A stretch of 64,000 nucleotides of DNA from Bacillus sp. FJAT-29790 (GTDB lineage: Bacteria; Bacillota; Bacilli; Bacillales; Cytobacillaceae): positions 2,204,374 through 2,268,373 of the forward strand of contig NZ_JAHNZZ010000001.1 in NCBI RefSeq assembly GCF_019039215.1, given 5' to 3'. Of the stretch, positions 1 through 64,000 are shown in pieces. Each line of letters begins with the position of its first letter. The stretch's first letter is position 1. Both the position numbers and the translations under genes were made by a program. The notes under the pieces were generated by a model, which saw only the letters and a list, made by a program, of their open reading frames with translations, was not told where the DNA came from and did no database searches.

Positions 1-15
1 TTTAATAACGAAAAG

Positions 16-62
16 AGGGCTGCCCTCAAAAGTCATTTTTGATGACTTTTGGGACAGCCCCT
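16..62 (-). terminator. Rho-independent terminator downstream of yqfX
   Basis: Two arms of about 20 bases (16-36 and 42-62) pair to a hairpin with an AAAAGTCAT core and a GC-rich base (GGGCTG/CAGCCC). On the minus strand it lies just past the yqfX stop and is followed by a CTCTTTTCG tract, which fits an intrinsic terminator. Confidence 0.75.
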
Positions 63-69
63 ATATTGT

Positions 70-447
70 TTAAAAAAACGGCAGGATAAACATACCTACA
101 ATGATCGAAACAGCGCCAATTCCGATAGCCCAGCTGCCTACACTGCTTGCTCCTCTTCGGCGGGCAACAAAGCCGAGTACAATTCCTGTCGCTCCAAACA
201 AGATCGGTAACACGAACAAGGATATGATTGATAGTGCCAGTGCAGCAAAACCGACTCCTCTGCCTGCTACAGCCGTCTCTGTATCCCTTTCATCTACCCG
301 ATCCAAGCCCCTGTCAAATGAAATCGGTGCAGCAAGTTCAGCAGAGGTTTCTTCTTTATAATCTGCAGCTCCAGATTGGTTCTTTTCTCCAATTTGCTCG
401 CTATAGCGAAGATCGTAATCCTCGTAATCGCGCTCTTGATCTGCCAT
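70..447 (-). CDS. yqfX: Small membrane protein, YqfX-like (DUF4190-type)
   Basis: About 125 residues. The first 60 or so are acidic and hydrophilic. They are followed by two hydrophobic membrane segments (about residues 66-92 and 105-125) separated by a short basic ARRRGASS loop, so the protein is probably a two-pass membrane protein with its N terminus in the cytoplasm. The ORF begins ATGATG; GAGGG gives better spacing to the second ATG (447). Position next to yqfW, zur and the zinc transporter genes matches yqfX of B. subtilis. Its biochemical function is not known and nothing in the sequence suggests catalysis. Confidence 0.65.
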   Translation of the reverse strand: MADQERDYEDYDLRYSEQIGEKNQSGAADYKEETSAELAAPISFDRGLDRVDERDTETAVAGRGVGFAALALSIISLFVLPILFGATGIVLGFVARRRGASSVGSWAIGIGAVSIIVGMFILPFF

Positions 448-542
448 CATGATCCCTCGCTTTCAAGTATGGAAACATTTATCGGTTCCATTTTGCAACC
501 TGACTCTTTTAGGAAACAAAGATGTATTCGCAACTTCAATCA

Positions 543-666
543 AATTCGCCTTGGCGTATTTGCGCCCAGATTTTCACCTTAGCTTGCTCGATAAATTCCT
601 TTAAAAAATCTAAAGGCTCGCCGGAGGCTTAACTTTATTCAGCCGACTTTTGCTGAATAAAGTTAA
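543..666 (+). repeat. Structured intergenic repeat, family 2, copy A (short-loop form)
   Basis: Begins with a small hairpin around CGCCTTGGCG, continues through GCGCCCAGATTTT and the block GCTTGCTCGATAAATTCC, and ends with an inverted repeat AACTTTATTCAGC...GCTGAATAAAGTT. Copy B at 808-997 is a direct repeat of it. Together the two copies fill most of the 617-base gene-free stretch between yqfX and yqfW. No ORF in it is credible. Confidence 0.85.
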
Positions 667-807
667 AAATCAATGATCGGTCCACAAAGTTCTTTCGATT
701 CCCTTTTGAGCGCATTTGTTTTTAGTGGAGCATTACTATTGTTTACGGAAAAAGCTGTTTTTAAGATGTTAATATTTCACTCTGCCACAGGTTTTTTCTA
801 TTAGATC

Positions 808-997
808 AAATTCGCCTTAGCATATTTGCGTCCAGATTTTTACCTTAGCTTGCTCGATAAATTCCTTTAAAAAATCTAAAGGCTCGCCGGAGGCTTAACT
901 TTATTCAGCCAGGGTTGAAACCCCCACTGAATTGAATACCTGTTTACATTCATCTCGCCACTTATTTCGTTTAGAGACTTCTGCTGAGTAAAGTTAA
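808..997 (+). repeat. Structured intergenic repeat, family 2, copy B (long-loop form)
   Basis: The first 100 bases are nearly identical to copy A. The terminal TTTATTCAG...CTGAGTAAAGTT inverted repeat is separated by about 70 extra bases, beginning with AGGGTTGAAACCCCCACTGA. The same extra segment occurs inverted in copy D (35001-35180), so this is a defined long form and not random insertion. Confidence 0.85.
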
Positions 998-1067
998 AAT
1001 TTCTTTAGTCCATTACATACTTCTGATAAGATAAATAAGAACTAATTGTTAGAAGGGAAGTTTTCTT

Positions 1068-1640
1068 ATGAAAAAGCGTTTTGGAATCGATATTGATGGG
1101 ACGGTCACTTGCCCGACTTCATTAATTCCATATTTAAATAAAGCATTTAACCTCGATATTACATTAAAGAATGTTAAACAATATGATTTAACGCCCTTAG
1201 TTGATATTTCTGAACAAGAGTTTGCCAAGTGGTTTGCTGAAACGGAGCCCATTATTTATGCGGAATCACCGTTAGCAAAAGGGGCAAAGGATGTTCTAAA
1301 AAAATGGGAAAATAGGCATGAATTATATTTCATAAGTGCACGCGGGTCTCATCTACTAGAATTAACAGAAGAATGGTTTTTAAAAAACGCGCTTACTTTT
1401 CATCATATCGATTTAATTGGCACACATAATAAATTACAGGCAGCAAAAGACTATAAAGTAGATATTTTCTTTGAGGACAAGCATGATAATGCTGTAATGA
1501 TCCATGAAGAATGTAAAATTCCTGTCGTGTTATTTGATACTCCTTATAATCAGGATCCAGTCCCTGATGGAGTTATTCGTGTCAATGATTGGTCAGAAGC
1601 AAGTAACTGGGTTGAAAATTGGCTAAAAGAATATAAATAA
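1068..1640 (+). CDS. yqfW: Putative nucleotidase, HAD superfamily (YqfW)
   Basis: 190 residues. The N terminus FGIDIDGT carries the HAD nucleophile motif DxDGT (Asp8 and Asp10). A middle Ser in FISARG and a late FFEDKHDN acidic segment fit HAD motifs II and III/IV. The size and this motif layout are those of the 5'(3')-deoxyribonucleotidase-like YqfW family, which is expected to dephosphorylate nucleotides using Mg2+; substrate is not established. GAAGGGAAG precedes the ATG. It is a single plus-strand gene closed by its own terminator. Confidence 0.8.
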   Translation: MKKRFGIDIDGTVTCPTSLIPYLNKAFNLDITLKNVKQYDLTPLVDISEQEFAKWFAETEPIIYAESPLAKGAKDVLKKWENRHELYFISARGSHLLELTEEWFLKNALTFHHIDLIGTHNKLQAAKDYKVDIFFEDKHDNAVMIHEECKIPVVLFDTPYNQDPVPDGVIRVNDWSEASNWVENWLKEYK

Positions 1641-1665
1641 AAAAACGGCAGAATAGCCGTTTTTT
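1641..1665 (+). terminator. Terminator of yqfW
   Basis: AAAAACGGC and GCCGTTTTT arms around a six-base loop, followed by a T-rich run, begin one base after the yqfW stop codon. The T-rich run was the target of the adjacent mobile element: its left target duplication is 1664-1671. Confidence 0.9.
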
Positions 1666-1898
1666 TATTTAGACTGTATCGTAAACTTAGTTGCTATTTA
1701 ACCGAAAAGTGGTGTAGTTGATTTCCGCTCCAGGATGCTCGCTTTCCGCGGGGCGGGCGGTGAGCCTCCTCAAGCACTAAGGCTGTGGGGTCTCACCTGT
1801 CCCGCTACCCCCGCAGGAGTCTCGCACCTTCCGCTCCAATCAACGTCATACAAAATCTATCTAAAAACAACAATCATTTAGAAAACAACCTTTATTTA
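1664..1898 (+). mobile_element. MITE-like element, copy 1 (type II core) with target duplication
   Basis: The element proper is 1672-1890. Its left end GACTGTATCGTAAACTTAG and right end (reverse complement GGTTGTTTTCTAAATGATTG) are degenerate forms of the family inverted repeat. It is bordered by a perfect 8-bp duplication, TTTATTTA, at 1664-1671 and 1891-1898. The core is very GC rich and contains GCTTTCCGCGGGGCGGGCGG and a GGGGTCTCACCTGTCCC block, itself imperfectly palindromic. It has no coding capacity. The right duplication contains the stop codon of zur. Confidence 0.85.
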
Positions 1899-2306
1899 AA
1901 AACATTCAGGACAGCGTCCGTATATTTCAAATTTATGTCCTGATACATCATAGCCTTTTAGATTGTCTTGAAGTTCTTTCATCGGACATGTTTCAATTTC
2001 TTTTGTTTTTCCACAATCTAAACAAATAAAATGATGATGATGCTGTTCATGAGAACAAGTGTAACGAAAGTGCTTTTCTCCAGATAGCTCAGTCATTTCA
2101 AAAATACCAAGATCGACAAATAAAGATAAGTTCCTGTAAATTGTATCAAAGCTTAGACCTGGATATTCATCCTTCATCCAAGCAAGCACATCCCTCGCTG
2201 TTAAATATTTATTACTTTCAGCAAAAAACTGAAGCATTTCTTCCCTTTTCCCGGTTTGTTTATAGCCTTTATCCTTTAAAAGCTGCAACGCTTCATTGAC
2301 ATTCAT
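1896..2306 (-). CDS. zur: Zinc uptake repressor Zur (Fur family)
   Basis: 136 residues from the ATG at 2306, which follows AGAGGTGA at the right distance; an upstream in-frame GTG overlaps that ribosome binding site. The N-terminal half is the Fur winged helix ([11 protein letters not shown] recognition region). The C-terminal half has a His cluster (HEQHHHHF) and two CxxC pairs (CLDC near residue 94 and CPEC at the very end) that form the structural zinc site. Zur represses zinc transport when Zn2+ is abundant. Being the last gene of znuC-znuB-zur, it should also repress its own synthesis through the operator at 3986-4000. Confidence 0.9.
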
Positions 2307-2325
2307 TTGATTCACCTCTTAGTAT

Positions 2326-2342
2326 AAGGGTCAGACCCCTTT
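2326..2342. repeat. Palindromic AAGGGTCAGACCCCTT motif at the end of znuB
   Basis: A 17-base near-perfect palindrome between znuB and zur. It supplies the last codons and the stop of znuB (lysine-glycine-valine-stop). Related GGGTCAGACCC words are common in Bacillaceae intergenic DNA from my recollection, which was not checked. Confidence 0.5.
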
Positions 2343-3170
2343 AACTGTTATTTTTTTCAAAAGAATCGTTATGACCAAGATGAGAACAGCAATCATGACA
2401 ATCGTTCCGCCAGGAGCTAAATCCAAATAATAAGAAAGCGTTAATCCACCTAAAACAGAAGTTTCTCCGAATATAACTGAAAATAAAATTGTTTGTTTAA
2501 ACCCTTTAGCAATCCGTATACTTGCCGCAACAGGCAACGTCATTAAGGAAGAAACAAGTAAAATGCCGACAATTCTCATTGAAGCTGCAATGACGAGTGC
2601 AACCATGATGATAAATATAAAGTGAACACTTTTCGCTGGAATTCCAGAAGCTTTCGCATGTTCTTCATCAAATGATAATAAAAACAATTCTTTATACAAG
2701 CTGAAAATAATGACGATAACAAATAGGCTAATGATCAGAATGGTCCATAGATCCAAACGGCTTACGGCACTTACGCTTCCAAACAAATAACTGAAGAGAT
2801 CCGTATTAAATCCCTCTGCAAGGGAAATAAAAATGACGCCGAGCCCGATTCCTCCAGATAAGATAATTGGGATGGCGAGTTCTTGGTAATGCTTATAAAC
2901 AGCGCGCAATTTTTCAATAAATAATGAACCGGTCACCGAAAAGACCATTCCCATATACATTGGATTTAAGCCGCTAAAGGTCACGAATTTTTTCTCAAGA
3001 AATAGACTGGCTGCGATGCCAGCAAGAGTCACATGGCTTAGAGCATCCGCTATGAGAGAAAGTCTTCGAACGACAATAAAGACGCCTAACAGCGGGGCAA
3101 TTATGCCAATAATAATCCCAGTTAAAAAGGCATTTTGCAAAAATTCGTATTGTAAAATCCCAGCTATCAT
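2331..3170 (-). CDS. znuB: Zinc ABC transporter permease ZnuB/AdcB
   Basis: 279 residues, almost entirely hydrophobic, with about eight predicted membrane segments, typical of the ABC-3 family of zinc/manganese permeases. The GIIIGIIAPLLGVFIVVRR N terminus and the RIVGILLVSSLMTLPVAA segment are family hallmarks. Its ATG overlaps the znuC stop by four bases and GGAGG precedes it, so the two are translationally coupled. Specificity for zinc rather than manganese is inferred from the adjacent zur and the operator upstream of znuC. No substrate-binding protein gene (znuA/adcA) is in this cluster. Confidence 0.88.
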   Translation of the reverse strand: MIAGILQYEFLQNAFLTGIIIGIIAPLLGVFIVVRRLSLIADALSHVTLAGIAASLFLEKKFVTFSGLNPMYMGMVFSVTGSLFIEKLRAVYKHYQELAIPIILSGGIGLGVIFISLAEGFNTDLFSYLFGSVSAVSRLDLWTILIISLFVIVIIFSLYKELFLLSFDEEHAKASGIPAKSVHFIFIIMVALVIAASMRIVGILLVSSLMTLPVAASIRIAKGFKQTILFSVIFGETSVLGGLTLSYYLDLAPGGTIVMIAVLILVITILLKKITVKGV

Positions 3171-3967
3171 TGCACTGTTCCTCCGTGATGATGATGCTGA
3201 TGATCATGGTTATGTGAAAGGATGTGAACATCATGACCATAGAATTCGGACATTTCATCCATTTTAAGCTGTTCAAATTCAGCTGTGTTGCCATGAAAAT
3301 GCAGATATTTGTTTAAGCAAGCCACATGTGTAACCTTGTCGGAAATAGTCCCGATATCATGAGTCACTAACAAAAGGGTAATTCCTAACTTTTTATTTAA
3401 TTCATCAAGCATTTGATAAAAAGCCTGCACATTTTTCGTATCAACTCCGACAGTTGGCTCATCGAGAATCATTAATTTCGGATCACTCACTAAAGCTCTC
3501 GCGATGAACACACGTTGCTGTTGTCCACCTGAAAGCTCGCCAATATTCCTGTTTTTAAATAAAAGAAGGCCGACAGAATCGATGGCCTGAATTACTTTCC
3601 GCTGATGCTCTTTTTTCATTAGCTTAAAAAGTCCGAGCTTTTTGGTTAATCCGCTTGAAACAACTTCATAAACGGTCGCTGGAAAGCCAGTATTAAATGA
3701 ATTTGCCTTTTGGGAAACAAAGCCAATTTCATGCCAGTCCTTAAACCTGTTGATATCCTGCCCAAAAAGTTGGATATTCCCTTTTTGCATTCTAAGTAAA
3801 CCTAGAATAAGCTTTAATAATGTGGATTTCCCTGATCCATTTGGTCCAACGATTCCTACAAATGCGCCTTCATCAATCGACAAGTTAATATCCTCAAGAA
3901 CATCCTCTTTCTCATATCGATATGATAATTGATTTATTTCAATAATTGGCTTGTTATGCCCTTCCAT
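3167..3967 (-). CDS. znuC: Zinc ABC transporter ATP-binding protein ZnuC/AdcC
   Basis: 266 residues. It has the Walker A motif GPNGSGKST (near residue 40), the Q loop, the ABC signature LSGGQQQR (near 145), Walker B LMILDEPT and the switch His in LLVTHD. It drives zinc import through ZnuB at the inner face of the membrane. The last 22 residues contain nine histidines (HDVHILSHNHDHQHHHH), a tail outside the ABC domain that could bind zinc. It is the first gene of the operon, with a consensus promoter and Zur box upstream. Confidence 0.9.
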   Translation of the reverse strand: MEGHNKPIIEINQLSYRYEKEDVLEDINLSIDEGAFVGIVGPNGSGKSTLLKLILGLLRMQKGNIQLFGQDINRFKDWHEIGFVSQKANSFNTGFPATVYEVVSSGLTKKLGLFKLMKKEHQRKVIQAIDSVGLLLFKNRNIGELSGGQQQRVFIARALVSDPKLMILDEPTVGVDTKNVQAFYQMLDELNKKLGITLLLVTHDIGTISDKVTHVACLNKYLHFHGNTAEFEQLKMDEMSEFYGHDVHILSHNHDHQHHHHGGTVQ

Positions 3968-3985
3968 TTATATCACCTTTTAATT

Positions 3986-4000
3986 TAAGAATCATTCCGA
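3986..4000 (-). promoter_or_regulatory. Zur box (operator) of the znuC-znuB-zur operon
   Basis: On the minus strand TCGGAATGATTCTTA matches the Bacillus Zur operator TCGTAATNATTACGA at 11 of 14 specified bases, with A/T flanks. It lies about 13 bases downstream of the -10 element, over the expected transcription start, a position from which a repressor would block initiation. Confidence 0.7.
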
Positions 4001-4012
4001 TTTAACAAAAGT

Positions 4013-4041
4013 AGTATACAGGATGTACGAGAAATTGTAAA
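4013..4041 (-). promoter_or_regulatory. Sigma-A promoter of znuC
   Basis: On the minus strand TTTACA (4036-4041), a 17-base spacer and TATACT (4013-4018). The start would fall near 4006, just before the Zur box. The gap 3968-4145 otherwise holds only the start region of the plus-strand yqfT. Confidence 0.75.
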
Positions 4042-4145
4042 GGAAACTAGACCCGCCATCGTCCAAGGACTCTGCACAAATTGCAAAAATAAATGTCACG
4101 ATTTCTATTCATCCCTCATAAAGTACAATGGAGGAGTGATGCGAG

Positions 4146-4400
4146 ATGAAGATATTCGAAAACATCATCAATCATAAAATAAACAATATAACAACCGATG
4201 AATTACTTAAGTATGGAGATCAATTCCAAATTTCAATCACAAGGCAGCAAGCAAAAAAAATAGTTGATTATCTCCGTGGAAAACAAGTCAACATTTTTAA
4301 TGATAGCGAGCGTACTAAAATCGTCAAGGAAATTGCAAGGATAGCCGGACCTGAAACAGCTAGAGAAGTGAACCGGTTATTTACTCAATTGACAAAATAG
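4146..4400 (+). CDS. yqfT: DUF2624 protein YqfT
   Basis: 84 residues, small and highly charged, with no membrane segment. GGAGGAGTGATG lies just upstream of the ATG. Size, composition and position beside nfo match YqfT of B. subtilis, an uncharacterised DUF2624 protein. The sequence (helical, with alternating acidic and basic residues and an ARIAGPETAREVNRLF C terminus) suggests a compact helical protein. No function is known to me. Confidence 0.75.
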   Translation: MKIFENIINHKINNITTDELLKYGDQFQISITRQQAKKIVDYLRGKQVNIFNDSERTKIVKEIARIAGPETAREVNRLFTQLTK

Positions 4401-4418
4401 AATGGCCAAAAAAAAGAA

Positions 4419-4445
4419 AAAGCTGTGGAATTTGTTCACAGCTCT
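4419..4445 (-). terminator. Terminator of nfo
   Basis: AGCTGTG (4421-4427) pairs with CACAGCT (4437-4443). On the minus strand it is followed by TTTTTCTTTTTTTT, a strong intrinsic terminator tail. In the other direction, serving yqfT, the tail is weak. Confidence 0.85.
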
Positions 4446-4487
4446 TTCCTGATGTTAACAGACAAAAGTATTTATTGGTAAAAGCAA

Positions 4488-5381
4488 TTACCCTTTCAGA
4501 ATCAAATCTAACAAATTTTCGTCAAATTCCTTTGCGCCAAGCATGGCAATTTCATGTTTATATGGCGCTTTTTTATTATTTTTGTCCTCCCCGACAAAAG
4601 GTGTTTCGAGAATCTTAGGCACATCCTTTAATTGTGGGTGATGAACAATGTAGTTTAATGCCTTAAAACCGATATGGCCAAACCCAATATTTTCATGGCG
4701 GTCTTTTTTCGCGCCGCGCTCATTTTTACTATCATTGATATGAAGAACCTTTAAGCGGTCCAAACCAATCATCTTATCAAAGGATTCTAATACCCCATCA
4801 AAATCCTCGACAATATTATATCCAGCATCATGCGTATGGCATGTATCAAAGCAGACAGATAGGTGCTCATTATGTCGAACGCCATCAATGATCATAGCTA
4901 GTTCTTCAAATGATCTTCCGCATTCAGACCCTTTTCCCGCCATTGTTTCCAAAGCAATCTGAACGTTTTCATTCCCATTTAATACCTCATTTAAACCTTC
5001 AACAATTTTCTTAATTCCAATCTCTGTGCCCGCGCCAACATGAGCGCCTGGATGTAGCACAATTTGTTTCGCCCCTAATGCCTCTGTACGGTCAATTTCT
5101 GTTCGCAGGAAATTGACACCTAGCTCGAACGTATCAGGGTTTGTTGAATTCCCAATATTGATGATATAAGGGGCATGAACAACGATATCCGAGATGCCAT
5201 TTGCCTTCATATGTTTAAGACCCTCTTCAATATTAAGGTCCTCAATTTTTTTTCTTCTCGTGTTTTGCGGAGCACCTGTATAGATCATAAAAGTATTAGA
5301 GCCGTATGATACAGCCTCTTCACTAGCTGCTAAAAGCATTTTTTTCCCACTCATAGAAACATGTGAACCTAATTTTAACAT
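4488..5381 (-). CDS. nfo: Deoxyribonuclease IV / AP endonuclease (Nfo)
   Basis: 297 residues, the full length of the endonuclease IV family. It cleaves DNA 5' to abasic sites in base excision repair and acts in spore DNA repair in Bacillus. The zinc ligand segments of the TIM barrel are all visible: [28 protein letters not shown] and HINDSKN, plus a final KILETP. The gene starts 27 bases after the cshB stop codon region and probably shares its transcript. Confidence 0.95.
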
Positions 5382-5407
5382 TCTAAACTTTCTCTCCCTT
5401 TGCCCTA

Positions 5408-6721
5408 TTATTTTTTACGTTGAATTCTTCTTTCACGTTTTTTAATACTTTCCATTTGGTACTGCATTTTCTTTTTATAACCAGGCTTTACTTTGGTTGG
5501 TTTTTTTACAAGGGAAGATGCTTTTTTATCAATCTCATCTGCTTGTTTTTGGCGATTTTTCCGTTTGTTCCGGTCACCAAGATTTACCCATTCCCCTTTT
5601 TGCAAATCAGTATGATGGAATTCAATCCCCATTTTCTCAAGTTTGTTTAATGCATCTTCATCAGAAGGTTCATAAATCGTCAGTGCAATCCCTGAAAAAC
5701 CAGCGCGGGCTGTTCGGCCGACACGATGAATATAGAAGTCCAGATCCGTTGGCAGCTCATAGTTAATGACATGGCTAATCCCTTGTATATCAATTCCCCT
5801 AGCAGCAAGATCTGTCGCAACAATATACTGAAATTCAAGATCATTGATTTGTTTCATCATTTTTTTCCGTTCACGAGGATTGAGGTCTCCATGGATTCTG
5901 CCGACTTTTAGTCCTTTTCCGATTAATGAATCGGCAACTTCATCTGCCATTTTTTTCGTATTCGTAAACACAATCGCTAAATAAGGATTAAAGAGCGTTA
6001 AAGCTTCGTGAACGAGTTTTACCTTATTTCGATGCTTTGAAGGAATAATTCGATGTTCTATTTTTGCAGCTGTCACCTGCTTCGGTTCAACATGGACAAA
6101 TTTTGGATTTTCCATATACTTTTTCAAAAATGGCTTTAACTTTTCAGGAATCGTCGCTGAGAAAACGAGAATTTGCAATTTTTCTGGCATTCTTGCAGCA
6201 ATTTGATCGACATCTTCAATAAATCCCATATCAAGCATTAAATCCGCTTCATCTACTACAATCATATCAGCAGTATGAACAAATAAAGCTTTCTCTTTGA
6301 CTAAATCATTTATTCTGCCTGGCGTGCCTACAACAATCTGCGGCTGCTTTTTTAATTTTTCGATTGTTCTCTGCTTGTCCGTTCCACCGATGTAACAGCG
6401 GGCAGTTATTTCCTCCCCTTCATGGCAAAGTTCTGTCACTTTGAGGATTTCATGATAGATTTGATTCGCAAGCTCCCGTGTAGGGGCAGTAATTACGGCC
6501 TGTACTTCCTGTCTCGTATGATCAATTTTTTGCAGGATCGGCAATACATAGGCATGGGTTTTTCCTGTTCCTGTTTGCGATTGACCGATTGCACTATCAC
6601 CTTTAATAATGGTTGGGATCAATCTTTCCTGTATTTCAGTCGGCTCAAAAAATCCTAATTTTTTCACCGCTTCTATAATAAAAGGTTTAAAATCATATCG
6701 TTCAAATTTTGTTTCAGTCAT
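5408..6721 (-). CDS. cshB: DEAD-box RNA helicase CshB
   Basis: 437 residues with every DEAD-box motif in order: Q motif ([11 protein letters not shown]), [41 protein letters not shown] and [11 protein letters not shown] lysine/arginine-rich tail of about 60 residues follows the helicase core and should bind RNA. CshB helps cold adaptation, RNA turnover and ribosome assembly in B. subtilis. The ATG follows GAGGAG. The position before nfo is the same as in B. subtilis (yqfR-yqfS). Confidence 0.93.
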
Positions 6722-6826
6722 TTTGATAACTCCTCGTGATTCGATTCATTTTTAATCATCCTGTTATTATAATAAAGTTTTCATGAAATAACCACCTATA
6801 CCATCTAGATTTATGTGATCTGCTTG

Positions 6827-7068
6827 TTTTTTAAGGATCTTTTCGGATATTGTTGTTTTTAGACTTCAAAGATTGCCCGTTTATTTCCGCTGCGGGCACT
6901 TGCTTTCCACGGGGAGGGACGGGAGCCTCCTCGGCGTTACCGCCTGTGGGGTCTCCCGCTTCCCTCTATTTCCGCAGGAGTCAAGTGCCCTCCGCTCCAA
7001 TCAACTCAGATAGTTATATAAAATCATACTAATAAAGCAACAAAGTTTACAAAAACAGCCTTTTTTAA
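6827..7068 (+). mobile_element. MITE-like element, copy 2 (type I core) with target duplication
   Basis: The element is 6835-7060. The right end reads AGCAACAAAGTTTACAAAAACAGCC and the left end is GGATCTTTTCGGATATTGTT. A perfect 8-bp duplication TTTTTTAA is at 6827-6834 and 7061-7068. The core is type I (GGGCACTTGCTTTCCACGGG ... GTCAAGTGCCCTCCGCTCC), whose outer parts are inverted relative to each other. It occupies most of the 540-base gap between cshB and yqfQ. Confidence 0.9.
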
Positions 7069-7109
7069 TATAGATTCTCGAAAGGGATCGCCATTATTTA
7101 TTAACAATC

Positions 7110-7175
7110 AAATTCACCTTGGCGTATTTGCGCCCAGATTTTTTACTTTGACTTGCTCGAAAAGCCCATTAAAAA
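7110..7175 (+). repeat. Structured intergenic repeat, family 2, copy C (truncated)
   Basis: Only the first half of the family is present: AATTCACCTTGGCGTATTTG, CGCCCAGATTTTTTACTTTG and ACTTGCTCGA. After that it diverges. It lies just after MITE copy 2 and ahead of yqfQ. Confidence 0.75.
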
Positions 7176-7265
7176 TTAACGATTAGGCTTCCGATTATTA
7201 CCTAAACCAATTAGGGATAAATGCATACTTTATTATGATTAGAGTTTTTGAAAGGAGGCAAAATT

Positions 7266-7907
7266 ATGTTTCAAGGACCAAGAGCACCTTTCCCTGGAGG
7301 GATGCCCCCGCAGCCTTTTATGAATCCGATGCAGGGTCGTCCACCGATGCCACCCCCGCAAATGATGCGAGGAATGGGGCCACAAATGATGAGAGGAGCC
7401 GCTCCGCAAATGAAACGGGGCGGAGGATTACTTGCCAAGCTAATGGGCCGCGGGGGGAACCCGACTGGAGGAATGAGCGGGATTCAAGCAGCAAGCAGAG
7501 CCGCCGGAACAGGAGGCGTTCAGGCAGCAAGTAGAGCCGCTAGTTCAGGCGGAGCCGGTGCGGGTGGATTATTAAAATCCTTATCCAATCCAACAGCCAT
7601 TAACGGCTTTTTAACGAATACACAAAAAGTATTATCAACAGCCCAGCAATTCGGACCAATGGTTCAACAATACGGCCCGCTTGTAAAAAATATTCCCTCC
7701 ATGTGGAAGCTTTACAAAGGATTGAAGAATTCTTCCGATGAGCCTAAAAAAGGCAATTCCAAGAAGGATAGTAAGGAAAAGCCTTCTTCCACTAAAACAA
7801 AGGACTCTGTAAAGACGAAGAAAAAACAGGTTGATATTGAACCTACCGAACCCCAAGAAACACGAAAGGAAATAAAAGGACAATCAATTCCGAAAATGTA
7901 TATATAA
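7266..7907 (+). CDS. yqfQ: VrrA/YqfQ family protein
   Basis: 213 residues from the ATG at 7266, which has a strong AAAGGAGG eight bases upstream; an ATG at 7248 lacks a site. The N-terminal 55 residues are rich in Pro, Met, Gly and Gln with three near-repeats (PQMMRG, PQMMRG, PQMKRG). A second short repeat (IQAASRAAG / VQAASRAAS) follows, then a conserved NGFLTNTQKVLSTAQQFGPM segment, and a Lys/Ser-rich tail. This layout matches YqfQ of B. subtilis and VrrA of the B. cereus group, whose function is unknown. There is no signal peptide or membrane segment. Confidence 0.85.
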   Translation: MFQGPRAPFPGGMPPQPFMNPMQGRPPMPPPQMMRGMGPQMMRGAAPQMKRGGGLLAKLMGRGGNPTGGMSGIQAASRAAGTGGVQAASRAASSGGAGAGGLLKSLSNPTAINGFLTNTQKVLSTAQQFGPMVQQYGPLVKNIPSMWKLYKGLKNSSDEPKKGNSKKDSKEKPSSTKTKDSVKTKKKQVDIEPTEPQETRKEIKGQSIPKMYI

Positions 7908-7936
7908 AAAAGGATGCAGCTGCATTCTTTTTTATT
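7906..7936 (+). terminator. Terminator of yqfQ
   Basis: AAGGATGCAGCTGCATTCTT is a near-perfect palindrome followed by TTTTATTTT, starting at the yqfQ stop codon. Its T-tract was the target of MITE copy 3. Confidence 0.85.
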
Positions 7937-8194
7937 TTGGGTTCTGCTAAACTTGCCTGTTGATTGGAGCGGAAGGTGCGAGACTCCTCGAAAATGCTAT
8001 CGCACTTCCTTCGTGCGTGTGCAGATTCAAGGATTAAATACAGTGTCCTGCGGGAGCGGGACAGGTGAGACCCCACAGCCTTAGTGCTTGAGGAGGCTCA
8101 CCGCCCGCCCCGCGGTTCGCTGAGCATCCTAGAGTGGAAATCAACTACTTTTGGCTTAAATAGCAACAAAGTTTATAAAAACAGCCTTAATTTG
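7932..8194 (-). mobile_element. MITE-like element, copy 3 (type II core, inverted) with target duplication
   Basis: The element is 7940-8186, in the opposite orientation to copy 1. The end at 8186 reads AACAAAGTTTATAAAAACAGCC. The 7940 end is GGTTCTGCTAAACTTG. The flanks TTATTTTG (7932-7939) and TTAATTTG (8187-8194) match at seven of eight positions. The core is type II, but interrupted by a module of about 65 bases that includes AATGCTATCGCACTTCCTTC. The same module in inverse orientation is inside copy 6. Confidence 0.85.
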
Positions 8195-8356
8195 GAGCCA
8201 TGATTATATACACTGCCCCTTACGCCGCCTTTTAGTATTATTATTATCGTAAGTCTTATATAATAGTATACGCGATCATTGAAAAGCGTATTTTTCAAGA
8301 AACAAAGTAAAATCATACTTATAATATAGATGCTTAATTTAGGGGGTTATTTAAAT

Positions 8357-9295
8357 ATGGAAATTATTAAGATTTCACCGCGTGGGTATTGCTATGGCGT
8401 GGTTGACGCAATGGTGATTGCGAAAAACGCTGCCCTTGATAAATCATTACCGCGACCTATTTATATACTTGGGATGATTGTTCATAACAAGCATGTAACA
8501 GATGCTTTTGAAGAAGAGGGCATTATTACGCTTGATGGCAGCAACCGAAAGGAAATCCTTGAAAAGGTTGATAAAGGAACGGTCATTTTCACTGCACACG
8601 GCATCTCGCCGGAAGTAAGGGCATTAGCGAAACAAAAAGGGCTTGTTACAATTGATGCCACTTGTCCAGATGTGACGAGAACGCATGATTTGATCAAAGA
8701 TAAAGTAAAAGATGGCTACCAAATTATATATATCGGAAAAAAAGGTCATCCAGAGCCAGAAGGAGCGGTAGGGGTTGCTCCAGATTCGGTTCACCTTGTT
8801 CAATCCATTCCAGATGTGAATGCACTGCAAATTCAAAGCGAAAAAGTCGTTGTTACAAATCAAACGACAATGAGCCAGTGGGATGTAAAACATGTAATGG
8901 AAAAAATAGAAGAAAAATACCCGCATGCTGAATTTCATAAAGAAATTTGCCTTGCCACCCAAGTGCGGCAGGAAGCTGTAGCCGAACAAGCAGGTAAAGC
9001 AGATGTGACAATTGTAGTTGGAGATCCGATGAGCAATAACTCCAATCGCTTAGCACAAGTATCAGAGGAAATCGCCGGTACAAAGGCTTACAGAATTGCT
9101 GATGTAACAGAGCTAAATATTGAATGGATAAAGAGCGCCTCAACGGTAGCAGTCACTTCCGGCGCCTCAACGCCAACACCGATCACAAAGGAAGTTATTT
9201 CTTTTATCGAACAGTTTGATCCAAATGATGAAACAACTTGGATTAGAGAGAAAAAAATACCCTTAAACAGAATTTTGCCGAAAATTAAGAGATAA
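8357..9295 (+). CDS. ispH: 4-hydroxy-3-methylbut-2-enyl diphosphate reductase IspH
   Basis: 312 residues from the ATG at 8357, which follows AGGGGGT; an upstream ATG at 8330 overlaps that site. IspH makes IPP and DMAPP in the last step of the MEP isoprenoid pathway with a [4Fe-4S] cluster. The three cluster cysteines are visible in GYCYGV (Cys12), DATCPDV and EICLATQ. HNKHV, AHGIS and TSGASTPTP are the substrate-binding motifs. It is a monocistronic plus-strand gene between the MITE and a strong terminator. The Bacillus name is yqfP. Confidence 0.95.
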
Positions 9296-9305
9296 ATGAA
9301 TGAAG

Positions 9306-9340
9306 AGGGACCCAGTTTCGGATGAAACTGGGTCCCTTTT
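9306..9340 (+). terminator. Terminator of ispH
   Basis: AGGGACCCAGTTTC (9306-9319) pairs perfectly with GAAACTGGGTCCCT (9324-9337) around a GGAT loop and is followed by TTTT. Confidence 0.95.
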
Positions 9341-9446
9341 CATATTAAAAGTCTAATTCTATTTCTAAATCCAGCTGAATTTTAATTTAACGGCTATATT
9401 CGTAGTTTTATCGGCCAATTTACTACCTTTAACGGCCAATTACAAA

Positions 9447-10562
9447 TTATACAAATTGAAAAGGATCTGTATTTAATTCCGATGAAAAAATGGAAACTTC
9501 ATATCCCTTTTCTTTACACATATTATTTAACTTATTAGCTACGCCCTTTTTCATGACTTTTTCAACATTATGACCCGGATCAATAATGTTTAAACCCATC
9601 GTCATTGCATCATGTGCAACGTGATAATACATATCCCCTGTCACATATACATCGGCACCTTTAAATTTGGCAGAAGTTACATATTTATTCCCATCACCGC
9701 CAAGTACAGCCACTTTTTTCACCTTGGCAGTCAAATCACCTACTACCCGGACACCCTTTACGTCTAATGTTTTTTTAACATGTTCGGCAAATTCTTGAAG
9801 AGACATTTCTGTAATTTCGCCCACTCTTCCAAGTCCTAGTACTTCTCCTTTATTTTCCAAGTTATAAATATCATAGGCCACTTCTTCATATGGGTGCGAT
9901 TTAAACATAGCAGAAAGAATTCTCTTTTCTAGATGCTCTGGAAAAATTGTCTCCACTCTTTCTTCACGAACCGATTCAACTTTTCCAGGTTCACCAATAT
10001 GCGGATTAGCGCCAGCGCCAGGTAAAAATTGTCCAGTTCCAGAAGATGCAAATGAACAATGACTGTAATTTCCAATTGCACCAGCACCTGCATTTCCAAG
10101 CGCCCGTTTAACGGTCAATGCGTTTTCTTCTGGCACATAGACGACGAGTTTTTTCAATTTTATTTCATGAGTGGGGTACAAAACTTCCGTGTTGGTCAGC
10201 TGCAATGCTTCTGCAAGTAAGTCATTTACGCCGCCAATTGCAACATCAAGATTCGTATGAGCAGCATAAACAGCAATGTCATGTTTAATTAACTTTTCTA
10301 TTAAGCGGCCTGATGGAGAATCTGTAACAATTGTTTGAAACGGGCGAAAAATTGGCGGGTGGTGTGCAATAATAAGCTGAACATTTTTTTCAATTGCTTC
10401 GTCAACCACTTCTTCCAATACATCAAGTGCAATCATGACATTGTCGACTGACTTATTTAGCCTTCCAATCTGCAGGCCTATTTTGTCGCCATCCATCGCA
10501 TAGCTTTTCGGAGAAAATTGTTCAAATAACTGGATGATTTCATGCCCATTTACTCTTTTCAA
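9447..10562 (-). CDS. yqfO: Nif3-like dinuclear metal center hexameric protein YqfO
   Basis: 371 residues, the long form of the Nif3/DUF34 family. The two halves of the Nif3 domain (residues 1-130 and about 235-371) carry the metal ligands IIAHHPPIFRPF near residue 65 and a late DPGHNVE His. They are split by a PII/CutA-like insertion (about 130-235) seen in Bacillus YqfO. The family forms hexameric toroids with a two-metal site; physiological function is unsettled, with links to GTP cyclohydrolase-like chemistry in some databases. The start overlaps the trmK stop by four bases. Confidence 0.88.
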   Translation of the reverse strand: MKRVNGHEIIQLFEQFSPKSYAMDGDKIGLQIGRLNKSVDNVMIALDVLEEVVDEAIEKNVQLIIAHHPPIFRPFQTIVTDSPSGRLIEKLIKHDIAVYAAHTNLDVAIGGVNDLLAEALQLTNTEVLYPTHEIKLKKLVVYVPEENALTVKRALGNAGAGAIGNYSHCSFASSGTGQFLPGAGANPHIGEPGKVESVREERVETIFPEHLEKRILSAMFKSHPYEEVAYDIYNLENKGEVLGLGRVGEITEMSLQEFAEHVKKTLDVKGVRVVGDLTAKVKKVAVLGGDGNKYVTSAKFKGADVYVTGDMYYHVAHDAMTMGLNIIDPGHNVEKVMKKGVANKLNNMCKEKGYEVSIFSSELNTDPFQFV

Positions 10563-11260
10563 TGATTCAAAGCCTCCTCTACCATATTTATTTTTTTGCT
10601 TAGCTCTTCTTTTTTCTGATTGTTCTCTTCTGTTTCTGCAGCGTTCTCAATCTGGTCTAAAATGCGCTGCCAATTTTTCAGTTCAGCCTGCCACTTTTTC
10701 TTAAAGATATCTGAATTCTCTTTCATTAAAAACGGACCAAGCAATAATTCTATTTCAGTATAAGGTCTATCTAAAGTCCCTTTTTCAGCTACTAATATTT
10801 CATAAGTTTTATTATCTTCTTCAAGTATTGTTTCCGCCATTAACTTCCAGCCATTATTCAGAAGCCAATCTCTTATTGTAACTGCACTAATATTCGGTTG
10901 CAGAATCAATCTTGTAACAGTACCTAGCTTTTCTTTTCCTTCTTCTAGGATACTGGCGATTAAAGCACCGCCCATCCCGGCAATCGTCACACAATCAATC
11001 TCACCAGGTTGAATGACTTCTAATCCGTTCCCTTTCCGAACAATAATTCTCTCTTCAAGACCATCCGCTTGAACCTGCCGTTTAGCCGACAGAAACGGGC
11101 CTTCAACGACTTCGCCTGCAACCGCAAAGGGGACAATCCCCTTTTTCACGACATGACACGGCAAATAAGCGTGATCCGAGCCAATATCAGCCAGTCGAAA
11201 GTCTTTTGGTATGTAATTTGCAACAGCCTCAAGGCGTTTTGATAATTTTTCAGTATTCAT
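10559..11260 (-). CDS. trmK: tRNA (adenine(22)-N1)-methyltransferase TrmK
   Basis: About 233 residues from the ATG at 11260, preceded by GGTGA; an upstream in-frame GTG overlaps that site. The Rossmann methyltransferase core has the SAM motif ADIGSDHAYLPCHVVKKG near residue 25 and TIAGMGGALIASIL near 90. A coiled, charged C-terminal tail (KNWQRILDQIENAAET) follows. TrmK methylates N1 of adenine 22 in tRNA (Ser and Tyr tRNAs in B. subtilis). It is the first gene of the trmK-yqfO pair. Confidence 0.92.
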   Translation of the reverse strand: MNTEKLSKRLEAVANYIPKDFRLADIGSDHAYLPCHVVKKGIVPFAVAGEVVEGPFLSAKRQVQADGLEERIIVRKGNGLEVIQPGEIDCVTIAGMGGALIASILEEGKEKLGTVTRLILQPNISAVTIRDWLLNNGWKLMAETILEEDNKTYEILVAEKGTLDRPYTEIELLLGPFLMKENSDIFKKKWQAELKNWQRILDQIENAAETEENNQKKEELSKKINMVEEALNH

Positions 11261-11440
11261 TACAGTCACCACGATTCTAGATTTGGGAGGTTAGATGTGA
11301 AAACGAGAAAATCGGCGAATGAACCGATTACTTTTTTCCTTTATCTTATCACTTAACCTTGATCCCCTATTTTCTTTAAAAGATTTTCAATGATAGAAAA
11401 GGCCGCTATCGATGGAGGCATCTCTTTGCAATAGTATAAA

Positions 11441-11472
11441 AAAAGTCCCTTACAGATGCAAAGGACTTTTTT
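11441..11472 (-). terminator. Terminator of cccA
   Basis: Minus-strand AAAGTCCTTTGC ... AAGGGACTTTTTTT arms form an intrinsic terminator shortly past the cccA stop codon. Confidence 0.85.
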
Positions 11473-11480
11473 AATATATC

Positions 11481-11843
11481 TTATTTTAGCTCAGCTAACC
11501 ATGCTGCCATTTCTCCAGCTTTGTCTGCTGGAACAAGCCCTGGAGGCATCGCGCCTTTCCCATTTACAAGGATATCAGAAATTTCATCCGCTGATAAATG
11601 ATCGCCAACACCAGTTAATGCAGGACCAATTCCACCTTGATGTTGGTCTCCATGACATGCGATACAGCTTTTCGCGTAAATTTCTTCTGGAGTAGCTGCT
11701 GTTGCAGTTTCTTCGGTCTTTCCTCCGCCTTCGGCCTCAATAGCAAGCTTTTCCATATCGCCGAGCCCTTTAAAGGAAATAAGGAACATTGCTGCGATAC
11801 CGAACACAAAAATTAAGATGTACGGCATTATTGGATTTTTCAT
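11481..11843 (-). CDS. cccA: Membrane-anchored cytochrome c550 (CccA)
   Basis: 120 residues. An uncleaved N-terminal membrane anchor (about residues 5-25) is followed by a polar linker rich in Glu, Gly and Thr, then a single-haem domain with CIACH (near residue 60). The sixth ligand Met lies in KGAMPPG near residue 97. It carries electrons on the outer face of the membrane towards cytochrome c oxidase. AGGGAGG precedes the ATG. Location next to the sigA operon is the same as in B. subtilis. Confidence 0.93.
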   Translation of the reverse strand: MKNPIMPYILIFVFGIAAMFLISFKGLGDMEKLAIEAEGGGKTEETATAATPEEIYAKSCIACHGDQHQGGIGPALTGVGDHLSADEISDILVNGKGAMPPGLVPADKAGEMAAWLAELK

Positions 11844-11981
11844 GTTTTAACCTCCCTTATGTAAGAACATCTCATTTTTAAGTAAATATTTATACAAACA
11901 ACCTCTATTTTACTTTAAAACTTGCGGAAGGAAAAGCCCTAAAGCAAACTTTATCACAGCAAGTTCAAAAATTAGACAAAA

Positions 11982-12003
11982 ACTCCATCAATTAGATGGA
12001 GTT
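11982..12003 (-). terminator. Terminator downstream of the acyl-CoA dehydrogenase
   Basis: ACTCCATC (11982-11989) and GATGGAGT (11995-12002) with TTTTTG following on the minus strand. MITE copy 4 lies between this hairpin and the dehydrogenase gene, so the gene has apparently been separated from its terminator by the insertion. Confidence 0.8.
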
Positions 12004-12042
12004 TATATCAAATATTATAGCTAAATAAAGTTACATTTTGAA

Positions 12043-12156
12043 TTTCTTTTGGCTCTTTTCGCATATATTGTTGTTTTAGCCTTGAAATTTTGCCCGTTGA
12101 TTAAATAAAAATCACATTATAAAAACAACAAACTTTAAGAAAACAGCATTTCATTT
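12043..12156 (+). mobile_element. MITE-like element, copy 4 (short, core-less) with target duplication
   Basis: The element is 12051-12148. It keeps both ends (GGCTCTTTTCGCATATATTG and AACAAACTTTAAGAAAACAGC) but lacks the GC-rich core. GCCCGTTGATT runs straight into AAATAAAAATCACATT. Flanks TTTCTTTT (12043-12050) and TTTCATTT (12149-12156) match at seven of eight bases. The right duplication touches the stop codon of the acyl-CoA dehydrogenase. Confidence 0.85.
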
Positions 12157-13295
12157 TAACAGCCAATTTGACGTGCAATGACCATTCTTTGAATTTCAGA
12201 AGTACCTTCCCCAATTTCTGTCAGCTTGCCATCCCGCATATATCGTTCTACATGATAATCCTTCATATAGCCATATCCGCCATGGATCTGAACAGCCTGG
12301 TCTGTTATCTCCATACAAATCTCGGAAGCATATAGTTTACACATTGAAGCTTCTTTTGAGAATGGTCTGCCCTGATCCTTTAACCAAGCCGCCTTATAAA
12401 CCATGTTTCTAGCAAGTTCAATTTTCATTGCCATATCGGCCAATTTAAATTGAATGGCCTGGAAGTGGGAGAGTGAACGTCCAAATTGCTGTCTTTCCTT
12501 TGCATATTGAAGAGTTTTTTCATACGCAGCCTGAGCGATCCCTACAGCCATTGCTCCAATGCCTATTCTTCCGCCATCTAAGGTAATCAGAAACTGCTTA
12601 AAGCCTTCCCCTTTTCCGCCGAGCAAGTGCTCAGTCGGAACGCGCACGTCTTCTAAGACGAGTTCCGTTGTATTAGACGAGTGCAGGCCCATTTTCTCGT
12701 AATTATCGATGACCTTGAAGCCTTGCGCATCTGTAGGGACAATTATCGCACTAATTTCCTTTTTTCCATCCTTTTCACCTGTTATAGCTGTTAGGGCCAA
12801 ATGTTTTGCATAACTAGCGTTTGTAATAAAACATTTATTTCCATTAATAATAAATTCTCCGTCTTTTTCAATAGCCGTTGTTCTTGTTCCACCAGCATCA
12901 GACCCTGCACTTGGCTCTGTAAGTCCAAATGCTCCAAAAGATTCACCTGTACAGATTGGAACAAGATATGTTTGCTTTTGCTTTTCGGTGCCAAATAAAT
13001 ACAGGGGGGCGCCTCCTAATGAAATATGAGCAGAATACGTAATCCCAGTCGATCCGCATGCACGGCTTAATTCCTCTGTCACGATGGCAAAGCTTACGGT
13101 ATCTGCACCCGCACCGCCATATTCCTCAGGAAAAGGCAGGCCCATTAAGCCAAGATTCGCCATTTTCTTAAAAACCTCAGCGGGAAATTCCTTATTTCGA
13201 TCCCTTTCAAGTGCACCTGGAGCTACTTCTTCATCAGCAAATTCTCGAATGGTCTTTAAAATCATTTCCTGTTCAACAGTTAGATCAAAATTCAT
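12156..13295 (-). CDS. Acyl-CoA dehydrogenase
   Basis: 379 residues from the ATG at 13295, six bases after AGGGGG. It has the full acyl-CoA dehydrogenase fold: an all-alpha N-terminal domain, a middle beta domain with FGLTEPSAGSDAGG (FAD and substrate contact), and a C-terminal helical domain ending in the signature TEIGEGTSEIQRMVIARQI. The Glu of the EGT motif is the likely catalytic base. It oxidises an acyl-CoA to the enoyl-CoA, passing electrons to an electron-transfer flavoprotein. The chain-length specificity cannot be read. It resembles the AcdA/MmgC/butyryl-CoA type. Confidence 0.9.
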   Translation of the reverse strand: MNFDLTVEQEMILKTIREFADEEVAPGALERDRNKEFPAEVFKKMANLGLMGLPFPEEYGGAGADTVSFAIVTEELSRACGSTGITYSAHISLGGAPLYLFGTEKQKQTYLVPICTGESFGAFGLTEPSAGSDAGGTRTTAIEKDGEFIINGNKCFITNASYAKHLALTAITGEKDGKKEISAIIVPTDAQGFKVIDNYEKMGLHSSNTTELVLEDVRVPTEHLLGGKGEGFKQFLITLDGGRIGIGAMAVGIAQAAYEKTLQYAKERQQFGRSLSHFQAIQFKLADMAMKIELARNMVYKAAWLKDQGRPFSKEASMCKLYASEICMEITDQAVQIHGGYGYMKDYHVERYMRDGKLTEIGEGTSEIQRMVIARQIGC

Positions 13296-13395
13296 TTCCA
13301 TCCCCCTAAAAATGCTATTTGAATGCGCTTTCAATACTATTATATAAGGGAATGGATAAAATTCTCAACATTTAAAATTTTTATAAAATATTTTG

Positions 13396-13926
13396 TTATG
13401 TGAAAATAAAGATAATAATTAAAACCAAGCCTAACAAACCTGATATAATGAAGGATGGGAGCTTTAATTTCCAGCCTGTAAGCAACCATAGAATACTATT
13501 TATTATTAAGATAAAATAAAGAATTTCCTGCCTTTCCGGATAAGCTCTTGAAATAAATTCAACGGAAGATAACAATAAAATTAGAGCTGAAGAAATGAGT
13601 GGGATTTGCAATAAGATTCCTTTTCTAGAAAAGTAAAATGTAAAACAAATTCCAGCAAATATCGATAAAATAGAAAAGGCCATTTGCAAAGAGATAGATA
13701 ATTCAGTAAAATGAATTAAATATACAATCAAAGGAATAATCATCAAGAAAAGAAATTGAATCATCCTGATCTTATTTCCTTTTGTCTTTTTTCTTATTTC
13801 TTGCGGCGGCTGTTCTCCTTCTGTATATAATGCTAAAAGATAATCACAGTAATGCTCCGGAAGCATCCGACTTTTTTTCCAAGATACAATTTCATTCACG
13901 ATTATTTTCTTTCTAGTTTCATTCAC
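13396..13926 (-). CDS. Uncharacterised integral membrane protein
   Basis: 176 residues, not recognised. A soluble N-terminal region (about 1-50) with WKKSRMLPEHYCDYLLALYTEG looks like the short helical domain found ahead of membrane segments in many Bacillus hypothetical proteins (DUF2157-like, only a resemblance). Four to five hydrophobic segments fill residues 52-176. It lies between sigA and the acyl-CoA dehydrogenase on the same strand, 168 bases from sigA with a terminator between. Start ATG at 13926; the start is not certain. Confidence 0.65.
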   Translation of the reverse strand: MNETRKKIIVNEIVSWKKSRMLPEHYCDYLLALYTEGEQPPQEIRKKTKGNKIRMIQFLFLMIIPLIVYLIHFTELSISLQMAFSILSIFAGICFTFYFSRKGILLQIPLISSALILLLSSVEFISRAYPERQEILYFILIINSILWLLTGWKLKLPSFIISGLLGLVLIIIFIFT

Positions 13927-13970
13927 CTAATCACACGTCCAATCATAAGTAAAAGGGCAAGCAAAATAAA

Positions 13971-14006
13971 AAATAGTTTACCTCTATTGTAAGAAGTAAA
14001 CTATTT
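13971..14006 (-). terminator. Terminator of the dnaG-sigA operon
   Basis: On the minus strand AAATAGTTTAC ... GTAAACTATTTTTTATTT: 11-bp arms followed by a T-rich tail, about 90 bases past the sigA stop. Confidence 0.85.
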
Positions 14007-14094
14007 CCTGGCAATCCTTTTGAATAAAAGAGGTGAAGCTCCTAATTATTTTTCCAAACAGTAATTGACTTTAAAAAATCATCCTGATGTAGTA

Positions 14095-15219
14095 TTATTC
14101 TAAAAAGTCCTTTAAACGTTTGCTTCTGCTTGGATGTCTTAATTTGCGCAATGCTTTTGCTTCAATTTGCCGAATACGCTCTCTTGTAACACCAAATACC
14201 TTGCCGACCTCTTCTAACGTCCGTGTACGGCCATCATCAAGCCCAAAGCGGAGACGAAGTACGTTTTCTTCTCTGTCGGTTAAAGTATCGAGTACATCCT
14301 CTAGCTGCTCTTTTAACAGTTCGTATGCAGCATGTTCAGAAGGCGATGTAGCATCCTGATCTTCGATGAAGTCACCTAGGTGGGAATCATCCTCTTCACC
14401 AATCGGTGTTTCTAAAGAGACTGGCTCCTGGGCGATCTTTAAGATTTCTCGGACCTTTTCTGGCGTTAAATCCATATCTTCCCCAATTTCTTCAGGTGTT
14501 GGTTCACGGCCAAGATCCTGAAGTAACTGGCGCTGAACGCGGATTAATTTATTTATCGTTTCTACCATATGAACAGGAATACGAATAGTCCTTGCCTGGT
14601 CCGCAATCGCTCTTGTAATTGCCTGGCGAATCCACCATGTGGCATACGTACTAAATTTAAAGCCTTTTCTGTAATCAAACTTTTCAACAGCCTTAATCAA
14701 GCCCATGTTTCCTTCTTGAATTAAATCAAGGAAAAGCATTCCGCGGCCAACATATCTTTTCGCAATACTGACAACTAAACGAAGGTTGGCTTCTGCAAGG
14801 CGTCTTTTTGCCTCTTCGTCACCTTCCTCAATCCGTTCGGCAAGTGCAATTTCTTCTTCAGCAGAAAGAAGGTCAACACGGCCAATTTCTTTTAAATACA
14901 TACGCACGGGGTCATTTATTTTCACTCCCGGCGGAACACTTAAATCGTTTAAATCAAATTCTTCTTCACCTTTAGCCAATTCTTGAGCATCGGGATCGGA
15001 ATCTTCTTTTTCGCCAACTAGTTCCACGCCCTGCTCACCTAGGAATTCGTAGAATTCATCCATTTGTTCGGAATCTACTTCAAAATTTGCTAATTTTTCA
15101 GCAATATCATCATAGGCAAGAACGCCCGTCTTTTTCCCTAATTCGGTTAAGTGCTCTTTTACTTGTTCCAGGGTCAATTCTGAATCAACTTCTTTTGAAC
15201 GAGCTGATTTTTCAGCCAT
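14095..15219 (-). CDS. sigA: RNA polymerase primary sigma factor SigA
   Basis: 374 residues from the ATG at 15219, preceded by GGAAGGAGGGGG. It contains a short region 1.1, region 1.2 ([11 protein letters not shown]), region 2 with the -10 recognition helix ([19 protein letters not shown]), region 3 and region 4 ending in the helix-turn-helix [20 protein letters not shown] that reads the -35 element. It is the housekeeping sigma factor. It follows dnaG by 44 bases as in the macromolecular synthesis operon of B. subtilis. Confidence 0.97.
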
Positions 15220-15263
15220 TTGTCCCCCTCCTTCCAAATTCACAGACAATCCTTACAAAACAT

Positions 15264-17075
15264 CTATAGAGACTTGCGCAATTGAATAATTTCCATTGCG
15301 ATCAAGGCTGCCTTTGCAAAATCCTTTTGTCGTTCTGCTTCTTTTTGTTCAATCTTTTTTTCTTTTATCTTTAACATTTTTTGATAATTAAACACCTGTT
15401 TAATATAATCAGTTAACTCTTGTTCCGTTATTTCATCATTTATTAACATCATTTCGATATTAGCAACAGTTCTTTTGAGCTTATCATCATTAATAAAATT
15501 GATAAATGCACTTGGATCAGGCATATGGCCATTTTCATAAAAACCTAACAAATAAGTGATAATCGCCTGATGTTCATCAATATTGAAGGTGTTTCCCTGA
15601 AGTAACCCCTGCACTTTAAAAGCAATATCGCTGTCTCTAAGCATATGAGCAATTAATCTTCTTTCAGCCGTATAATAGGCAGGCTTAAGCTGATTTGTTT
15701 GTTCGACATAAACAAGCTGCTTTTTGGCTAAATTATTATTTTGCCCTTTATCCATTCGCTTTTCAGCATAATAAATTTGTTTCTGCTGCTCTTTGAGAGC
15801 ATCTAGCGAAAGTGAAAATTCATTCGCTAACTGTCTTAGATAGTGGTCTCTTTCAACAGCTTTCTCAAGTCTGCTAATTTCTTTTAATACTTCTTCGATA
15901 TAGAGAAGAAGATCTCCTTCATCATGCAGCCTTTTTCCTCTTCGGAAATAAAGTAATTTGAATGCCATTAACGTGACACCTGAATCAATTACATCGTGAT
16001 GAAATTTTTCTTTGCCGAACTTTTTAATGTAGTCATCCGGGTCCATTCCATCTGGCAGTAATGCTACTCTTACTTGGCACCCTGCATCAGATAGCATATT
16101 CGCTGCCCGATAGGCTGCTTCAATTCCCGCATTGTCCGCATCATAACAAATCGTGATTGACTGAACGTTTCTTCTTAAGGCTGATACATGATCGGCCGTA
16201 AGAGACGTTCCCATTGTGCCAACACCATTTTCAATGCCTGCACGGTCTGCAGCAATCACATCGGCAAACCCTTCAAAAAGAACAGCTTGTTGCAATTTCT
16301 TTATCTGCGGCCTGGCTAAATGAAAATTATATAAAATTTTACTTTTATTAAAAATTGGCGTTTCAGGACTGTTTAAATATTTGGGTTCTTCGTCCCCTAG
16401 AGATCTTCCTGAAAAGGCAATTGTATTTCCACTTCGATCAAAGATTGGAAATATGATCCGGTCGCGAAATCGGTCAAAATAATTTCCATCTCTCTCGCGC
16501 CTAATTATTAGACCGGCTCTTTCCATCACTTCCACTGGGAAATTCCTTTTTTCTAAGAATTTATAGACGAAATCCCAGGATTTAAGTGAATAGCCAATTT
16601 GAAACTTTCCGATGGACTCCATTGTAAATCCACGGTCTAGCAAATATTCTAGCGCATGCTGACCATCTTTTGTGTTCACAAGAAGATGGTGATAAAATTT
16701 ACGCAGAAGTTCATGTGCTTCCAGCATCTGTTTAATATCTGGAGGGACAGACTTTGGAGATGGGATTGCAGAAGCATTAATTGCTAGCTCCACATTTCCT
16801 TTTTCGGCAAGCTTTACGGCTGCCTCCTGAAAAGAATAGCCTTCAAGGTCCATAAGAAATGAAAAAGCATTTCCGCCAGCCCCACACCCAAAACAATGAA
16901 AAATTTGCTTATCCGGTGAAACTGAAAAAGACGGTGTGTTCTCTCCATGGAAAGGGCATAATCCAAAATAATTTCGCCCTTGTTTCTTTAATTGGACATA
17001 GTCGCTTATAATATCAACAATATCAACAGCTTGCCGAATTTCATTCACTTTTTCCTCGGCGATGCGCTCTGCCAT
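15264..17075 (-). CDS. dnaG: DNA primase DnaG
   Basis: 603 residues. The N-terminal zinc-binding domain shows CPFH ... CFGC (residues about 41-65). The TOPRIM core has the conserved EGFADVIA Glu near residue 267 and a later CYDADNAG Asp pair. The C terminus (about 450-603) is the DnaB-binding helical domain. It synthesises RNA primers at the replication fork. An ATG with TGGAG upstream sets the start. Confidence 0.96.
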   Translation of the reverse strand: MAERIAEEKVNEIRQAVDIVDIISDYVQLKKQGRNYFGLCPFHGENTPSFSVSPDKQIFHCFGCGAGGNAFSFLMDLEGYSFQEAAVKLAEKGNVELAINASAIPSPKSVPPDIKQMLEAHELLRKFYHHLLVNTKDGQHALEYLLDRGFTMESIGKFQIGYSLKSWDFVYKFLEKRNFPVEVMERAGLIIRRERDGNYFDRFRDRIIFPIFDRSGNTIAFSGRSLGDEEPKYLNSPETPIFNKSKILYNFHLARPQIKKLQQAVLFEGFADVIAADRAGIENGVGTMGTSLTADHVSALRRNVQSITICYDADNAGIEAAYRAANMLSDAGCQVRVALLPDGMDPDDYIKKFGKEKFHHDVIDSGVTLMAFKLLYFRRGKRLHDEGDLLLYIEEVLKEISRLEKAVERDHYLRQLANEFSLSLDALKEQQKQIYYAEKRMDKGQNNNLAKKQLVYVEQTNQLKPAYYTAERRLIAHMLRDSDIAFKVQGLLQGNTFNIDEHQAIITYLLGFYENGHMPDPSAFINFINDDKLKRTVANIEMMLINDEITEQELTDYIKQVFNYQKMLKIKEKKIEQKEAERQKDFAKAALIAMEIIQLRKSL

Positions 17076-17135
17076 AGGAACAACTCCATTTTACATATGA
17101 GGTTTTCTCTTTACTTATTATGAATTCTATAAAAA

Positions 17136-17576
17136 TTACCGAATCCCTTCAAAATTCGACAAAATTTTTGTTAACTGATTAACAAACCTTGAACGATCTT
17201 CCTGACTGAAAGGCTTGGGACCTTTATTATATATCCCCCTTCGACGCGCCTTTGCAGATAAATATCTCATATCAAGCGCAGTATGAATTTCACTTTCTTC
17301 ATATAGAGTTCCCCTTGGAGAAAGGACAAAAACTTCTTTAAGCAAAAGTGTCGATGCTAATCCAATATCTTGTGTAACAACAACATCTCCCGCCTTTACA
17401 TTGTTCATTATGAATAAGTCAGCAGCTTCTTTACTGGAGTCCACAAATTTCCATACCGCGTCACTTATATCATTTTTCATATGAGCGTATGATGCAACAA
17501 ACACTGAATCAATTAAATACATCTTCGTAATTTCGACAATTTCTTCTTTCACTGGACAAGAATCTGCATCCACCAT
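17136..17576 (-). CDS. yqxD: DUF188 (YaiI/YqxD) family protein; start unclear
   Basis: At least 146 residues. The family core MVDADSCPVKEEI, DVVVTQDIGLAS and DMRYLSAKARRRG is intact; this is a PIN-like nuclease-fold family of unknown activity. The first ATG (17576) falls inside what should be the first beta strand and has no ribosome binding site. The reading frame is open for only 12 more codons before a TGA, and these hold no ATG, GTG or TTG. An ATT at 17604-17606 sits nine bases after GGAG and would restore a normal N terminus. The gene lies 61 bases before dnaG on the same strand, as in B. subtilis. Confidence 0.8.
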   Translation of the reverse strand: MVDADSCPVKEEIVEITKMYLIDSVFVASYAHMKNDISDAVWKFVDSSKEAADLFIMNNVKAGDVVVTQDIGLASTLLLKEVFVLSPRGTLYEESEIHTALDMRYLSAKARRRGIYNKGPKPFSQEDRSRFVNQLTKILSNFEGIR

Positions 17577-17869
17577 TACAGTTGGTTTGCCTAATGTTCT
17601 AGTAATTCTACATCACTCCACATATTCCTTCTTTCTTAAAGGAACTTTTGCCAAGAGGCTTATGTCGAATTTTTTTCAAGGAGTAACCTTGACTTCTCAC
17701 AATAAATAGTTTATTCGTTCATACTGAACTCTAAACCTAATCTATAACATTTTTATCACAATTTTTTATTATAGTATAAACTGCTAAGATTATCTATTGT
17801 TTTTTGAATAAAGCAAAATTCGTCGGAGTAAATTTCTAATTATCGAAATGTTCTGTGAGATTTTCTCCA
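17577..17869. other. Gene-free stretch between ppsR and yqxD
   Basis: About 290 bases of A/T-rich DNA. It should contain the promoter(s) of the yqxD-dnaG-sigA operon. TATACTATAAT occurs near 17770 on the minus strand but no convincing -35 partner was found. No ORF or repeat was recognised. Confidence 0.4.
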
Positions 17870-17904
17870 AAAAAGAAAAAGGCACATAATGGGAAATTAT
17901 GTGC
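17870..17904 (-). terminator. Terminator of ppsR
   Basis: Minus-strand GCACATAAT and ATTATGTGC pair around TTCCC and are followed by CTTTTTCTTTTTT. The hairpin begins at the last base of the ppsR stop codon. Confidence 0.9.
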
Positions 17905-18722
17905 TAGCTTTTCGGAAAGCTTCTGCGGTAATGATTTAATATTAGATTTGCTGTTTCTTCTACTGCTTTATTTGTGACATCAATTACAGGACAGTTGATC
18001 TTGGATACAACTGTATCAAAGTAGTTGATCTCTTCTTTAATTCGTTCGATATTGGCGTAGCTTGCGCTGTCGCTTAATCCTAATGAAATAAGACGTTCCC
18101 TGCGGATATGGTTTAATTTATCCGGGCTAATTTTCAACCCAAAGCATTTTTCCGGTGGAACGAGAAATAGCTCTTCAGGCGGATCCACTTCAGGTACTAA
18201 AGGAACGTTTGCGACCCTGAGCCTTTTATGTGCCAAGTATTGAGACAGCGGTGTTTTAGATGTTCTTGAAACACCTACAAGTACAATATCTGCTTTTAAT
18301 ATTCCCCGTGGATCACGGCCATCATCATACTTAACTGCGAATTCGATTGCTTCAATTTTTTTGAAATAATCCTCGTCAAGTTTGCGAACAAGCCCTGGTT
18401 CAAAGAGTGGTGTTTTTCCGTATAAAAGCTGGATCTGATCCATTAATGGTCCGATGAGGTCACATGCGTAAATCCCCTCCTTAGCGGCCACTTCATTGAT
18501 ATAATTTCGCATATCCGGCTTAACTAGCGTGTATGCAATCATCCCATTTTCTAATTTCGCAAGCGAAATCACTTCGTCTATATGTAATTTGTCCTCCACA
18601 AACGGAAACCGCTTAATTACAAGGTTACTGCCATTGAATTGGCTGATAGCTGCTTTTGTAACAAGCTCTGCCGTCTCCCCAACAGAGTCAGACACAACGT
18701 AGATGACTGGTTTCTGATTCAT
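17904..18722 (-). CDS. yqfL: Pyruvate,phosphate dikinase regulatory protein family (YqfL)
   Basis: 272 residues, full length for the DUF299 kinase/pyrophosphorylase family. The P-loop-like [15 protein letters not shown] sits near residue 150. [13 protein letters not shown] opens the protein. In other organisms such proteins phosphorylate and dephosphorylate PPDK or PEP synthase. In B. subtilis YqfL was implicated as a modulator of CcpN, the regulator encoded just upstream. ATG at 18722 follows GGGGATGG. Confidence 0.88.
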
Positions 18723-18802
18723 CCTTAAATACCATCCCCTCTGTTTATATTTTTATTATTATTTAGCTCAACAAGGAATGCTTCGGCAGCAATGCACTTC
18801 CA

Positions 18803-18830
18803 CGAGGAAAATGCGTTAGCATTTTCGAGG
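18803..18830. repeat. Hairpin module GCATTTTCGAGG between ccpN and yqfL
   Basis: CGAGGAAAATGC and GCATTTTCGAGG flank GTTA, an almost perfect palindrome. The same word (TAGCATTTTCGAGGA) occurs in the internal module of MITE copies 3 and 6. It lies between ccpN and yqfL on their transcript and has no T-tract, so it is not an obvious terminator. Confidence 0.6.
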
Positions 18831-18888
18831 ATAGACAACAATGAGTAAAGCATTAGCTTTTTAGGGGCTCGAGTCGCTTCTGCTTTTA

Positions 18889-19521
18889 TTATTCATCTGC
18901 AAGCGCAACAAAAGCTTTTGTTAGATTGGTTTTTGTAATTCTGCCAATTACTTCATAGCCTTTATCCGTCTCTTTAACGATTGGCAATGCATCGATTTGT
19001 TTTTCAATTAGTTTCTTTGCGATATCGATTAATAAATCCTCTTTATCACACATTGTAATATTAGGCATCCTGGTCATAATAATATTGACAGGTATCGATG
19101 TTAATTCCTGTTTCCCAATGCTAGCCCGCAGCAAGTCTTTCCGCGAAAGGACACCAGCAAGCAATGATGACTGATCAACAACAAACAATGTCCCAACATC
19201 TTCTAAGAACATCGTACATATTGCGTCATAAACAGAGACATTTTCATTCACTACGACAGGTATGGATTGATAATCCTTTACATAAAGCTTCTTCAAGTTT
19301 TCTGAGAGAAGCTGTGTACCTGATTTCCCCGTATAAAAATACCCTACACGTGGCCTAGCATCCAAAAATCCAGCCATCGTTAGGATAGCCAAATCTGGTC
19401 GTAAAGTAGCTCGTGTTAAATTTAATCGTTCCGCTATATTTTCACCAGTAATCGGACCGTTCTCTTTCACAATCTCTAATATTTTTTCCTGCCGTTTATT
19501 TAACTCTATTGTCCTCACCAC
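18889..19521 (-). CDS. ccpN: Catabolite control repressor CcpN (HTH plus CBS domains)
   Basis: 210 residues. The N terminus (about 1-60) is a winged helix (GENIAERLNLTRATLRPDLAI, with the LTRATLRPDLA recognition helix). Two CBS domains follow (DAICTMFLEDVGTLFVVD and MTRMPNI...EKQIDALPIV). CcpN represses gluconeogenic gapB and pckA on glycolytic carbon sources, with ATP and ADP sensed by the CBS pair. The start is one of two GTG codons at 19521 and 19518. It precedes yqfL, as in B. subtilis. Confidence 0.9.
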   Translation of the reverse strand: MVRTIELNKRQEKILEIVKENGPITGENIAERLNLTRATLRPDLAILTMAGFLDARPRVGYFYTGKSGTQLLSENLKKLYVKDYQSIPVVVNENVSVYDAICTMFLEDVGTLFVVDQSSLLAGVLSRKDLLRASIGKQELTSIPVNIIMTRMPNITMCDKEDLLIDIAKKLIEKQIDALPIVKETDKGYEVIGRITKTNLTKAFVALADE

Positions 19522-19655
19522 CTTATTTCTTTCTTGCTTTTTTCAATCCACGCATCATGTAAGATGCGACGACTTTACTCGCTTATAATCGAAATTTATG
19601 AAAAAAGGACAGTTCACGTATATTAAAGTTTATTATTTACCAATTAAATTATATA

Positions 19656-19817
19656 AAAAGAATGGCTTTTTTCGCATATATTGTTGTTTTAGCCTTCAAA
19701 GTTTGCCCGTTGATTCCCGCAGGAGTCAAGTGCCCTCCGCTCCAACCAACTCAGATTATTAAATAAAATTCACATTATAAAAGCAGCAACAAACTTTACG
19801 AAAACAGCCAAAAGTAT
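19656..19817 (+). mobile_element. MITE-like element, copy 5 (intermediate deletion form) with target duplication
   Basis: The element is 19664-19809. The left end GGCTTTTTTCGCATATATTG is followed by GCCCGTTGATTCC, then directly by the right part of a type I core (CGCAGGAGTCAAGTGCCCTC) and the right end AACTTTACGAAAACAGCC. The left half of the core is missing. Flanks AAAAGAAT (19656-19663) and AAAAGTAT (19810-19817) match at seven of eight bases. It occupies the gap between ccpN and glyS. Confidence 0.88.
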
Positions 19818-19893
19818 AGTTTGTAAATATCAATTGGCAGTCTATGTATTATCGTTTATGGTCAAACAACTGAGGTGTATCCCATTATTAAGT

Positions 19894-19927
19894 GTAAGAG
19901 CCTGTCTGCATTTGGACAGGCTCTTAC
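19894..19927. terminator. Terminator downstream of glyS
   Basis: Perfect 13-bp arms GTAAGAGCCTGTC / GACAGGCTCTTAC around a 7-8 base loop. The trailing tract is only moderately T-rich on both strands, so it may work in both directions. Confidence 0.75.
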
Positions 19928-19967
19928 TTATTTTAATGGCTATTCTAAGAAAAGGCAAAAATTAAGC

Positions 19968-22040
19968 TTATTTAACGATAATTTCATTCACATTAGCAAA
20001 TTTCTTAATCATTTCCCCAATCTTGGCCATTTGATTCAGCCTATTTTGGCGGATTTCAATGTTTTCTGCCATGACCATCGTATGGTCGAAATATTGATCA
20101 ATATCAGGCTTCATGGATACAAGAAGATCGTATATATCCTTTTCCGTAACTATTTTCTCCAGCTGCCCGCTTACAAGCATGTATTTATTGTAAAGGTTGA
20201 TTTCAAATTCATTTTCAAAGAGATCGCGGTTTACTTCCCCAGCTTCTTCTACTTTGGATGAAATATTTAAAATGCGGCTCAATGCCTCGATACTTTCTTT
20301 AAAACCTTCAGTATCTTTCATTGCTTCAAGGATTTCCGCTCTTTTCACAAGTGAAGACAGCGCCCCGATTTCATTTCCAAGTACAGCTTCGATTAAATCG
20401 TATCGAACATGTTTTTCTTGAAGAATATATTTAATTCTCAACTTAAAGAACGAAATCATTTCTTTGGCCATTTCTTCTTTATCTTTCTTGGCAATTCCCG
20501 CTTCCTCTACTTGATCCAAGGCGGCATTAATTAAAGCTTCCAATGGTATATTCCACTCTTTATTCAAAAGGATCTGGACAATCCCTGTCGCCTGGCGTCT
20601 TAATGCGTAAGGATCCTGTGAACCGCTTGGAATGATGCCAATGGCGAAACAGGAGGCAATCGTATCCATTTTCTCAGCGATCGACAGGACTGCTCCAACG
20701 TTGCTTCGAGGTGTTTGATCTTCAGCATTCCTTGGCATGTAATGTTCATTAATCGCTTTAGCAACAGCTTCTTTTTCACCCTTCTGCAGAGCGTATTTTT
20801 CTCCCATAAAACCTTGCAGTTCTGGGAATTCATAAACCATATTGGATACAAGGTCAAATTTGCAAATTTCAGCTGCTCTGTCGGCAGAAATTTTTTCCTC
20901 ACTGCCGAATTGCAGTAATTCAGTCATTTCATTTGTCAGCTTGCGTACCCGGCTAACTTTTTCAGCAAGCGTCCCGATTTCTTCATGATAAACAATCGTT
21001 TTTAACTTTGCCAATGCCGTTTCTATCGTTGTTTTTTGGTCTTCTTTATAAAAGAAAGCTGCATCCGAAAGCCTTGCTCTTAAAACCTTTTCATTTCCCT
21101 TTGCAACTTTTTCAAGATGTTCATGCCCTCCGTTACGAACGGTAACAAAGAATGGGAGAAGCTTTCCGTCACCCGATTTCACAGGAAAATATCGCTGATG
21201 CTCCTTCATCGAAGTAATAAGGACCTCTTCCGGAATTTCAAGAAACTCCTCCTCAAACTGGCCGTAGAGTGCAGTTGGATATTCTACAAGATTATTTACT
21301 TCCTCTAATAGATCCTCATCAACTGGAATAACCCAGTTATTTTCTTCTTCGATTTTAGTTAATTGGGATCGAATCGCATTCTTTCTTTCCTCTGGATTAG
21401 CAATCACATATTGTTCAAGAAGAGCTTTTTCATATTCCTTTGGCTCATTGATCGCAATTTTCCCACCTAGGAAACGATGACCTAAAGTCCAGTTAGATGC
21501 TTCAGCGGTCGTAATTGCGAATGGAATAATCTCTTCGCCAAATAAAGCAACGATCCATTTAATCGGCCTAATAAAGCGAAGTTCCTTATCTGCCCAGCGC
21601 ATATTTTTGGGGAATGTCATTGCAGTAATGAGGTGTTGCAATTCTGGTAATAACGCTTTCGTCTCTTGACCTTTAGTGAATTTTTTTACATGAACATATT
21701 CGACACCATTTAATTCTTTAAAAAAGATGTCCTCGACATTAACCCCTTGTCCGCGGCAGAAGCCGATCGCTGCTTTTGTCCATCCTCCGTTTTCGTCTAA
21801 AGCAATTTTTCTAGCAGGGCCCTTTGCTTCTTCATGGATATCTTCCTGTGCTTCATTTATTCCTTCCACAAGCACCGCTAAACGGCGTGGAGAAGAGAAA
21901 GCTGTTATCTTTTCAAAAGAAATTTTCTTTTCTTGCAGCCATGCTTGTACTTTTTCTGATAGCTGGTTCATTGAATTTGTTACAAATCTGGCCGGCATTT
22001 CCTCCAAGCCAATTTCTAAAAGGAGATCTCTTTTAGCCAT
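19968..22040 (-). CDS. glyS: Glycyl-tRNA synthetase beta subunit
   Basis: 690 residues from the ATG at 22040, preceded by AAAGGAGGAAG. It opens with the family signature [15 protein letters not shown]. The middle contains the HD-like region and the C terminus the anticodon-binding DALR-type domain. With GlyQ it forms the alpha2-beta2 enzyme that charges tRNA-Gly. The start overlaps the glyQ stop by eight bases, so translation is coupled. Confidence 0.97.
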
Positions 22041-22923
22041 TGATATCTTCCTCCTTTGCTTGCAATATAGGGAAGCCAAGCTTCTCACGTTCTTCGTAGA
22101 AAGTTTTTGCAATCTTTCTTGCCAAATTTCGGCAGCGCCCGATATATCCTGTTCTTTCCGTAACTGAAATAGCGCCCCTTGCATCTAAAAGATTAAAAAC
22201 ATGAGAGCATTTCAACACATAATCATAGGCTGGATGTACTAGCCCTTCTTCCATTTGCCGATGAGCTTCCTTTTCATAAATCGTAAACAGATTAAAAAGC
22301 ATGTCAGGATCTGATGTTTCGAATGTGTATTTCGAATGTTCATACTCTGGCTGCATAAAAATATCCCTTACCGTAAAACCAGTCGTCCATTCAAGATCAA
22401 ACACATCTTCTTTATCCTGAATGTAAGAAGCAAGCCTTTCAATTCCGTATGTGATTTCAACAGAGACTGGTTTACATTCAAGACCCCCGACTTGCTGGAA
22501 GTAAGTAAATTGTGTAATTTCCATGCCATCCAGCCATACTTCCCAACCGAGCCCTGCACAACCGAGAGAAGGATTTTCCCAATTGTCTTCAACAAAGCGA
22601 ATATCATGCTCCAGTGGGTTGATACCTAGGGCTCTGAGGGAGTCTAAATACATTTCTTGAATATTATCAGGTGATGGTTTCATAATAACCTGGAATTGAT
22701 GATGCTGGTATAGACGGTTTGGGTTTTCCCCATACCGGCCATCAGCTGGACGACGGGAAGGCTCAACATAAGCCACACTCCATGGCTCAGGTCCAATTGC
22801 CCGCAGAAACGTATAAGGACTCATTGTTCCCGCCCCTTTTTCAACATCATAAGCTTGCATTAAAATGCAGCCATAATCAGACCAATGTTTTTGTAAAGTT
22901 AATATCATGTTTTGAATATTCAT
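22033..22923 (-). CDS. glyQ: Glycyl-tRNA synthetase alpha subunit
   Basis: 296 residues from the ATG at 22923, preceded by GGAAGGGTG. It is the class II catalytic subunit, with the N-terminal [21 protein letters not shown] and [14 protein letters not shown] motifs that bind glycine, ATP and the acceptor end. It is the first gene of the glyQS operon and is controlled by the T-box leader directly upstream. Confidence 0.97.
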
Positions 22924-22961
22924 AAAACACCCTTCCTTCATTTTCTTTAAAATAAATGAAA

Positions 22962-23190
22962 AAACAAAAAACTCCCGTCTCTATGCGTTTAAGCATAGGG
23001 ACGAGAGTATACCCGCGGTTCCACCCTATTTGCTGTGATTAAAAACACAGCCACTTTATTGTCATTCCTTGACAATGTTGCTCATGAGTGCCTTCCTTAG
23101 CGCTCTATCACCTAGCTCTCACCGTCCTAGGCTCGCTTCTATAGAGTTAGTTAAGTACTTTTCTCTTTCACTGCAACTATTTTATTAATT
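22962..23190 (-). promoter_or_regulatory. Glycine T-box riboswitch leader of glyQS
   Basis: On the minus strand the leader contains the diagnostic T-box AGGGTGGAACCGCGGG (23012-23027) within the antiterminator. A mutually exclusive terminator follows (arms ACTCTCGTCCCTATGC and GCATAGAGACGGGAGT, 22971-23008, then TTTTTTG). A long Stem I with the GCGAGCC/AGAGC apical elements lies upstream. A GGC glycine codon followed by A at 23090-23092 is the probable specifier. Uncharged tRNA-Gly should favour antitermination and glyQS expression. Confidence 0.93.
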
Positions 23191-23193
23191 TGA

Positions 23194-23222
23194 ATCATAG
23201 CGAAAACGTGATCAATTGTCAA
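23194..23222 (-). promoter_or_regulatory. Sigma-A promoter of the glyQS operon
   Basis: Minus-strand TTGACA (23217-23222), 17-base spacer, TATGAT (23194-23199). It is immediately upstream of the T-box leader. Confidence 0.9.
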
Positions 23223-23308
23223 ATAGAAATGCTGAATTCCACTTTAATCAGCGCCAAATTTCGTGATCAAAGCAATCTCATAGGGTATACGTCAGTTCGG
23301 AAAAAAAA

Positions 23309-24064
23309 TCAGAATAGACCATCGAATTTAGCCATTTGATTAATGAATTTTTTGGTTTTTAAATTCAGCCCAGAATATTCATCATAATAAGCGGAGATCA
23401 CTTTTTTTAGTTCTGCCTTTGTTTCGGGCTTAACAGAAATGTTTCCTAAACGGCCAAGATCAAAAAAGTAAAAAAGCCGCAAAAGCTTTACGGTTGCTGG
23501 CGATATTTTGAAGTGGTATGGATCTTTTCCCAGACAGCGGTGACAGATGAGTCCTCCTTCACGAATTGAAAAAGAAAAATGCCCGTCTGCACTTCCACAA
23601 ACGGAACATTGATTTAAAACCGGATAAAGACCGAGCGAGTTCAACATTTTCATTTCAAAAATATTGCTGATAATCTCAGCGTCAAACCCTTCATTGACCA
23701 GGTTTAATGTTTGATGCACTAATTCGAAAAGAAAAGGATTTGGCTTCCGATCTTCCGTACTTTTATCAGTCAAATCAACAATATAACTTGCATAGGCAGT
23801 AAGGAAAATATCTTCCCTTATTGCTCGCATGGAAGCAATCATTTCTCCTTGCTGCATCGTGCCTAAACCACTGCCTTTTTGAACTAAAAAATAACCATAT
23901 GTAAAAAGCTGGGTGACAGCAGCGAGCCGGCTGTTCGGCTTTTTTGCACCACGCGCCATCACACCAACCTTCCCCCATTCACGTGTATATAGAGTGACAA
24001 TTTTATTCGTTTCACCATAATTTGTTGTTCTAATGACGATGCCCTCACATTTTTCAAGCACCAT
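23309..24064 (-). CDS. recO: DNA repair protein RecO
   Basis: About 251 residues. The N-terminal OB fold ([19 protein letters not shown] ... [14 protein letters not shown]) and the zinc-binding CSVCG ... CHRC pair in the C-terminal helical half identify it. RecO loads RecA onto SSB-coated DNA with RecR. The start is either ATG 24064 or the next codon GTG 24061, which would give the family N terminus M-L-x-K-C; both follow GGTGA. Confidence 0.93.
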
Positions 24065-24092
24065 AGTCACCATCCCTGTACATTAAACAAAC

Positions 24093-24236
24093 CTATGAGA
24101 TGGGAAAGTCAACTTCAGCTAATTCTGCGTCTTGATTACTAGGTATTTCTCGAGTTTCCATTTCTAGCTCCTTAAAAAGAAGATATGTGTCAATATTACC
24201 TGTCTGTGAAAAAACCTTCCAGGTAAAATCCATCAT
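24093..24236 (-). CDS. yqzL: YqzL family small protein
   Basis: 47 residues from the ATG-ATG at 24236, after AAAGGTGGGG. The ORF is open upstream but without a ribosome binding site. MDFTWKVFSQTGNIDTYLLF at the start and ELAEVDFPIS at the end match YqzL, which lies between era and recO in B. subtilis. It is soluble and acidic at the C terminus, with unknown function. Confidence 0.82.
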   Translation of the reverse strand: MMDFTWKVFSQTGNIDTYLLFKELEMETREIPSNQDAELAEVDFPIS

Positions 24237-24421
24237 CGAAAACCCCACCTTTCCGTTAGTCAACGCAATTTCTTTATCCCAAATCCTTACCATTATCATA
24301 GCCTGTCAATGCAATTTCATAAGAGAAAAATATTGTAAATCAAAAACATACATATTCTTTAACATTTAGTAATAGCTTAGATAGGGCTGATAAATTTTCA
24401 TTGTCTAGCCTCGTGCTATTC

Positions 24422-25784
<1,363 letters not shown>

Positions 25785-25970
25785 TTACATTAAATACATC
25801 TATTGTTGCAAAAATGTAATGTAAAAATTTGAACTTTCTAAAAATTAATTCATGATATTTCTTGGTGCTCTGTCATTTTATCGAATTTAGGAACTGTTAT
25901 CAAATGGTCGAAGGATAATTTTGCTCCACTTGTTAAAATTGTTTTGATCTATAGTGATTATAAACAGAAA

Positions 25971-25990
25971 AACTGCCCCAAAGGACAGTT
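25971..25990 (-). terminator. Terminator of the pgpH-ybeY-dgkA operon
   Basis: Minus-strand AACTGTCC ... GGGCAGTT followed by TTTCTG, five bases past the dgkA stop. The rest of the 25728-25968 gap is A/T-rich, with no further feature seen beyond the presumed promoter of cdd-era. Confidence 0.75.
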
Positions 25991-25995
25991 CTCAT

Positions 25996-26379
25996 TTAAT
26001 GAAAGTGCAAAATAATTTTTGGGAGAAAAATGATCAACCCAGTAATGACCGACAATAAAGCGTAAATGAGTACAGACCCTGCCGCAATATCCTTTGCTTC
26101 CTTTGCCAGAGGGTGGTATTTCGCTGTTACAAGGTCAACTGCTCGTTCGATCGCTGTATTCAGCAGCTCTAGTGATAGCATTCCTCCGATAGCAAACAGA
26201 ACAAATAGCCACTCAACTGTGGACAACGATAACCATATCCCCAAACCAATGACTGCGATCGAAATCAATAGATGGATCTTCATATTTCTTTCTTTTAACA
26301 CGGCTGATTTGATCCCAGAAATCGCAAAGCCGAACGACCTGATTAACTGATGCTTCTTAACGCCGGAGCCCGAATTCAT
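25996..26379 (-). CDS. dgkA: Undecaprenol kinase (DgkA family)
   Basis: 127 residues from the ATG at 26379, eight bases after AGAAGGA. Upstream extensions of the frame lie inside ybeY. Three membrane segments and the catalytic stretch SLELLNTAIERAVD are the family signature. The Gram-positive member phosphorylates undecaprenol to recycle the cell-wall lipid carrier. It overlaps the end of ybeY by 23 bases, implying coupled translation. Confidence 0.92.
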   Translation of the reverse strand: MNSGSGVKKHQLIRSFGFAISGIKSAVLKERNMKIHLLISIAVIGLGIWLSLSTVEWLFVLFAIGGMLSLELLNTAIERAVDLVTAKYHPLAKEAKDIAAGSVLIYALLSVITGLIIFLPKIILHFH

Positions 26380-26827
26380 CCAATATATCCTTCTGACGGG
26401 AGAACATTTCTTTTTCCTCTTCTGTTGTTTCATGATCATAACCAAGAAGATGGAGAAAGCCATGCACAGCCAGGAACCCTAATTCACGCATAAAGGAATG
26501 GCCGTATTCTTCAGCCTGTTCTTTTGCTTTTGCAACCGAGATAATAATATCTCCTAATATTCGGGGCATATCAAGACCATGAAGTTCTATTTCTCCTTCT
26601 CCCATCTCTTCCATCGCAAAAGAAATGACGTCTGTGACACTGTCTTTATTTCGATACTCTTTATTAATCTCGGTGATTTTTTCATCGCTCACAAAAGTAA
26701 TCGAAACTTCACTTTCCGGCTCTACCTTTTCCATTTTAGCTGCCAAGTTAAGAAGCTCGACAATATGTGTTGTTTCCTTCTCTGTCAGCTCATTCGTTTC
26801 ATCTAAAAAATCAATACTTAAACTCAT
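26357..26827 (-). CDS. ybeY: Endoribonuclease YbeY (rRNA maturation)
   Basis: 156 residues. The zinc site HGFLHLLGYDHE is intact near residue 120, and DVISFAMEE precedes it. YbeY processes 16S rRNA and takes part in ribosome quality control. It overlaps the pgpH stop by four bases (ATGA). The B. subtilis name is yqfG. Confidence 0.95.
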   Translation of the reverse strand: MSLSIDFLDETNELTEKETTHIVELLNLAAKMEKVEPESEVSITFVSDEKITEINKEYRNKDSVTDVISFAMEEMGEGEIELHGLDMPRILGDIIISVAKAKEQAEEYGHSFMRELGFLAVHGFLHLLGYDHETTEEEKEMFSRQKDILDEFGLRR

Positions 26828-29016
26828 GCCTGCTTCACCTTCTGTTTAGTCATTTCTGGATACTCGATTCGAGAATGGAAAATTCCGTTTAACGTTTCGC
26901 AAAAAGAGTGTGCAACCGTTTCAAGTTCTTTCAAGGTTAAATCACATTCATTAAGCTGGCCGTCATTGAGGCGATCAGCAATAATATTTCTAACTAAGCC
27001 TTCAATCTGTTCAGGTGTCGGGTGGGACATCGAACGAACTGCAGCCTCAACACTATCAGCAATCCCAATAACTGCCGCTTCTTTTGTTTGAGCTTTCGGA
27101 CCAGGATAGCGATAATCTTCTTCTCTCACTTCGAGGCCATCTTGATTTGCTTTATGATAAAAATATTTTAACAAAGTAGTTCCGTGGTGCTGCTCAGCAA
27201 TATCGACAATTTCCTTTGGCATCTTATGTTTTCTTAGCAATTCTGCTCCATCTGTTGCATGAGCGATAATAATATTTTTGCTCGTTTGCGGTGGAAGCCG
27301 GTCATGCGGATTTTCAATATTTATTTGATTTTCAATAAAAAACTGGGGCCGCTTCGTTTTTCCAATATCATGATAATAACAGCCAACTCTTGCTAGCAAT
27401 CCGTTCCCGCCGATCGCTTCACATGCTGATTCTGACAAATTGGCAACCATAACACTGTGATGATAGGTACCCGGAGCTTCAGTCAGGATTTTACGAAGCA
27501 ACGGATGATTAGGATTTGAAAGCTCAATTAATTTCATCGTCGAAAGAATACCAAATCCCGCTTCAAAAAACGGAAGCAGCCCAATCGCTAGAACAGCTGA
27601 AGTAATACCGGAAATCAAAGCAATGACAAAGTAAAAACCATACTCAATCGCATCAAATTGGCTGTTCCTCAATAACATAAGCGAAAAGATGACGATGATG
27701 TTTACAGCTGCTACAAACATCCCTGCCTGCAATATCTTTGAACGGTGATTTTGATTGCTTAAAAACATAATCCCAGCATATCCACTGCAAATGATATAAA
27801 TGCCTGCCGAAACATGAAGCGATCCAGTAATCCCTTCATTAAAAATAATACTTCCGCAAATAGCCATAATAATCGTAAACAATCCAGCCATTCGTTCATC
27901 AATTAATATTTTTATTAACATCGCACCCATTGCTGCTGGAAAAATATAGCTGATCTCTGAATATTTTATTTCATGGAAGAAACTTATGCTCTTCATTATT
28001 AATAATGATAAAGCAAAAATAATGCTAAACAATAATAAAAAGTTTTGTTTCACCTCAGAATGAAACTTCATTTCATAAAAATAATAATAGAGTGCAGCTA
28101 GTATAATAATAATGATTAAAAATAGTCCGATAAAGGGCTGAATGGAATTGACGCTATCCAGCATACCGATTAGCTCTAACTGCCGATAAACATCCCTGCT
28201 GATCAATTGTTGTTGTTCGACAATGATCTGTCCTTGAAGGATTTTTACCGGTTCTATACTCTCAATCGCCTGCTGCCGAAGCTCTTCAGTTGCTACTGGA
28301 TCATAAAATTCATTTTGGGTGATAGCGTATCTTCCAAGCTCAATAGCTGCAGCTTTTAACCCCATATTCAAACTAGTGAACTTAAGCTCTTCCTCTAAAC
28401 GCTTTTTCCCATTTTCAACCTCATCAGCAGGTATCCGCTTACTCATGACATTATTTATAGCCGTCACGGTCAAGTCTTTTGCGACTTCCAGTTCATCTCT
28501 TGAGGCCTGAACAAAAGCTAGTAATGCTTGGTCTGATATTTCTCTAGTTACATCCTCAGTGAGTTTTTCTTTCATACGTGATAACTTATCAGCGGGGGTG
28601 GGCTCTGCCGAAATAATGTTTTCATTCTCTCCATCTTCCGCTTGCGATGTAGCTTTCTGCTTTGCTTCCAAATCGTCTCTAATCTCATCATTGACTTCTG
28701 TCGCAGATCCGAAAATAGAGGTGATAAGATCGACACGGTTTTGAGTGATTTCCTTTTTGATTACATAAACATCCTGAACATGGTCTGCGGCTTCTTTTTT
28801 TCTCTTTTCCGTGTTAGCCTTATCTTCGACAGTGATTGGCGATCTAATTGTTTGTTCAGCAACAGAAAACAAACTTAAATCCAATTTTTCCGGTTTGACA
28901 TTGCTAAACATCGCAAGAAACATAATGATTCCAAGAAAAATAAATAAAAGGACTCTAAAAAAAGTCACATCTAATAAATTTCTGATCTTTGCCATATATA
29001 GCTGAAGTTGCCCCAA
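26824..29016 (-). CDS. pgpH: Cyclic-di-AMP phosphodiesterase PgpH (7TM-HD)
   Basis: 730 residues. It has one N-terminal membrane segment, a large extracytoplasmic domain (about 45-290, 7TM-7TMR-HDED), seven membrane helices (about 295-490) and a cytoplasmic HD domain with CYYHDIGKTKRP near residue 555 and EQHHGTTL. It degrades c-di-AMP. The likely start is TTG at 29016, with TAGGAGGAG seven bases before; an internal ATG is eight codons in. It is first in the pgpH-ybeY-dgkA run. Confidence 0.94.
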   Translation of the reverse strand: MGQLQLYMAKIRNLLDVTFFRVLLFIFLGIIMFLAMFSNVKPEKLDLSLFSVAEQTIRSPITVEDKANTEKRKKEAADHVQDVYVIKKEITQNRVDLITSIFGSATEVNDEIRDDLEAKQKATSQAEDGENENIISAEPTPADKLSRMKEKLTEDVTREISDQALLAFVQASRDELEVAKDLTVTAINNVMSKRIPADEVENGKKRLEEELKFTSLNMGLKAAAIELGRYAITQNEFYDPVATEELRQQAIESIEPVKILQGQIIVEQQQLISRDVYRQLELIGMLDSVNSIQPFIGLFLIIIIILAALYYYFYEMKFHSEVKQNFLLLFSIIFALSLLIMKSISFFHEIKYSEISYIFPAAMGAMLIKILIDERMAGLFTIIMAICGSIIFNEGITGSLHVSAGIYIICSGYAGIMFLSNQNHRSKILQAGMFVAAVNIIVIFSLMLLRNSQFDAIEYGFYFVIALISGITSAVLAIGLLPFFEAGFGILSTMKLIELSNPNHPLLRKILTEAPGTYHHSVMVANLSESACEAIGGNGLLARVGCYYHDIGKTKRPQFFIENQINIENPHDRLPPQTSKNIIIAHATDGAELLRKHKMPKEIVDIAEQHHGTTLLKYFYHKANQDGLEVREEDYRYPGPKAQTKEAAVIGIADSVEAAVRSMSHPTPEQIEGLVRNIIADRLNDGQLNECDLTLKELETVAHSFCETLNGIFHSRIEYPEMTKQKVKQA

Positions 29017-29101
29017 CTAAACTCCTCCTATCTTGGCTAATTAATTGTTAACCAGATAAGCTTAATAAAAAATTATAATCGTGTTAGCGCCACCAATTAC
29101 G

Positions 29102-29338
29102 ATTAATCACTCAGTGTATTTTATATAGCTATTTAGTTTTACCATATTTCCTTAAAATATTAATCCTTAATTATGTAAAATGATATCAGTTTTTCCGTTA
29201 AAGTGCATCCTCAAAAAACTAACGATTTAAAACTAAGTTTTTATTAGGTTACCCTTGTTTCCTCTTTTTGGCATCCCCATTTATTTTTACTTAAGAGGAA
29301 TCGAGCGTTAAAATGTCCGTCACAAGAAGATCCACAAA
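29102..29338. other. Gene-free stretch between phoH and pgpH
   Basis: About 240 bases with no ORF, repeat or clear hairpin. It presumably holds the promoter of pgpH; none was convincing by eye. Confidence 0.3.
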
Positions 29339-29339
29339 G

Positions 29340-29367
29340 AAAACCGTACGGTAATACCGACGGTTTT
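29340..29367 (-). terminator. Terminator of the yqfC-yqfD-phoH operon
   Basis: Minus-strand AAAACCGTCGG ... CCGTACGGTTTTCTTTG hairpin overlapping the phoH stop codon. Confidence 0.8.
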
Positions 29368-30328
29368 AGCTTTCACTTTGTCCATATGCCCGAATGATTT
29401 TTGCAACAAGAGGGTGGCGGACAACATCACTTTCTTCTAGATGTACAAAAGAGATCCCCTTTACCCCCATTAAGATCTCCTCACCGGCAATTAATCCTGA
29501 TTTCGCTCCTTTAGGAAGGTCCACTTGGGTTTTGTCACCGGTAATGACCATTTTAGAACCAAACCCAAGCCTGGTTAGGAACATTTTCATTTGCGCATGA
29601 GTGGTATTTTGAGCCTCATCCAAAATGACGAAAGCATCATCAAGCGTTCTTCCCCTCATATAAGCTAAAGGAGCAATTTCAATTGTGCCTCTTTCAATTA
29701 ACCTTTGTGTATGTTCTGCACCAAAGATATCATGCAGTGCGTCATATAACGGCCTTAAGTAAGGATCTACTTTTTCCTTTAAGTCTCCTGGTAAAAAACC
29801 GAGGCTTTCTCCAGCTTCTACAGCAGGCCGTGTAAGAATGATTCGTTTTACTTGACCGTTTTTTAAAGCATTCACAGCCATGACGACAGCTAGATAGGTT
29901 TTTCCTGTTCCGGCTGGACCGATACCAAATACAAGGTCATTCTTTTTCATCGCCCGAATATATTGGCTTTGGCCGATCGTTTTGACCCTGATTGATTTTC
30001 CTTTTGCATTTTTAATGATTTCTTCATCAAATAAATCACTAAAATATTCTAAGGTTCCCTTTTTTGCCAACTGCAGAGCATACAAAACATCTCTTTGGCT
30101 AATAGTGATTCCTTTTCTAATTACTTTTAATAATTCGGCCAATATGTTGCCAACAATTTCGACCTTTTCCATTTTTCCGGAAACAAAGACAGATTCGCCT
30201 CTCGTTATAATGGATACATTCAATTCTTGTTCGATCATTTTTAAGTGGGCATCTGCATTTCCGAATAGCGCAATCGCTTCATTTGGGTTTTCCAGTTGTA
30301 CATTCATTGTCTTCAGCTCTTCTGTCAT
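29366..30328 (-). CDS. phoH: PhoH-like ATPase (YbeZ type)
   Basis: 320 residues. The N-terminal quarter is a KH-like domain. The PhoH domain has Walker A GPAGTGKTYLAVV near residue 137 and Walker B FVILDEAQN near 238. PhoH2/YbeZ proteins are ATPases linked to YbeY in RNA metabolism. The start overlaps the yqfD stop by four bases, so the two are co-translated. Confidence 0.93.
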   Translation of the reverse strand: MTEELKTMNVQLENPNEAIALFGNADAHLKMIEQELNVSIITRGESVFVSGKMEKVEIVGNILAELLKVIRKGITISQRDVLYALQLAKKGTLEYFSDLFDEEIIKNAKGKSIRVKTIGQSQYIRAMKKNDLVFGIGPAGTGKTYLAVVMAVNALKNGQVKRIILTRPAVEAGESLGFLPGDLKEKVDPYLRPLYDALHDIFGAEHTQRLIERGTIEIAPLAYMRGRTLDDAFVILDEAQNTTHAQMKMFLTRLGFGSKMVITGDKTQVDLPKGAKSGLIAGEEILMGVKGISFVHLEESDVVRHPLVAKIIRAYGQSES

Positions 30329-31518
30329 TCTGTTTCTCCTTGAACAATAGGTTGTCCTTCTGCAATATTCTCAATAATTTGGAAATGTATTGATAAGATT
30401 ACTTTACCATTCTCTACAGACTTGTGTAAAACTTTTTCACCTTTAATTTTAGCATCTTCATTTAACCTGCTTTTTATATCATTTCGCGCCATTTCTTTTG
30501 CCACATCAAAGGCTTCTTCGTTTGAGTAGATTCTAGTTACCTGCTCTCTCTCTCTAATCGTTTTATTTGAGTAGGAAATAGGAAGCTTCCATTTGATAAA
30601 ATGAATATTCTTTTCATTTGTTTCTGTTTCAAACTCTTTATATTCCACCTTGCCAAATCCCCAAACGGGTATTCGCAAAGGACCAATCCCAATATAATGT
30701 TTCCGCTTTTCATTGCCATTGAATACTTGAAAGATACTTTTAAGAGGAAGTTCGACTTGTGACATATACCATGTTTCTCCAAATATTTCTCCTTTTGCAG
30801 AAACGATTTCTGTTTGACCCTCTTTTCCGATAATTCCGGAAACAAGGAGCTGTCCTGGCTGCACATGCTCATTAACACTGACTAAAGGCTGTCCTTCTTC
30901 AACAAACATGTCCACAATCACAGCCTTCTTTTTCGCCACCAAATGTCGAGGGCTAAAATATTCGGGTTTCTGCGGCTCATTTTTTTCCACGACTTGAAGA
31001 TGGTAGGTTGTCCCTTTTAATTCCACACCTACCCATGTAATTTCCTGGATATTATTAGATAATTTCCGTTGGATGGATTCAACATTATCAATAAAAAATT
31101 GCAATTTCCCCCTTTGAACGCCGAATCTATCAAGTTCTTTACGAATTTTATACTCTGTTGCAGGATCTGCTCCCTTGATTTCTATACCCCAAACCATATT
31201 GGACAGAAGCATGATCACAATAAAAAAAACGGTAGCACCCACGGCCAACCCACTATTTTTAAGTAGTTTTTTTAATTGAAATGGCATGCCTGTCCGATGC
31301 AGGAACTCGACTTTACAATCGCTGTTCCTGACAACTTGTCTAATTTTTTTCACATCAATAAGTTTCATTTTAAAAGTTACGGCTTGGTTCCCATGTCTTT
31401 TCACATTCCAAATATGGATCCCACTTCTTGTCAGTGAATTGATAAAACGCTCAATTCCTGTACCGCTTGTTCTTACAGTCACGATACCTCCAAAATATTC
31501 AACCCACAGATTCTTCAT
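30325..31518 (-). CDS. yqfD: Sporulation protein YqfD
   Basis: 397 residues. A soluble N-terminal domain (about 1-90) precedes a single membrane segment (about 93-112, VGATVFFIVIMLLSNMVWGI). A large extracytoplasmic part follows, with the VFVEEGQPLVSVNEHVQPGQ-like biotinyl-lipoyl-type segment near residue 215. It belongs to the YqfD family, found only in spore formers. In B. subtilis yqfC-yqfD is in the mother-cell sigma-E regulon. Its molecular role is not known. Confidence 0.9.
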   Translation of the reverse strand: MKNLWVEYFGGIVTVRTSGTGIERFINSLTRSGIHIWNVKRHGNQAVTFKMKLIDVKKIRQVVRNSDCKVEFLHRTGMPFQLKKLLKNSGLAVGATVFFIVIMLLSNMVWGIEIKGADPATEYKIRKELDRFGVQRGKLQFFIDNVESIQRKLSNNIQEITWVGVELKGTTYHLQVVEKNEPQKPEYFSPRHLVAKKKAVIVDMFVEEGQPLVSVNEHVQPGQLLVSGIIGKEGQTEIVSAKGEIFGETWYMSQVELPLKSIFQVFNGNEKRKHYIGIGPLRIPVWGFGKVEYKEFETETNEKNIHFIKWKLPISYSNKTIREREQVTRIYSNEEAFDVAKEMARNDIKSRLNEDAKIKGEKVLHKSVENGKVILSIHFQIIENIAEGQPIVQGETE

Positions 31519-31682
31519 ATCCTTCCCCCTGATTATCTTTGTTTCAACCGTATATAAAGACGCTTGCCTAAATGTTCAATTGCAGACTTATTTTATTAAT
31601 TTGGTGAATCATCGATTGCTTCTAGTCGAACCTCTGACCTCAAACAGTGCATAGATTCTATGAGTACACTAAAAAAACAAAA

Positions 31683-31973
31683 TTATACCTTTTCATTAAT
31701 ATATGTGACTTGATCAATTGTTCCTTCGAGTAATATTTCCTCAGGTAAGATCGTTTTTATAACAAATGATTTTCCTTTTATCAGCAGCTGCCCCTGCTTA
31801 AGCAGCAGTCTTAGCTCTTTATCTGAGAAGGCTAGTAATCCCCGGTGGTTCTCGATATAAATATGGATTTGTCCGATCATCGTAACGCGGGGTAAATCCA
31901 TCATGACATCTTGAGGAAGCTCCATGTTATTAGTCATCCATTTCCGGACGAATTGTCCCCACTTTTTTGCCAT
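31683..31973 (-). CDS. yqfC: Sporulation protein YqfC
   Basis: 96 residues, small and soluble, with the YqfC/YabP-type beta-rich sequence (MDLPRVTMIGQIHIYIENHRG ... DKELRLLLKQG), in which the residues ENHRG and FSDKELRL are family hallmarks. It belongs to the mother-cell sporulation genes in B. subtilis. Its ribosome binding site AAGGGGGG is buried in the 3' arm of the hairpin at 31979-32022, so it should be translated poorly from read-through transcripts of the floA operon. Confidence 0.88.
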   Translation of the reverse strand: MAKKWGQFVRKWMTNNMELPQDVMMDLPRVTMIGQIHIYIENHRGLLAFSDKELRLLLKQGQLLIKGKSFVIKTILPEEILLEGTIDQVTYINEKV

Positions 31974-31978
31974 AAAAA

Positions 31979-32022
31979 AGAACCCCCCTTCATCTCATAT
32001 GTATGAAATGAAAGAAGGTTCT
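31979..32022 (-). promoter_or_regulatory. Hairpin ahead of yqfC: terminator of floA operon and RBS sequester
   Basis: In the minus-strand RNA, AGAACCUUCUUUCAUUUCAU pairs with AUGAGAUGAAGGGGGGUUCU at all 20 positions if G-U pairs are allowed. UUUUUU and the yqfC start codon follow at once. It works as an intrinsic terminator after yqfB and also covers the yqfC Shine-Dalgarno. CATACATA at the loop (32000-32005 complement) resembles a sigma-E -10 element; no good -35 partner was found. Confidence 0.7.
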
Positions 32023-32063
32023 AGCACTTATTTTTCTTATTAGGACTTGTTTTATTAGCCTGT

Positions 32064-32555
32064 TTACTTTCCTTTAATCGACCTGTGAGGATTCCTTGCT
32101 CTCGGCGGCCCTAATATTTCTGACCAGATGATTCCATCAACGAGTTTTTGTTCTCTTGTTGATTGGTTAGCCTTATTCTCCCTTTCGAGTGGAGAGGACG
32201 GCTGCAAAGTTCTTATTGGTGCGGTAGCCTGTATTGCCTGCGCTTTTTTCTCAGCATTTCTTTGCTGTTCCTTTAAAGCTTTTATTTTTGCTTCCGCCCG
32301 CTTTTTCTTTTCCAAATACTCTTTTTCAATTAGATCAGTGACATTTCTAGCCTGAATTTCTTCATCTTCAAATTTCCTTGCTTCAAAGTACGGATCTTGA
32401 ATTGGCTTTTCCGTGCTAGGTCGCATAGGAGTCTGCTGTTGATTTGGAGCGGTTTTTCGATTATTATTCTCTTTCTCCTTCCTTTTTTTAAAAAGGGTGG
32501 ATATAGCTGTGATAATTAAAAATAGAATAATTGGATTTTCGAATAAAACTCTCAA
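32064..32555 (-). CDS. yqfB: YqfB-like membrane-anchored protein
   Basis: 163 residues, from a TTG start at 32555 with AAGGGAGGG eight bases before. One N-terminal membrane segment (about 5-20, NPIILFLIITAISTLF) is followed by a basic stop-transfer stretch and a long charged, probably coiled-coil cytoplasmic region (about 60-115). The C terminus ends with IIWSEILGPPRARNP. It is the third gene of the nfeD-floA-yqfB operon, as in B. subtilis, where YqfB is longer-studied only as an operon member. Function unknown. Confidence 0.72.
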   Translation of the reverse strand: MRVLFENPIILFLIITAISTLFKKRKEKENNNRKTAPNQQQTPMRPSTEKPIQDPYFEARKFEDEEIQARNVTDLIEKEYLEKKKRAEAKIKALKEQQRNAEKKAQAIQATAPIRTLQPSSPLERENKANQSTREQKLVDGIIWSEILGPPRARNPHRSIKGK

Positions 32556-32587
32556 AAAGACACCCTCCCTTCATTAAGGTAGGAATA

Positions 32588-33586
32588 TTAATCATTTTTA
32601 CGTTCGTCAGTGTGATCGCCAGATAGCTTTCCGATCGAACCTCTCATATCCGTATCAGCAGAAATATTTTTAATGTTCATATAATCCATGACACCAATGT
32701 TACCGGAACGAAGAGCTTCTGACATAGCAAGCGGAACTTTTGCTTCTGCTTCAACAACCTTTGCTTTCATTTCTTCAACACGGGCTTTCATTTCTTGCTC
32801 TTGTGCTACTGCCATTGCCCGACGTTCTTCTGCTTTTGCCTGGGCAATTTTTTTATCTGCTTCTGCCTGCTCTGTTTGTAAGTTCGCCCCAATATTTTTA
32901 CCAACATCAACATCCGCGATATCGATCGAAAGAATTTCAAACGCTGTACCAGCATCTAAACCTTTAGCAAGAACAGTACGAGAAATCATATCCGGTGTTT
33001 CAAGAACATCTTTATGGTCTTGTGATGAACCGATCGTTGAAACAATCCCTTCGCCAACACGGGCAACAATAGTTTCTTCACCTGCACCACCGACAAGGCG
33101 TTCAATATTAGCTCTAACGGTAATTCTCGCTTTAGCCTTTACCTCAATTCCATTCATCGCAACACCAGCGATAAACGGTGTTTCAATAACCTTTGGATTA
33201 ACACTCATTTGAACAGCTTCCAACACATCACGACCTGCTAAGTCAATGGCCGCACTACGCTCAAAGCTTAATTCAATATTTGCACGATGGGCAGCAATTA
33301 AAGCATTGACAACACGATCCACATTTCCACCTGCTAAAAAGTGGCTTTCTAATTGGTTTGTCGTTACATTCAAACCTGCTTTGTGCGCTTTAATTAACGG
33401 ATTAATGACTCGGCTAGGAATAACCCGGCGTAATCTCATCCCGATTAACGTAAAGATACTAACTCTAACTCCGGCAGCTAATGCTGAAATCCACAGCATA
33501 ACCGGAACGAATGTAAATAATACCCCCAATAACATAAGGCCAATAACAATGGCCACGAGTAAAATAATTGTTGTAGGATCTAACAT
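32588..33586 (-). CDS. floA: Flotillin-like protein FloA (YqfA)
   Basis: 332 residues. A hydrophobic N-terminal hairpin (about 5-50) inserts into the membrane. The SPFH domain follows (about 60-220) and an Ala/Glu/Lys-rich coiled-coil region (about 225-290, [20 protein letters not shown]). FloA organises functional membrane microdomains and affects membrane fluidity. The ATG follows GGAGG. It is cotranscribed with the NfeD partner just upstream. Confidence 0.95.
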
Positions 33587-33607
33587 TTCATTTCCTCCAG
33601 TAATGTT

Positions 33608-34933
33608 TTATTTCTCTAAATTTGGAATTTCTCTAACGACAATACGTGAGCCTTCTGCTTTAATCACTCTGACTCTCGCTCCTTTTAGAACAAATCCGCC
33701 CTCACTGACTACATCGATATGTTCATCATTAAGGACGACCGTTCCAGCTGGCCGGAGATCTGTCATCGTAAATCCATCCAGACCGATAAGCTCCGTCCTG
33801 CTCTTGTTTGATATATACCCTTTTTCCGTTGTTGTTGAATCAGTTAATATGATCTTTTTGAAAAATTTCATTTTTCCACCAAACACCTTTATCATTAAAA
33901 TAGATGCTAAAATAGAAATACCGATTGCAATTAATAATGAAATCCCCATATGAATGGCATTATCCGAAGCTAAAAATAAGCTGGCCACTATGGCTGCGGC
34001 ACCCAATATCCCGGCAATTCCACCAGGCAAAAAAAATTCTGCAATAATCAACCCAATTCCAAGGACAAATAAGACAATCGTTTCATATCCTGCTAATCCG
34101 GCAACTAAATGCCCATAAAAAAACAGAATCAGTGCGGATAAACCCATAAACCCAGGGATCCCGAAGCCCGGAGAATATAATTCCAATACAAGGCCTAAGC
34201 TGCCAATAGAAAGAAGGATTGGTATGACAACAGGATGCGTAATAAATCGGGCCATTTTCTCAGCAAAGCTTTCTTCCACTGTAAGAATCTCTGCATTCGC
34301 GTAGCCAAGATCAGTTAACAATTCATCTAGGTTTTTGACCGTTCCTTCTGAATAGCCAACTTCTAGTGCCTGATCAGCTGTCAGCGTCAATAATTTCCCC
34401 TTTGGTGCACGAAGATTAGGCAAATCAATGGATTCATCTGCCATTGCAAGAGCATAGATAGGGTCTCTATTATTATGCTTTGCAGCACTTTCCATCGCCG
34501 CAAACCAAAAAGATTCAGCTTTCTTTCCAGCCGTATTTCCCTGCTGGTCAATGATGGCAGCCGCTCCCATAGTAGAGCCCGGAACCATATAAATTTCATC
34601 AGTATTTAGTGAAATATATGCACCTGCCGAAAGAGCCCGGTTATTAATGAACGATACCGTTTTCATTTGTGTCGAAGTTAATAATTTGCCTATGTCCCCT
34701 GCGGCATCCACTGCTCCACCTGGAGTGTTTATTTCAAAAATAATGGCTGAAGCGTTTTCCTCTTCCGCAGTATGAACAGCCCTGCTTAAAAAGGCATATA
34801 ACCCTTTTTCCACAGTTTCTTCGATTGGCACAACATAGACAATTTCATTTTTCGCATTTCCATTAAAAGGGGCCGCCATTAAAAGAATTGCAAGTAGAAA
34901 TGAAAAAATCGTAATATTCCTTATAAAATTCAA
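33608..34933 (-). CDS. yqeZ: Membrane-bound NfeD protein with ClpP-like domain (YqeZ)
   Basis: 441 residues from a TTG start at 34933, preceded by GGGGAGGGGG. An N-terminal signal/anchor (about 5-25) leads to a ClpP-class serine protease-like domain (INTPGGAVDAAG; the segment ALSAGAYISL carries the Ser position). Several membrane helices (about 230-365) and a C-terminal NfeD OB fold (about 370-441) follow. Long NfeD proteins partner with flotillins (here FloA). In B. subtilis yqeZ-yqfA-yqfB is controlled by sigma-W in cell-envelope stress. Confidence 0.92.
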   Translation of the reverse strand: MNFIRNITIFSFLLAILLMAAPFNGNAKNEIVYVVPIEETVEKGLYAFLSRAVHTAEEENASAIIFEINTPGGAVDAAGDIGKLLTSTQMKTVSFINNRALSAGAYISLNTDEIYMVPGSTMGAAAIIDQQGNTAGKKAESFWFAAMESAAKHNNRDPIYALAMADESIDLPNLRAPKGKLLTLTADQALEVGYSEGTVKNLDELLTDLGYANAEILTVEESFAEKMARFITHPVVIPILLSIGSLGLVLELYSPGFGIPGFMGLSALILFFYGHLVAGLAGYETIVLFVLGIGLIIAEFFLPGGIAGILGAAAIVASLFLASDNAIHMGISLLIAIGISILASILMIKVFGGKMKFFKKIILTDSTTTEKGYISNKSRTELIGLDGFTMTDLRPAGTVVLNDEHIDVVSEGGFVLKGARVRVIKAEGSRIVVREIPNLEK

Positions 34934-34970
34934 GCCATCCCCCTCCCCTCATTTGATCTCCCTTTGATAA

Positions 34971-34996
34971 TACGTTTGTAAATGAAAAAGGTTTTA
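34971..34996 (-). promoter_or_regulatory. Sigma-W-type promoter of the yqeZ-floA-yqfB operon
   Basis: On the minus strand TAAAAC (34991-34996), 16 bases, then CGTA (34971-34974). The sigma-W consensus is TGAAAC-N16-CGTA, and the B. subtilis operon is known to be sigma-W dependent. The element begins four bases from the end of repeat copy D. Confidence 0.65.
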
Positions 34997-35000
34997 AGCT

Positions 35001-35180
35001 TTAACATTATTCAGCAGAAGCTTCTAAACGATATAAGTGCGAGATGAACGCAAACAGGTATTCAATTCAGTGTGGTTCAAACCCCGGCCGAATAAAGTTA
35101 AGCCTCCGACGGATGCCTCAGATTTTCACCGAGCAATCTAAGGTAAAAATCTGGGCGCAAATACGCCAAGGAATTTGATT
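35001..35180 (-). repeat. Structured intergenic repeat, family 2, copy D (long-loop form, inverted)
   Basis: The inverse of copy B. It includes AAATCTGGGCGCAAATACGCC, GCCTCCGACGGATGCCTCAG and the long loop with GAACGCAAACAGGTATTCAA between TTATTCAGC and GAATAAAGTT. It has lost part of the central block (the ...AATTTATCGAGCAAG... segment is shortened). It lies in the 440-base gap between yqeY and yqeZ, just upstream of the sigma-W promoter. The remainder of the gap (35181-35325) shows only A/T-rich DNA. Confidence 0.85.
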
Positions 35181-35325
35181 TGCCCAATTAAATCCTGTTT
35201 ATACTATAATAGCTTCTTTTGTCGTTAACTTACAAGGAAACAACCACAATTGCGCTATAGTTAAATGAAAGATACCAATTTTACAAAGAAATTCTTACAT
35301 TATACTAATAAATATTCCTAAATAA

Positions 35326-35357
35326 AAAAGACCGGTAGCAAGAGCTCTCGGTCTTTT
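35326..35357 (-). terminator. Terminator of rpsU-yqeY
   Basis: Minus-strand AAAAGACCGAGAGC ... ACCGGTCTTTTTTATTT hairpin, 15 bases past the yqeY stop. Confidence 0.85.
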
Positions 35358-35372
35358 ATACTTAGTTTGATT

Positions 35373-35816
35373 TTATGAAAGGTGTTGTTGAACAAGTTTA
35401 TTTACAAGTGCTCCATCTGCTTTACCTTTTACTTTCGGCATAATGGCAGCCATCACTTTACCCATATCAGCTTTGGAATTTGCACCTGTTTCAGCAATCG
35501 TTTCTTGAACGATTTTTGAAACCTCTTCTTCTGAGAGCTGCTCAGGCATATATAATTCGACGTACTGAAGTTCCGTACGAATTTTTTCAACAAGATCTTC
35601 ACGACCTGCTTTATCAAATTCATGGAGGGAATCCTTGCGTTGTTTCACTTCGCGAGAAAGGACTGTTAACTCTTGTTCTTCAGTCAGCTCTGCTCCAAGC
35701 TTGATTGCTTCATTTTGTATCGAAGCTTTAATCATCCGAATAACAGTGAGCTTCACTTTTTCTTTGTTCCTCATCGCTTGTTTCATATCATCATTTAAAC
35801 GTTCGAGAAGACTCAA
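35373..35816 (-). CDS. yqeY: GatB/YqeY domain protein
   Basis: 147 residues. TTG at 35816 gives the family N terminus M-S-L-L-E-R-L and lies eight bases from GAGGG; an ATG three codons upstream is too close to that site. It consists of a helical domain like the tail of the amidotransferase subunit GatB ([20 protein letters not shown] is the signature). The family is probably tRNA-related but unproven. It follows rpsU by 15 bases and shares its transcript. Confidence 0.92.
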
Positions 35817-35831
35817 TACATACACCCTCTC

Positions 35832-36005
35832 TTAGAACTTACGTTTTCTTGCAGCCTCAGACTTTTTCTTACGTTTAATACTTGGTTTTTCGTAGAATTC
35901 GCGCTTTCTAGCTTCTTGTAAAGTACCAGTTTTAGAAACTGTACGTTTGAAGCGACGAAGAGCATCTTCAAGCGATTCGTTTTTACGAACGACGGTTTTA
36001 GACAT
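35832..36005 (-). CDS. rpsU: 30S ribosomal protein S21
   Basis: 57 residues. [20 protein letters not shown] at the start and a basic [13 protein letters not shown] tail are those of S21, a late-binding small-subunit protein. ATG at 36005 follows GGAGGGAGGG; a longer frame to 36044 has no site. First gene of rpsU-yqeY. Confidence 0.97.
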
Positions 36006-36070
36006 TCTCTTTCCCTCCCTCCGAGCACAACACACTAACATCAACTACATGGTTTTCCATGTACCTTGCA

Positions 36071-36099
36071 ATTATAATATAACAGCGAAACGAGGTCAA
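36071..36099 (-). promoter_or_regulatory. Sigma-A promoter of rpsU-yqeY
   Basis: Minus-strand TTGACC (36094-36099), 17-base spacer, TATAAT (36071-36076). The leader contains a small ACATGG/CCATGT hairpin. Confidence 0.9.
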
Positions 36100-36239
36100 C
36101 TGTAATTCGTCTGTAATGGCGGTTGTTTTTACATTTTAATACTTAAAACGTGGGACCCGTCTATTAGTTTGACTTAAATTCACAAAAAAGGCATGTCACC
36201 TCCTAAATAACCATAATGATATATTTAGGGGGTGAAGGC

Positions 36240-37160
36240 TTGACCCAGCTATTTATTTTCATCTTATTAATTGGGTTATTTATTTACGGGATGGTGTTAC
36301 TAAGAACCGGACTTTTTAATTTATCCCCTGATTCCCTAAGAATTTGGCTGGCTAAATTGACGGATACTCCTTGGAAAGGTCTTTTGGCCGGAATCGGGAT
36401 TACGTGTATTTTGCAAAGCAGTTCGGCGGTTATGATCATTGCGATTGGGCTTATTTCCGCAAGACTAATAACTTTTCCTCAATCAATCGGAATTATTTTA
36501 GGAACGAATATAGGAACGACAGTAACGACAGAACTAATTACATTTGATATTGAGGCTTTTCTCGTTCCAATCGGAATTTTAGGAGCTGTTTTCCTTTTAA
36601 CCGGAAGAAAAAACTTGCAGAGTATCGGATTAATTCTACTAGGTATTTCGGCTGTTTTTGCGGCAATGGGTGGATTTGAATATTTAGCGGGCCCGTTAAG
36701 ATCGATTGAGTATGTCGATCAACTATTACTAAATTTAAAAGAAAGTCACTTTTTGAGCATTCTTGCAGGTACCTTCATTACGGCTATTATTCAATCTAGT
36801 ACCGCCACAACCGGCATCATCATGGGCTTCCTGACAGATGGGGCTTTTAAACTTGATACAGGAATCGCCATCATGCTTGGTTCAAATATTGGGACATGTG
36901 TGGACGTCTTTTTAGCATCAATAGGCGGAGGAAAAGAGGCTAGACTTTCCGCTTACGCACATATTTGGCTAAATATAATCGGCGTTATGGCTTTCTATCC
37001 TTTCATCAATCTATTAACTTCAATTGGACTACAGCTATCGACAGCGGCGGATGTGCAGCTTGCACATATCGGTGTCCTATTTAATGTTAGTTCATCCCTA
37101 ATGGTGCTTCCTTTTGCAAATTCATTTGGAAGGTTAATTATGAGGATTCATGGTCGTTAA
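36240..37160 (+). CDS. yqeW: Na/Pi-cotransporter family protein YqeW
   Basis: 306 residues from TTG at 36240, with AGGGGGTGA upstream; an ATG at 36216 has no site. Two inverted sets of membrane helices carry the paired QSS signatures (ITCILQSSSAVMII and TAIIQSSTATTGII), diagnostic of NptA/PNaS sodium-dependent phosphate cotransporters. It lacks the C-terminal PhoU-like domain of longer members. It is a lone plus-strand gene next to rpsU, as in B. subtilis. Confidence 0.92.
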   Translation: MTQLFIFILLIGLFIYGMVLLRTGLFNLSPDSLRIWLAKLTDTPWKGLLAGIGITCILQSSSAVMIIAIGLISARLITFPQSIGIILGTNIGTTVTTELITFDIEAFLVPIGILGAVFLLTGRKNLQSIGLILLGISAVFAAMGGFEYLAGPLRSIEYVDQLLLNLKESHFLSILAGTFITAIIQSSTATTGIIMGFLTDGAFKLDTGIAIMLGSNIGTCVDVFLASIGGGKEARLSAYAHIWLNIIGVMAFYPFINLLTSIGLQLSTAADVQLAHIGVLFNVSSSLMVLPFANSFGRLIMRIHGR

Positions 37161-37161
37161 G

Positions 37162-37197
37162 CACTAAAGTGTATTCGTACAAAAGACACTTTAGTGG
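37162..37197 (+). terminator. Hairpin after yqeW
   Basis: GCACTAAAGTGT and ACACTTTAGTG arms directly after the yqeW stop, with a short GTCTTGT tail. Weak as a terminator alone; the stronger hairpin at 37231-37264 follows. Confidence 0.5.
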
Positions 37198-37211
37198 TCT
37201 TGTCCACGAGC

Positions 37212-37224
37212 GGTGTCAGGCACC
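37212..37224. repeat. Palindrome GGTGTCAGGCACC
   Basis: A 13-base near-palindrome in the yqeW-deoC gap. This word is, to my recollection, scattered in intergenic DNA of many Bacillaceae; not verified. Confidence 0.4.
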
Positions 37225-37230
37225 TTAAAA

Positions 37231-37264
37231 AAAGAAATGCCGGATTTTTATCCGGCATTTCTTT
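37231..37264. terminator. Bidirectional terminator between yqeW and deoC
   Basis: Perfect 15-bp arms AAAGAAATGCCGGAT / ATCCGGCATTTCTTT, with A-rich and T-rich ends on both sides, between convergent genes. Confidence 0.92.
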
Positions 37265-37265
37265 C

Positions 37266-37937
37266 TTAATAGTCAGATTCGCTTGTTAACCCATTGACAA
37301 TGGCTGCGCCTGAGCTTGCGCCGATTCTTGTGGCTCCAGCTTCGATCATCTTCTGAGCATCTTCAGCACTTCTAACGCCGCCTGATGCTTTTACACCAAT
37401 ATTAGGGCCAACTGTCTTTCTCATCAGGGTGATATCTTCAACTGTTGCTCCCCCTGTTGAGAAACCAGTTGAAGTTTTTACAAAGTCTGCTCCAGCTTTA
37501 ACAGATAATTCACATGCTCTTACTTTTTCTTCTTCCGTAAGCAGGCAAGTTTCAATAATTACTTTTGATAGAGCCTTTCCTTTTGCTGCATCTGCAACAG
37601 CACGGATATCTCTTTCTACCAATTCATTGTCTCCGCCTTTTAAAGCTCCGATATTAATAACCATATCTACTTCTGTTGCTCCATTTTCGATTGCATTTTT
37701 TGTTTCAAATGCCTTTGTTTCAGGTGTAGAAGCACCTAGTGGAAAACCAATAACTGTACATACTTTTACGTCTGTACCGCTTAATAATTCACTTGAAAGC
37801 TTTACCCATGTTGGATTTACGCACACTGATGCAAAATTATATTCTTTCGCTTCTGCACAAATTGCTTCAATTTGCCCTTTTGTTGCATCAGCTTTGAGTA
37901 ATGTATGATCGATCATTTTTGCTATATTATTTGTCAT
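37266..37937 (-). CDS. deoC: Deoxyribose-phosphate aldolase DeoC
   Basis: 223 residues from ATG 37937, eight bases after AAGGGAG. It is a class I TIM-barrel aldolase: the Schiff-base lysine is in [12 protein letters not shown] and the second lysine in [10 protein letters not shown]. It splits deoxyribose 5-phosphate to glyceraldehyde 3-phosphate and acetaldehyde. In B. subtilis deoC is with nupC and pdp elsewhere; here it is alone. Confidence 0.96.
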
Positions 37938-37982
37938 TAATATGACTCCCTTCAAAACAAATAAGTTGTACGTACCTCTTGT

Positions 37983-38011
37983 ATCATACCACTCTTAATA
38001 AAAAATATCGA
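37983..38011 (-). promoter_or_regulatory. Possible promoter of deoC
   Basis: Minus-strand TCGATA (38006-38011), 17 bases, TATGAT (37983-37988). The -35 matches only four of six consensus bases. Confidence 0.45.
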
Positions 38012-38074
38012 GTTGTATTTCGTATCTATTCGTTCGTTTGCAAGATTAGTTTATCCAAATGAATTTTTCCCATT

Positions 38075-38109
38075 AAAAAAGGAACTACCATCAAGGTAAT
38101 TCCTTTTTT
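38075..38109. terminator. Terminator of the dnaJ-prmA-rsmE-mtaB end of the operon
   Basis: AAAAAAGGAACTACC / GGTAATTCCTTTTTT hairpin with A and T runs on either side, 60 bases past the mtaB stop. It would work on both strands. Confidence 0.88.
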
Positions 38110-38171
38110 ATTGCATGTTGGAATTATCGCAGATTAACTTGCAGTAACCCCCCACTTATGGAAGTTTCTCT

Positions 38172-39530
38172 TTATACTGCCGCTTCTTCTTCGCTATTGT
38201 TTACTAGTTCATCTAGAACACGGACAAACCGGCCTTCATTGTAAGGATAACCAGCTTTTGTAATTTTGACTTTTACAATTTGGCCGATCATTTCTTCCGT
38301 TGCAGGGAAAACAATTTTCAAATAATTATCTGTGTAGCCAATATATAGTTCGTTATCTGGCTGATCTTTGAAAGCTTCTTCTGGAATAACTTCAAGAACC
38401 TCGCCTTCAAACTGTGATGCATATTCTTTTGCCAGCTGATCAGATAGAGCAATTAGACGATGGACACGTTCGTTTTTCACTTCTTCGTCAACTTGGTCTT
38501 CCATTCTTGCTGCAGGGGTTCCTGTCCGCTTGGAATATGGAAAAACATGAAGCTCAGAGAATTTATGTTCTTTAATAAAATTGTAAGTTTCCATAAATTC
38601 TTCTTCTGTTTCACCAGGAAAACCGACGATGACATCGGAAGTGACCGCTAACCCTGGAAGTGCTTCTTTCAGACGGTCCAAACGCTCACCGAAAAACTCC
38701 ATTGTATACTTTCTGCGCATTCTTTTTAGAACGGTATTTGATCCTGATTGAAGCGGGATATGAAGATGTCTGACAATGACATTTGACTGATCCATCACTT
38801 TGATCACTTCATCCGTAATTTGGCTTGCTTCAATAGATGATATTCGAAGACGTTTTAAACCGCGTACTTGGGCTTCTAAATCTCTTAAAAGCATAGCTAG
38901 GTTGTAGTCTTTCATGTCCTCGCCATAGCCGCCAGTATGAATGCCTGTTAAAACAATTTCCTTGTAGCCGGCATCAACTAATTGCTGTGCTTGACGGATA
39001 ACCTCTTTCGGATCTCTTGATCTCATTAATCCGCGCGCCCATGGGATGATACAGAACGTACAGAAATTGTTACAGCCTTCTTGGATTTTAAGTGAAGCAC
39101 GTGTTCGATCTGTAAAAGCGGGAACATCAAGTTCTTCGTACACACGATTTTTCATGATGTTGCCAACCCCGTTGATCGGCTGGCGCTCCTGCTTGTATTG
39201 TTCGATATACTCAAGCATTTTTACCCGGTCTTGTGTACCAACAACGATGTCTACTCCAGGTATTGCCATAATTTCTGCCGGTGAAGTTTGTGCGTAGCAT
39301 CCTGTTACACAAATAACAGCATCAGGGTTTTTTCTGATTGCCCTTCGAATCACCTGCCGGCTTTTTTTGTCACCTGTATTTGTTACTGTACAAGTGTTGA
39401 TAATATACACATCTGACATCGATTCAAAATCAACACGGTCGTAGCCAGCTTCTTTAAATAATTGCCAGATCGCTTCTGTTTCGTAATGGTTGACCTTACA
39501 ACCAAGTGTATGAAATGCAACTGCAGGCAT
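38172..39530 (-). CDS. mtaB: tRNA threonylcarbamoyladenosine methylthiotransferase MtaB
   Basis: 452 residues from ATG 39530 with GGAGTGAG upstream; a GTG at 39539 overlaps the rsmE stop but lacks a site. The N-terminal MTTase domain supplies three cysteines (TLGCKVNHYE, NTCTVTN, VTGCYAQ). The radical SAM CxxxCxxC is in NNFCTFCIIPWARG. A TRAM domain ends the protein. It converts t6A37 to ms2t6A37 in ANN-decoding tRNAs. The B. subtilis name is yqeV. Confidence 0.95.
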   Translation of the reverse strand: MPAVAFHTLGCKVNHYETEAIWQLFKEAGYDRVDFESMSDVYIINTCTVTNTGDKKSRQVIRRAIRKNPDAVICVTGCYAQTSPAEIMAIPGVDIVVGTQDRVKMLEYIEQYKQERQPINGVGNIMKNRVYEELDVPAFTDRTRASLKIQEGCNNFCTFCIIPWARGLMRSRDPKEVIRQAQQLVDAGYKEIVLTGIHTGGYGEDMKDYNLAMLLRDLEAQVRGLKRLRISSIEASQITDEVIKVMDQSNVIVRHLHIPLQSGSNTVLKRMRRKYTMEFFGERLDRLKEALPGLAVTSDVIVGFPGETEEEFMETYNFIKEHKFSELHVFPYSKRTGTPAARMEDQVDEEVKNERVHRLIALSDQLAKEYASQFEGEVLEVIPEEAFKDQPDNELYIGYTDNYLKIVFPATEEMIGQIVKVKITKAGYPYNEGRFVRVLDELVNNSEEEAAV

Positions 39531-39535
39531 TAAAC

Positions 39536-40285
39536 TCACTCCATTAGTTCAAAATGATAGGATGCGGCTGATAGTGCATAAAGCGGGGCCGTTTCCGTTC
39601 TTAAAATTCTTGGGCCCAATCCACATGCAAGAAAGCCGCTTTCCTTTAATATCGAGACTTCATGATCGGCAAGGCCGCCTTCAGGTCCGAATATGAGGAT
39701 TAATGATTGGCCTTTTTTCATTTTGGCCAACGTTTTTGAAAGGTTAGAGGCTTCCCCTTGTTTCGCTTCCTCCTCAAAAGCAATCAATTTAAAATCGAAA
39801 TCCTCACTTATTTTTAAAAGGGATTTTAAATTTTGTGGGCTCATCACTTCAGGAAGTTGTGTGCGATGGGACTGTTCGGCTGCTTCTTTCGCAATTTTCT
39901 GCCAGCGTTCGACTTTTTTCGCAGCCTTTTTCTCATCCCATTTTACTACTGAACGCGCTGAAATAAAAGGGATAAACTTATGAGCACCAAGCTCAGTCCC
40001 TTTTTGGACAATCCATTCAAGCTTATCCCCTTTAGGCAGTCCGCTCACAATTGTTATGTCTATAGGCAACTCTGGTGACCCTTCGTTCCATTGTACAATG
40101 TTTACTCTCACATGGTCATCGGTAATTTCTGCAATTGAACAGATCGCACTTTTATTCAGAGGATCAACACAAATGATGTGATCGCCTTCATTCATTCGCA
40201 TAACCCTGACAATGTGATGGTGGTCGTCTCCTGAAATAATAAAGCGGTTATCGATAGCAGGATTTTCGACAAAATATCGCTGCAA
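39536..40285 (-). CDS. rsmE: 16S rRNA (uracil(1498)-N3)-methyltransferase RsmE
   Basis: 249 residues from TTG 40285, giving M-Q-R-Y-F at the N terminus as in B. subtilis YqeU; GAGAGGTG lies six bases before. It has a PUA-like N-terminal domain and a C-terminal SPOUT knot with the SAM-binding LIFGPEGGLADHE and GPRILRTETA motifs. It sits between prmA and mtaB. Confidence 0.94.
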   Translation of the reverse strand: MQRYFVENPAIDNRFIISGDDHHHIVRVMRMNEGDHIICVDPLNKSAICSIAEITDDHVRVNIVQWNEGSPELPIDITIVSGLPKGDKLEWIVQKGTELGAHKFIPFISARSVVKWDEKKAAKKVERWQKIAKEAAEQSHRTQLPEVMSPQNLKSLLKISEDFDFKLIAFEEEAKQGEASNLSKTLAKMKKGQSLILIFGPEGGLADHEVSILKESGFLACGLGPRILRTETAPLYALSAASYHFELME

Positions 40286-40326
40286 CGATGACACCTCTCT
40301 TTCCGAGTAATTGAGATAACAGATAA

Positions 40327-40354
40327 AAGGGGGAACGTTTTTTTGTTCCCCCTT
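40327..40354 (-). terminator. Hairpin between prmA and rsmE
   Basis: Minus-strand AAGGGGGAAC ... GTTCCCCCTT with TTTATC following: an intrinsic terminator inside the operon-like run. It may reduce read-through from dnaJ-prmA into rsmE-mtaB. Confidence 0.8.
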
Positions 40355-40359
40355 AAAAT

Positions 40360-41301
40360 CTATTGCTTTCTTTTTCCGATAATAGCTACCCAGTCTTCCA
40401 TCTGAATGGTTTCTTCAATTTCAAAGCCGGCAGCCGCTATCGCTTCTTTAACATCCAGCTTCTTCTGCTGAATAATGCCTGAAGCAATGAAATAGCCACC
40501 CGGTTTTACAATAGAAGCTACTTCATTAGTAAATCGGAGAATCACTTCTGCCAAAATATTGGCAACAACGACATCTACCGCTTCGTTCACCCCATCAAGC
40601 AGGTTGTTTCGCGACACGTCTACAATATCATGTACTTTGTTCAGCTCAATATTAAGCCGTGCGGAGGTAACAGCTACTTCGTCCAAATCAAGAGCTCTTA
40701 CTTTCTCTGCACCCAACATAGCAGCCGCAATACTTAACACGCCTGAACCCGTACCAACATCAATAACGGAGTCCCCTTTTTTCACCATTCTTTCTAAGGC
40801 CTGAATACACATAACGGTTGTTGGATGGGTTCCCGTTCCGAACGCCATACCTGGGTCAAGCTCAATGATCAATTCATCGGTATTAACAGGCGTATATTCT
40901 TCCCATGTGGGAACAATCGTAAATCGCTCAGATATTTTCACTGGATGGTAATATTTCTTCCAAGCCGTTGCCCAATCTTCTTCATTCACTTCACTGATAC
41001 TGACATTATTTTTCCCAATATCAATATTATATAAAACAAGACTGCTAATTGCTTCTTTTATTTCATCTACCGTCTCACCGAGAAAGCTGTTAACTGGCAA
41101 ATATGCTTTGACAATAACCCCTTCTTCGGGATAGTCCTGCGGGTTGAGTTGGTAGATTTCGCCGAATTGATCCTTTCTTTCCTTTATAAGTTCAAAAGGA
41201 TCTTCAATCACCACTCCGCTTGCTCCGGCTTCATGTAAAATATTCGAAATCGGTTCCACTGCCTCATTTGTTGTATGAATACTGATTTCTGACCATTTCA
41301 C
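40360..41301 (-). CDS. prmA: Ribosomal protein L11 methyltransferase PrmA
   Basis: 313 residues. GTG 41301 gives M-K-W-S-E as in the B. subtilis protein and is nine bases after GGAG; an ATG at 41316 extends it by five residues. The N-terminal substrate-recognition domain is followed by the methyltransferase core with [18 protein letters not shown] and NILAEVI. It trimethylates ribosomal protein L11. It starts 21 bases after dnaJ and is coexpressed with it. Confidence 0.95.
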
Positions 41302-41321
41302 TACTACCAACTCCATTTCCT

Positions 41322-42443
41322 TTAATCGCCCTTAAATGCTCGTTTCACTTTCGCAAAAAAGCTTTCTTCTTGTTCTCCTTGAGGTACTTGACCACTTACC
41401 TCAGCAAACTCATGAAGCAGCTGTTTCTGCTTTTCTGTTAGCTTTGTAGGGGTAATAATGCGTACAATTATATGCTGATCGCCTTTCCCGTAACCTCTAA
41501 CATTTTGAATCCCTTTATCTTTTAAGCGGAATTTTGTACCTGTCTGTGTACCCGCTGGAACTTTTAATTTAATTTTGCCATATAGGGTTGGAACTTCCAC
41601 CTCATCCCCTAAAGAAGCCTGGACAAAAGTAATTGGCATTTCACAATAAACGTCATCGCCATCACGCTCAAAAAACTCATGAGATCGGACATGGAACACA
41701 ACGTATAAATCTCCTGAAGGACCGCCATTGATTCCTGGTTCTCCCTGTCCGGATACGCGAAGCTGCTGTCCATCATCAATCCCGGCTGGAATCTTCACTT
41801 GAATCTTCCGGCGCTTTTTCACTTTGCCGGCTCCACCGCATGTAGAACATTTATGTTTAATCTGCTTGCCTGTTCCGCTACAGTGATGACAAACTCTTCG
41901 ATTGACAATTTTGCCAAATGGCGTATTTTGCTCAACATTCAGCTGACCAGAACCATGACAATGCCCACATGTTTCAGGCTTTGTACCAGGTTTCGCACCT
42001 GATCCGTTACATGTTTCACATGTTTCCTCACGCGGAATTTCAATTTCAGTCTCCTTGCCGAAAACCGCATCTTCGAAGGAGAGGGTCATTGTATATTGCA
42101 GATCTGCCCCTTGTCTTGGTGCGTTCGGATCCCGGCGTCGCGAGCCCCCGCCTCCAAAGAATGTGCTGAAAATATCTTCGAATCCGCCAAAGCCGCCAAA
42201 ATCACCGCCGCCAAAGCCTTGATTTGGATCGGTATGGCCAAACTGGTCGTAATGAGACCGTTTTTGATCATCACTTAAAACTTCATAAGCTTCTGTCACT
42301 TCTTTGAATTTCTCGTCTGCATCTGGTTCCTTATTAATGTCTGGATGATATTTTTTGGATAGCTTTCGATAAGCCTTTTTTAATTCATCCTTGGATGCCC
42401 CTTTACTGACACCAAGAACTTCATAGTAATCCCTTTTATTCAT
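41322..42443 (-). CDS. dnaJ: Molecular chaperone DnaJ
   Basis: 373 residues from ATG 42443. It has a J domain with HPD (KYHPDIN), a Gly/Phe-rich linker ([20 protein letters not shown]), four CxxCxGxG zinc repeats ([32 protein letters not shown]) and the client-binding C-terminal domain. It is a co-chaperone of DnaK. It is separated from dnaK by 454 bases instead of a short spacer because MITE copy 6 lies between. Confidence 0.97.
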
Positions 42444-42533
42444 GATTACCACTCCCCGATCATTTCACATAAAGATTATTTTAACATTCTCTATTTGTGT
42501 TTTGCAACTAAGAAAAAAGCCAAGTACATGCAA

Positions 42534-42841
42534 AAAATAAAGGCTGTTTTCGCATATATTGTTGTTATTAGCCTTCAAAGTTTGCCCGTTGATTTCCGCT
42601 GCGGGCACTTGCTTTCCGCGGGGAGGGACGGAAGCCTCCTCGGCGTATCCGCCTGCGGGGTCTCCCGCTTCCCTCTATTTCCCGCTGGACACTGAATTTA
42701 CATCCTTGAATCTGCCCACGCACGAAGGAAAAGCGATAGCATTTTCGAGGAGTCAAGTGCCCTCCGCTCCAATCAACTCAGATTATTAAATAAAAATCAC
42801 ATTATAAAAGCAACAAACGTTACGAAAACAGCCAAAATAAA
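42534..42841 (+). mobile_element. MITE-like element, copy 6 (longest; type I core plus internal module) with target duplication
   Basis: The element is 42542-42833. The ends are GGCTGTTTTCGCATATATTG and AACGTTACGAAAACAGCC. A perfect duplication AAAATAAA flanks it at 42534-42541 and 42834-42841. It has a complete type I core (GCTTTCCGCGGGGAGGGACG) into which about 67 bases (42684-42750, CTGGACACTGAATTTACATC to AGCATTTTCGAGGA) are inserted. The same module, inverted, is in copy 3. It sits between dnaK and dnaJ and so is transcribed with the heat-shock operon. Confidence 0.93.
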
Positions 42842-42876
42842 AGTCAAAGCCAAGAAAGACCTGACTTCGACTTTTA
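42838..42876 (-). terminator. Weak hairpin after dnaK
   Basis: Minus-strand AAAAGTCGAAGTCAGG and CTTTGACTTTT arms with TATTTT following, shortly past the dnaK stop. Imperfect; probably a partial terminator or processing barrier between dnaK and dnaJ. Confidence 0.5.
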
Positions 42877-42897
42877 AAAGATTAGAGGTTATTCGAC

Positions 42898-44733
<1,836 letters not shown>

Positions 44734-44757
44734 TCATTACCTCCCTAAAATATGTAA

Positions 44758-45381
44758 TTATTGATTTACTTTAACCATTGCAGGACGAATAACTCGATCC
44801 TTTAACATATACCCTTTTTGGAATTCTTCCACAACTGTATTCGAATCGAAACCTCCTTCTTCTACCTGCATAACTGCTTGGTGAATAGTGGGGTCAAATT
44901 CTTTCCCAACAGCTTCAATCTGTTCTGCACCTTCATTTTTCAGGGCTTCTAGCAAGCTGCGGTAAACCATTTCCATCCCTTGTAAAAGCGATTTCGTCTG
45001 TTCATTATCCGCTTCTAATTGAAGACCTCTTTCAAAGTTATCCATTGCAGGCAATAAATCAGAAATCAAGCTTTGAGCTCTATATTTTTCAGACGCTTCA
45101 AGATCCAATCTTGCACGGCGTCGGGAATTATCAAAATCTGCCTGAAGACGATAATAACGATTTTCGGCATCCACTAACTTCGCTTCTAATTCAGCATTTT
45201 TCTCATTAGCAGCCTTCAACTGATCATCAATTGAAACTTCTTCATTGGCCTCAGTAACGGATTCATCCGTTTCATCAGCTTCTGCAAATACCTCTTCAAT
45301 TGTATCTGAAGCCACTGAATCATCAGTTTGGTTAGATTTATCGGTTGTTTCCTCATCTAAAATATTTTTTCCATCTGCCAA
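44758..45381 (-). CDS. grpE: Nucleotide exchange factor GrpE
   Basis: About 207 residues from TTG 45381, five bases after GGGAGGTGA; a GTG at 45390 overlaps that site. A disordered acidic N terminus (about 1-60) precedes the long dimerising coiled coil and the beta domain with [13 protein letters not shown]. It releases ADP from DnaK. Between it and hrcA lies structured repeat copy E. Confidence 0.95.
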
Positions 45382-45408
45382 CTTGTTCACCTCCCTTAAA
45401 GAATAGCT

Positions 45409-45542
45409 TTAACTTTATTCAGTAGGGGTTCAAACCCCTACTGAATAAAGTTAAGCCTCCTGCGGATGCCTCAGATTTTCCAAAGGAATTTATCGAGCAA
45501 GCTAAGGTAAAAATCTGGGCGCAAATACGCCAAGGCGTATTT
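45409..45542 (-). repeat. Structured intergenic repeat, family 2, copy E (short-loop form), inside the heat-shock operon
   Basis: The most regular copy. One end is a perfect 22-bp hairpin, TTAACTTTATTCAGTAGGGG paired with its complement around a two-base loop (45409-45454). The other end is the hairpin AAATACGCC-AA-GGCGTATTT (45523-45542). Between them AGATTTTCC ... GGTAAAAATCT can also pair. It fills nearly the whole hrcA-grpE gap and must be part of the operon mRNA. Confidence 0.92.
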
Positions 45543-45547
45543 AATTG

Positions 45548-46579
45548 TCAATTATTGTTATACAGCTTTGTTAGAACAGAAGATAAGTCTGTACTGATAT
45601 AATCTAGCAGGCTGATCACTCGAGAATATTCCATTCTTGTTGGACCTAAAATGGCTATTGTTCCAAGCTGCTCTGTACCTACCGAATAAGTCGCAGTAAT
45701 TAAGCTACAGTCTTCCATCGCTGAATTATTATTCTCACGGCCAATTTTAATCGTGATGCCGGATTGATTTTTGCGGATTAATTCGTAAATGCTTTCTTCT
45801 TGATCAATCATGTTCATTAGATTTTTGATTTTCTCAATGTCATGAAATTCTGGCTGACTTAGCATGTTCGTCTTTCCGCCAAAGAATAACTTTTCATTCG
45901 TTGGGATTTTAAATGTATCTGTAATCGAGTGAAGCATTAAATCAAAATTATGAATATGTTGCCGTAAAAGGACAGCAACTTCTTTATAAATTTTATCATT
46001 GAGTTTTTCAATTGACACACCTTCAAGGCGGTCATTTAAAATATTAACTAATTTTTCAAGCTCCCCGGAATCCATCGTGTCTGGCAATTGAAACATTCGG
46101 TTTTCAACATGGCCTGAATCAGTAACGATGATTGCAATCGCCGTATGCTTGTTTAAAGGGACAATCTGAATTCTTTTTAGTTTATTTTCCCGAACAGCCG
46201 GTCCCAAAACAATGGAAGTATAGTTCGTCAACTCAGAAAGGATTTTTGCTGATTTTTGCACAATTTTCTCTAGTTCATAGATTCTCTCTGCAAAAATCGA
46301 TTTTACCTTATGAACATCGTGTTGATTTAGTTTTTGCGGAGCAAGTAAATGGTCCACATAATAACGGTACCCTTTCTCGGAAGGGATTCTCCCGGATGAG
46401 GTGTGTGTTTTTTCGATAAACCCAAGCTCTTCTAAATCAGACATTTCATTGCGAATAGTCGCCGAACTTAATGAGATTTTCTCCTTTTTCGACAAACTTC
46501 TTGAACCGACTGGCTGCGCAGATTGAATAAAATCATCAACAATTACTTGGAATATCAATAATTGACGATCAGTCAACAC
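45548..46579 (-). CDS. hrcA: Heat-inducible transcription repressor HrcA
   Basis: 343 residues from GTG 46579, which gives M-L-T-D-R-Q as in B. subtilis and is preceded by AGAGGTGAT; upstream in-frame codons are inside CIRCE. The N-terminal winged helix ([20 protein letters not shown]) binds CIRCE and a GAF-like dimerisation domain follows. It represses this operon, with activity dependent on GroEL in B. subtilis. Confidence 0.97.
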
Positions 46580-46593
46580 AGTTATCACCTCTG

Positions 46594-46620
46594 TTAGCAC
46601 TCTTGAACTGCGAGTGCTAA
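46594..46620 (-). promoter_or_regulatory. CIRCE operator of the hrcA operon
   Basis: Perfect TTAGCACTC-N9-GAGTGCTAA inverted repeat, the binding site of HrcA, just downstream of the promoter and directly ahead of the hrcA start. Confidence 0.98.
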
Positions 46621-46630
46621 TTCTAATAAT

Positions 46631-46659
46631 AAATTATCAAATCAAGGGATTGGTGTCAA
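46631..46659 (-). promoter_or_regulatory. Sigma-A promoter of the hrcA-grpE-dnaK-dnaJ operon
   Basis: Minus-strand TTGACA (46654-46659), 17 bases, TAATTT (46631-46636). CIRCE begins ten bases farther downstream. Confidence 0.8.
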
Positions 46660-46660
46660 T

Positions 46661-46681
46661 AAAAAACGCTGAGCGTTTTTT
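46661..46681 (-). terminator. Hairpin between hemW and hrcA, promoter-proximal
   Basis: AAAAAACGCT / AGCGTTTTTT arms with a T-run on the minus strand, directly ahead of the -35 element of hrcA. It insulates the operon from hemW transcription. Confidence 0.7.
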
Positions 46682-46710
46682 GAAGTTGGCGGACAGAGGC
46701 CAGAAAGAAG

Positions 46711-46734
46711 GAAATCGGCGAATTCGCCGATTTC
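46711..46734 (-). terminator. Hairpin after hemW
   Basis: Perfect palindrome GAAATCGGCGAATTCGCCGATTTC, followed on the minus strand by CTTCTTTC. It is the first of two stacked hairpins after hemW. Confidence 0.65.
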
Positions 46735-46812
46735 TTTATTTTCGACAAATACGGTCGAAATTTCTATTAGTTATTATCTTTCTTCGACATCTTTTTAATT
46801 AATTGCTGCGAT

Positions 46813-47946
46813 TTATTTTAAAAATGCCTGAAAAACTTCATTACCTAGAAGGCGGCCCTTTTTTGTCAATTGAATATGATCATTTGAAATGATAATTAAC
46901 TCACGGGCTGTAAGATCGATCAATTCTTTATCGAATAATGCAATCGGATTTTTTTCGAATTTTTCCGTAAAATGCGGAACGGATACACCTTTTGTTTTTC
47001 GCAGACCGAGAAACATTTCTTCTTCTATTTGCTCCATTTTGGTTACTTTATGTTGATCTAGGATTGGTAACTGGCCCGCTTGGACGGATTCCATATATTT
47101 TTTTATCGGACCGTGATTGGATCGTCGGAATCCATTTACATAGCCATGTGCACCAGCTCCAAATCCGTAATACCATTCATTATTCCAATAGGTTAGATTA
47201 TGTCTGCTCTCATATCCTGGTTTTGAGAAGTTGCTAATTTCATACTGGTTGAATCCATGCTTATCCATCTCTTCCATTAATATTTCAAACATTTCTGCCT
47301 CTGCATCTTCCCCCGGCGACTGAAGTTTTCCTTTTCGCATTAAGTTATAGAAAACAGTTTTTGGCTCAATAATAAGCGAATAACCTGAATAGTGGACGAT
47401 ATCTAAGCTGAATGAAGTTTGAAGCGTTTCCTTGAAATCTGCCACTGTTTGTCCAGGCAAACTATAGATCAAATCAATACTAATATTTTCAAAACCCGTT
47501 CTCTTAGCCGCTTCAATAGATTGAAAAACATCTTTCGCCCGATGCACTCTCCCGATTTTCTTAAGCAGTTCCTCGTTAAAAGTCTGGACCCCAAAGCTGA
47601 TCCTGTTTACCCCTGCTGCAAATAAGATCCGCAGTTTCTCTTCCGAAAGATCACCCGGATTTGCTTCAAATGTAAACTCCGTATCTTCGTCGTACGGGAG
47701 GTGAACTTTTATTATTTGACATAGCTTTTCAAGCTGTTGTTCATTCAACGCTGTCGGTGTTCCTCCACCGATAAAAATTGAATTTAAATGATCAGTAGGA
47801 GATTCAATTAAAGCCAATTCGATCTCTTTACCTAAGGAATCGAGATACTCATCAACGGGCTGCCCTTGTAAAAATACTTTATTAAAATCGCAATAGTGGC
47901 ATATATGCTCACAAAAAGGGATATGAATATATGCTGCTTTTATCAT
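46813..47946 (-). CDS. hemW: HemW-type radical SAM protein (heme chaperone, formerly HemN-like)
   Basis: About 377 residues. Radical SAM motif YIHIPFCEHICHYCDF near the N terminus with CxxxCxxC, then the FIGGGTPTAL and EANPGDL segments. It lacks the N-terminal cysteine-bearing extension of true HemN, so a role as a heme-trafficking protein is likelier than coproporphyrinogen oxidation. The start is ATG 47946 or GTG 47955; neither has a strong ribosome binding site. It follows lepA, as in B. subtilis. Confidence 0.92.
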   Translation of the reverse strand: MIKAAYIHIPFCEHICHYCDFNKVFLQGQPVDEYLDSLGKEIELALIESPTDHLNSIFIGGGTPTALNEQQLEKLCQIIKVHLPYDEDTEFTFEANPGDLSEEKLRILFAAGVNRISFGVQTFNEELLKKIGRVHRAKDVFQSIEAAKRTGFENISIDLIYSLPGQTVADFKETLQTSFSLDIVHYSGYSLIIEPKTVFYNLMRKGKLQSPGEDAEAEMFEILMEEMDKHGFNQYEISNFSKPGYESRHNLTYWNNEWYYGFGAGAHGYVNGFRRSNHGPIKKYMESVQAGQLPILDQHKVTKMEQIEEEMFLGLRKTKGVSVPHFTEKFEKNPIALFDKELIDLTARELIIISNDHIQLTKKGRLLGNEVFQAFLK

Positions 47947-47991
47947 TTTTACCACAACCTAATATTTTATTGCATTTCATTGATTAACGAA

Positions 47992-48041
47992 AAAGGAGGG
48001 AGGATATGCCTTTTTATTACAAGCACATCCACCCTCCCTTT
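47992..48041 (-). terminator. Terminator of lepA
   Basis: Minus-strand AAAGGGAGGGTGGATGTGC pairs with GCATATCCTCCCTCCTTTTT: a long G/C-rich stem with a T-run, between lepA and hemW. Confidence 0.88.
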
Positions 48042-48050
48042 AACAAATTA

Positions 48051-49886
48051 TTATTTCTTCGTATTGTTGTCGTCCATCTTCAACACAGCCATGAAAGCTT
48101 CTTGCGGAACCTCTACAGATCCAATCTGCTTCATGCGTTTCTTTCCTTCTTTTTGCTTTTCAAGCAGTTTTCGCTTACGAGAAATGTCCCCTCCATAACA
48201 TTTAGCCAATACGTTTTTCCCCATTGATTTAATGGTTGAACGAGCCACAATCTTCTGACCAATTGCCGCTTGAACAGGAACCTCAAATTGCTGACGCGGA
48301 ATGAGTTCCTTTAATTTTTCTACGATTACTTTACCACGCTCATATGCGAAGTCTCTATGAACAATAAAGCTCAAAGCATCCACTTTTTCTGCGTTCAATA
48401 GAATATCCATTTTCACAAGCTTTGAAGGCTTATAGCCAATTAATTCATAGTCAAAGGAAGCATATCCTTTTGTGTTTGATTTAAGCTGATCAAAGAAATC
48501 ATACACAATTTCAGATAAAGGAATTTCATAAGTGATATTTACACGCGTTTCATCCATATATTGCATATTAATAAAGATTCCGCGTTTTTCCTGACATAGC
48601 TCCATGATCGCCCCAACATAATCATTTGGCGCCATCATTGTTGCTTTTACATATGGCTCCTCAATGCGATCAATTTTTTGCGGATCAGGCATTTTGGATG
48701 GGTTATCAATTTTTATATTAGACCCATCTGTCATTATGACATCGTATATTACACTAGGAGCTGTAGTAATTAAGTCGATTTTGAATTCACGCTCGATGCG
48801 CTCCTGAATAATCTCCATATGAAGCAACCCTAAAAACCCGCAACGGAAACCAAATCCAAGTGCTTGAGATGTTTCAGGCTCAAATTGGAGGGCAGAATCA
48901 TTTAACTCCAGCTTTTCGAGTGCTTCACGCAAATCATTAAATTTAGCGCTATCGATAGGATATAATCCGCAATAGACCATTGGATTTAATTTTCGGTAAC
49001 CAGGAAGTGCCTCAGTTGCTCCGTTTTTCGCGTTTGTGATCGTGTCACCAACACGGGTATCACCAACATTTTTAATGGAAGCAGTTAAGAAACCTACATC
49101 GCCAACAGTTAGTTCATCTAACACTTGAGCTCTCGGTGAAAAAACACCTACTTCGATTACTTCAAATTCTTTTCCAGTTGCCATCATTTTGATCTTATCT
49201 CCGGCCTTTACCGTGCCCTCAACTACACGAATATAGGCAATGACACCCCGATAAGGGTCAAACAAAGAGTCGAATATCAGCGCTTTTAATGGAGCATCTG
49301 GATCACCAGTTGGTGCAGGAACTTTTTCTACGATTTGTTCTAAAATTTCCTCAATCCCTATCCCTGCTTTAGCGGAAGCAAGAACAGCTTCAGAAGCGTC
49401 AAGTCCAATCACTTCTTCAATCTCATTCCTCACACGCTCTGGGTCAGCGCTTGGAAGATCGATTTTATTTATAACAGGAACAATTTCCAAGTCATTATCA
49501 ATCGCTAAGTACACGTTTGCCAACGTTTGCGCTTCAATACCCTGGGCTGCGTCAACAACTAGAATCGCGCCTTCACAGGCAGCTAAGCTTCGGGAAACTT
49601 CATAAGTAAAGTCGACGTGACCTGGTGTATCAATCAGATGGAATGTATATGTTTCCCCATCTTTCGCATTGTATTTTAATTGAACGGAATTCAATTTAAT
49701 TGTAATTCCACGTTCTCTTTCAAGATCCATGGAATCAAGCAGCTGAGCCTTCATTTCCCTTGACGTCAATGCATTTGTCTTTTCAAGAATACGGTCAGCT
49801 AATGTAGATTTCCCATGATCAATATGGGCGATAATAGAAAAATTTCGTATTTTTGCTTGTCTATTAAGTCTATCTTCTCTGTTCAT
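48051..49886 (-). CDS. lepA: Elongation factor 4 (LepA)
   Basis: 611 residues. The GTPase domain shows [23 protein letters not shown] and NKIDLP. EF-G-like domains and the LepA-specific C-terminal domain ([20 protein letters not shown]) follow. It is a ribosomal back-translocase/assembly factor. The ATG is preceded by TAGGAGTG, and a consensus promoter lies at 50030-50058. Confidence 0.98.
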
Positions 49887-50029
49887 TGTTTCACTCCTAC
49901 TGTAAGAAAAACACTTCGCGCTTGTTTAAGCTTAGTGGTTGGATTAGAAGTTATTGCAAGTGAGCCGATTCTTTTTTCCGAATCTAGTTCATATCCTCTA
50001 AAAATTTATACACTATGCACTATTTTTAG

Positions 50030-50058
50030 ATTATAGCAGTACAATTATCAAGATTCAA
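50030..50058 (-). promoter_or_regulatory. Sigma-A promoter of lepA
   Basis: Minus-strand TTGAAT (50053-50058), 17 bases, TATAAT (50030-50035), about 140 bases upstream of the lepA start. The leader shows no recognised riboswitch. Confidence 0.8.
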
Positions 50059-50188
50059 TGCTAATGAAGCGAGAAATTAACGCATAATGACGCGAACACA
50101 CGCAAATAACACCTCATTTAGGATAACGAAAAAGGGGTGAAATCTATTTAGTTATTTGAAAATCTAATTCTTTCATTTGCGAAAATAA

Positions 50189-50214
50189 AGGCAGCTACCT
50201 GAAAGCAGCTGCCT
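50189..50214 (-). terminator. Terminator of gpr-spoIIP-yqxA
   Basis: Minus-strand AGGCAGCT / AGCTGCCT arms then TTATTTTC, overlapping the yqxA stop codon. Confidence 0.85.
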
Positions 50215-50557
50215 AAATGCCTTTTACTAGATCCGTTAAGAAATGAATCATTTTTTCTGTTGCTGCGGAAAGTCCGCCAGAGAGTTTTTTTCCCATGGAT
50301 GAAAAAAAATTATATGCTTTCATTCCTTCCAGCTTTTCTTTTTTTTGCTGCAGGTCATGGCTAGATACTTTATTGCCTAGAATTGAAGCTTGGATCTCCC
50401 CGTTTTCATTTTCCTGAACAGTAAAAGCACCTTTGAAATTAGCATCATTGAATCCTTTCATATTCTGGATCCCAAGGTTTGCCTGCTGCATGCCAAATAA
50501 TACAGATACAAACATCAATGCTACGAGAAGAAAGGTTTTCGTCATAAACATTCTCAT
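50213..50557 (-). CDS. yqxA: YqxA family protein (DUF3679)
   Basis: 114 residues. An N-terminal membrane/signal segment (about 5-25, TKTFLLVALMFVSVLFGM) is followed by a soluble region with QQANLGIQNMKGF and a C terminus predicted to be helical. Size and position just after spoIIP match YqxA of B. subtilis, of unknown function. AGGTG precedes the ATG. It starts 21 bases after spoIIP and is probably cotranscribed during sporulation. Confidence 0.82.
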   Translation of the reverse strand: MRMFMTKTFLLVALMFVSVLFGMQQANLGIQNMKGFNDANFKGAFTVQENENGEIQASILGNKVSSHDLQQKKEKLEGMKAYNFFSSMGKKLSGGLSAATEKMIHFLTDLVKGI

Positions 50558-50578
50558 ATCTAATCACACCTGCTTCAT

Positions 50579-51784
50579 TTATTTCTTTTCGACTGGTTCC
50601 TTTACTGACTGGTTTACTTCTTCTGCCTGCCAGTAATACTCGCTGAACACGTCCGCGAGGGCTTCTGCCGATCGATTCAATTCCTCGAATGTGTTATCCA
50701 CACCGCCAAATTCAATAAGGATTGCATTATCTGATAAATCCTGATTAAACTTCCCGTTTGTTCCTGCACCTTTTGATTGGATAATTCCCCTGCTTAATCC
50801 TTTATACTTTGTTTCTAGCTTTTTGTGCAGTTCATTTGCGAATCGTAAATTCTTTTCATAATTTGGATTGTCTGCACCAATGACAAAGGCAAGCTTTGCA
50901 TATGGCTTTCCGTTAATTTCCTTCGTTGTTTTCTCTTTCCTTCCAGCATCTCGATGGATATCAATAAAATATGTTAAATTTCGATCATTTGCCGCCGCAG
51001 CCTGTACCACTTCTCTTGATTCCAAATAAGATTTAGGATACAACCAGCCTTTTTTATTCAAATTGCCCTGAATATCCGTTTTGTCAACTTCCGTTCCGAT
51101 TCCCTTGCTTTCTAATTCCTCTTTGAGCTTATCACCAATTTTCATCACATTTATTTGTGAATGATAGGCTAAATTCGGATTAGTCACTCCTTTTAAATAG
51201 GGGAGATAGGACTCCCGATTATGAGTAAAATAAACATAGACAACGTTTCTATCTCCAGTTGTGTTCGAAGGCGCTCCTGACGGTTTCTTTTCACCAGCTA
51301 TATCTAAGTCCTCTGTGTTCTGCAAAGTGGCTTCCTGTTCAGCTCTAAGAACCTCAAGCGGAGGGGCCGACTCCACCGGCATATTCGTATAATCTGTTCC
51401 TTCACCAGCAACCAAAATCTTGCTATCGTATAATGAAAATAACGGCAATTCCCTCCCTAGTAAACTCCGCGGATCATCCAAATTTACATTGGTTGAAAGC
51501 TTAAATATCATACTTGTTAATGGAAGGGAAGAATTCTGTTCACTTAATCCTTGCATAAAATGATGATTTTCCCATCCAAGAAAGTGATACAGCATTTCTC
51601 CAGTAATATTATTCGCCGCTGAATTGACTGACGATGAACTAATTCTGTATTCAGGCTTTAAGGATGTTAGCACACCACTTATTGAAAAAATCAACAGCAA
51701 AAACAGCAGGAAACCGCCGATTATTTTAAGTAGGCTCGTCCCTTGAACAACAACGATCATTCCGGTAGTTTTTAATGGTTTCAT
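50579..51784 (-). CDS. spoIIP: Stage II sporulation protein P (SpoIIP)
   Basis: 401 residues. An N-terminal membrane anchor (about 19-38) leads to an extracytoplasmic peptidoglycan amidase/endopeptidase domain with VYFTHNRESYLPYL, FIDIHRDAGRKE and ILIEFGGVDN, which contain the zinc-binding and catalytic residues. SpoIIP works with SpoIID and SpoIIM to thin septal peptidoglycan and drive engulfment. ATG follows AGGAGAGGTGG. It lies between gpr and yqxA as in B. subtilis. Confidence 0.95.
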   Translation of the reverse strand: MKPLKTTGMIVVVQGTSLLKIIGGFLLFLLLIFSISGVLTSLKPEYRISSSSVNSAANNITGEMLYHFLGWENHHFMQGLSEQNSSLPLTSMIFKLSTNVNLDDPRSLLGRELPLFSLYDSKILVAGEGTDYTNMPVESAPPLEVLRAEQEATLQNTEDLDIAGEKKPSGAPSNTTGDRNVVYVYFTHNRESYLPYLKGVTNPNLAYHSQINVMKIGDKLKEELESKGIGTEVDKTDIQGNLNKKGWLYPKSYLESREVVQAAAANDRNLTYFIDIHRDAGRKEKTTKEINGKPYAKLAFVIGADNPNYEKNLRFANELHKKLETKYKGLSRGIIQSKGAGTNGKFNQDLSDNAILIEFGGVDNTFEELNRSAEALADVFSEYYWQAEEVNQSVKEPVEKK

Positions 51785-52002
51785 CCTTCCACCTCTCCTA
51801 GCGAGTCTAGTAAATCTTATGACTTTGCTAGGGAAGATAGAACCTAAAAAGCTAAAATAGGATTTCTAAGCAGCAATTAAGAATCACGCTATGTTAAACA
51901 AAGTTGTTAGACACGCGGGTTCTGTTAAGTTATTTAACATAAGTTTGAGCAGAGCTTGTTTTGAAAGAATTTTTCTATGCGTATGTTACTCTGTATTCTT
52001 TT

Positions 52003-53127
52003 TTACCGTGTGTAAAATCCAGCATTTTCCTGATCAACGTTTCGATGGAGGGCAGCATTTAATCCATTGGCCAAGAGATTTGCCATATCTTCAATGAACA
52101 CATCCACTTCTTTTGGCGTTACCATCAAATTATGCCCAATAGGGGATAAGACCTCATAAATTAATTTTCGCTTTTCTTCGTCTGGAAGTGTTCCAATCAT
52201 GCCAAGGAATGTCTTTCGATGATGTTCTTCAGGCAAGTCCTCTTCGGTCAGCTTTTTTCTTTTGCCAAAACTCATTCCTGCTGGTGCCAATGCCCTTGAA
52301 GGTCTGTCCCCTTCCTTCATTTCTTTTCCGAAATGCTTTAATATGAAATCGATAGTGTCACTTGTTATTGAAACAGCATCAACCACTGTTGGGACACCGA
52401 TGGCAACAACTGGAATCCCAAGTGTTTCCTTGCTGATTTCCTTGCGTTTATTTCCAACTCCTGAACCGGGATGGATTCCTGAATCAGAAATCTGAATGGT
52501 TGCGTTCACCCGTTCGATCGACCGCGCTGCGAGGGCATCAATAGCAATGACAAAATCTGGCTTTGACTTTTCAACAATGCCAAAAATAATGTCGCTCGTT
52601 TCAATTCCTGTTATCCCCATAACGCCAGGTGCAATCGCACTAACCGGACGGTAGCCTTCTTCGACGCTTTCTGGCTGTAATTGATAGAGATGCCTTGTAA
52701 CAAGCAAATTTTCACAAACCTGGGGCCCTAATGCATCTGGCGTCACATTCCAGTTGCCTAAGCCAACAACTAAACAAGAGGCATCTTCCTTTATTCCGAG
52801 TTGCTTGATAAACTGGGCAAGCTCATTGGAAAATATTTTCACCACTTTTTTTTGCATTTCTGTATCCTGCTGACGGATTCCGACGGCTTCAAGTGTTAAA
52901 TATTTTCCTTTCTTTTTCCCTAAAGCTTCGGCACCTTCCTTTGTCACTTCAACAAAGGATACCTTTATGTCATCTTCTTCTTTTTCTTTTATGATAACCC
53001 CTTCAATTTGGGAAAGATTTTCCTGTTGCTGAACAAGATTCTGCCGGCCAGCGATGAACATTTCTCGCGCCTCAATGGCAAGATCTGTTCTGATCGAATA
53101 TTTACTTAAATCTAATGTTTCCTCCAT
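52003..53127 (-). CDS. gpr: Germination protease Gpr
   Basis: 374 residues. It is made as a zymogen: the first 14-15 residues (up to about SIR before TDLAIEA) correspond to the propeptide removed late in sporulation. Family blocks include [37 protein letters not shown] and [12 protein letters not shown]. It degrades small acid-soluble spore proteins during germination. In B. subtilis it is transcribed in the forespore by sigma-F and sigma-G; I could not pick a clear promoter of that type upstream. Confidence 0.97.
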
Positions 53128-53311
53128 ATAGATCCCTCACATTCTCGTCTTTTAATGATCCGCCGCTTCTTTTTCACAAAAATCACTAAACCTAGAACTA
53201 TTTTCTATCTTTGCCTTTTCATCAGAGAAACATTCACAAAATAAGCCTCTCTCTCTTTTGTCAGGAATACCATGTGAAAAATAATAGAGTTATCAAAATA
53301 AAAGCAGAGTA
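53128..53311. other. Divergent intergenic region gpr / rpsT
   Basis: About 180 bases, A/T-rich. It carries the gpr ribosome binding site (GAGGG) and presumably the forespore promoter, which was not identified with confidence. Confidence 0.3.
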
Positions 53312-53340
53312 TTGCAATATGGCCTAGTGTTTGATAAAAT
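53312..53340 (+). promoter_or_regulatory. Sigma-A promoter of rpsT
   Basis: TTGCAA (53312-53317), 17 bases, TAAAAT (53335-53340), 86 bases upstream of the rpsT start. Confidence 0.75.
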
Positions 53341-53382
53341 ATCACTTGTTCTTAATAAATTGATTGTTAATGAATGTGAAAG

Positions 53383-53411
53383 TCGAGTTTATATATTCTC
53401 GATGCTTTTTT
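53383..53411 (+). promoter_or_regulatory. Terminator-like hairpin in the rpsT leader
   Basis: TCGAG and CTCGA arms around a ten-base A/T loop, then CTTTTTT, ending directly at the AGGAGGTGA ribosome binding site of rpsT. It resembles a weak attenuator or a structure for feedback control; no regulator is known to me. Confidence 0.45.
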
Positions 53412-53425
53412 AGGAGGTGAATGGA

Positions 53426-53692
53426 ATGCCAAACATTAAATCTGCTATTAAGCGTGTAAAAACGAACGAAGCTCGTAACGCGCAAAACACTACTGCTAAA
53501 TCTGCTATGCGTACAGCTATTAAGAAGGTTGATGCTGCTATCGTTAATAACGATGCAACTGCTGCGAAAGAAACTTTCGTTGATGCTGCTCGTAAACTAG
53601 ACAAAGCTGCGTCTAAAGGTCTTATTCACAAAAACGCTGCTGCTCGTAAAAAATCTCGTTTAATGAAAAAAATGAACTCTTTAAATGCTTAA
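53426..53692 (+). CDS. rpsT: 30S ribosomal protein S20
   Basis: 88 residues, Lys/Ala-rich, starting [18 protein letters not shown] and ending with [18 protein letters not shown]: a complete bacterial S20, which binds 16S rRNA helices 9 and 44. AGGAGGTGA is five bases before ATG 53426; an in-frame GTG at 53417 is inside it. Codon use is strongly biased (GCT, CGT, AAA), as in highly expressed genes. It is transcribed opposite to gpr and holA. Confidence 0.98.
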
Positions 53693-53707
53693 TATTTAAA
53701 GAATAAC

Positions 53708-53735
53708 GGCTATCTTTCAGAGATAGCCTTTTATT
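53708..53735 (+). terminator. Terminator of rpsT
   Basis: GGCTATCT / AGATAGCC arms followed by TTTTATTTT. Confidence 0.92.
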
Positions 53736-53738
53736 TTG

Positions 53739-53770
53739 AAAAAAACGACCCTTTTTCGGGTCGTTTTTTA
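53739..53770 (-). terminator. Terminator of holA
   Basis: AAAAACGACCC / GGGTCGTTTTT arms around a six-base loop with a T-run on the minus strand (and A-run mirrored), three bases past holA. Confidence 0.92.
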
Positions 53771-53772
53771 GA

Positions 53773-54804
53773 TTATTTTTGCAAAGCATGATCATGCAAT
53801 CGAAATAAAAACATTTCTATCAGCATGACTTTGTTCATGCCGCCTGTTTTCATTTGGTAATCAGCGTCCGCCAATAATTTTATGATCATACTAAGTTCCT
53901 CATCGCCAAATAGTTGGGCTTGACCAGCCGCAAGCTTGATCCGAAAAGGGTGTACCTTTAAATAACCAGCGATTTGCTGCTGCCCATATCCTCTTCTTGC
54001 TAGCTCTTTAACCTGATAAATTAATCGGAATTGTCCTGTAATAACCGCCAATATTTTAATCGGCTCTTCATTTTGCTTTAACAAATCATAATAGATCCTT
54101 AAAGCATCGTCTATTTTTCGGTGGACAATTTTATCAACAAGTGAAAAAATATTTTGCTCTAATGAACGGGAAACAAGCTTTTCAACTGTCTGCTCATCGA
54201 TTTTATTTCCAACACCGGAATATAAGGCCAGCTTATCGACCTCACTTGTGAGCATAAACAAATTCGTGCCGGTAAGTGTAAGCATTAAGTCCACTGCTTT
54301 CTCATCTATTTGTACCCCGTTGATGGACGCCCGTTCCTTAATCCAAGCCCTTAATTCTCCTTCATTGAGCTTTTTTGCTTCGAGTAAAGCCGCTTTTCTT
54401 TTTAATTCTTTTGTCATTTTCTTCCGTTCATCTAATTTTTCATAAGTAGCTGCGAACACTACAATTGAGTAAGGGGCAGGCTCTTTAAGATACGCCTCAA
54501 GTTTTGCCAAGTTATGTTCCGTTTTTTCTTTTGTTTTTTCAGAGGTTAAAAAATAAGGATTATGTAGAAAAATTAATCTTCGTTCACCCATAAATGGAAA
54601 GGTTTCTGCATCTTCTAATGCAGCATCAATTGGGGTTTCCTCTAAATCATAAGAAGACAGATTAAAGTCCGCTTCCTCATCATTCAACACGTTATTAATC
54701 AGCAAATGCTTTGTCTCATTTATAAGAAATGACTCCGGACCATATAATAAGTATAAGGGTGCAAACTGTTTTGCTTTAATTTGTTTCCATAAATCAAAAA
54801 TCAA
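53773..54804 (-). CDS. holA: DNA polymerase III delta subunit HolA
   Basis: 343 residues, with the clamp-loader delta layout: an N-terminal degenerate AAA+ domain (FAPLYLLYGPESFLINETK), a middle lid and the C-terminal collar domain (about 215-343, EPIKILAVITGQFRLIYQVK). It opens the beta clamp for loading on DNA. The B. subtilis name is yqeN. It is convergent with rpsT. Confidence 0.95.
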   Translation of the reverse strand: MIFDLWKQIKAKQFAPLYLLYGPESFLINETKHLLINNVLNDEEADFNLSSYDLEETPIDAALEDAETFPFMGERRLIFLHNPYFLTSEKTKEKTEHNLAKLEAYLKEPAPYSIVVFAATYEKLDERKKMTKELKRKAALLEAKKLNEGELRAWIKERASINGVQIDEKAVDLMLTLTGTNLFMLTSEVDKLALYSGVGNKIDEQTVEKLVSRSLEQNIFSLVDKIVHRKIDDALRIYYDLLKQNEEPIKILAVITGQFRLIYQVKELARRGYGQQQIAGYLKVHPFRIKLAAGQAQLFGDEELSMIIKLLADADYQMKTGGMNKVMLIEMFLFRLHDHALQK

Positions 54805-54840
54805 TGTATTTCGCTCCGTTCATGTTACCATTCTTCTTTT

Positions 54841-55090
54841 TTATCTTAAAGAAGCTAAGGAGTTTTGACAAGGTACAAATTTCTTCATCAAAAGGAATTG
54901 ACACCATCGATCAAGTGCCAATTCCCCATCTATATAGAACGTCGGAACATGAGGCCTAGGATACTCAAGAAACGACGGTATGCATACTGTACAAATTATT
55001 CTTTCCTTGCATTTGTATCTTATTTGTGACAACTCTTGTCATATAAGGAAAAGCCTCGAAGAACGGTAGATTTTTTTATTCTAATCGCTT
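54841..55090. other. Gene-free stretch between holA and yqzM
   Basis: About 250 bases. A 63-codon minus-strand frame from a TTG is open here but has no ribosome binding site and no recognised relative. No repeat was seen. The promoter of yqzM and that of holA should be here. Confidence 0.3.
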
Positions 55091-55120
55091 ATACTTAGTA
55101 GGAAATAGGAGGGGTAGACT

Positions 55121-55255
55121 GTGAACCAATTTGAGAAAAACGTCCAAAGTAAGCGGAATGATGCGATTGACTCTGGAATGGGATTTGCCGTATCTTTCGG
55201 TTTTTTCGCAGTATTGTTTATTATTGCTACAGTCATTAAAGTTGTCGGATCTTAA
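55121..55255 (+). CDS. yqzM: Small membrane protein YqzM
   Basis: 44 residues, starting with GTG six bases after AGGAGGGG. A hydrophilic N terminus (MNQFEKNVQSKRNDAIDSGM) is followed by one membrane segment (about 21-40, FAVSFGFFAVLFIIATVIKV) and VGS. Size, sequence style and the place between comEC and holA match YqzM, a Bacillus small membrane protein of unknown function. It ends at TAA and has its own terminator. Confidence 0.85.
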   Translation: MNQFEKNVQSKRNDAIDSGMGFAVSFGFFAVLFIIATVIKVVGS

Positions 55256-55276
55256 TGGCTACATAAGAATTTTTTG

Positions 55277-55302
55277 GGCTGCATTGCAGCCTTTTTTCTT
55301 TT
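55277..55302 (+). terminator. Terminator of yqzM
   Basis: GGCTGC / GCAGCC around ATT, followed by TTTTTTCTTTT. Confidence 0.9.
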
Positions 55303-55347
55303 GGCTAGTTTTAAGTTATCCGATGGGGGCCGAATCTTAAGTAATTC

Positions 55348-57684
55348 TTAATCTATATTATGGGTAATTACAGAAAAGGTTCCATTGTCCCCTTTAAATA
55401 CATAGGAAATTGCCCCATGCTGGTCTGTTCGCAGTACTTTTATATGTCTTACTGCCAATTTTTCGAGGATCTCCCTTTTCGGATGTCCGTAGCGATTATT
55501 TTTTCCCACTGAGATGATTGCAAGCCTTGGTTTAATTTGATCTAGAAAAGGATCGGAGGTTGAGGATTTACTGCCATGATGACCAACTTTTAACACATCG
55601 ATTTTGAGCTTTTCGTAGGAAGAAATTAGTTTTTCTTCTCCCGCCTCTTCTAAATCACCTGTAAAAAGCCATTTGATTCCCGCGATATTTGCAAATAGAA
55701 CGATTGAGCTATTATTTCTCTCTGTCTCCATCCCCATTTGCGGTGATAATACTTGAAAGAAAGCATCGCCAGAAATCCACCTTTCTCCTGCTTTCGTGAA
55801 ATGAAAAGGGATTTTCTTTCCTTTCGCTATATTTAATATCGTTTTTTCGAGTTCTGACAGTTCTTTCACCTTTGGCAAGAGCAGTTCTTTGACATTTAAC
55901 TCCTTGATGATCTCTAAAGACCCTCCAATATGGTCCATATCCCCATGGGTTAAAATTAACTTATGAATAGTTGTTATTCCTTTGCTTTTTAAATAAGGAA
56001 CGACCACATCTTTTCCAACTTCAAACTGCTTCTGTCGTTCCTTCCATTCTTCTGTATTGAATCTTAATGTACCGCCCGTATCAATTATATAATTCCCTTT
56101 TCCATGTGGCAGTTTTATTAGGATACTGTCCCCCTGGCCGACATCAATAAAGGTGATTTCCCCATACGGAGAAAGCGTATTCCCTAAGGCATGAATGATC
56201 ATAACAATCAATGGGAGAAATAAAATCTGAATAAACCTTTTCACTTGAATGAATCGCTCCCATAACGAAAAAAATATCGGCATGATCAATAAATACAACA
56301 AAAAAACGGAGAGTGAAGGCCGACCAAGTGTGAGTGTCGCAAATGGAATCAGTGAAAGCCTCCCAGCTGCATAATCCATCCAAATAATGAGTAAATTTAA
56401 TGGATTCAACAGGAGATTAATCGTTGCACCGAAAAATAAATGCAACAAAAAAAGAATGAAAATCACAGGTAAGATAAAAAGTGAAAACAGAGGAACAAAA
56501 ATCGCATTAGCAAGAATGGAGATGACGGACACTTCAAAAAAGTAAAAGAACATAATGGGAGTGGCTGCCAGCTGACAAATAAATGACGTGGCAAACAATA
56601 TAGATAGAGGGTGAGAAAACCGTTTTAAAATGATCGGCGCAGAAAATACTAATGAAAAACTAACACTAAAGGAAAGTTGAAAGCCTACTTCATATATCAC
56701 TAAAGGAGAGAAGAAAGTGTACAATACAAAAACAATACTTATCACATCAATTGTTAATAGTGAGAATTTTCTGCTCCATTTTTTTAGAGCTAAAAAAATG
56801 ATCATCATAAAAACAGCACGAATCACGGAAGGCGCGGCACCTGTTAATAAAGCATAACAAGGTAAAAACAGGAGTAAAGCTGTCGTCATCTTCTCCCTTG
56901 TCACACCAATTCGGAGGCCGAAATAATAAATCATACTTGCAAGCATGCCAACATGAAGTCCCGAAATCGCCAATAAATGGACAATTCCAAGTTTTTGATA
57001 TGATTTTAACACATCCGCTTCAATTAGATCTCGATCACCGAAAAGCAGAGCTACTGCTAATGGTGCCGTTTTTTTAGGGAAATAACTCTGTATGTATAAA
57101 ATTCCATTTTGTCTAATCGTACGAAAGAATGAAAGAGGGGTTTGCTTTTGAGGACTGCATTTAGAGAGGTTTAAATGATCAATTTTTACTATCCAAAACA
57201 TTTGGTTTCTTTTCAAATATTCTTTGTAGTTAAAAGCATTTTCGTTTGTTGCAGAAGCAGGTTCTTCGAGGCTGCCAGTTACTTGACACGCGATGCCTGT
57301 TTTTAAATTTTCTGTGATGGCCTCCTTCTCTTTCTCCGTTTTAATTTTGTATCTAATGACAAGCTTTTCACGATGATCAGATTCCTTGCCCCTAGCAGTT
57401 AACAGCTCTCCGTCTACCTTTATCTCTTCTTGAAAATAGAGGTTAAAAACAGTTTCTTTCCCTGTTAAGCGGGATTTGTTCCCTTTTTCAACAGTTTCAC
57501 CACGGACAAAGAAGAGAATAAAAATCAAGCTAAAAAAAAGAATTTGCTTACGAGTAAAATTTTTCCTTTTAGAAAGTAAAATGGCCATTAAAATATAAAC
57601 CGCAAAAAATATAAATGGATTGATAAAGGCTGCTAAAAAACCCGTAAGCGCGGAGACTGCAAAATAAATCCATCTGCTCTTCAT
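55348..57684 (-). CDS. comEC: DNA uptake channel protein ComEC
   Basis: 778 residues, full length. Two N-terminal membrane helices precede a soluble OB-fold domain (DUF4131, about 55-180), then the competence membrane domain (about 215-485, with LLAISGLHVGMLAS) and a C-terminal metallo-beta-lactamase-like domain (from about 505) with ILTHGDMDHIGGS, FTGDLEEAGE and KVGHHGSKSST. It forms the channel for transforming DNA; the lactamase-like part may degrade the non-entering strand. The frame is intact. The start has an unusually long AAGGAGAAGAAAAAGAA purine run ahead. Confidence 0.95.
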   Translation of the reverse strand: MKSRWIYFAVSALTGFLAAFINPFIFFAVYILMAILLSKRKNFTRKQILFFSLIFILFFVRGETVEKGNKSRLTGKETVFNLYFQEEIKVDGELLTARGKESDHREKLVIRYKIKTEKEKEAITENLKTGIACQVTGSLEEPASATNENAFNYKEYLKRNQMFWIVKIDHLNLSKCSPQKQTPLSFFRTIRQNGILYIQSYFPKKTAPLAVALLFGDRDLIEADVLKSYQKLGIVHLLAISGLHVGMLASMIYYFGLRIGVTREKMTTALLLFLPCYALLTGAAPSVIRAVFMMIIFLALKKWSRKFSLLTIDVISIVFVLYTFFSPLVIYEVGFQLSFSVSFSLVFSAPIILKRFSHPLSILFATSFICQLAATPIMFFYFFEVSVISILANAIFVPLFSLFILPVIFILFLLHLFFGATINLLLNPLNLLIIWMDYAAGRLSLIPFATLTLGRPSLSVFLLYLLIMPIFFSLWERFIQVKRFIQILFLPLIVMIIHALGNTLSPYGEITFIDVGQGDSILIKLPHGKGNYIIDTGGTLRFNTEEWKERQKQFEVGKDVVVPYLKSKGITTIHKLILTHGDMDHIGGSLEIIKELNVKELLLPKVKELSELEKTILNIAKGKKIPFHFTKAGERWISGDAFFQVLSPQMGMETERNNSSIVLFANIAGIKWLFTGDLEEAGEEKLISSYEKLKIDVLKVGHHGSKSSTSDPFLDQIKPRLAIISVGKNNRYGHPKREILEKLAVRHIKVLRTDQHGAISYVFKGDNGTFSVITHNID

Positions 57685-57723
57685 TTCTTTTTCTTCTCCT
57701 TCTTCTTCATTCTCCTCAAAATC

Positions 57724-57797
57724 AAATACGCCTTGGCGTATTTGCGCCCAGATTTTGCCTTAGCTTGCTCGATAAATTCCTTTAAAAGATCTGAGGC
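57724..57797 (+). repeat. Structured intergenic repeat, family 2, copy F (truncated)
   Basis: AAATACGCCTTGGCGTATTT hairpin, GCGCCCAGATTTT and GCTTGCTCGATAAATTCC, stopping at AAGATCTGAGGC. The AACTTTATTCAG half is missing. It fills the gap between comEB and comEC, separating them by about 155 bases. The two genes are close or overlapping in B. subtilis. Confidence 0.85.
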
Positions 57798-57840
57798 CAG
57801 AAAAAGTTTGACCGTGGTGTAATGTTTTTGCCCAAGAATT

Positions 57841-58407
57841 TTAGCGGGGAGTAAACAGCTTCTCAGCTTGAGCTTGCAATAATATGATCGCTTCTTTATC
57901 CTTTCCGGCTTGCTTAAGCTCATCCATTATCTTTTCAATGAATTGCCGTTTCTCTTGGGGTTGAAAATCGACTGACATTTCATTACCTTCTACTTGTTCT
58001 ACCTTTACTCCAGCCATATTGAAAAGCTCGATCGCATAAGGGTGATTTTTGTAATCCTTGGAATAATAGACTGTTTTTATCCCAGCTTGAATGATGGCTT
58101 TACAGCATTGCAGACAAGGAAAGTGAGTAACATAAATTTCGGCTCCGCTCGTTGGGACGCCAAATTTCGCACATTGCAAGAGAGCATTCATCTCGGCATG
58201 AATCGTTCTTACACAATGATTATCAATGACGTAACAGCCCTCATCTATACAATGCTCTCCGCCTGCGATGGAGCCGTTATACCCACCTGCAATAATTCTT
58301 TTATCCCTTACTATCGTCGCTCCAACAGATAATCTCGTACAAGTGCTTCTTAGCGCGAGTAAATGACTCTGGGCAATAAAATATTGGTTCCATGAAATTC
58401 TATCCAT
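57841..58407 (-). CDS. comEB: dCMP deaminase family protein ComEB
   Basis: 188 residues. The zinc site is RTIHAEMNALLQ and PCLQCCKA, with the family N-terminal RSTCTRLSVGATIV. It probably deaminates dCMP to dUMP. In B. subtilis comEB is in the comE operon but is not needed for DNA uptake. The C-terminal 40 residues are a charged extension (KDKEAIILLQAQAEKLF). It lies between comEA and comEC. Confidence 0.93.
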   Translation of the reverse strand: MDRISWNQYFIAQSHLLALRSTCTRLSVGATIVRDKRIIAGGYNGSIAGGEHCIDEGCYVIDNHCVRTIHAEMNALLQCAKFGVPTSGAEIYVTHFPCLQCCKAIIQAGIKTVYYSKDYKNHPYAIELFNMAGVKVEQVEGNEMSVDFQPQEKRQFIEKIMDELKQAGKDKEAIILLQAQAEKLFTPR

Positions 58408-58512
58408 TACATTTTTCTCTCCCTTGTATTTCTATATCTCAAAATAGTTAACTTGAACTTCCCTAATAAATACAAGTTTAATCCTGGGGAAGAAATGGGT
58501 CAATGAATTCTC

Positions 58513-59142
58513 CTATTTTACTTTAATACTGTTCTGTAATTTCTCGAACGTTTTATTGCCAATTCCACTAATTGACTTGATATCCTCAATAACCTTAAAT
58601 GGACCATTCATTTCGCGAAACTCGATAATCGCGGCAGCTTTAGCAGGCCCGATTCCAGGCAGTGTTTGCAATTCAGTTTCATTTGCAGTGTTCAGATTAA
58701 CCTTTCCATCACTCCCTCCTTGACTAGCAGGGACTGCTCCTTGTAGAATCGATCCAGATTCCTCTAACACCTCACCTTGAGCTGGGACGTATACAACCAT
58801 TTCATCCTCTACCCTCATTGCAAAATTAATCTTCGCTTCATCCGCTTTTTCAGTTAGCCCGCCAGCTTTATTGATCATGTCTATTACGCGCTCATCTGTG
58901 CCTGCTTTATATACACCCGGCTTATTCACAGCGCCCTTCACATCAACGATAACACTCTCTGCAACGGCTTTCATTTCTGCGTTTTCGTTTAGGTTCTGCT
59001 CCTCAATTCCTAACCACTCTTCATCATTTTTAATAACGCTACTCTCGTTTTCCATTGGTTCAAAAATAAAATAGATCACCGCAAAAATGATCACAATGCC
59101 TCCAGAAATATAGGCTTTGTTTGATTTTATCCAGTCAATCAT
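58513..59142 (-). CDS. comEA: Competence DNA receptor ComEA
   Basis: 209 residues from ATG 59142, six bases after AAGGAAG; the frame is open farther up without a site. One membrane anchor (about 8-28), then a SLBB domain (about 68-125, VKGAVNKPGVYKAGTDERV) and a C-terminal helix-hairpin-helix pair (NLNTANETELQTLPGIGPAK and IKSISGIGNKT) that binds double-stranded DNA on the cell surface. First gene of the comE operon and divergent from comER. Confidence 0.95.
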   Translation of the reverse strand: MIDWIKSNKAYISGGIVIIFAVIYFIFEPMENESSVIKNDEEWLGIEEQNLNENAEMKAVAESVIVDVKGAVNKPGVYKAGTDERVIDMINKAGGLTEKADEAKINFAMRVEDEMVVYVPAQGEVLEESGSILQGAVPASQGGSDGKVNLNTANETELQTLPGIGPAKAAAIIEFREMNGPFKVIEDIKSISGIGNKTFEKLQNSIKVK

Positions 59143-59230
59143 ACGAATCTTCCTTTCTTTTTTAGCATAATTCAAACACTATGTTCATATCGTATATGGG
59201 AAAGCTTGCTGGTAAAGGAGGGATGGAACA

Positions 59231-60055
59231 TTGAATATCGGAATTATTGGAACAGGTAATATGGGGAGAATTCTGACAGAAGCATTGCTTGATGGAAATG
59301 CTGTTTCCTCTTCTTCCTTAACGATTACAAATCGAACAATCAAAAAATCTTTGGAAATTCAGAAGAACTATCAAGGAGTTCAAGTAGCGGCAAATGGGAA
59401 AGATGTAGCGGAACGATCATCGCTCATCTTTATTTGCGTGAAGCCACATGATATTTACCATGTTATTAAAGAGATTTCTCCTTTCTTAACAAAAGAGAAA
59501 TGCGTTGTATCAATTACAAGTCCGATTACAGTCGAACAAATAGAGTCTGTTACCCCTTGCTCTGTTGCAAGGGTCATTCCAAGCATTACGAATCGAGCAC
59601 TCGCTGGCGTTTCATTAGTTTCATTTGGTAACAATTGTGATAAAAAGTGGAAGGAAAGAATTTGGAATTTGTGTCAGGCGATTTCAAAGCCGGTTGAAAT
59701 TGAGGAAAACATCACACGTGTCAGTTCTGATATTGTCAGCTGCGGTCCTGCTTTTTTCAGCTATTTAACGCAAGCCTTCATTCTCGCTGCAGTCAAAGAG
59801 ACGAAAATAGATCAAAAAACGGCAACAACCCTTGCAGAAGAGATGCTGATCGGAATGGGAGAACTGCTGAAAAAGGGCTTTTATACATTGCCAACATTAC
59901 AGGAAAAGGTATGTGTAAAAGGAGGAATTACCGGTGAAGGAATCAAAGTGCTTGAAAGCGAATTAGGGGAAGTTTTTGAGCATGTGTTTCAAGCAACCCA
60001 TGCTAAGTTTAAAGACGAAATCAATAAGGTAAAGGATCAATATCCACTCCCTTAA
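59231..60055 (+). CDS. comER: Late competence protein ComER (pyrroline-5-carboxylate reductase-like)
   Basis: 274 residues from TTG 59231, eight bases after AAAGGAGGG. The N terminus IGIIGTGNMGRILTEALL is a Rossmann NADP-binding motif. The C terminus has the P5C reductase dimerisation region (FFSYLTQAFILAA). In B. subtilis comER is divergent from comEA and dispensable for competence; a role in sporulation signalling has been reported. Enzymatic activity is unproven. Confidence 0.92.
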   Translation: MNIGIIGTGNMGRILTEALLDGNAVSSSSLTITNRTIKKSLEIQKNYQGVQVAANGKDVAERSSLIFICVKPHDIYHVIKEISPFLTKEKCVVSITSPITVEQIESVTPCSVARVIPSITNRALAGVSLVSFGNNCDKKWKERIWNLCQAISKPVEIEENITRVSSDIVSCGPAFFSYLTQAFILAAVKETKIDQKTATTLAEEMLIGMGELLKKGFYTLPTLQEKVCVKGGITGEGIKVLESELGEVFEHVFQATHAKFKDEINKVKDQYPLP

Positions 60056-60069
60056 TCAATATTCGGCAC

Positions 60070-60103
60070 GAAGGAGAAAACTCCTTCATCAAAATTTTTT
60101 TTT
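60070..60103 (+). terminator. Terminator of comER
   Basis: GAAGGAG / CTCCTTC around AAAA, with a run of nine T eight bases farther on. Confidence 0.7.
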
Positions 60104-60114
60104 ACACAAAACCA

Positions 60115-60204
60115 AAGGGCCAGTCCTCATAAAAGCAATATATTGTAAATTGGATTCGTTAACATCCAATTCATACAGTATATTGATAGTGAGGTCAGGC
60201 CCTT
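60115..60204. repeat. 90-bp imperfect palindrome between comER and yqeM
   Basis: Two 41-base arms (60115-60155 and 60164-60204) surround TCGTTAAC. They are complementary over most of their length: AAGGGCC, CCTCA, CAATATA, TGTA and ATTGGAT blocks pair, with small internal mismatches. It is much longer than the other terminators of the window. On the minus strand, TTTGGTTTTG follows, so it may still end the yqeM transcript. Confidence 0.8.
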
Positions 60205-60213
60205 CCTAATTTT

Positions 60214-60960
60214 TTATATTTTCCGGCAAATAAAAAAGATTCGTTCCGAATGAGCTTTCGGTGACACTGCTTCAAAATCCGCTGCTACTTCAAGCACTTC
60301 AAAACCAGCTTCCTTAAGCCACGCCTCATAAACTTCAATGGGATATGTCCGTTGTAGATGCAGCTCATCATATCTGTCATATTGGCCCGTATTTTGATCT
60401 AATACAAAGAATGAAAGATCATGCTCAACACTGTTCGGAAATTCCCCTTGATAACTGTGCCATATATAAGAAATCTCCTCTTCATTAAGAGTAAATGTCT
60501 GATTCATAAAAACCTGCATTATTTTATAAATGGAATGGACATCAAAGATGAAAATTCCACCCTTAATCAGGTGATCATTCACATTCCGAAAGGTAGCCAA
60601 AACTTCGGGCTCCGACTCTAAATAATTTAATGAGTCACAAAAAATGCCAATTAAATCAAACTGACCAAGACCTTCGAGTTCAGCCATATTTTGCTGATAA
60701 AATTGCATGTCCAATCCTTTGCTGCTTGCCTTTGATTGAGCAACTGTTAACATATCAGCTGAAAGGTCAACCCCTGTTACATCATAGCCTTCTTCAGCAA
60801 GCTTGATTGAAAGCTTTCCCGTTCCACAGGCGAGGTCAAGAACCCTTTTACCCTGAACATTGTATTTCGTTACAAGCTTGGTTACGAGTTCGACCCATTT
60901 ATCATATGGAACATCTTTCATTAACTCATCATAAAGATAGGCAAACTTCCCGTAGGTCAT
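60214..60960 (-). CDS. yqeM: SAM-dependent methyltransferase YqeM
   Basis: 248 residues. Class I methyltransferase with motif I VLDLACGTGKLSIKLAEEGY near residue 42, then VDLSADML and the FDLIGIFCDSLNYL acidic motif. It is similar to the rRNA/tRNA-modifying YqeM family, with unknown substrate. It overlaps the end of rsfS by four bases, and this coupling suggests a role in ribosome or tRNA maturation. Confidence 0.88.
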   Translation of the reverse strand: MTYGKFAYLYDELMKDVPYDKWVELVTKLVTKYNVQGKRVLDLACGTGKLSIKLAEEGYDVTGVDLSADMLTVAQSKASSKGLDMQFYQQNMAELEGLGQFDLIGIFCDSLNYLESEPEVLATFRNVNDHLIKGGIFIFDVHSIYKIMQVFMNQTFTLNEEEISYIWHSYQGEFPNSVEHDLSFFVLDQNTGQYDRYDELHLQRTYPIEVYEAWLKEAGFEVLEVAADFEAVSPKAHSERIFFICRKI

Positions 60961-61313
60961 TGGTTAAGCTCGCTTTGAACATTTTCAATTGGCGCATCCC
61001 CCCAAAGACGTTCAAGATTATAATAGCTTCTTTCATCGCGATGGAATATATGGGCAACAACATCCCCCATATCCACTAGGATCCACCTTGCTTCGTCAAA
61101 CCCTTCGATTCTTTTTACAGAGTAGCCTAGCTCTCCAGCTTTCTCTTTCATCTCCCTTGCAATTGCCTGTACTTGTTTATCCGAATTTCCATGACAAATT
61201 AGGAAATAATCTGCAATTAAAGAGATTCCTTTCATATTTAAGACAACTATATCTTCAGCTCTTTTATCATCAGCCGCTTTAACTGCGGTCAATAGTAATT
61301 TTCTTTCACTCAT
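60957..61313 (-). CDS. rsfS: Ribosomal silencing factor RsfS
   Basis: 118 residues, complete. VVLNMKGISLIADYFLICHG, EGFDEARWILVDMGDVVAHI and FYNLERLW-type (YYNLERLWGDA) segments are the Iojap/RsfS signature. It binds L14 and blocks joining of ribosomal subunits in starvation. It overlaps yqeK by eight bases and yqeM by four. The B. subtilis name is yqeL. Confidence 0.96.
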   Translation of the reverse strand: MSERKLLLTAVKAADDKRAEDIVVLNMKGISLIADYFLICHGNSDKQVQAIAREMKEKAGELGYSVKRIEGFDEARWILVDMGDVVAHIFHRDERSYYNLERLWGDAPIENVQSELNQ

Positions 61314-61884
61314 TCAATCCGTCCTCCTGATTTATAATTAAGTCATTATATGTGTAAAAAGTAGCTGGAAAAACCGGCTGTCCTTTTTTAATTAAAAATA
61401 ATATGGTATTTTTGATGGATTTTATTAAAGCTCCATCGAGACTGTTCTCCGCTATTTCACGCACTTCTTCAACGCCAGGAAAATGCCTCCCTGGTTCAAT
61501 ATAATCAGCTAAATAAATAACTTTCTCTAACGTTGTCATCCCTGTTCTTCCTGAAGTATGGTATTTGATTGCATCAAGAACTTCCTGATCCTTAATTCCA
61601 GCTTCCTTCTGAACAAGATAAGCCCCGACAGGCGCATGCCACAGTTCACTATTGAAGGAAAGGAGTTCTTGCGGCATTCCTTGTTCAATAATAATTTGTT
61701 TCATTTCCTCTTTTGGACGAAATTTGGCATAATCATGAAAGATCGCGGCAAGTTCGGCCTTTTTTTCATCGGCACCATATTTCCTAGCAAGTGCCACTGC
61801 TGACTCCATAACACCAAGTGTATGGGTGTAGCGATGTTCTGTTAATTGTTCCTTCACTATTTTTAAGGCAAGATCACGGTCCAT
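61306..61884 (-). CDS. yqeK: HD-domain protein YqeK (diadenosine tetraphosphatase family)
   Basis: 192 residues. HD metal motifs are HRYTHTLGV (His), IFHDYAKFRP (HD), WHAPVGAYL (His) and YLADYIEPGRH (Asp). YqeK hydrolyses Ap4A symmetrically to two ADP in Gram-positive bacteria. The gene overlaps nadD by eleven bases and rsfS by eight. Confidence 0.93.
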   Translation of the reverse strand: MDRDLALKIVKEQLTEHRYTHTLGVMESAVALARKYGADEKKAELAAIFHDYAKFRPKEEMKQIIIEQGMPQELLSFNSELWHAPVGAYLVQKEAGIKDQEVLDAIKYHTSGRTGMTTLEKVIYLADYIEPGRHFPGVEEVREIAENSLDGALIKSIKNTILFLIKKGQPVFPATFYTYNDLIINQEDGLNE

Positions 61885-62443
61885 ATAAATTCTTCTCCTT
61901 AATATAGCTTCTTACTGAATCCGGAACGATATAGCGAACCGTTTTCCCTTCCTTCAGACGGCTTCGGATGAGGCTAGAGGAAATATTTATTTCCGGCACC
62001 TCGGCATAAAGAATCGGATAAGGGCTTTGATGACTATAAGACGGTCGCCTAACTCCTATAAATTGAACGATGTCGAATAATTCATCGATGTTATACCACT
62101 TTGGTAAGTATTCAATCATATCTGCACCAATAATAAAATAAAACTGTTTATCAAGATGCGTTTCTTTTAGAATTTTCATCGTTTCATAAGAATAGGAAGG
62201 ACCCTTCCTTTTTAGTTCAATTAATTCAATTTTAAAATTAGGATGCCCTTGAATGGCAAGTTTCAGCAAATTCACTCTGTCTTCATCATCAATCGCATTC
62301 GACTTTTTCTTGTGCGGAGGCTCTTGATTCGGCATGAACCAAATTTCATCCAATGACATCGTGTTCAACACTTCATTAGCAATGATTAAATGTCCAAGAT
62401 GCGGGGGATCAAAAGTACCGCCTAAAATGCCGATTTTTTTCAG
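61874..62443 (-). CDS. nadD: Nicotinate-nucleotide adenylyltransferase NadD, probable CTG start
   Basis: 189 residues. With the CTG at 62441-62443 as start, the protein begins M-K-K-I-G-I-L-G-G-T-F-D-P-P-H, the T/HxGH nucleotide-binding motif that every NadD needs. AGGAGG lies eight bases before. Taking the first in-frame GTG (62371) would remove this catalytic site. No ATG, GTG or TTG occurs in frame between. IIGADMIEYLPKWYN and ISSSLIRSRLK complete the family motifs. NadD adenylates nicotinate mononucleotide in NAD synthesis. It overlaps yqeK. Confidence 0.93.
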   Translation of the reverse strand: MKKIGILGGTFDPPHLGHLIIANEVLNTMSLDEIWFMPNQEPPHKKKSNAIDDEDRVNLLKLAIQGHPNFKIELIELKRKGPSYSYETMKILKETHLDKQFYFIIGADMIEYLPKWYNIDELFDIVQFIGVRRPSYSHQSPYPILYAEVPEINISSSLIRSRLKEGKTVRYIVPDSVRSYIKEKNLYGP

Positions 62444-62462
62444 GGTGCACTCCTCCTGACTT

Positions 62463-62578
62463 TTCTTTTTGACTGTTTTCGCATATATTGTTGTTTTTAG
62501 CCTTAAATTTAGCCCGTTGATTTTTATATAAAATCAATTTGAAAAAGCAACAAAGTTTACGAAAACAGCCTTCTTTTA
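62463..62578 (+). mobile_element. MITE-like element, copy 7 (short, core-less) with target duplication
   Basis: The element is 62471-62570. The ends are GACTGTTTTCGCATATATTG and AACAAAGTTTACGAAAACAG (CC). No GC-rich core is present; GCCCGTTGATTTTT runs into TATAAAATCAATTTG. Flanks TTCTTTTT (62463-62470) and TTCTTTTA (62571-62578) match at seven of eight positions. It lies between yhbY and nadD, ending 8-10 bases from the nadD ribosome binding site. Confidence 0.88.
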
Positions 62579-62598
62579 GACTTTAGTTGAACTAGTGT

Positions 62599-62889
62599 TT
62601 AAGGTAATAGAATCTGCTTGTTCTCTTTGGATTCCTTGTATAGCACGATCATGTTTCCAATAAGTTGAACAAGTTCTGCTTTTGCTCCTCTAGCTAATTG
62701 ATCCGCTACAGCATTTTTATCATCATCACAATTTTGCAGGATGCTGATTTTCATTAATTCACGTGCTTCTAAAGCTTCACTTACTTGCTTGATCATATTT
62801 TCATTTACTCCACCTTTACCAACTTGAAAAATTGGGTTTAGGTGATGCGCTTTCGAACGCAAAAAACGTTTTTGTTTTCCTGTTAACAT
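62599..62889 (-). CDS. yhbY: RNA-binding protein YhbY (YqeI)
   Basis: 96 residues, a complete CRS1-YhbY domain: MLTGKQKRFLRSKAHHLNPI, VGKGGVNENMIKQVSEALEA with the GKGG RNA-binding loop, and a C-terminal GNMIVLYKES strand. It associates with pre-50S particles in other bacteria. It starts four bases after the aroE stop. Confidence 0.95.
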   Translation of the reverse strand: MLTGKQKRFLRSKAHHLNPIFQVGKGGVNENMIKQVSEALEARELMKISILQNCDDDKNAVADQLARGAKAELVQLIGNMIVLYKESKENKQILLP

Positions 62890-62893
62890 TTTG

Positions 62894-63724
62894 TTATCCT
62901 CCTAGTTGTGTCAGTACATTCGCTTTCATCCGTTCTGGATCCGGAAAAATACCTGTCCATTTATCAAAAGCAAGTGCTCCTTGATAAACAAACATCTCAA
63001 GGCCATTTTGAATTTTAGCACCTTTATTTTTAGCTTCCTGTAAAATCTTCGTTTCGAGCGGATTGTATATTATATCACTAACAAACGCATTTGGTTTAAG
63101 ATTACGTAACGAAATAGGAGATTTTTGAATATCAGGAAGCATTCCTATCGAAGTTGTCTGAATGATCAAATCATAATTGGCTAGATTGTCTTCTGCTTCA
63201 CTAATATCCATTACCTCTGTGGTAACCTGATAAGGGCATTCCATTGTAATTGCTTCTGCTTTTTTAACGGTCCTGTTACAAATATCCAATCTCTTTACTT
63301 CTAATCGGGCGAGTGTGAAATAGAGCGCTCTTGCTGCACCTCCTGCACCAATAATCAAGACATTCTTGTCATTTAATGTCGGCAGATGAGCCAATAATCC
63401 TTTTACAAACCCGCTACCGTCTGTATTATAGCCCACTAATTCCCCATTCTCATTTACTACCGTATTAACTGCTCCAATGGCTTTCGCTAGCGGATCTAGC
63501 CTATCCAAGAGCGGGATAACGGCTTGCTTATGTGGAACCGTGATATTAAAGCCGGCTATTCCGATTGCCTTTAAACCCCTTATCGCATCTCCCAAATCTT
63601 CTTTCTTTACATGGAGTGCCTGATAGTGAGCATCGATCCCATAAGTCTGAAACAACTCATTATGCATAGTCGGCGACATAGACTGGGCAATCGGATCCCC
63701 CAATACAGCAAACAGTTTTTTCAA
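62894..63724 (-). CDS. aroE: Shikimate dehydrogenase AroE
   Basis: 276 residues from TTG 63724, seven bases after GGGGAG. Substrate motifs are DPIAQSMSPTMHNELF and FNITVPHK (catalytic Lys), with NTDG (Asp). The NADP-binding GAGGAARALYF is followed by NRTVKKA. It reduces 3-dehydroshikimate in the aromatic amino acid pathway. It is 15 bases after yqeH. Confidence 0.97.
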   Translation of the reverse strand: MKKLFAVLGDPIAQSMSPTMHNELFQTYGIDAHYQALHVKKEDLGDAIRGLKAIGIAGFNITVPHKQAVIPLLDRLDPLAKAIGAVNTVVNENGELVGYNTDGSGFVKGLLAHLPTLNDKNVLIIGAGGAARALYFTLARLEVKRLDICNRTVKKAEAITMECPYQVTTEVMDISEAEDNLANYDLIIQTTSIGMLPDIQKSPISLRNLKPNAFVSDIIYNPLETKILQEAKNKGAKIQNGLEMFVYQGALAFDKWTGIFPDPERMKANVLTQLGG

Positions 63725-63739
63725 TATTGCTCTCCCCTT

Positions 63740-64000
63740 TTAAATCAATGATTTCCTCACTAAAGCATGGACACCCCGTGGTACATAGGCCGCCACTTTA
63801 GCACCTGGCTCGTTTACCGTAATCCAGCCAAGCCCTGAAAAAACGATATCTGTTTTTCCTTCCTTGATCGAAAATTCATGCTTAACTAATTCAGGGAAGG
63901 TCTCCATTTGTTCCTTTCGTGGAGGAGTTAATAATTCCCCGGCGTGATTCTCATACAATTCATCCGCTTTTTCTAATTTCGTTCTGTGAATATTTAGCTC
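63740..64000 (-). CDS. yqeH: Ribosome biogenesis GTPase YqeH, C-terminal part (cut by window end)
   Basis: The frame is open from 63740 to the window edge, so only the last 86 or so codons are present. The C-terminal residues (ELLTPP, FSGLGWITVNEPGAKVAAYV, PRGVHALVRKS) match the YqeH C terminus, which follows its circularly permuted GTPase domain. YqeH is needed for 30S assembly. The position upstream of aroE is the same as in B. subtilis. Confidence 0.9.
   Translation of the reverse strand, partial: ELNIHRTKLEKADELYENHAGELLTPPRKEQMETFPELVKHEFSIKEGKTDIVFSGLGWITVNEPGAKVAAYVPRGVHALVRKSLI

Follow-up and report, generated by a model that had tools for sequence, protein, structure and literature searches.

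The 64,000-nucleotide stretch of Bacillus sp. FJAT-29790 DNA analysed here (the window) contains seven short intergenic segments with inverted ends, and the question is what these segments are and which enzyme moved them. The original prediction described them as MITE-like elements transposed by a single type of transposase. Re-reading of the window sequence bore out the seven coordinate pairs and their flanks, with 8-bp A/T-rich repeats bordering 7/7 segments; the repeats are perfect at copies 1, 2 and 6 and match at 7/8 positions at copies 3, 4, 5 and 7 (Table 1). The inverted ends are related overall, as predicted, but copy 3 has a left end, GGTTCTGCTAAACTTG, of a different type: judged by eye, it is closest to IS1595 subgroup II, and the right end is of the subgroup I type. 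The predicted GC-rich cores are present in most of the long copies, but none is detectable in copies 4 and 7 and only the 3' part is found in copy 5. In the long-form core of copy 3 an extra arm sits between two collinear HMM hits. The second core hit in copy 6 (42748-42777) is weak when taken alone (E 0.12).

Table 1. Elements and cores in the window (extents of elements include the flanking repeats; E values are from the core HMM)
Feature	Extent	Element	Length (bp)	Strand	Core	Flanks	Intergenic location
MITE copy 1	1664..1898	1672-1890	219	none	type B	TTTATTTA x2	
Core of copy 1 (GC-rich hairpin)	1717..1844			+	HMM positions 1-129, E 4.2e-37		
MITE copy 2	6827..7068	6835-7060	226	none	type A	TTTTTTAA x2	
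Core of copy 2	6879..7005			+	HMM positions 1-129, E 2.8e-21		
MITE copy 3	7932..8194	7940-8186	247		long form, reversed	TTATTTTG/TTAATTTG	
Long-form core of copy 3	7959..8145			-	HMM hits 8145-8045 (E 2.3e-19) and 7988-7959 (E 1.4e-4)		
MITE copy 4	12043..12156	12051-12148	98		deleted	TTTCTTTT/TTTCATTT	
MITE copy 5	19656..19817	19664-19809	146		partly deleted	AAAAGAAT/AAAAGTAT	ccpN/glyS
MITE copy 6	42534..42841	42542-42833	292		long form, 42588-42777	AAAATAAA x2	dnaK/dnaJ
MITE copy 7	62463..62578	62471-62570	100		deleted	TTCTTTTT/TTCTTTTA	yhbY/nadD

A search of the 4.55-Mb host genome with the end sequences gave 316 sites at no more than 3 mismatches, compared with 0 for the reversed-pattern control. 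Flanks were tabulated for 59 distinct host copies chosen by end or core matches and not by their flanks; three of these are window copies, the other four window copies having failed the end filter. Perfect 8-bp duplications were observed at 26/59 copies, whereas re-paired flanks gave a mean of 0.31 and a maximum of 2 in 500 shuffles. At least 7/8 positions matched at 43/59 copies and 6/8 or fewer at 16/59, and perfect duplications of 7 bp or 9 bp were found at none of the 59. As re-paired flanks reach at least 7/8 in about 4% of cases, the agreement at all seven window copies is not due to chance. The target can be written as T(A/T)6A: of the 26 perfect 8-bp duplications, 22 begin with T and 20 end with A. 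Only 3 of 54 reconstructed insertion sites (the 59 copies minus five with N in the flanks) lie within ORFs of 100 aa or longer; such ORFs cover 77% of the window. A 230-base MITE query had no match in phage records at E up to 1e-5.

Several flanks suggested a preference for terminator T-tracts. A hairpin of -11 kcal/mol or lower lies beside the site at 8/59 elements versus 112/2166 control A/T sites (Fisher p 0.012). The corresponding counts are 8/59 versus 132/2166 at -9 kcal/mol (p 0.029), 9/59 versus 168/2166 at -7 kcal/mol (p 0.048) and 10/59 versus 209/2166 at -5 kcal/mol (p 0.074). The signal is weak, and such a preference is not claimed because four energy thresholds were tried.

Syntenic sites in relatives were compared for two of the seven copies, 6 and 7. 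At the dnaK-dnaJ site the intact element was absent from all 28 readable loci (29 fetched). The 3' side has diverged there; the 5' junction carries a single TTTATTTT in 17 loci, TTTATTTC in 7 and other sequence in 4. One relative, G019 (L322), has what appears to be an eroded core at this site, detected as collinear weak hits (E 3.1 and 9.3). The element was also absent from the yhbY-nadD site in 7/7 relative loci.

The IS1595 family, named in the original prediction as a guess, proved to be the right assignment, since full-length IS1595-family transposons of relatives share both the inverted repeats and the 8-bp A/T-rich duplications. Thirty IS1595 loci were fetched from the bacterial family, and at 12 of them the MITE-type end pair encloses the transposase, with a 7/8 or 8/8 duplication outside it; three of the 12 look like one insertion (protein 100% identical, length and duplication equal). 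At 14 of the 30 transposase loci, no such pair bordered by a 7/8 duplication was obtained. A Niallia plasmid transposon (L138:2501-4265) has the ends GGCTGTTTTCGCATAGATTGTTG and GGCTCTTTTCGTAAGAATTGTTG and is flanked on both sides by TTTTTAAA. Its transposase scores above the cut-offs for PF12762 (54.9 bits; cut-off 27), NF033547 (206.6; 75) and NF050000 (51.1; 28), while the PF12760 zinc ribbon, at 21.8, is below its cut-off of 25.4. Moreover, an asymmetry of the ends (..CGYATAGATTGTTG versus ..CGTAAA..TTTGTTG) is common to the type A MITEs and several IS1595 transposons. Ends beginning GG and 8-bp A/T-rich duplications are also among the family features given in the available part of PMC8101967. 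In an experiment described in the available part of PMC7835479, a composite transposon of an IS1595-family element gave 8-bp A/T-rich duplications with T and A preferred. The transposase of the partner elements has zinc-binding and DDE_Tnp_IS1595 domains, whereas the window elements have no transposase gene inside any copy, in line with the prediction that they lack a coding region. None of the 30 fetched IS1595 loci gave a detectable match to the core of the window elements. Transposition with an 8-bp duplication is well supported, but crediting it to one type of transposase alone is slightly inexact, since copy 3 joins a subgroup II-like end to a subgroup I end.

The A/T-rich 8-bp duplications and the ends beginning GGCTCT also prompted a comparison with the ISL3 family, two elements of which from the same bacterial family (L075 and L080) combine 8-bp duplications with ends like GGCTCTATAATATTTGTTGGGGT. 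Membership in ISL3 is nevertheless very improbable and was rejected: the host has no ISL3 domain match, and among 34 ISL3 loci from the genus and family the MITE-type (GGCTGTTTTCG) end pair surrounds the transposase in none, a lone one-sided end match being present in 13 when 6 mismatches are allowed. REP/RAYT systems resemble the window elements in having palindromic intergenic repeats. This origin was also rejected, the single Y1 transposase gene of the host (L061) being flanked by GGTGTCAGGCACC repeats and not by the MITEs. With bacterial MITEs in general (bcr1 of the B. cereus group, TIMEs) the elements share their short length, lack of coding sequence, inverted ends, target duplication, mostly intergenic position and high copy number. 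Unlike the window elements, Tn3-derived TIMEs are bounded by Tn3-type ends of 38 bp and duplicate 5 or 6 bp, according to the available part of PMC4133298. The comparison with bcr1 was made by description only, from the available part of PMC2267715, which also gives the length of the Bhal-1 repeat of B. halodurans as 74 bp.

Full-length elements with the same inverted repeats, proposed as a check on the original prediction, are thus present in relatives and on the Niallia plasmid, but no autonomous partner was found in the host. PF12762 and NF033547 each gave 0 matches in the host genome (assembly 98.68% complete, 9 contigs), and one weak match to an IS1595 transposase protein was obtained (E 4.9e-4). 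The host copies therefore look orphaned, and the mobilising enzyme is deduced from relatives. Six genus members each gave more than 200 core candidates in a loose first-look count, in which scoring was limited to 4 per genome; a near full-length subgroup-I transposase is present in just one of them, G029. An autonomous partner in the same genome is not a required feature of MITEs.

The best explanation is that the seven segments belong to a high-copy MITE family whose spread was driven in trans by transposases from an IS1595-family subgroup (probability about 0.92). The common ends, the 8-bp A/T-rich duplications, the identity of the ends with those of full-length IS1595 transposons and the absence at the compared sites in relatives are direct observations. 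As for the mechanism, an IS1595 transposase would bind the ends of about 24 bp, cut the T(A/T)6A target with an 8-base stagger and join the element there; gap filling would then give the 8-bp duplication. Since no working transposase was found in the host genome, the host copies are probably immobile until a carrier supplies one, for example a plasmid like that of Niallia.

The core found inside most long copies is about 129 bp long and runs from GTTGATT to AATCAAC. Matches were obtained in 182 of 193 species of the bacterial family, with at most 4 candidates per genome scored, and many species have tens to hundreds of candidate sites. The core also occurs inside MITEs whose ends belong to a second IS1595 subgroup, within elements having other ends, and, at three loci (L097, L098 and L202), in the leader of a transposase gene of the IS1182 family. 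In the IS1182 element, from Peribacillus and B. badius, the same core lies between the left end and the transposase start, although this element has its own transposase family and its own ends. The GC-rich core is therefore not confined to these MITEs. Where an end pattern near a core matched on one side only, the match was not counted as evidence, because such patterns recur in random 100-nt stretches (at 2 mismatches, class I in 120/2380 and class II in 39/2380). No description of the core repeats was found in open-licence papers, including by a term search of the available text of PMC10969869; subscription journals could hold one.

The fold of the core is supported by covariation: both partners have changed in 17 of the 26 pairs, a number reached in 0/500 shuffles. 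Variable pairs comprise 143 alternative Watson-Crick cells versus 5 G.T, 16 A.C and 53 other. The scarcity of wobble pairs hints at pairing at the DNA level. Tentatively, the core may be a portable hairpin that forms in single-stranded DNA and is maintained through Watson-Crick covariation. Across the Bacillales it would have been acquired by MITEs belonging to two IS1595 subgroups, by the IS1182 element and by other-ended elements, and it would confer a shared advantage on them, such as coupling of transposition to replication or shielding of neighbouring genes. The same stem covariation could be expected of a transcribed structured RNA, a riboregulator spread by the MITEs, and the position of the core in the leader of the IS1182 transposase gene fits such a role. 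The pair at columns 65-90 is T.G in 63/65 copies, as an RNA wobble would be. A single RNA strand is expected to favour G.U, but the remaining 25 pairs show no excess of G.T cells (15) over A.C cells (30); for an RNA with the sequence of the opposite strand, those 30 A.C cells would be G.U, which is compatible with the count. No known structured RNA was recovered for the core: Rfam at gathering cut-offs gave only a T-box over the whole window, and a single core locus searched at E up to 5 gave only weak matches far under the family cut-offs. The RNA reading is rather doubtful.

Covariation could also arise without selection, by palindrome correction through template switching at replication forks together with homologous recombination between copies. 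The double changes are mostly Watson-Crick, and hairpin deletions between short direct repeats, such as the GTTGATTTCCGCTCCAATCAAC remaining in L032, fit a hairpin formed at replication. Such correction is possible, if somewhat unlikely. It does not account for the stretches CGCTTTCC and GGAGTC, which are nearly invariant over 65 divergent copies, because the consensus fold leaves them unpaired; the core is also kept amid unrelated flanks and ends. Its sharp borders next to these unrelated flanks, and the 36 of 87 contig copies that lack, within 450 bases, any of the six end types searched for, would suit a mobile unit in its own right, inserting into other transposons. This is a decidedly unlikely origin, as no duplication was seen around the core when flanks were read by eye. 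Moreover, of the eight copies under 150 bp, seven keep GTTGAT or more of the core border, as after deletion, and the 54-bp copy keeps none. To our knowledge, no enzyme moves the core on its own.

Returning to the portable DNA hairpin, the core would act in cis as a module taken up by several element families, and it would persist by aiding the spread or the tolerance of its carriers, or stay alike through recombination. The assignment of the ends to IS1595 makes the origin of these widespread repeats testable, and the shared core raises the question of why the same folded module is found in transposons with unrelated transposases. If the hairpin reading is true, a cis module common to transposons that are not related would constitute a new type of component of mobile elements.

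The seven MITE-like segments of the window have the ends and flanks described in the original prediction, with flanking 8-mers that are perfect repeats in three copies and match at 7/8 in four. Copy 3 has a left end of a different type from the other copies. The GC-rich hairpin module of about 129 bp found inside most long copies (the core) was not detectable in copies 4 and 7, and just its 3' part is retained in copy 5. With up to three mismatches, the right-end pattern occurs at 316 sites in the 4.55-Mb host genome and the reversed pattern at none. The best 40 of 390 first-look candidates, scored against a 230-base query, showed 92 to 96% identity.

Duplications were assessed in 59 distinct two-ended copies from loci picked by end or core, never by flank. 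The genome-wide end search and flank tabulation that the original prediction had proposed placed 8-bp flank identity far above that of re-paired flanks, with perfect duplications in 26/59 copies versus an average of 0.31 (maximum 2). A further 17 copies matched at 7/8, 7 at 6/8 and 9 at fewer positions, while perfect duplications of 7 bp or 9 bp were found in 0/59. The perfect duplications favored the target T(A/T)6A (first T in 22/26, last A in 20/26). Copy lengths ranged from 54 to 355 bp among the 59, with a chief class at about 228. Insertion sites could be reconstructed for 54 copies, the other 5 having N in their flanks; 3 of these 54 lie within ORFs of at least 100 aa, and such ORFs make up 77% of the window. 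The host assembly has N runs within MITE copies L038, L039, L041, L056 and L120, as if the gaps coincide with cores.

Features and their coordinates in the window or in fetched loci (L-numbers)
Feature	Location	Coordinates	Remarks
Copy 1	window	1672-1890	
Copy 2	window	6835-7060	
Copy 3	window	7940-8186	
Copy 4	window	12051-12148	
Copy 5	window	19664-19809	
Copy 6	window	42542-42833	between dnaK and dnaJ (gene names by NCBIfam)
Long-form arm	window	42691-42748	between CCCGCAGGA (or CCCGCTGGA) and GGAGTC
Copy 7	window	62471-62570	between yhbY and nadD (gene names by NCBIfam)
Stretch with AGGAGG motif	window	62440-62471 (-)	before nadD; copy 7 just upstream, within the yhbY-nadD pair
T-box leader	window	22994-23180 (-)	Rfam RF00230, 98.8 bits
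GGTGTCAGGCACC palindrome	window	37212	
GGTGTCAGGCACC palindromes	L061	1090-1230	beside the Y1 gene
Host Y1 (RAYT-like) transposase gene	L061	1417-2076	
IS1595 transposon	L138	2501-4265	1765 bp
DinB/mycothiol-transferase-like passenger gene	L138	3623-4147	within the transposon ends
Different intergenic repeat	L323-L328; L364	2447-2901 (L364)	GTCTAGCTCCAGCGCCTAGAGGCTCGAGGTC...CAAGGCGCTTCCGCTTTTC and variants

At dnaK–dnaJ, 29 relatives were fetched at dnaJ and 28 were readable; an intact copy-6 element was present in none of the 28, and the 3' side had diverged. The 5' junction was TTTATTTT in 17, TTTATTTC in 7 and other in 4. What looks like an eroded core is present at this site in locus L322 (two collinear hits, E 3.1 and 9.3), and other inserted repeats occur in several relatives. 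The copy-7 element was absent from yhbY–nadD in 7/7 relatives, and in the genome G014 the aligned flanks are 8 bases apart. Gaps were too short for the element at the copy 5 site in five relatives and at the copy 4 site in 2/3, with loose alignments that leave the exact junctions uncertain; in the third relative at the copy 4 site (G002), a 444-base gap is another repeat without MITE ends. A different intergenic repeat stands at some identical intergenic sites in relatives.

The search for a full-length IS with matching inverted repeats and a transposase was successful, and IS1595, at first only a guess, was confirmed by partners with MITE-type ends. In a plasmid of Niallia sp. Man26, an end identical at 22/23 positions to the MITE left end lies 58 bases upstream of an annotated IS1595-family transposase gene. 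The transposon at this locus (L138) has both MITE-type ends, is flanked on each side by TTTTTAAA and contains the IS1595 transposase; a passenger gene also lies within its ends. The L138 transposase was matched in 109/193 genomes of the bacterial family. Of 30 fetched loci, 12 had an end pair around the transposase gene together with a duplication of 7/8 or 8/8, and three of these 12 appear to represent a single insertion that L138 also has; another 14 of the 30 were fragments, lay at contig ends or lacked a pair with a 7/8 duplication. A second subgroup (II) has ends GGCTCTGTTAAA...TGTTGAT with perfect 8-bp duplications in 4/19 loci inspected. According to passages in two papers, 8-bp duplications usually flank IS1595 elements (PMC8101967), and A/T-rich ones were shown by experiment for the composite transposon of ISEc69, of the same family (PMC7835479).

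The ISL3 family was also tested as the MITE source and rejected. Three ISL3 elements of the bacterial family (L075, L076 and L080) have ends GGCTCTATAATATTTGTTGGGGT, with an 8-bp duplication that is perfect in L075 and L080 and matches at 6/8 in L076. The host assembly, in nine contigs with some N runs, gave no IS1595 domain match, and a search with an IS1595 transposase protein gave one weak match (E 4.9e-4). The host copies are therefore probably stranded without a transposase of their own, although one may have been missed in such an assembly. The host Y1 gene and its palindromes look like a separate REP/RAYT system.

The core is sharply bounded, by GTTGATT on one side and AATCAAC on the other. 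Among 87 contig copies, information content at the seven border positions is 0.7 to 1.4 bits for the left border and 0.6 to 1.1 bits for the right, and at the twelve positions flanking the core it is 0.0 to 0.4 bits. Core matches at E ≤0.001 were found in 182/193 species and 23/25 genera of the family, and a pattern scan of named genomes gave at least 119 core stretches. Among 80 listed were Bacillus, Neobacillus, Peribacillus, Priestia, Oceanobacillus, Sporosarcina, Lysinibacillus, Scopulibacillus and others, and one contig labelled Arthrobacter. The core is present in L245, labelled Arthrobacter beigongshangensis, whose GC of 0.42 points to a Bacillales contig that is mislabelled or a contaminant.

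Several end types enclose the core. The end pattern of IS1595 subgroup I stands alone on both sides of 45/65 host copies. MITEs with subgroup II ends carry the core at eight contig loci, all sharing a close spacing of 19 nt on the left and 33 to 39 nt on the right. Carriers with GGGACAAAA ends were found at four contig loci and L099, and one carrier has GGCCACTGAAAAAG ends on both sides. In the IS1182 carriers L097, L098 and L202, the left end, core and transposase start all co-align. None of the six end types searched was found at 36/87 contig core copies, and the core was detected in 0/30 IS1595 transposase loci (E below 0.001).

Folding was analyzed in a set of 65 copies with likeness to one another below 90% (simple similarity ratio). 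In a structure of 26 pairs, 94.4% of the cells are paired. Both-side changes affect 17 pairs and 161 cells, compared with a shuffle mean of 43.3 (0/500 as high) and only 12 to 41 cells for slid partners, a test in which the structure has some advantage as it was derived from the same alignment. One pair is T.G in 63/65 copies; the remaining 25 include 15 G.T and 30 A.C cells. Wobble pairs are usually the common intermediate when a single RNA strand folds, and the core is therefore read as paired in DNA form or as undergoing arm correction. An RNA made from the opposite strand of the core is a possible alternative to these two readings. Folded as single-stranded DNA, five cores gave z-scores of -1.5 to -4.8.

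In a long form of the core, 56 to 59 nt are added as a further arm, always at one position. This form occurs in host copies, in the Paenibacillus plasmid L100, and in L230 and L350, which add a relative and a Bacillus contig to its sources. The hairpin has been deleted between direct repeats in some short copies, the manner in which palindromes tend to be lost at replication.

The original prediction is correct, and its guess of IS1595 is borne out by full-length partners. As MITEs, the window elements belong to an already known kind. The unusual part is the folded core common to elements of unrelated transposases, the function of which is testable.
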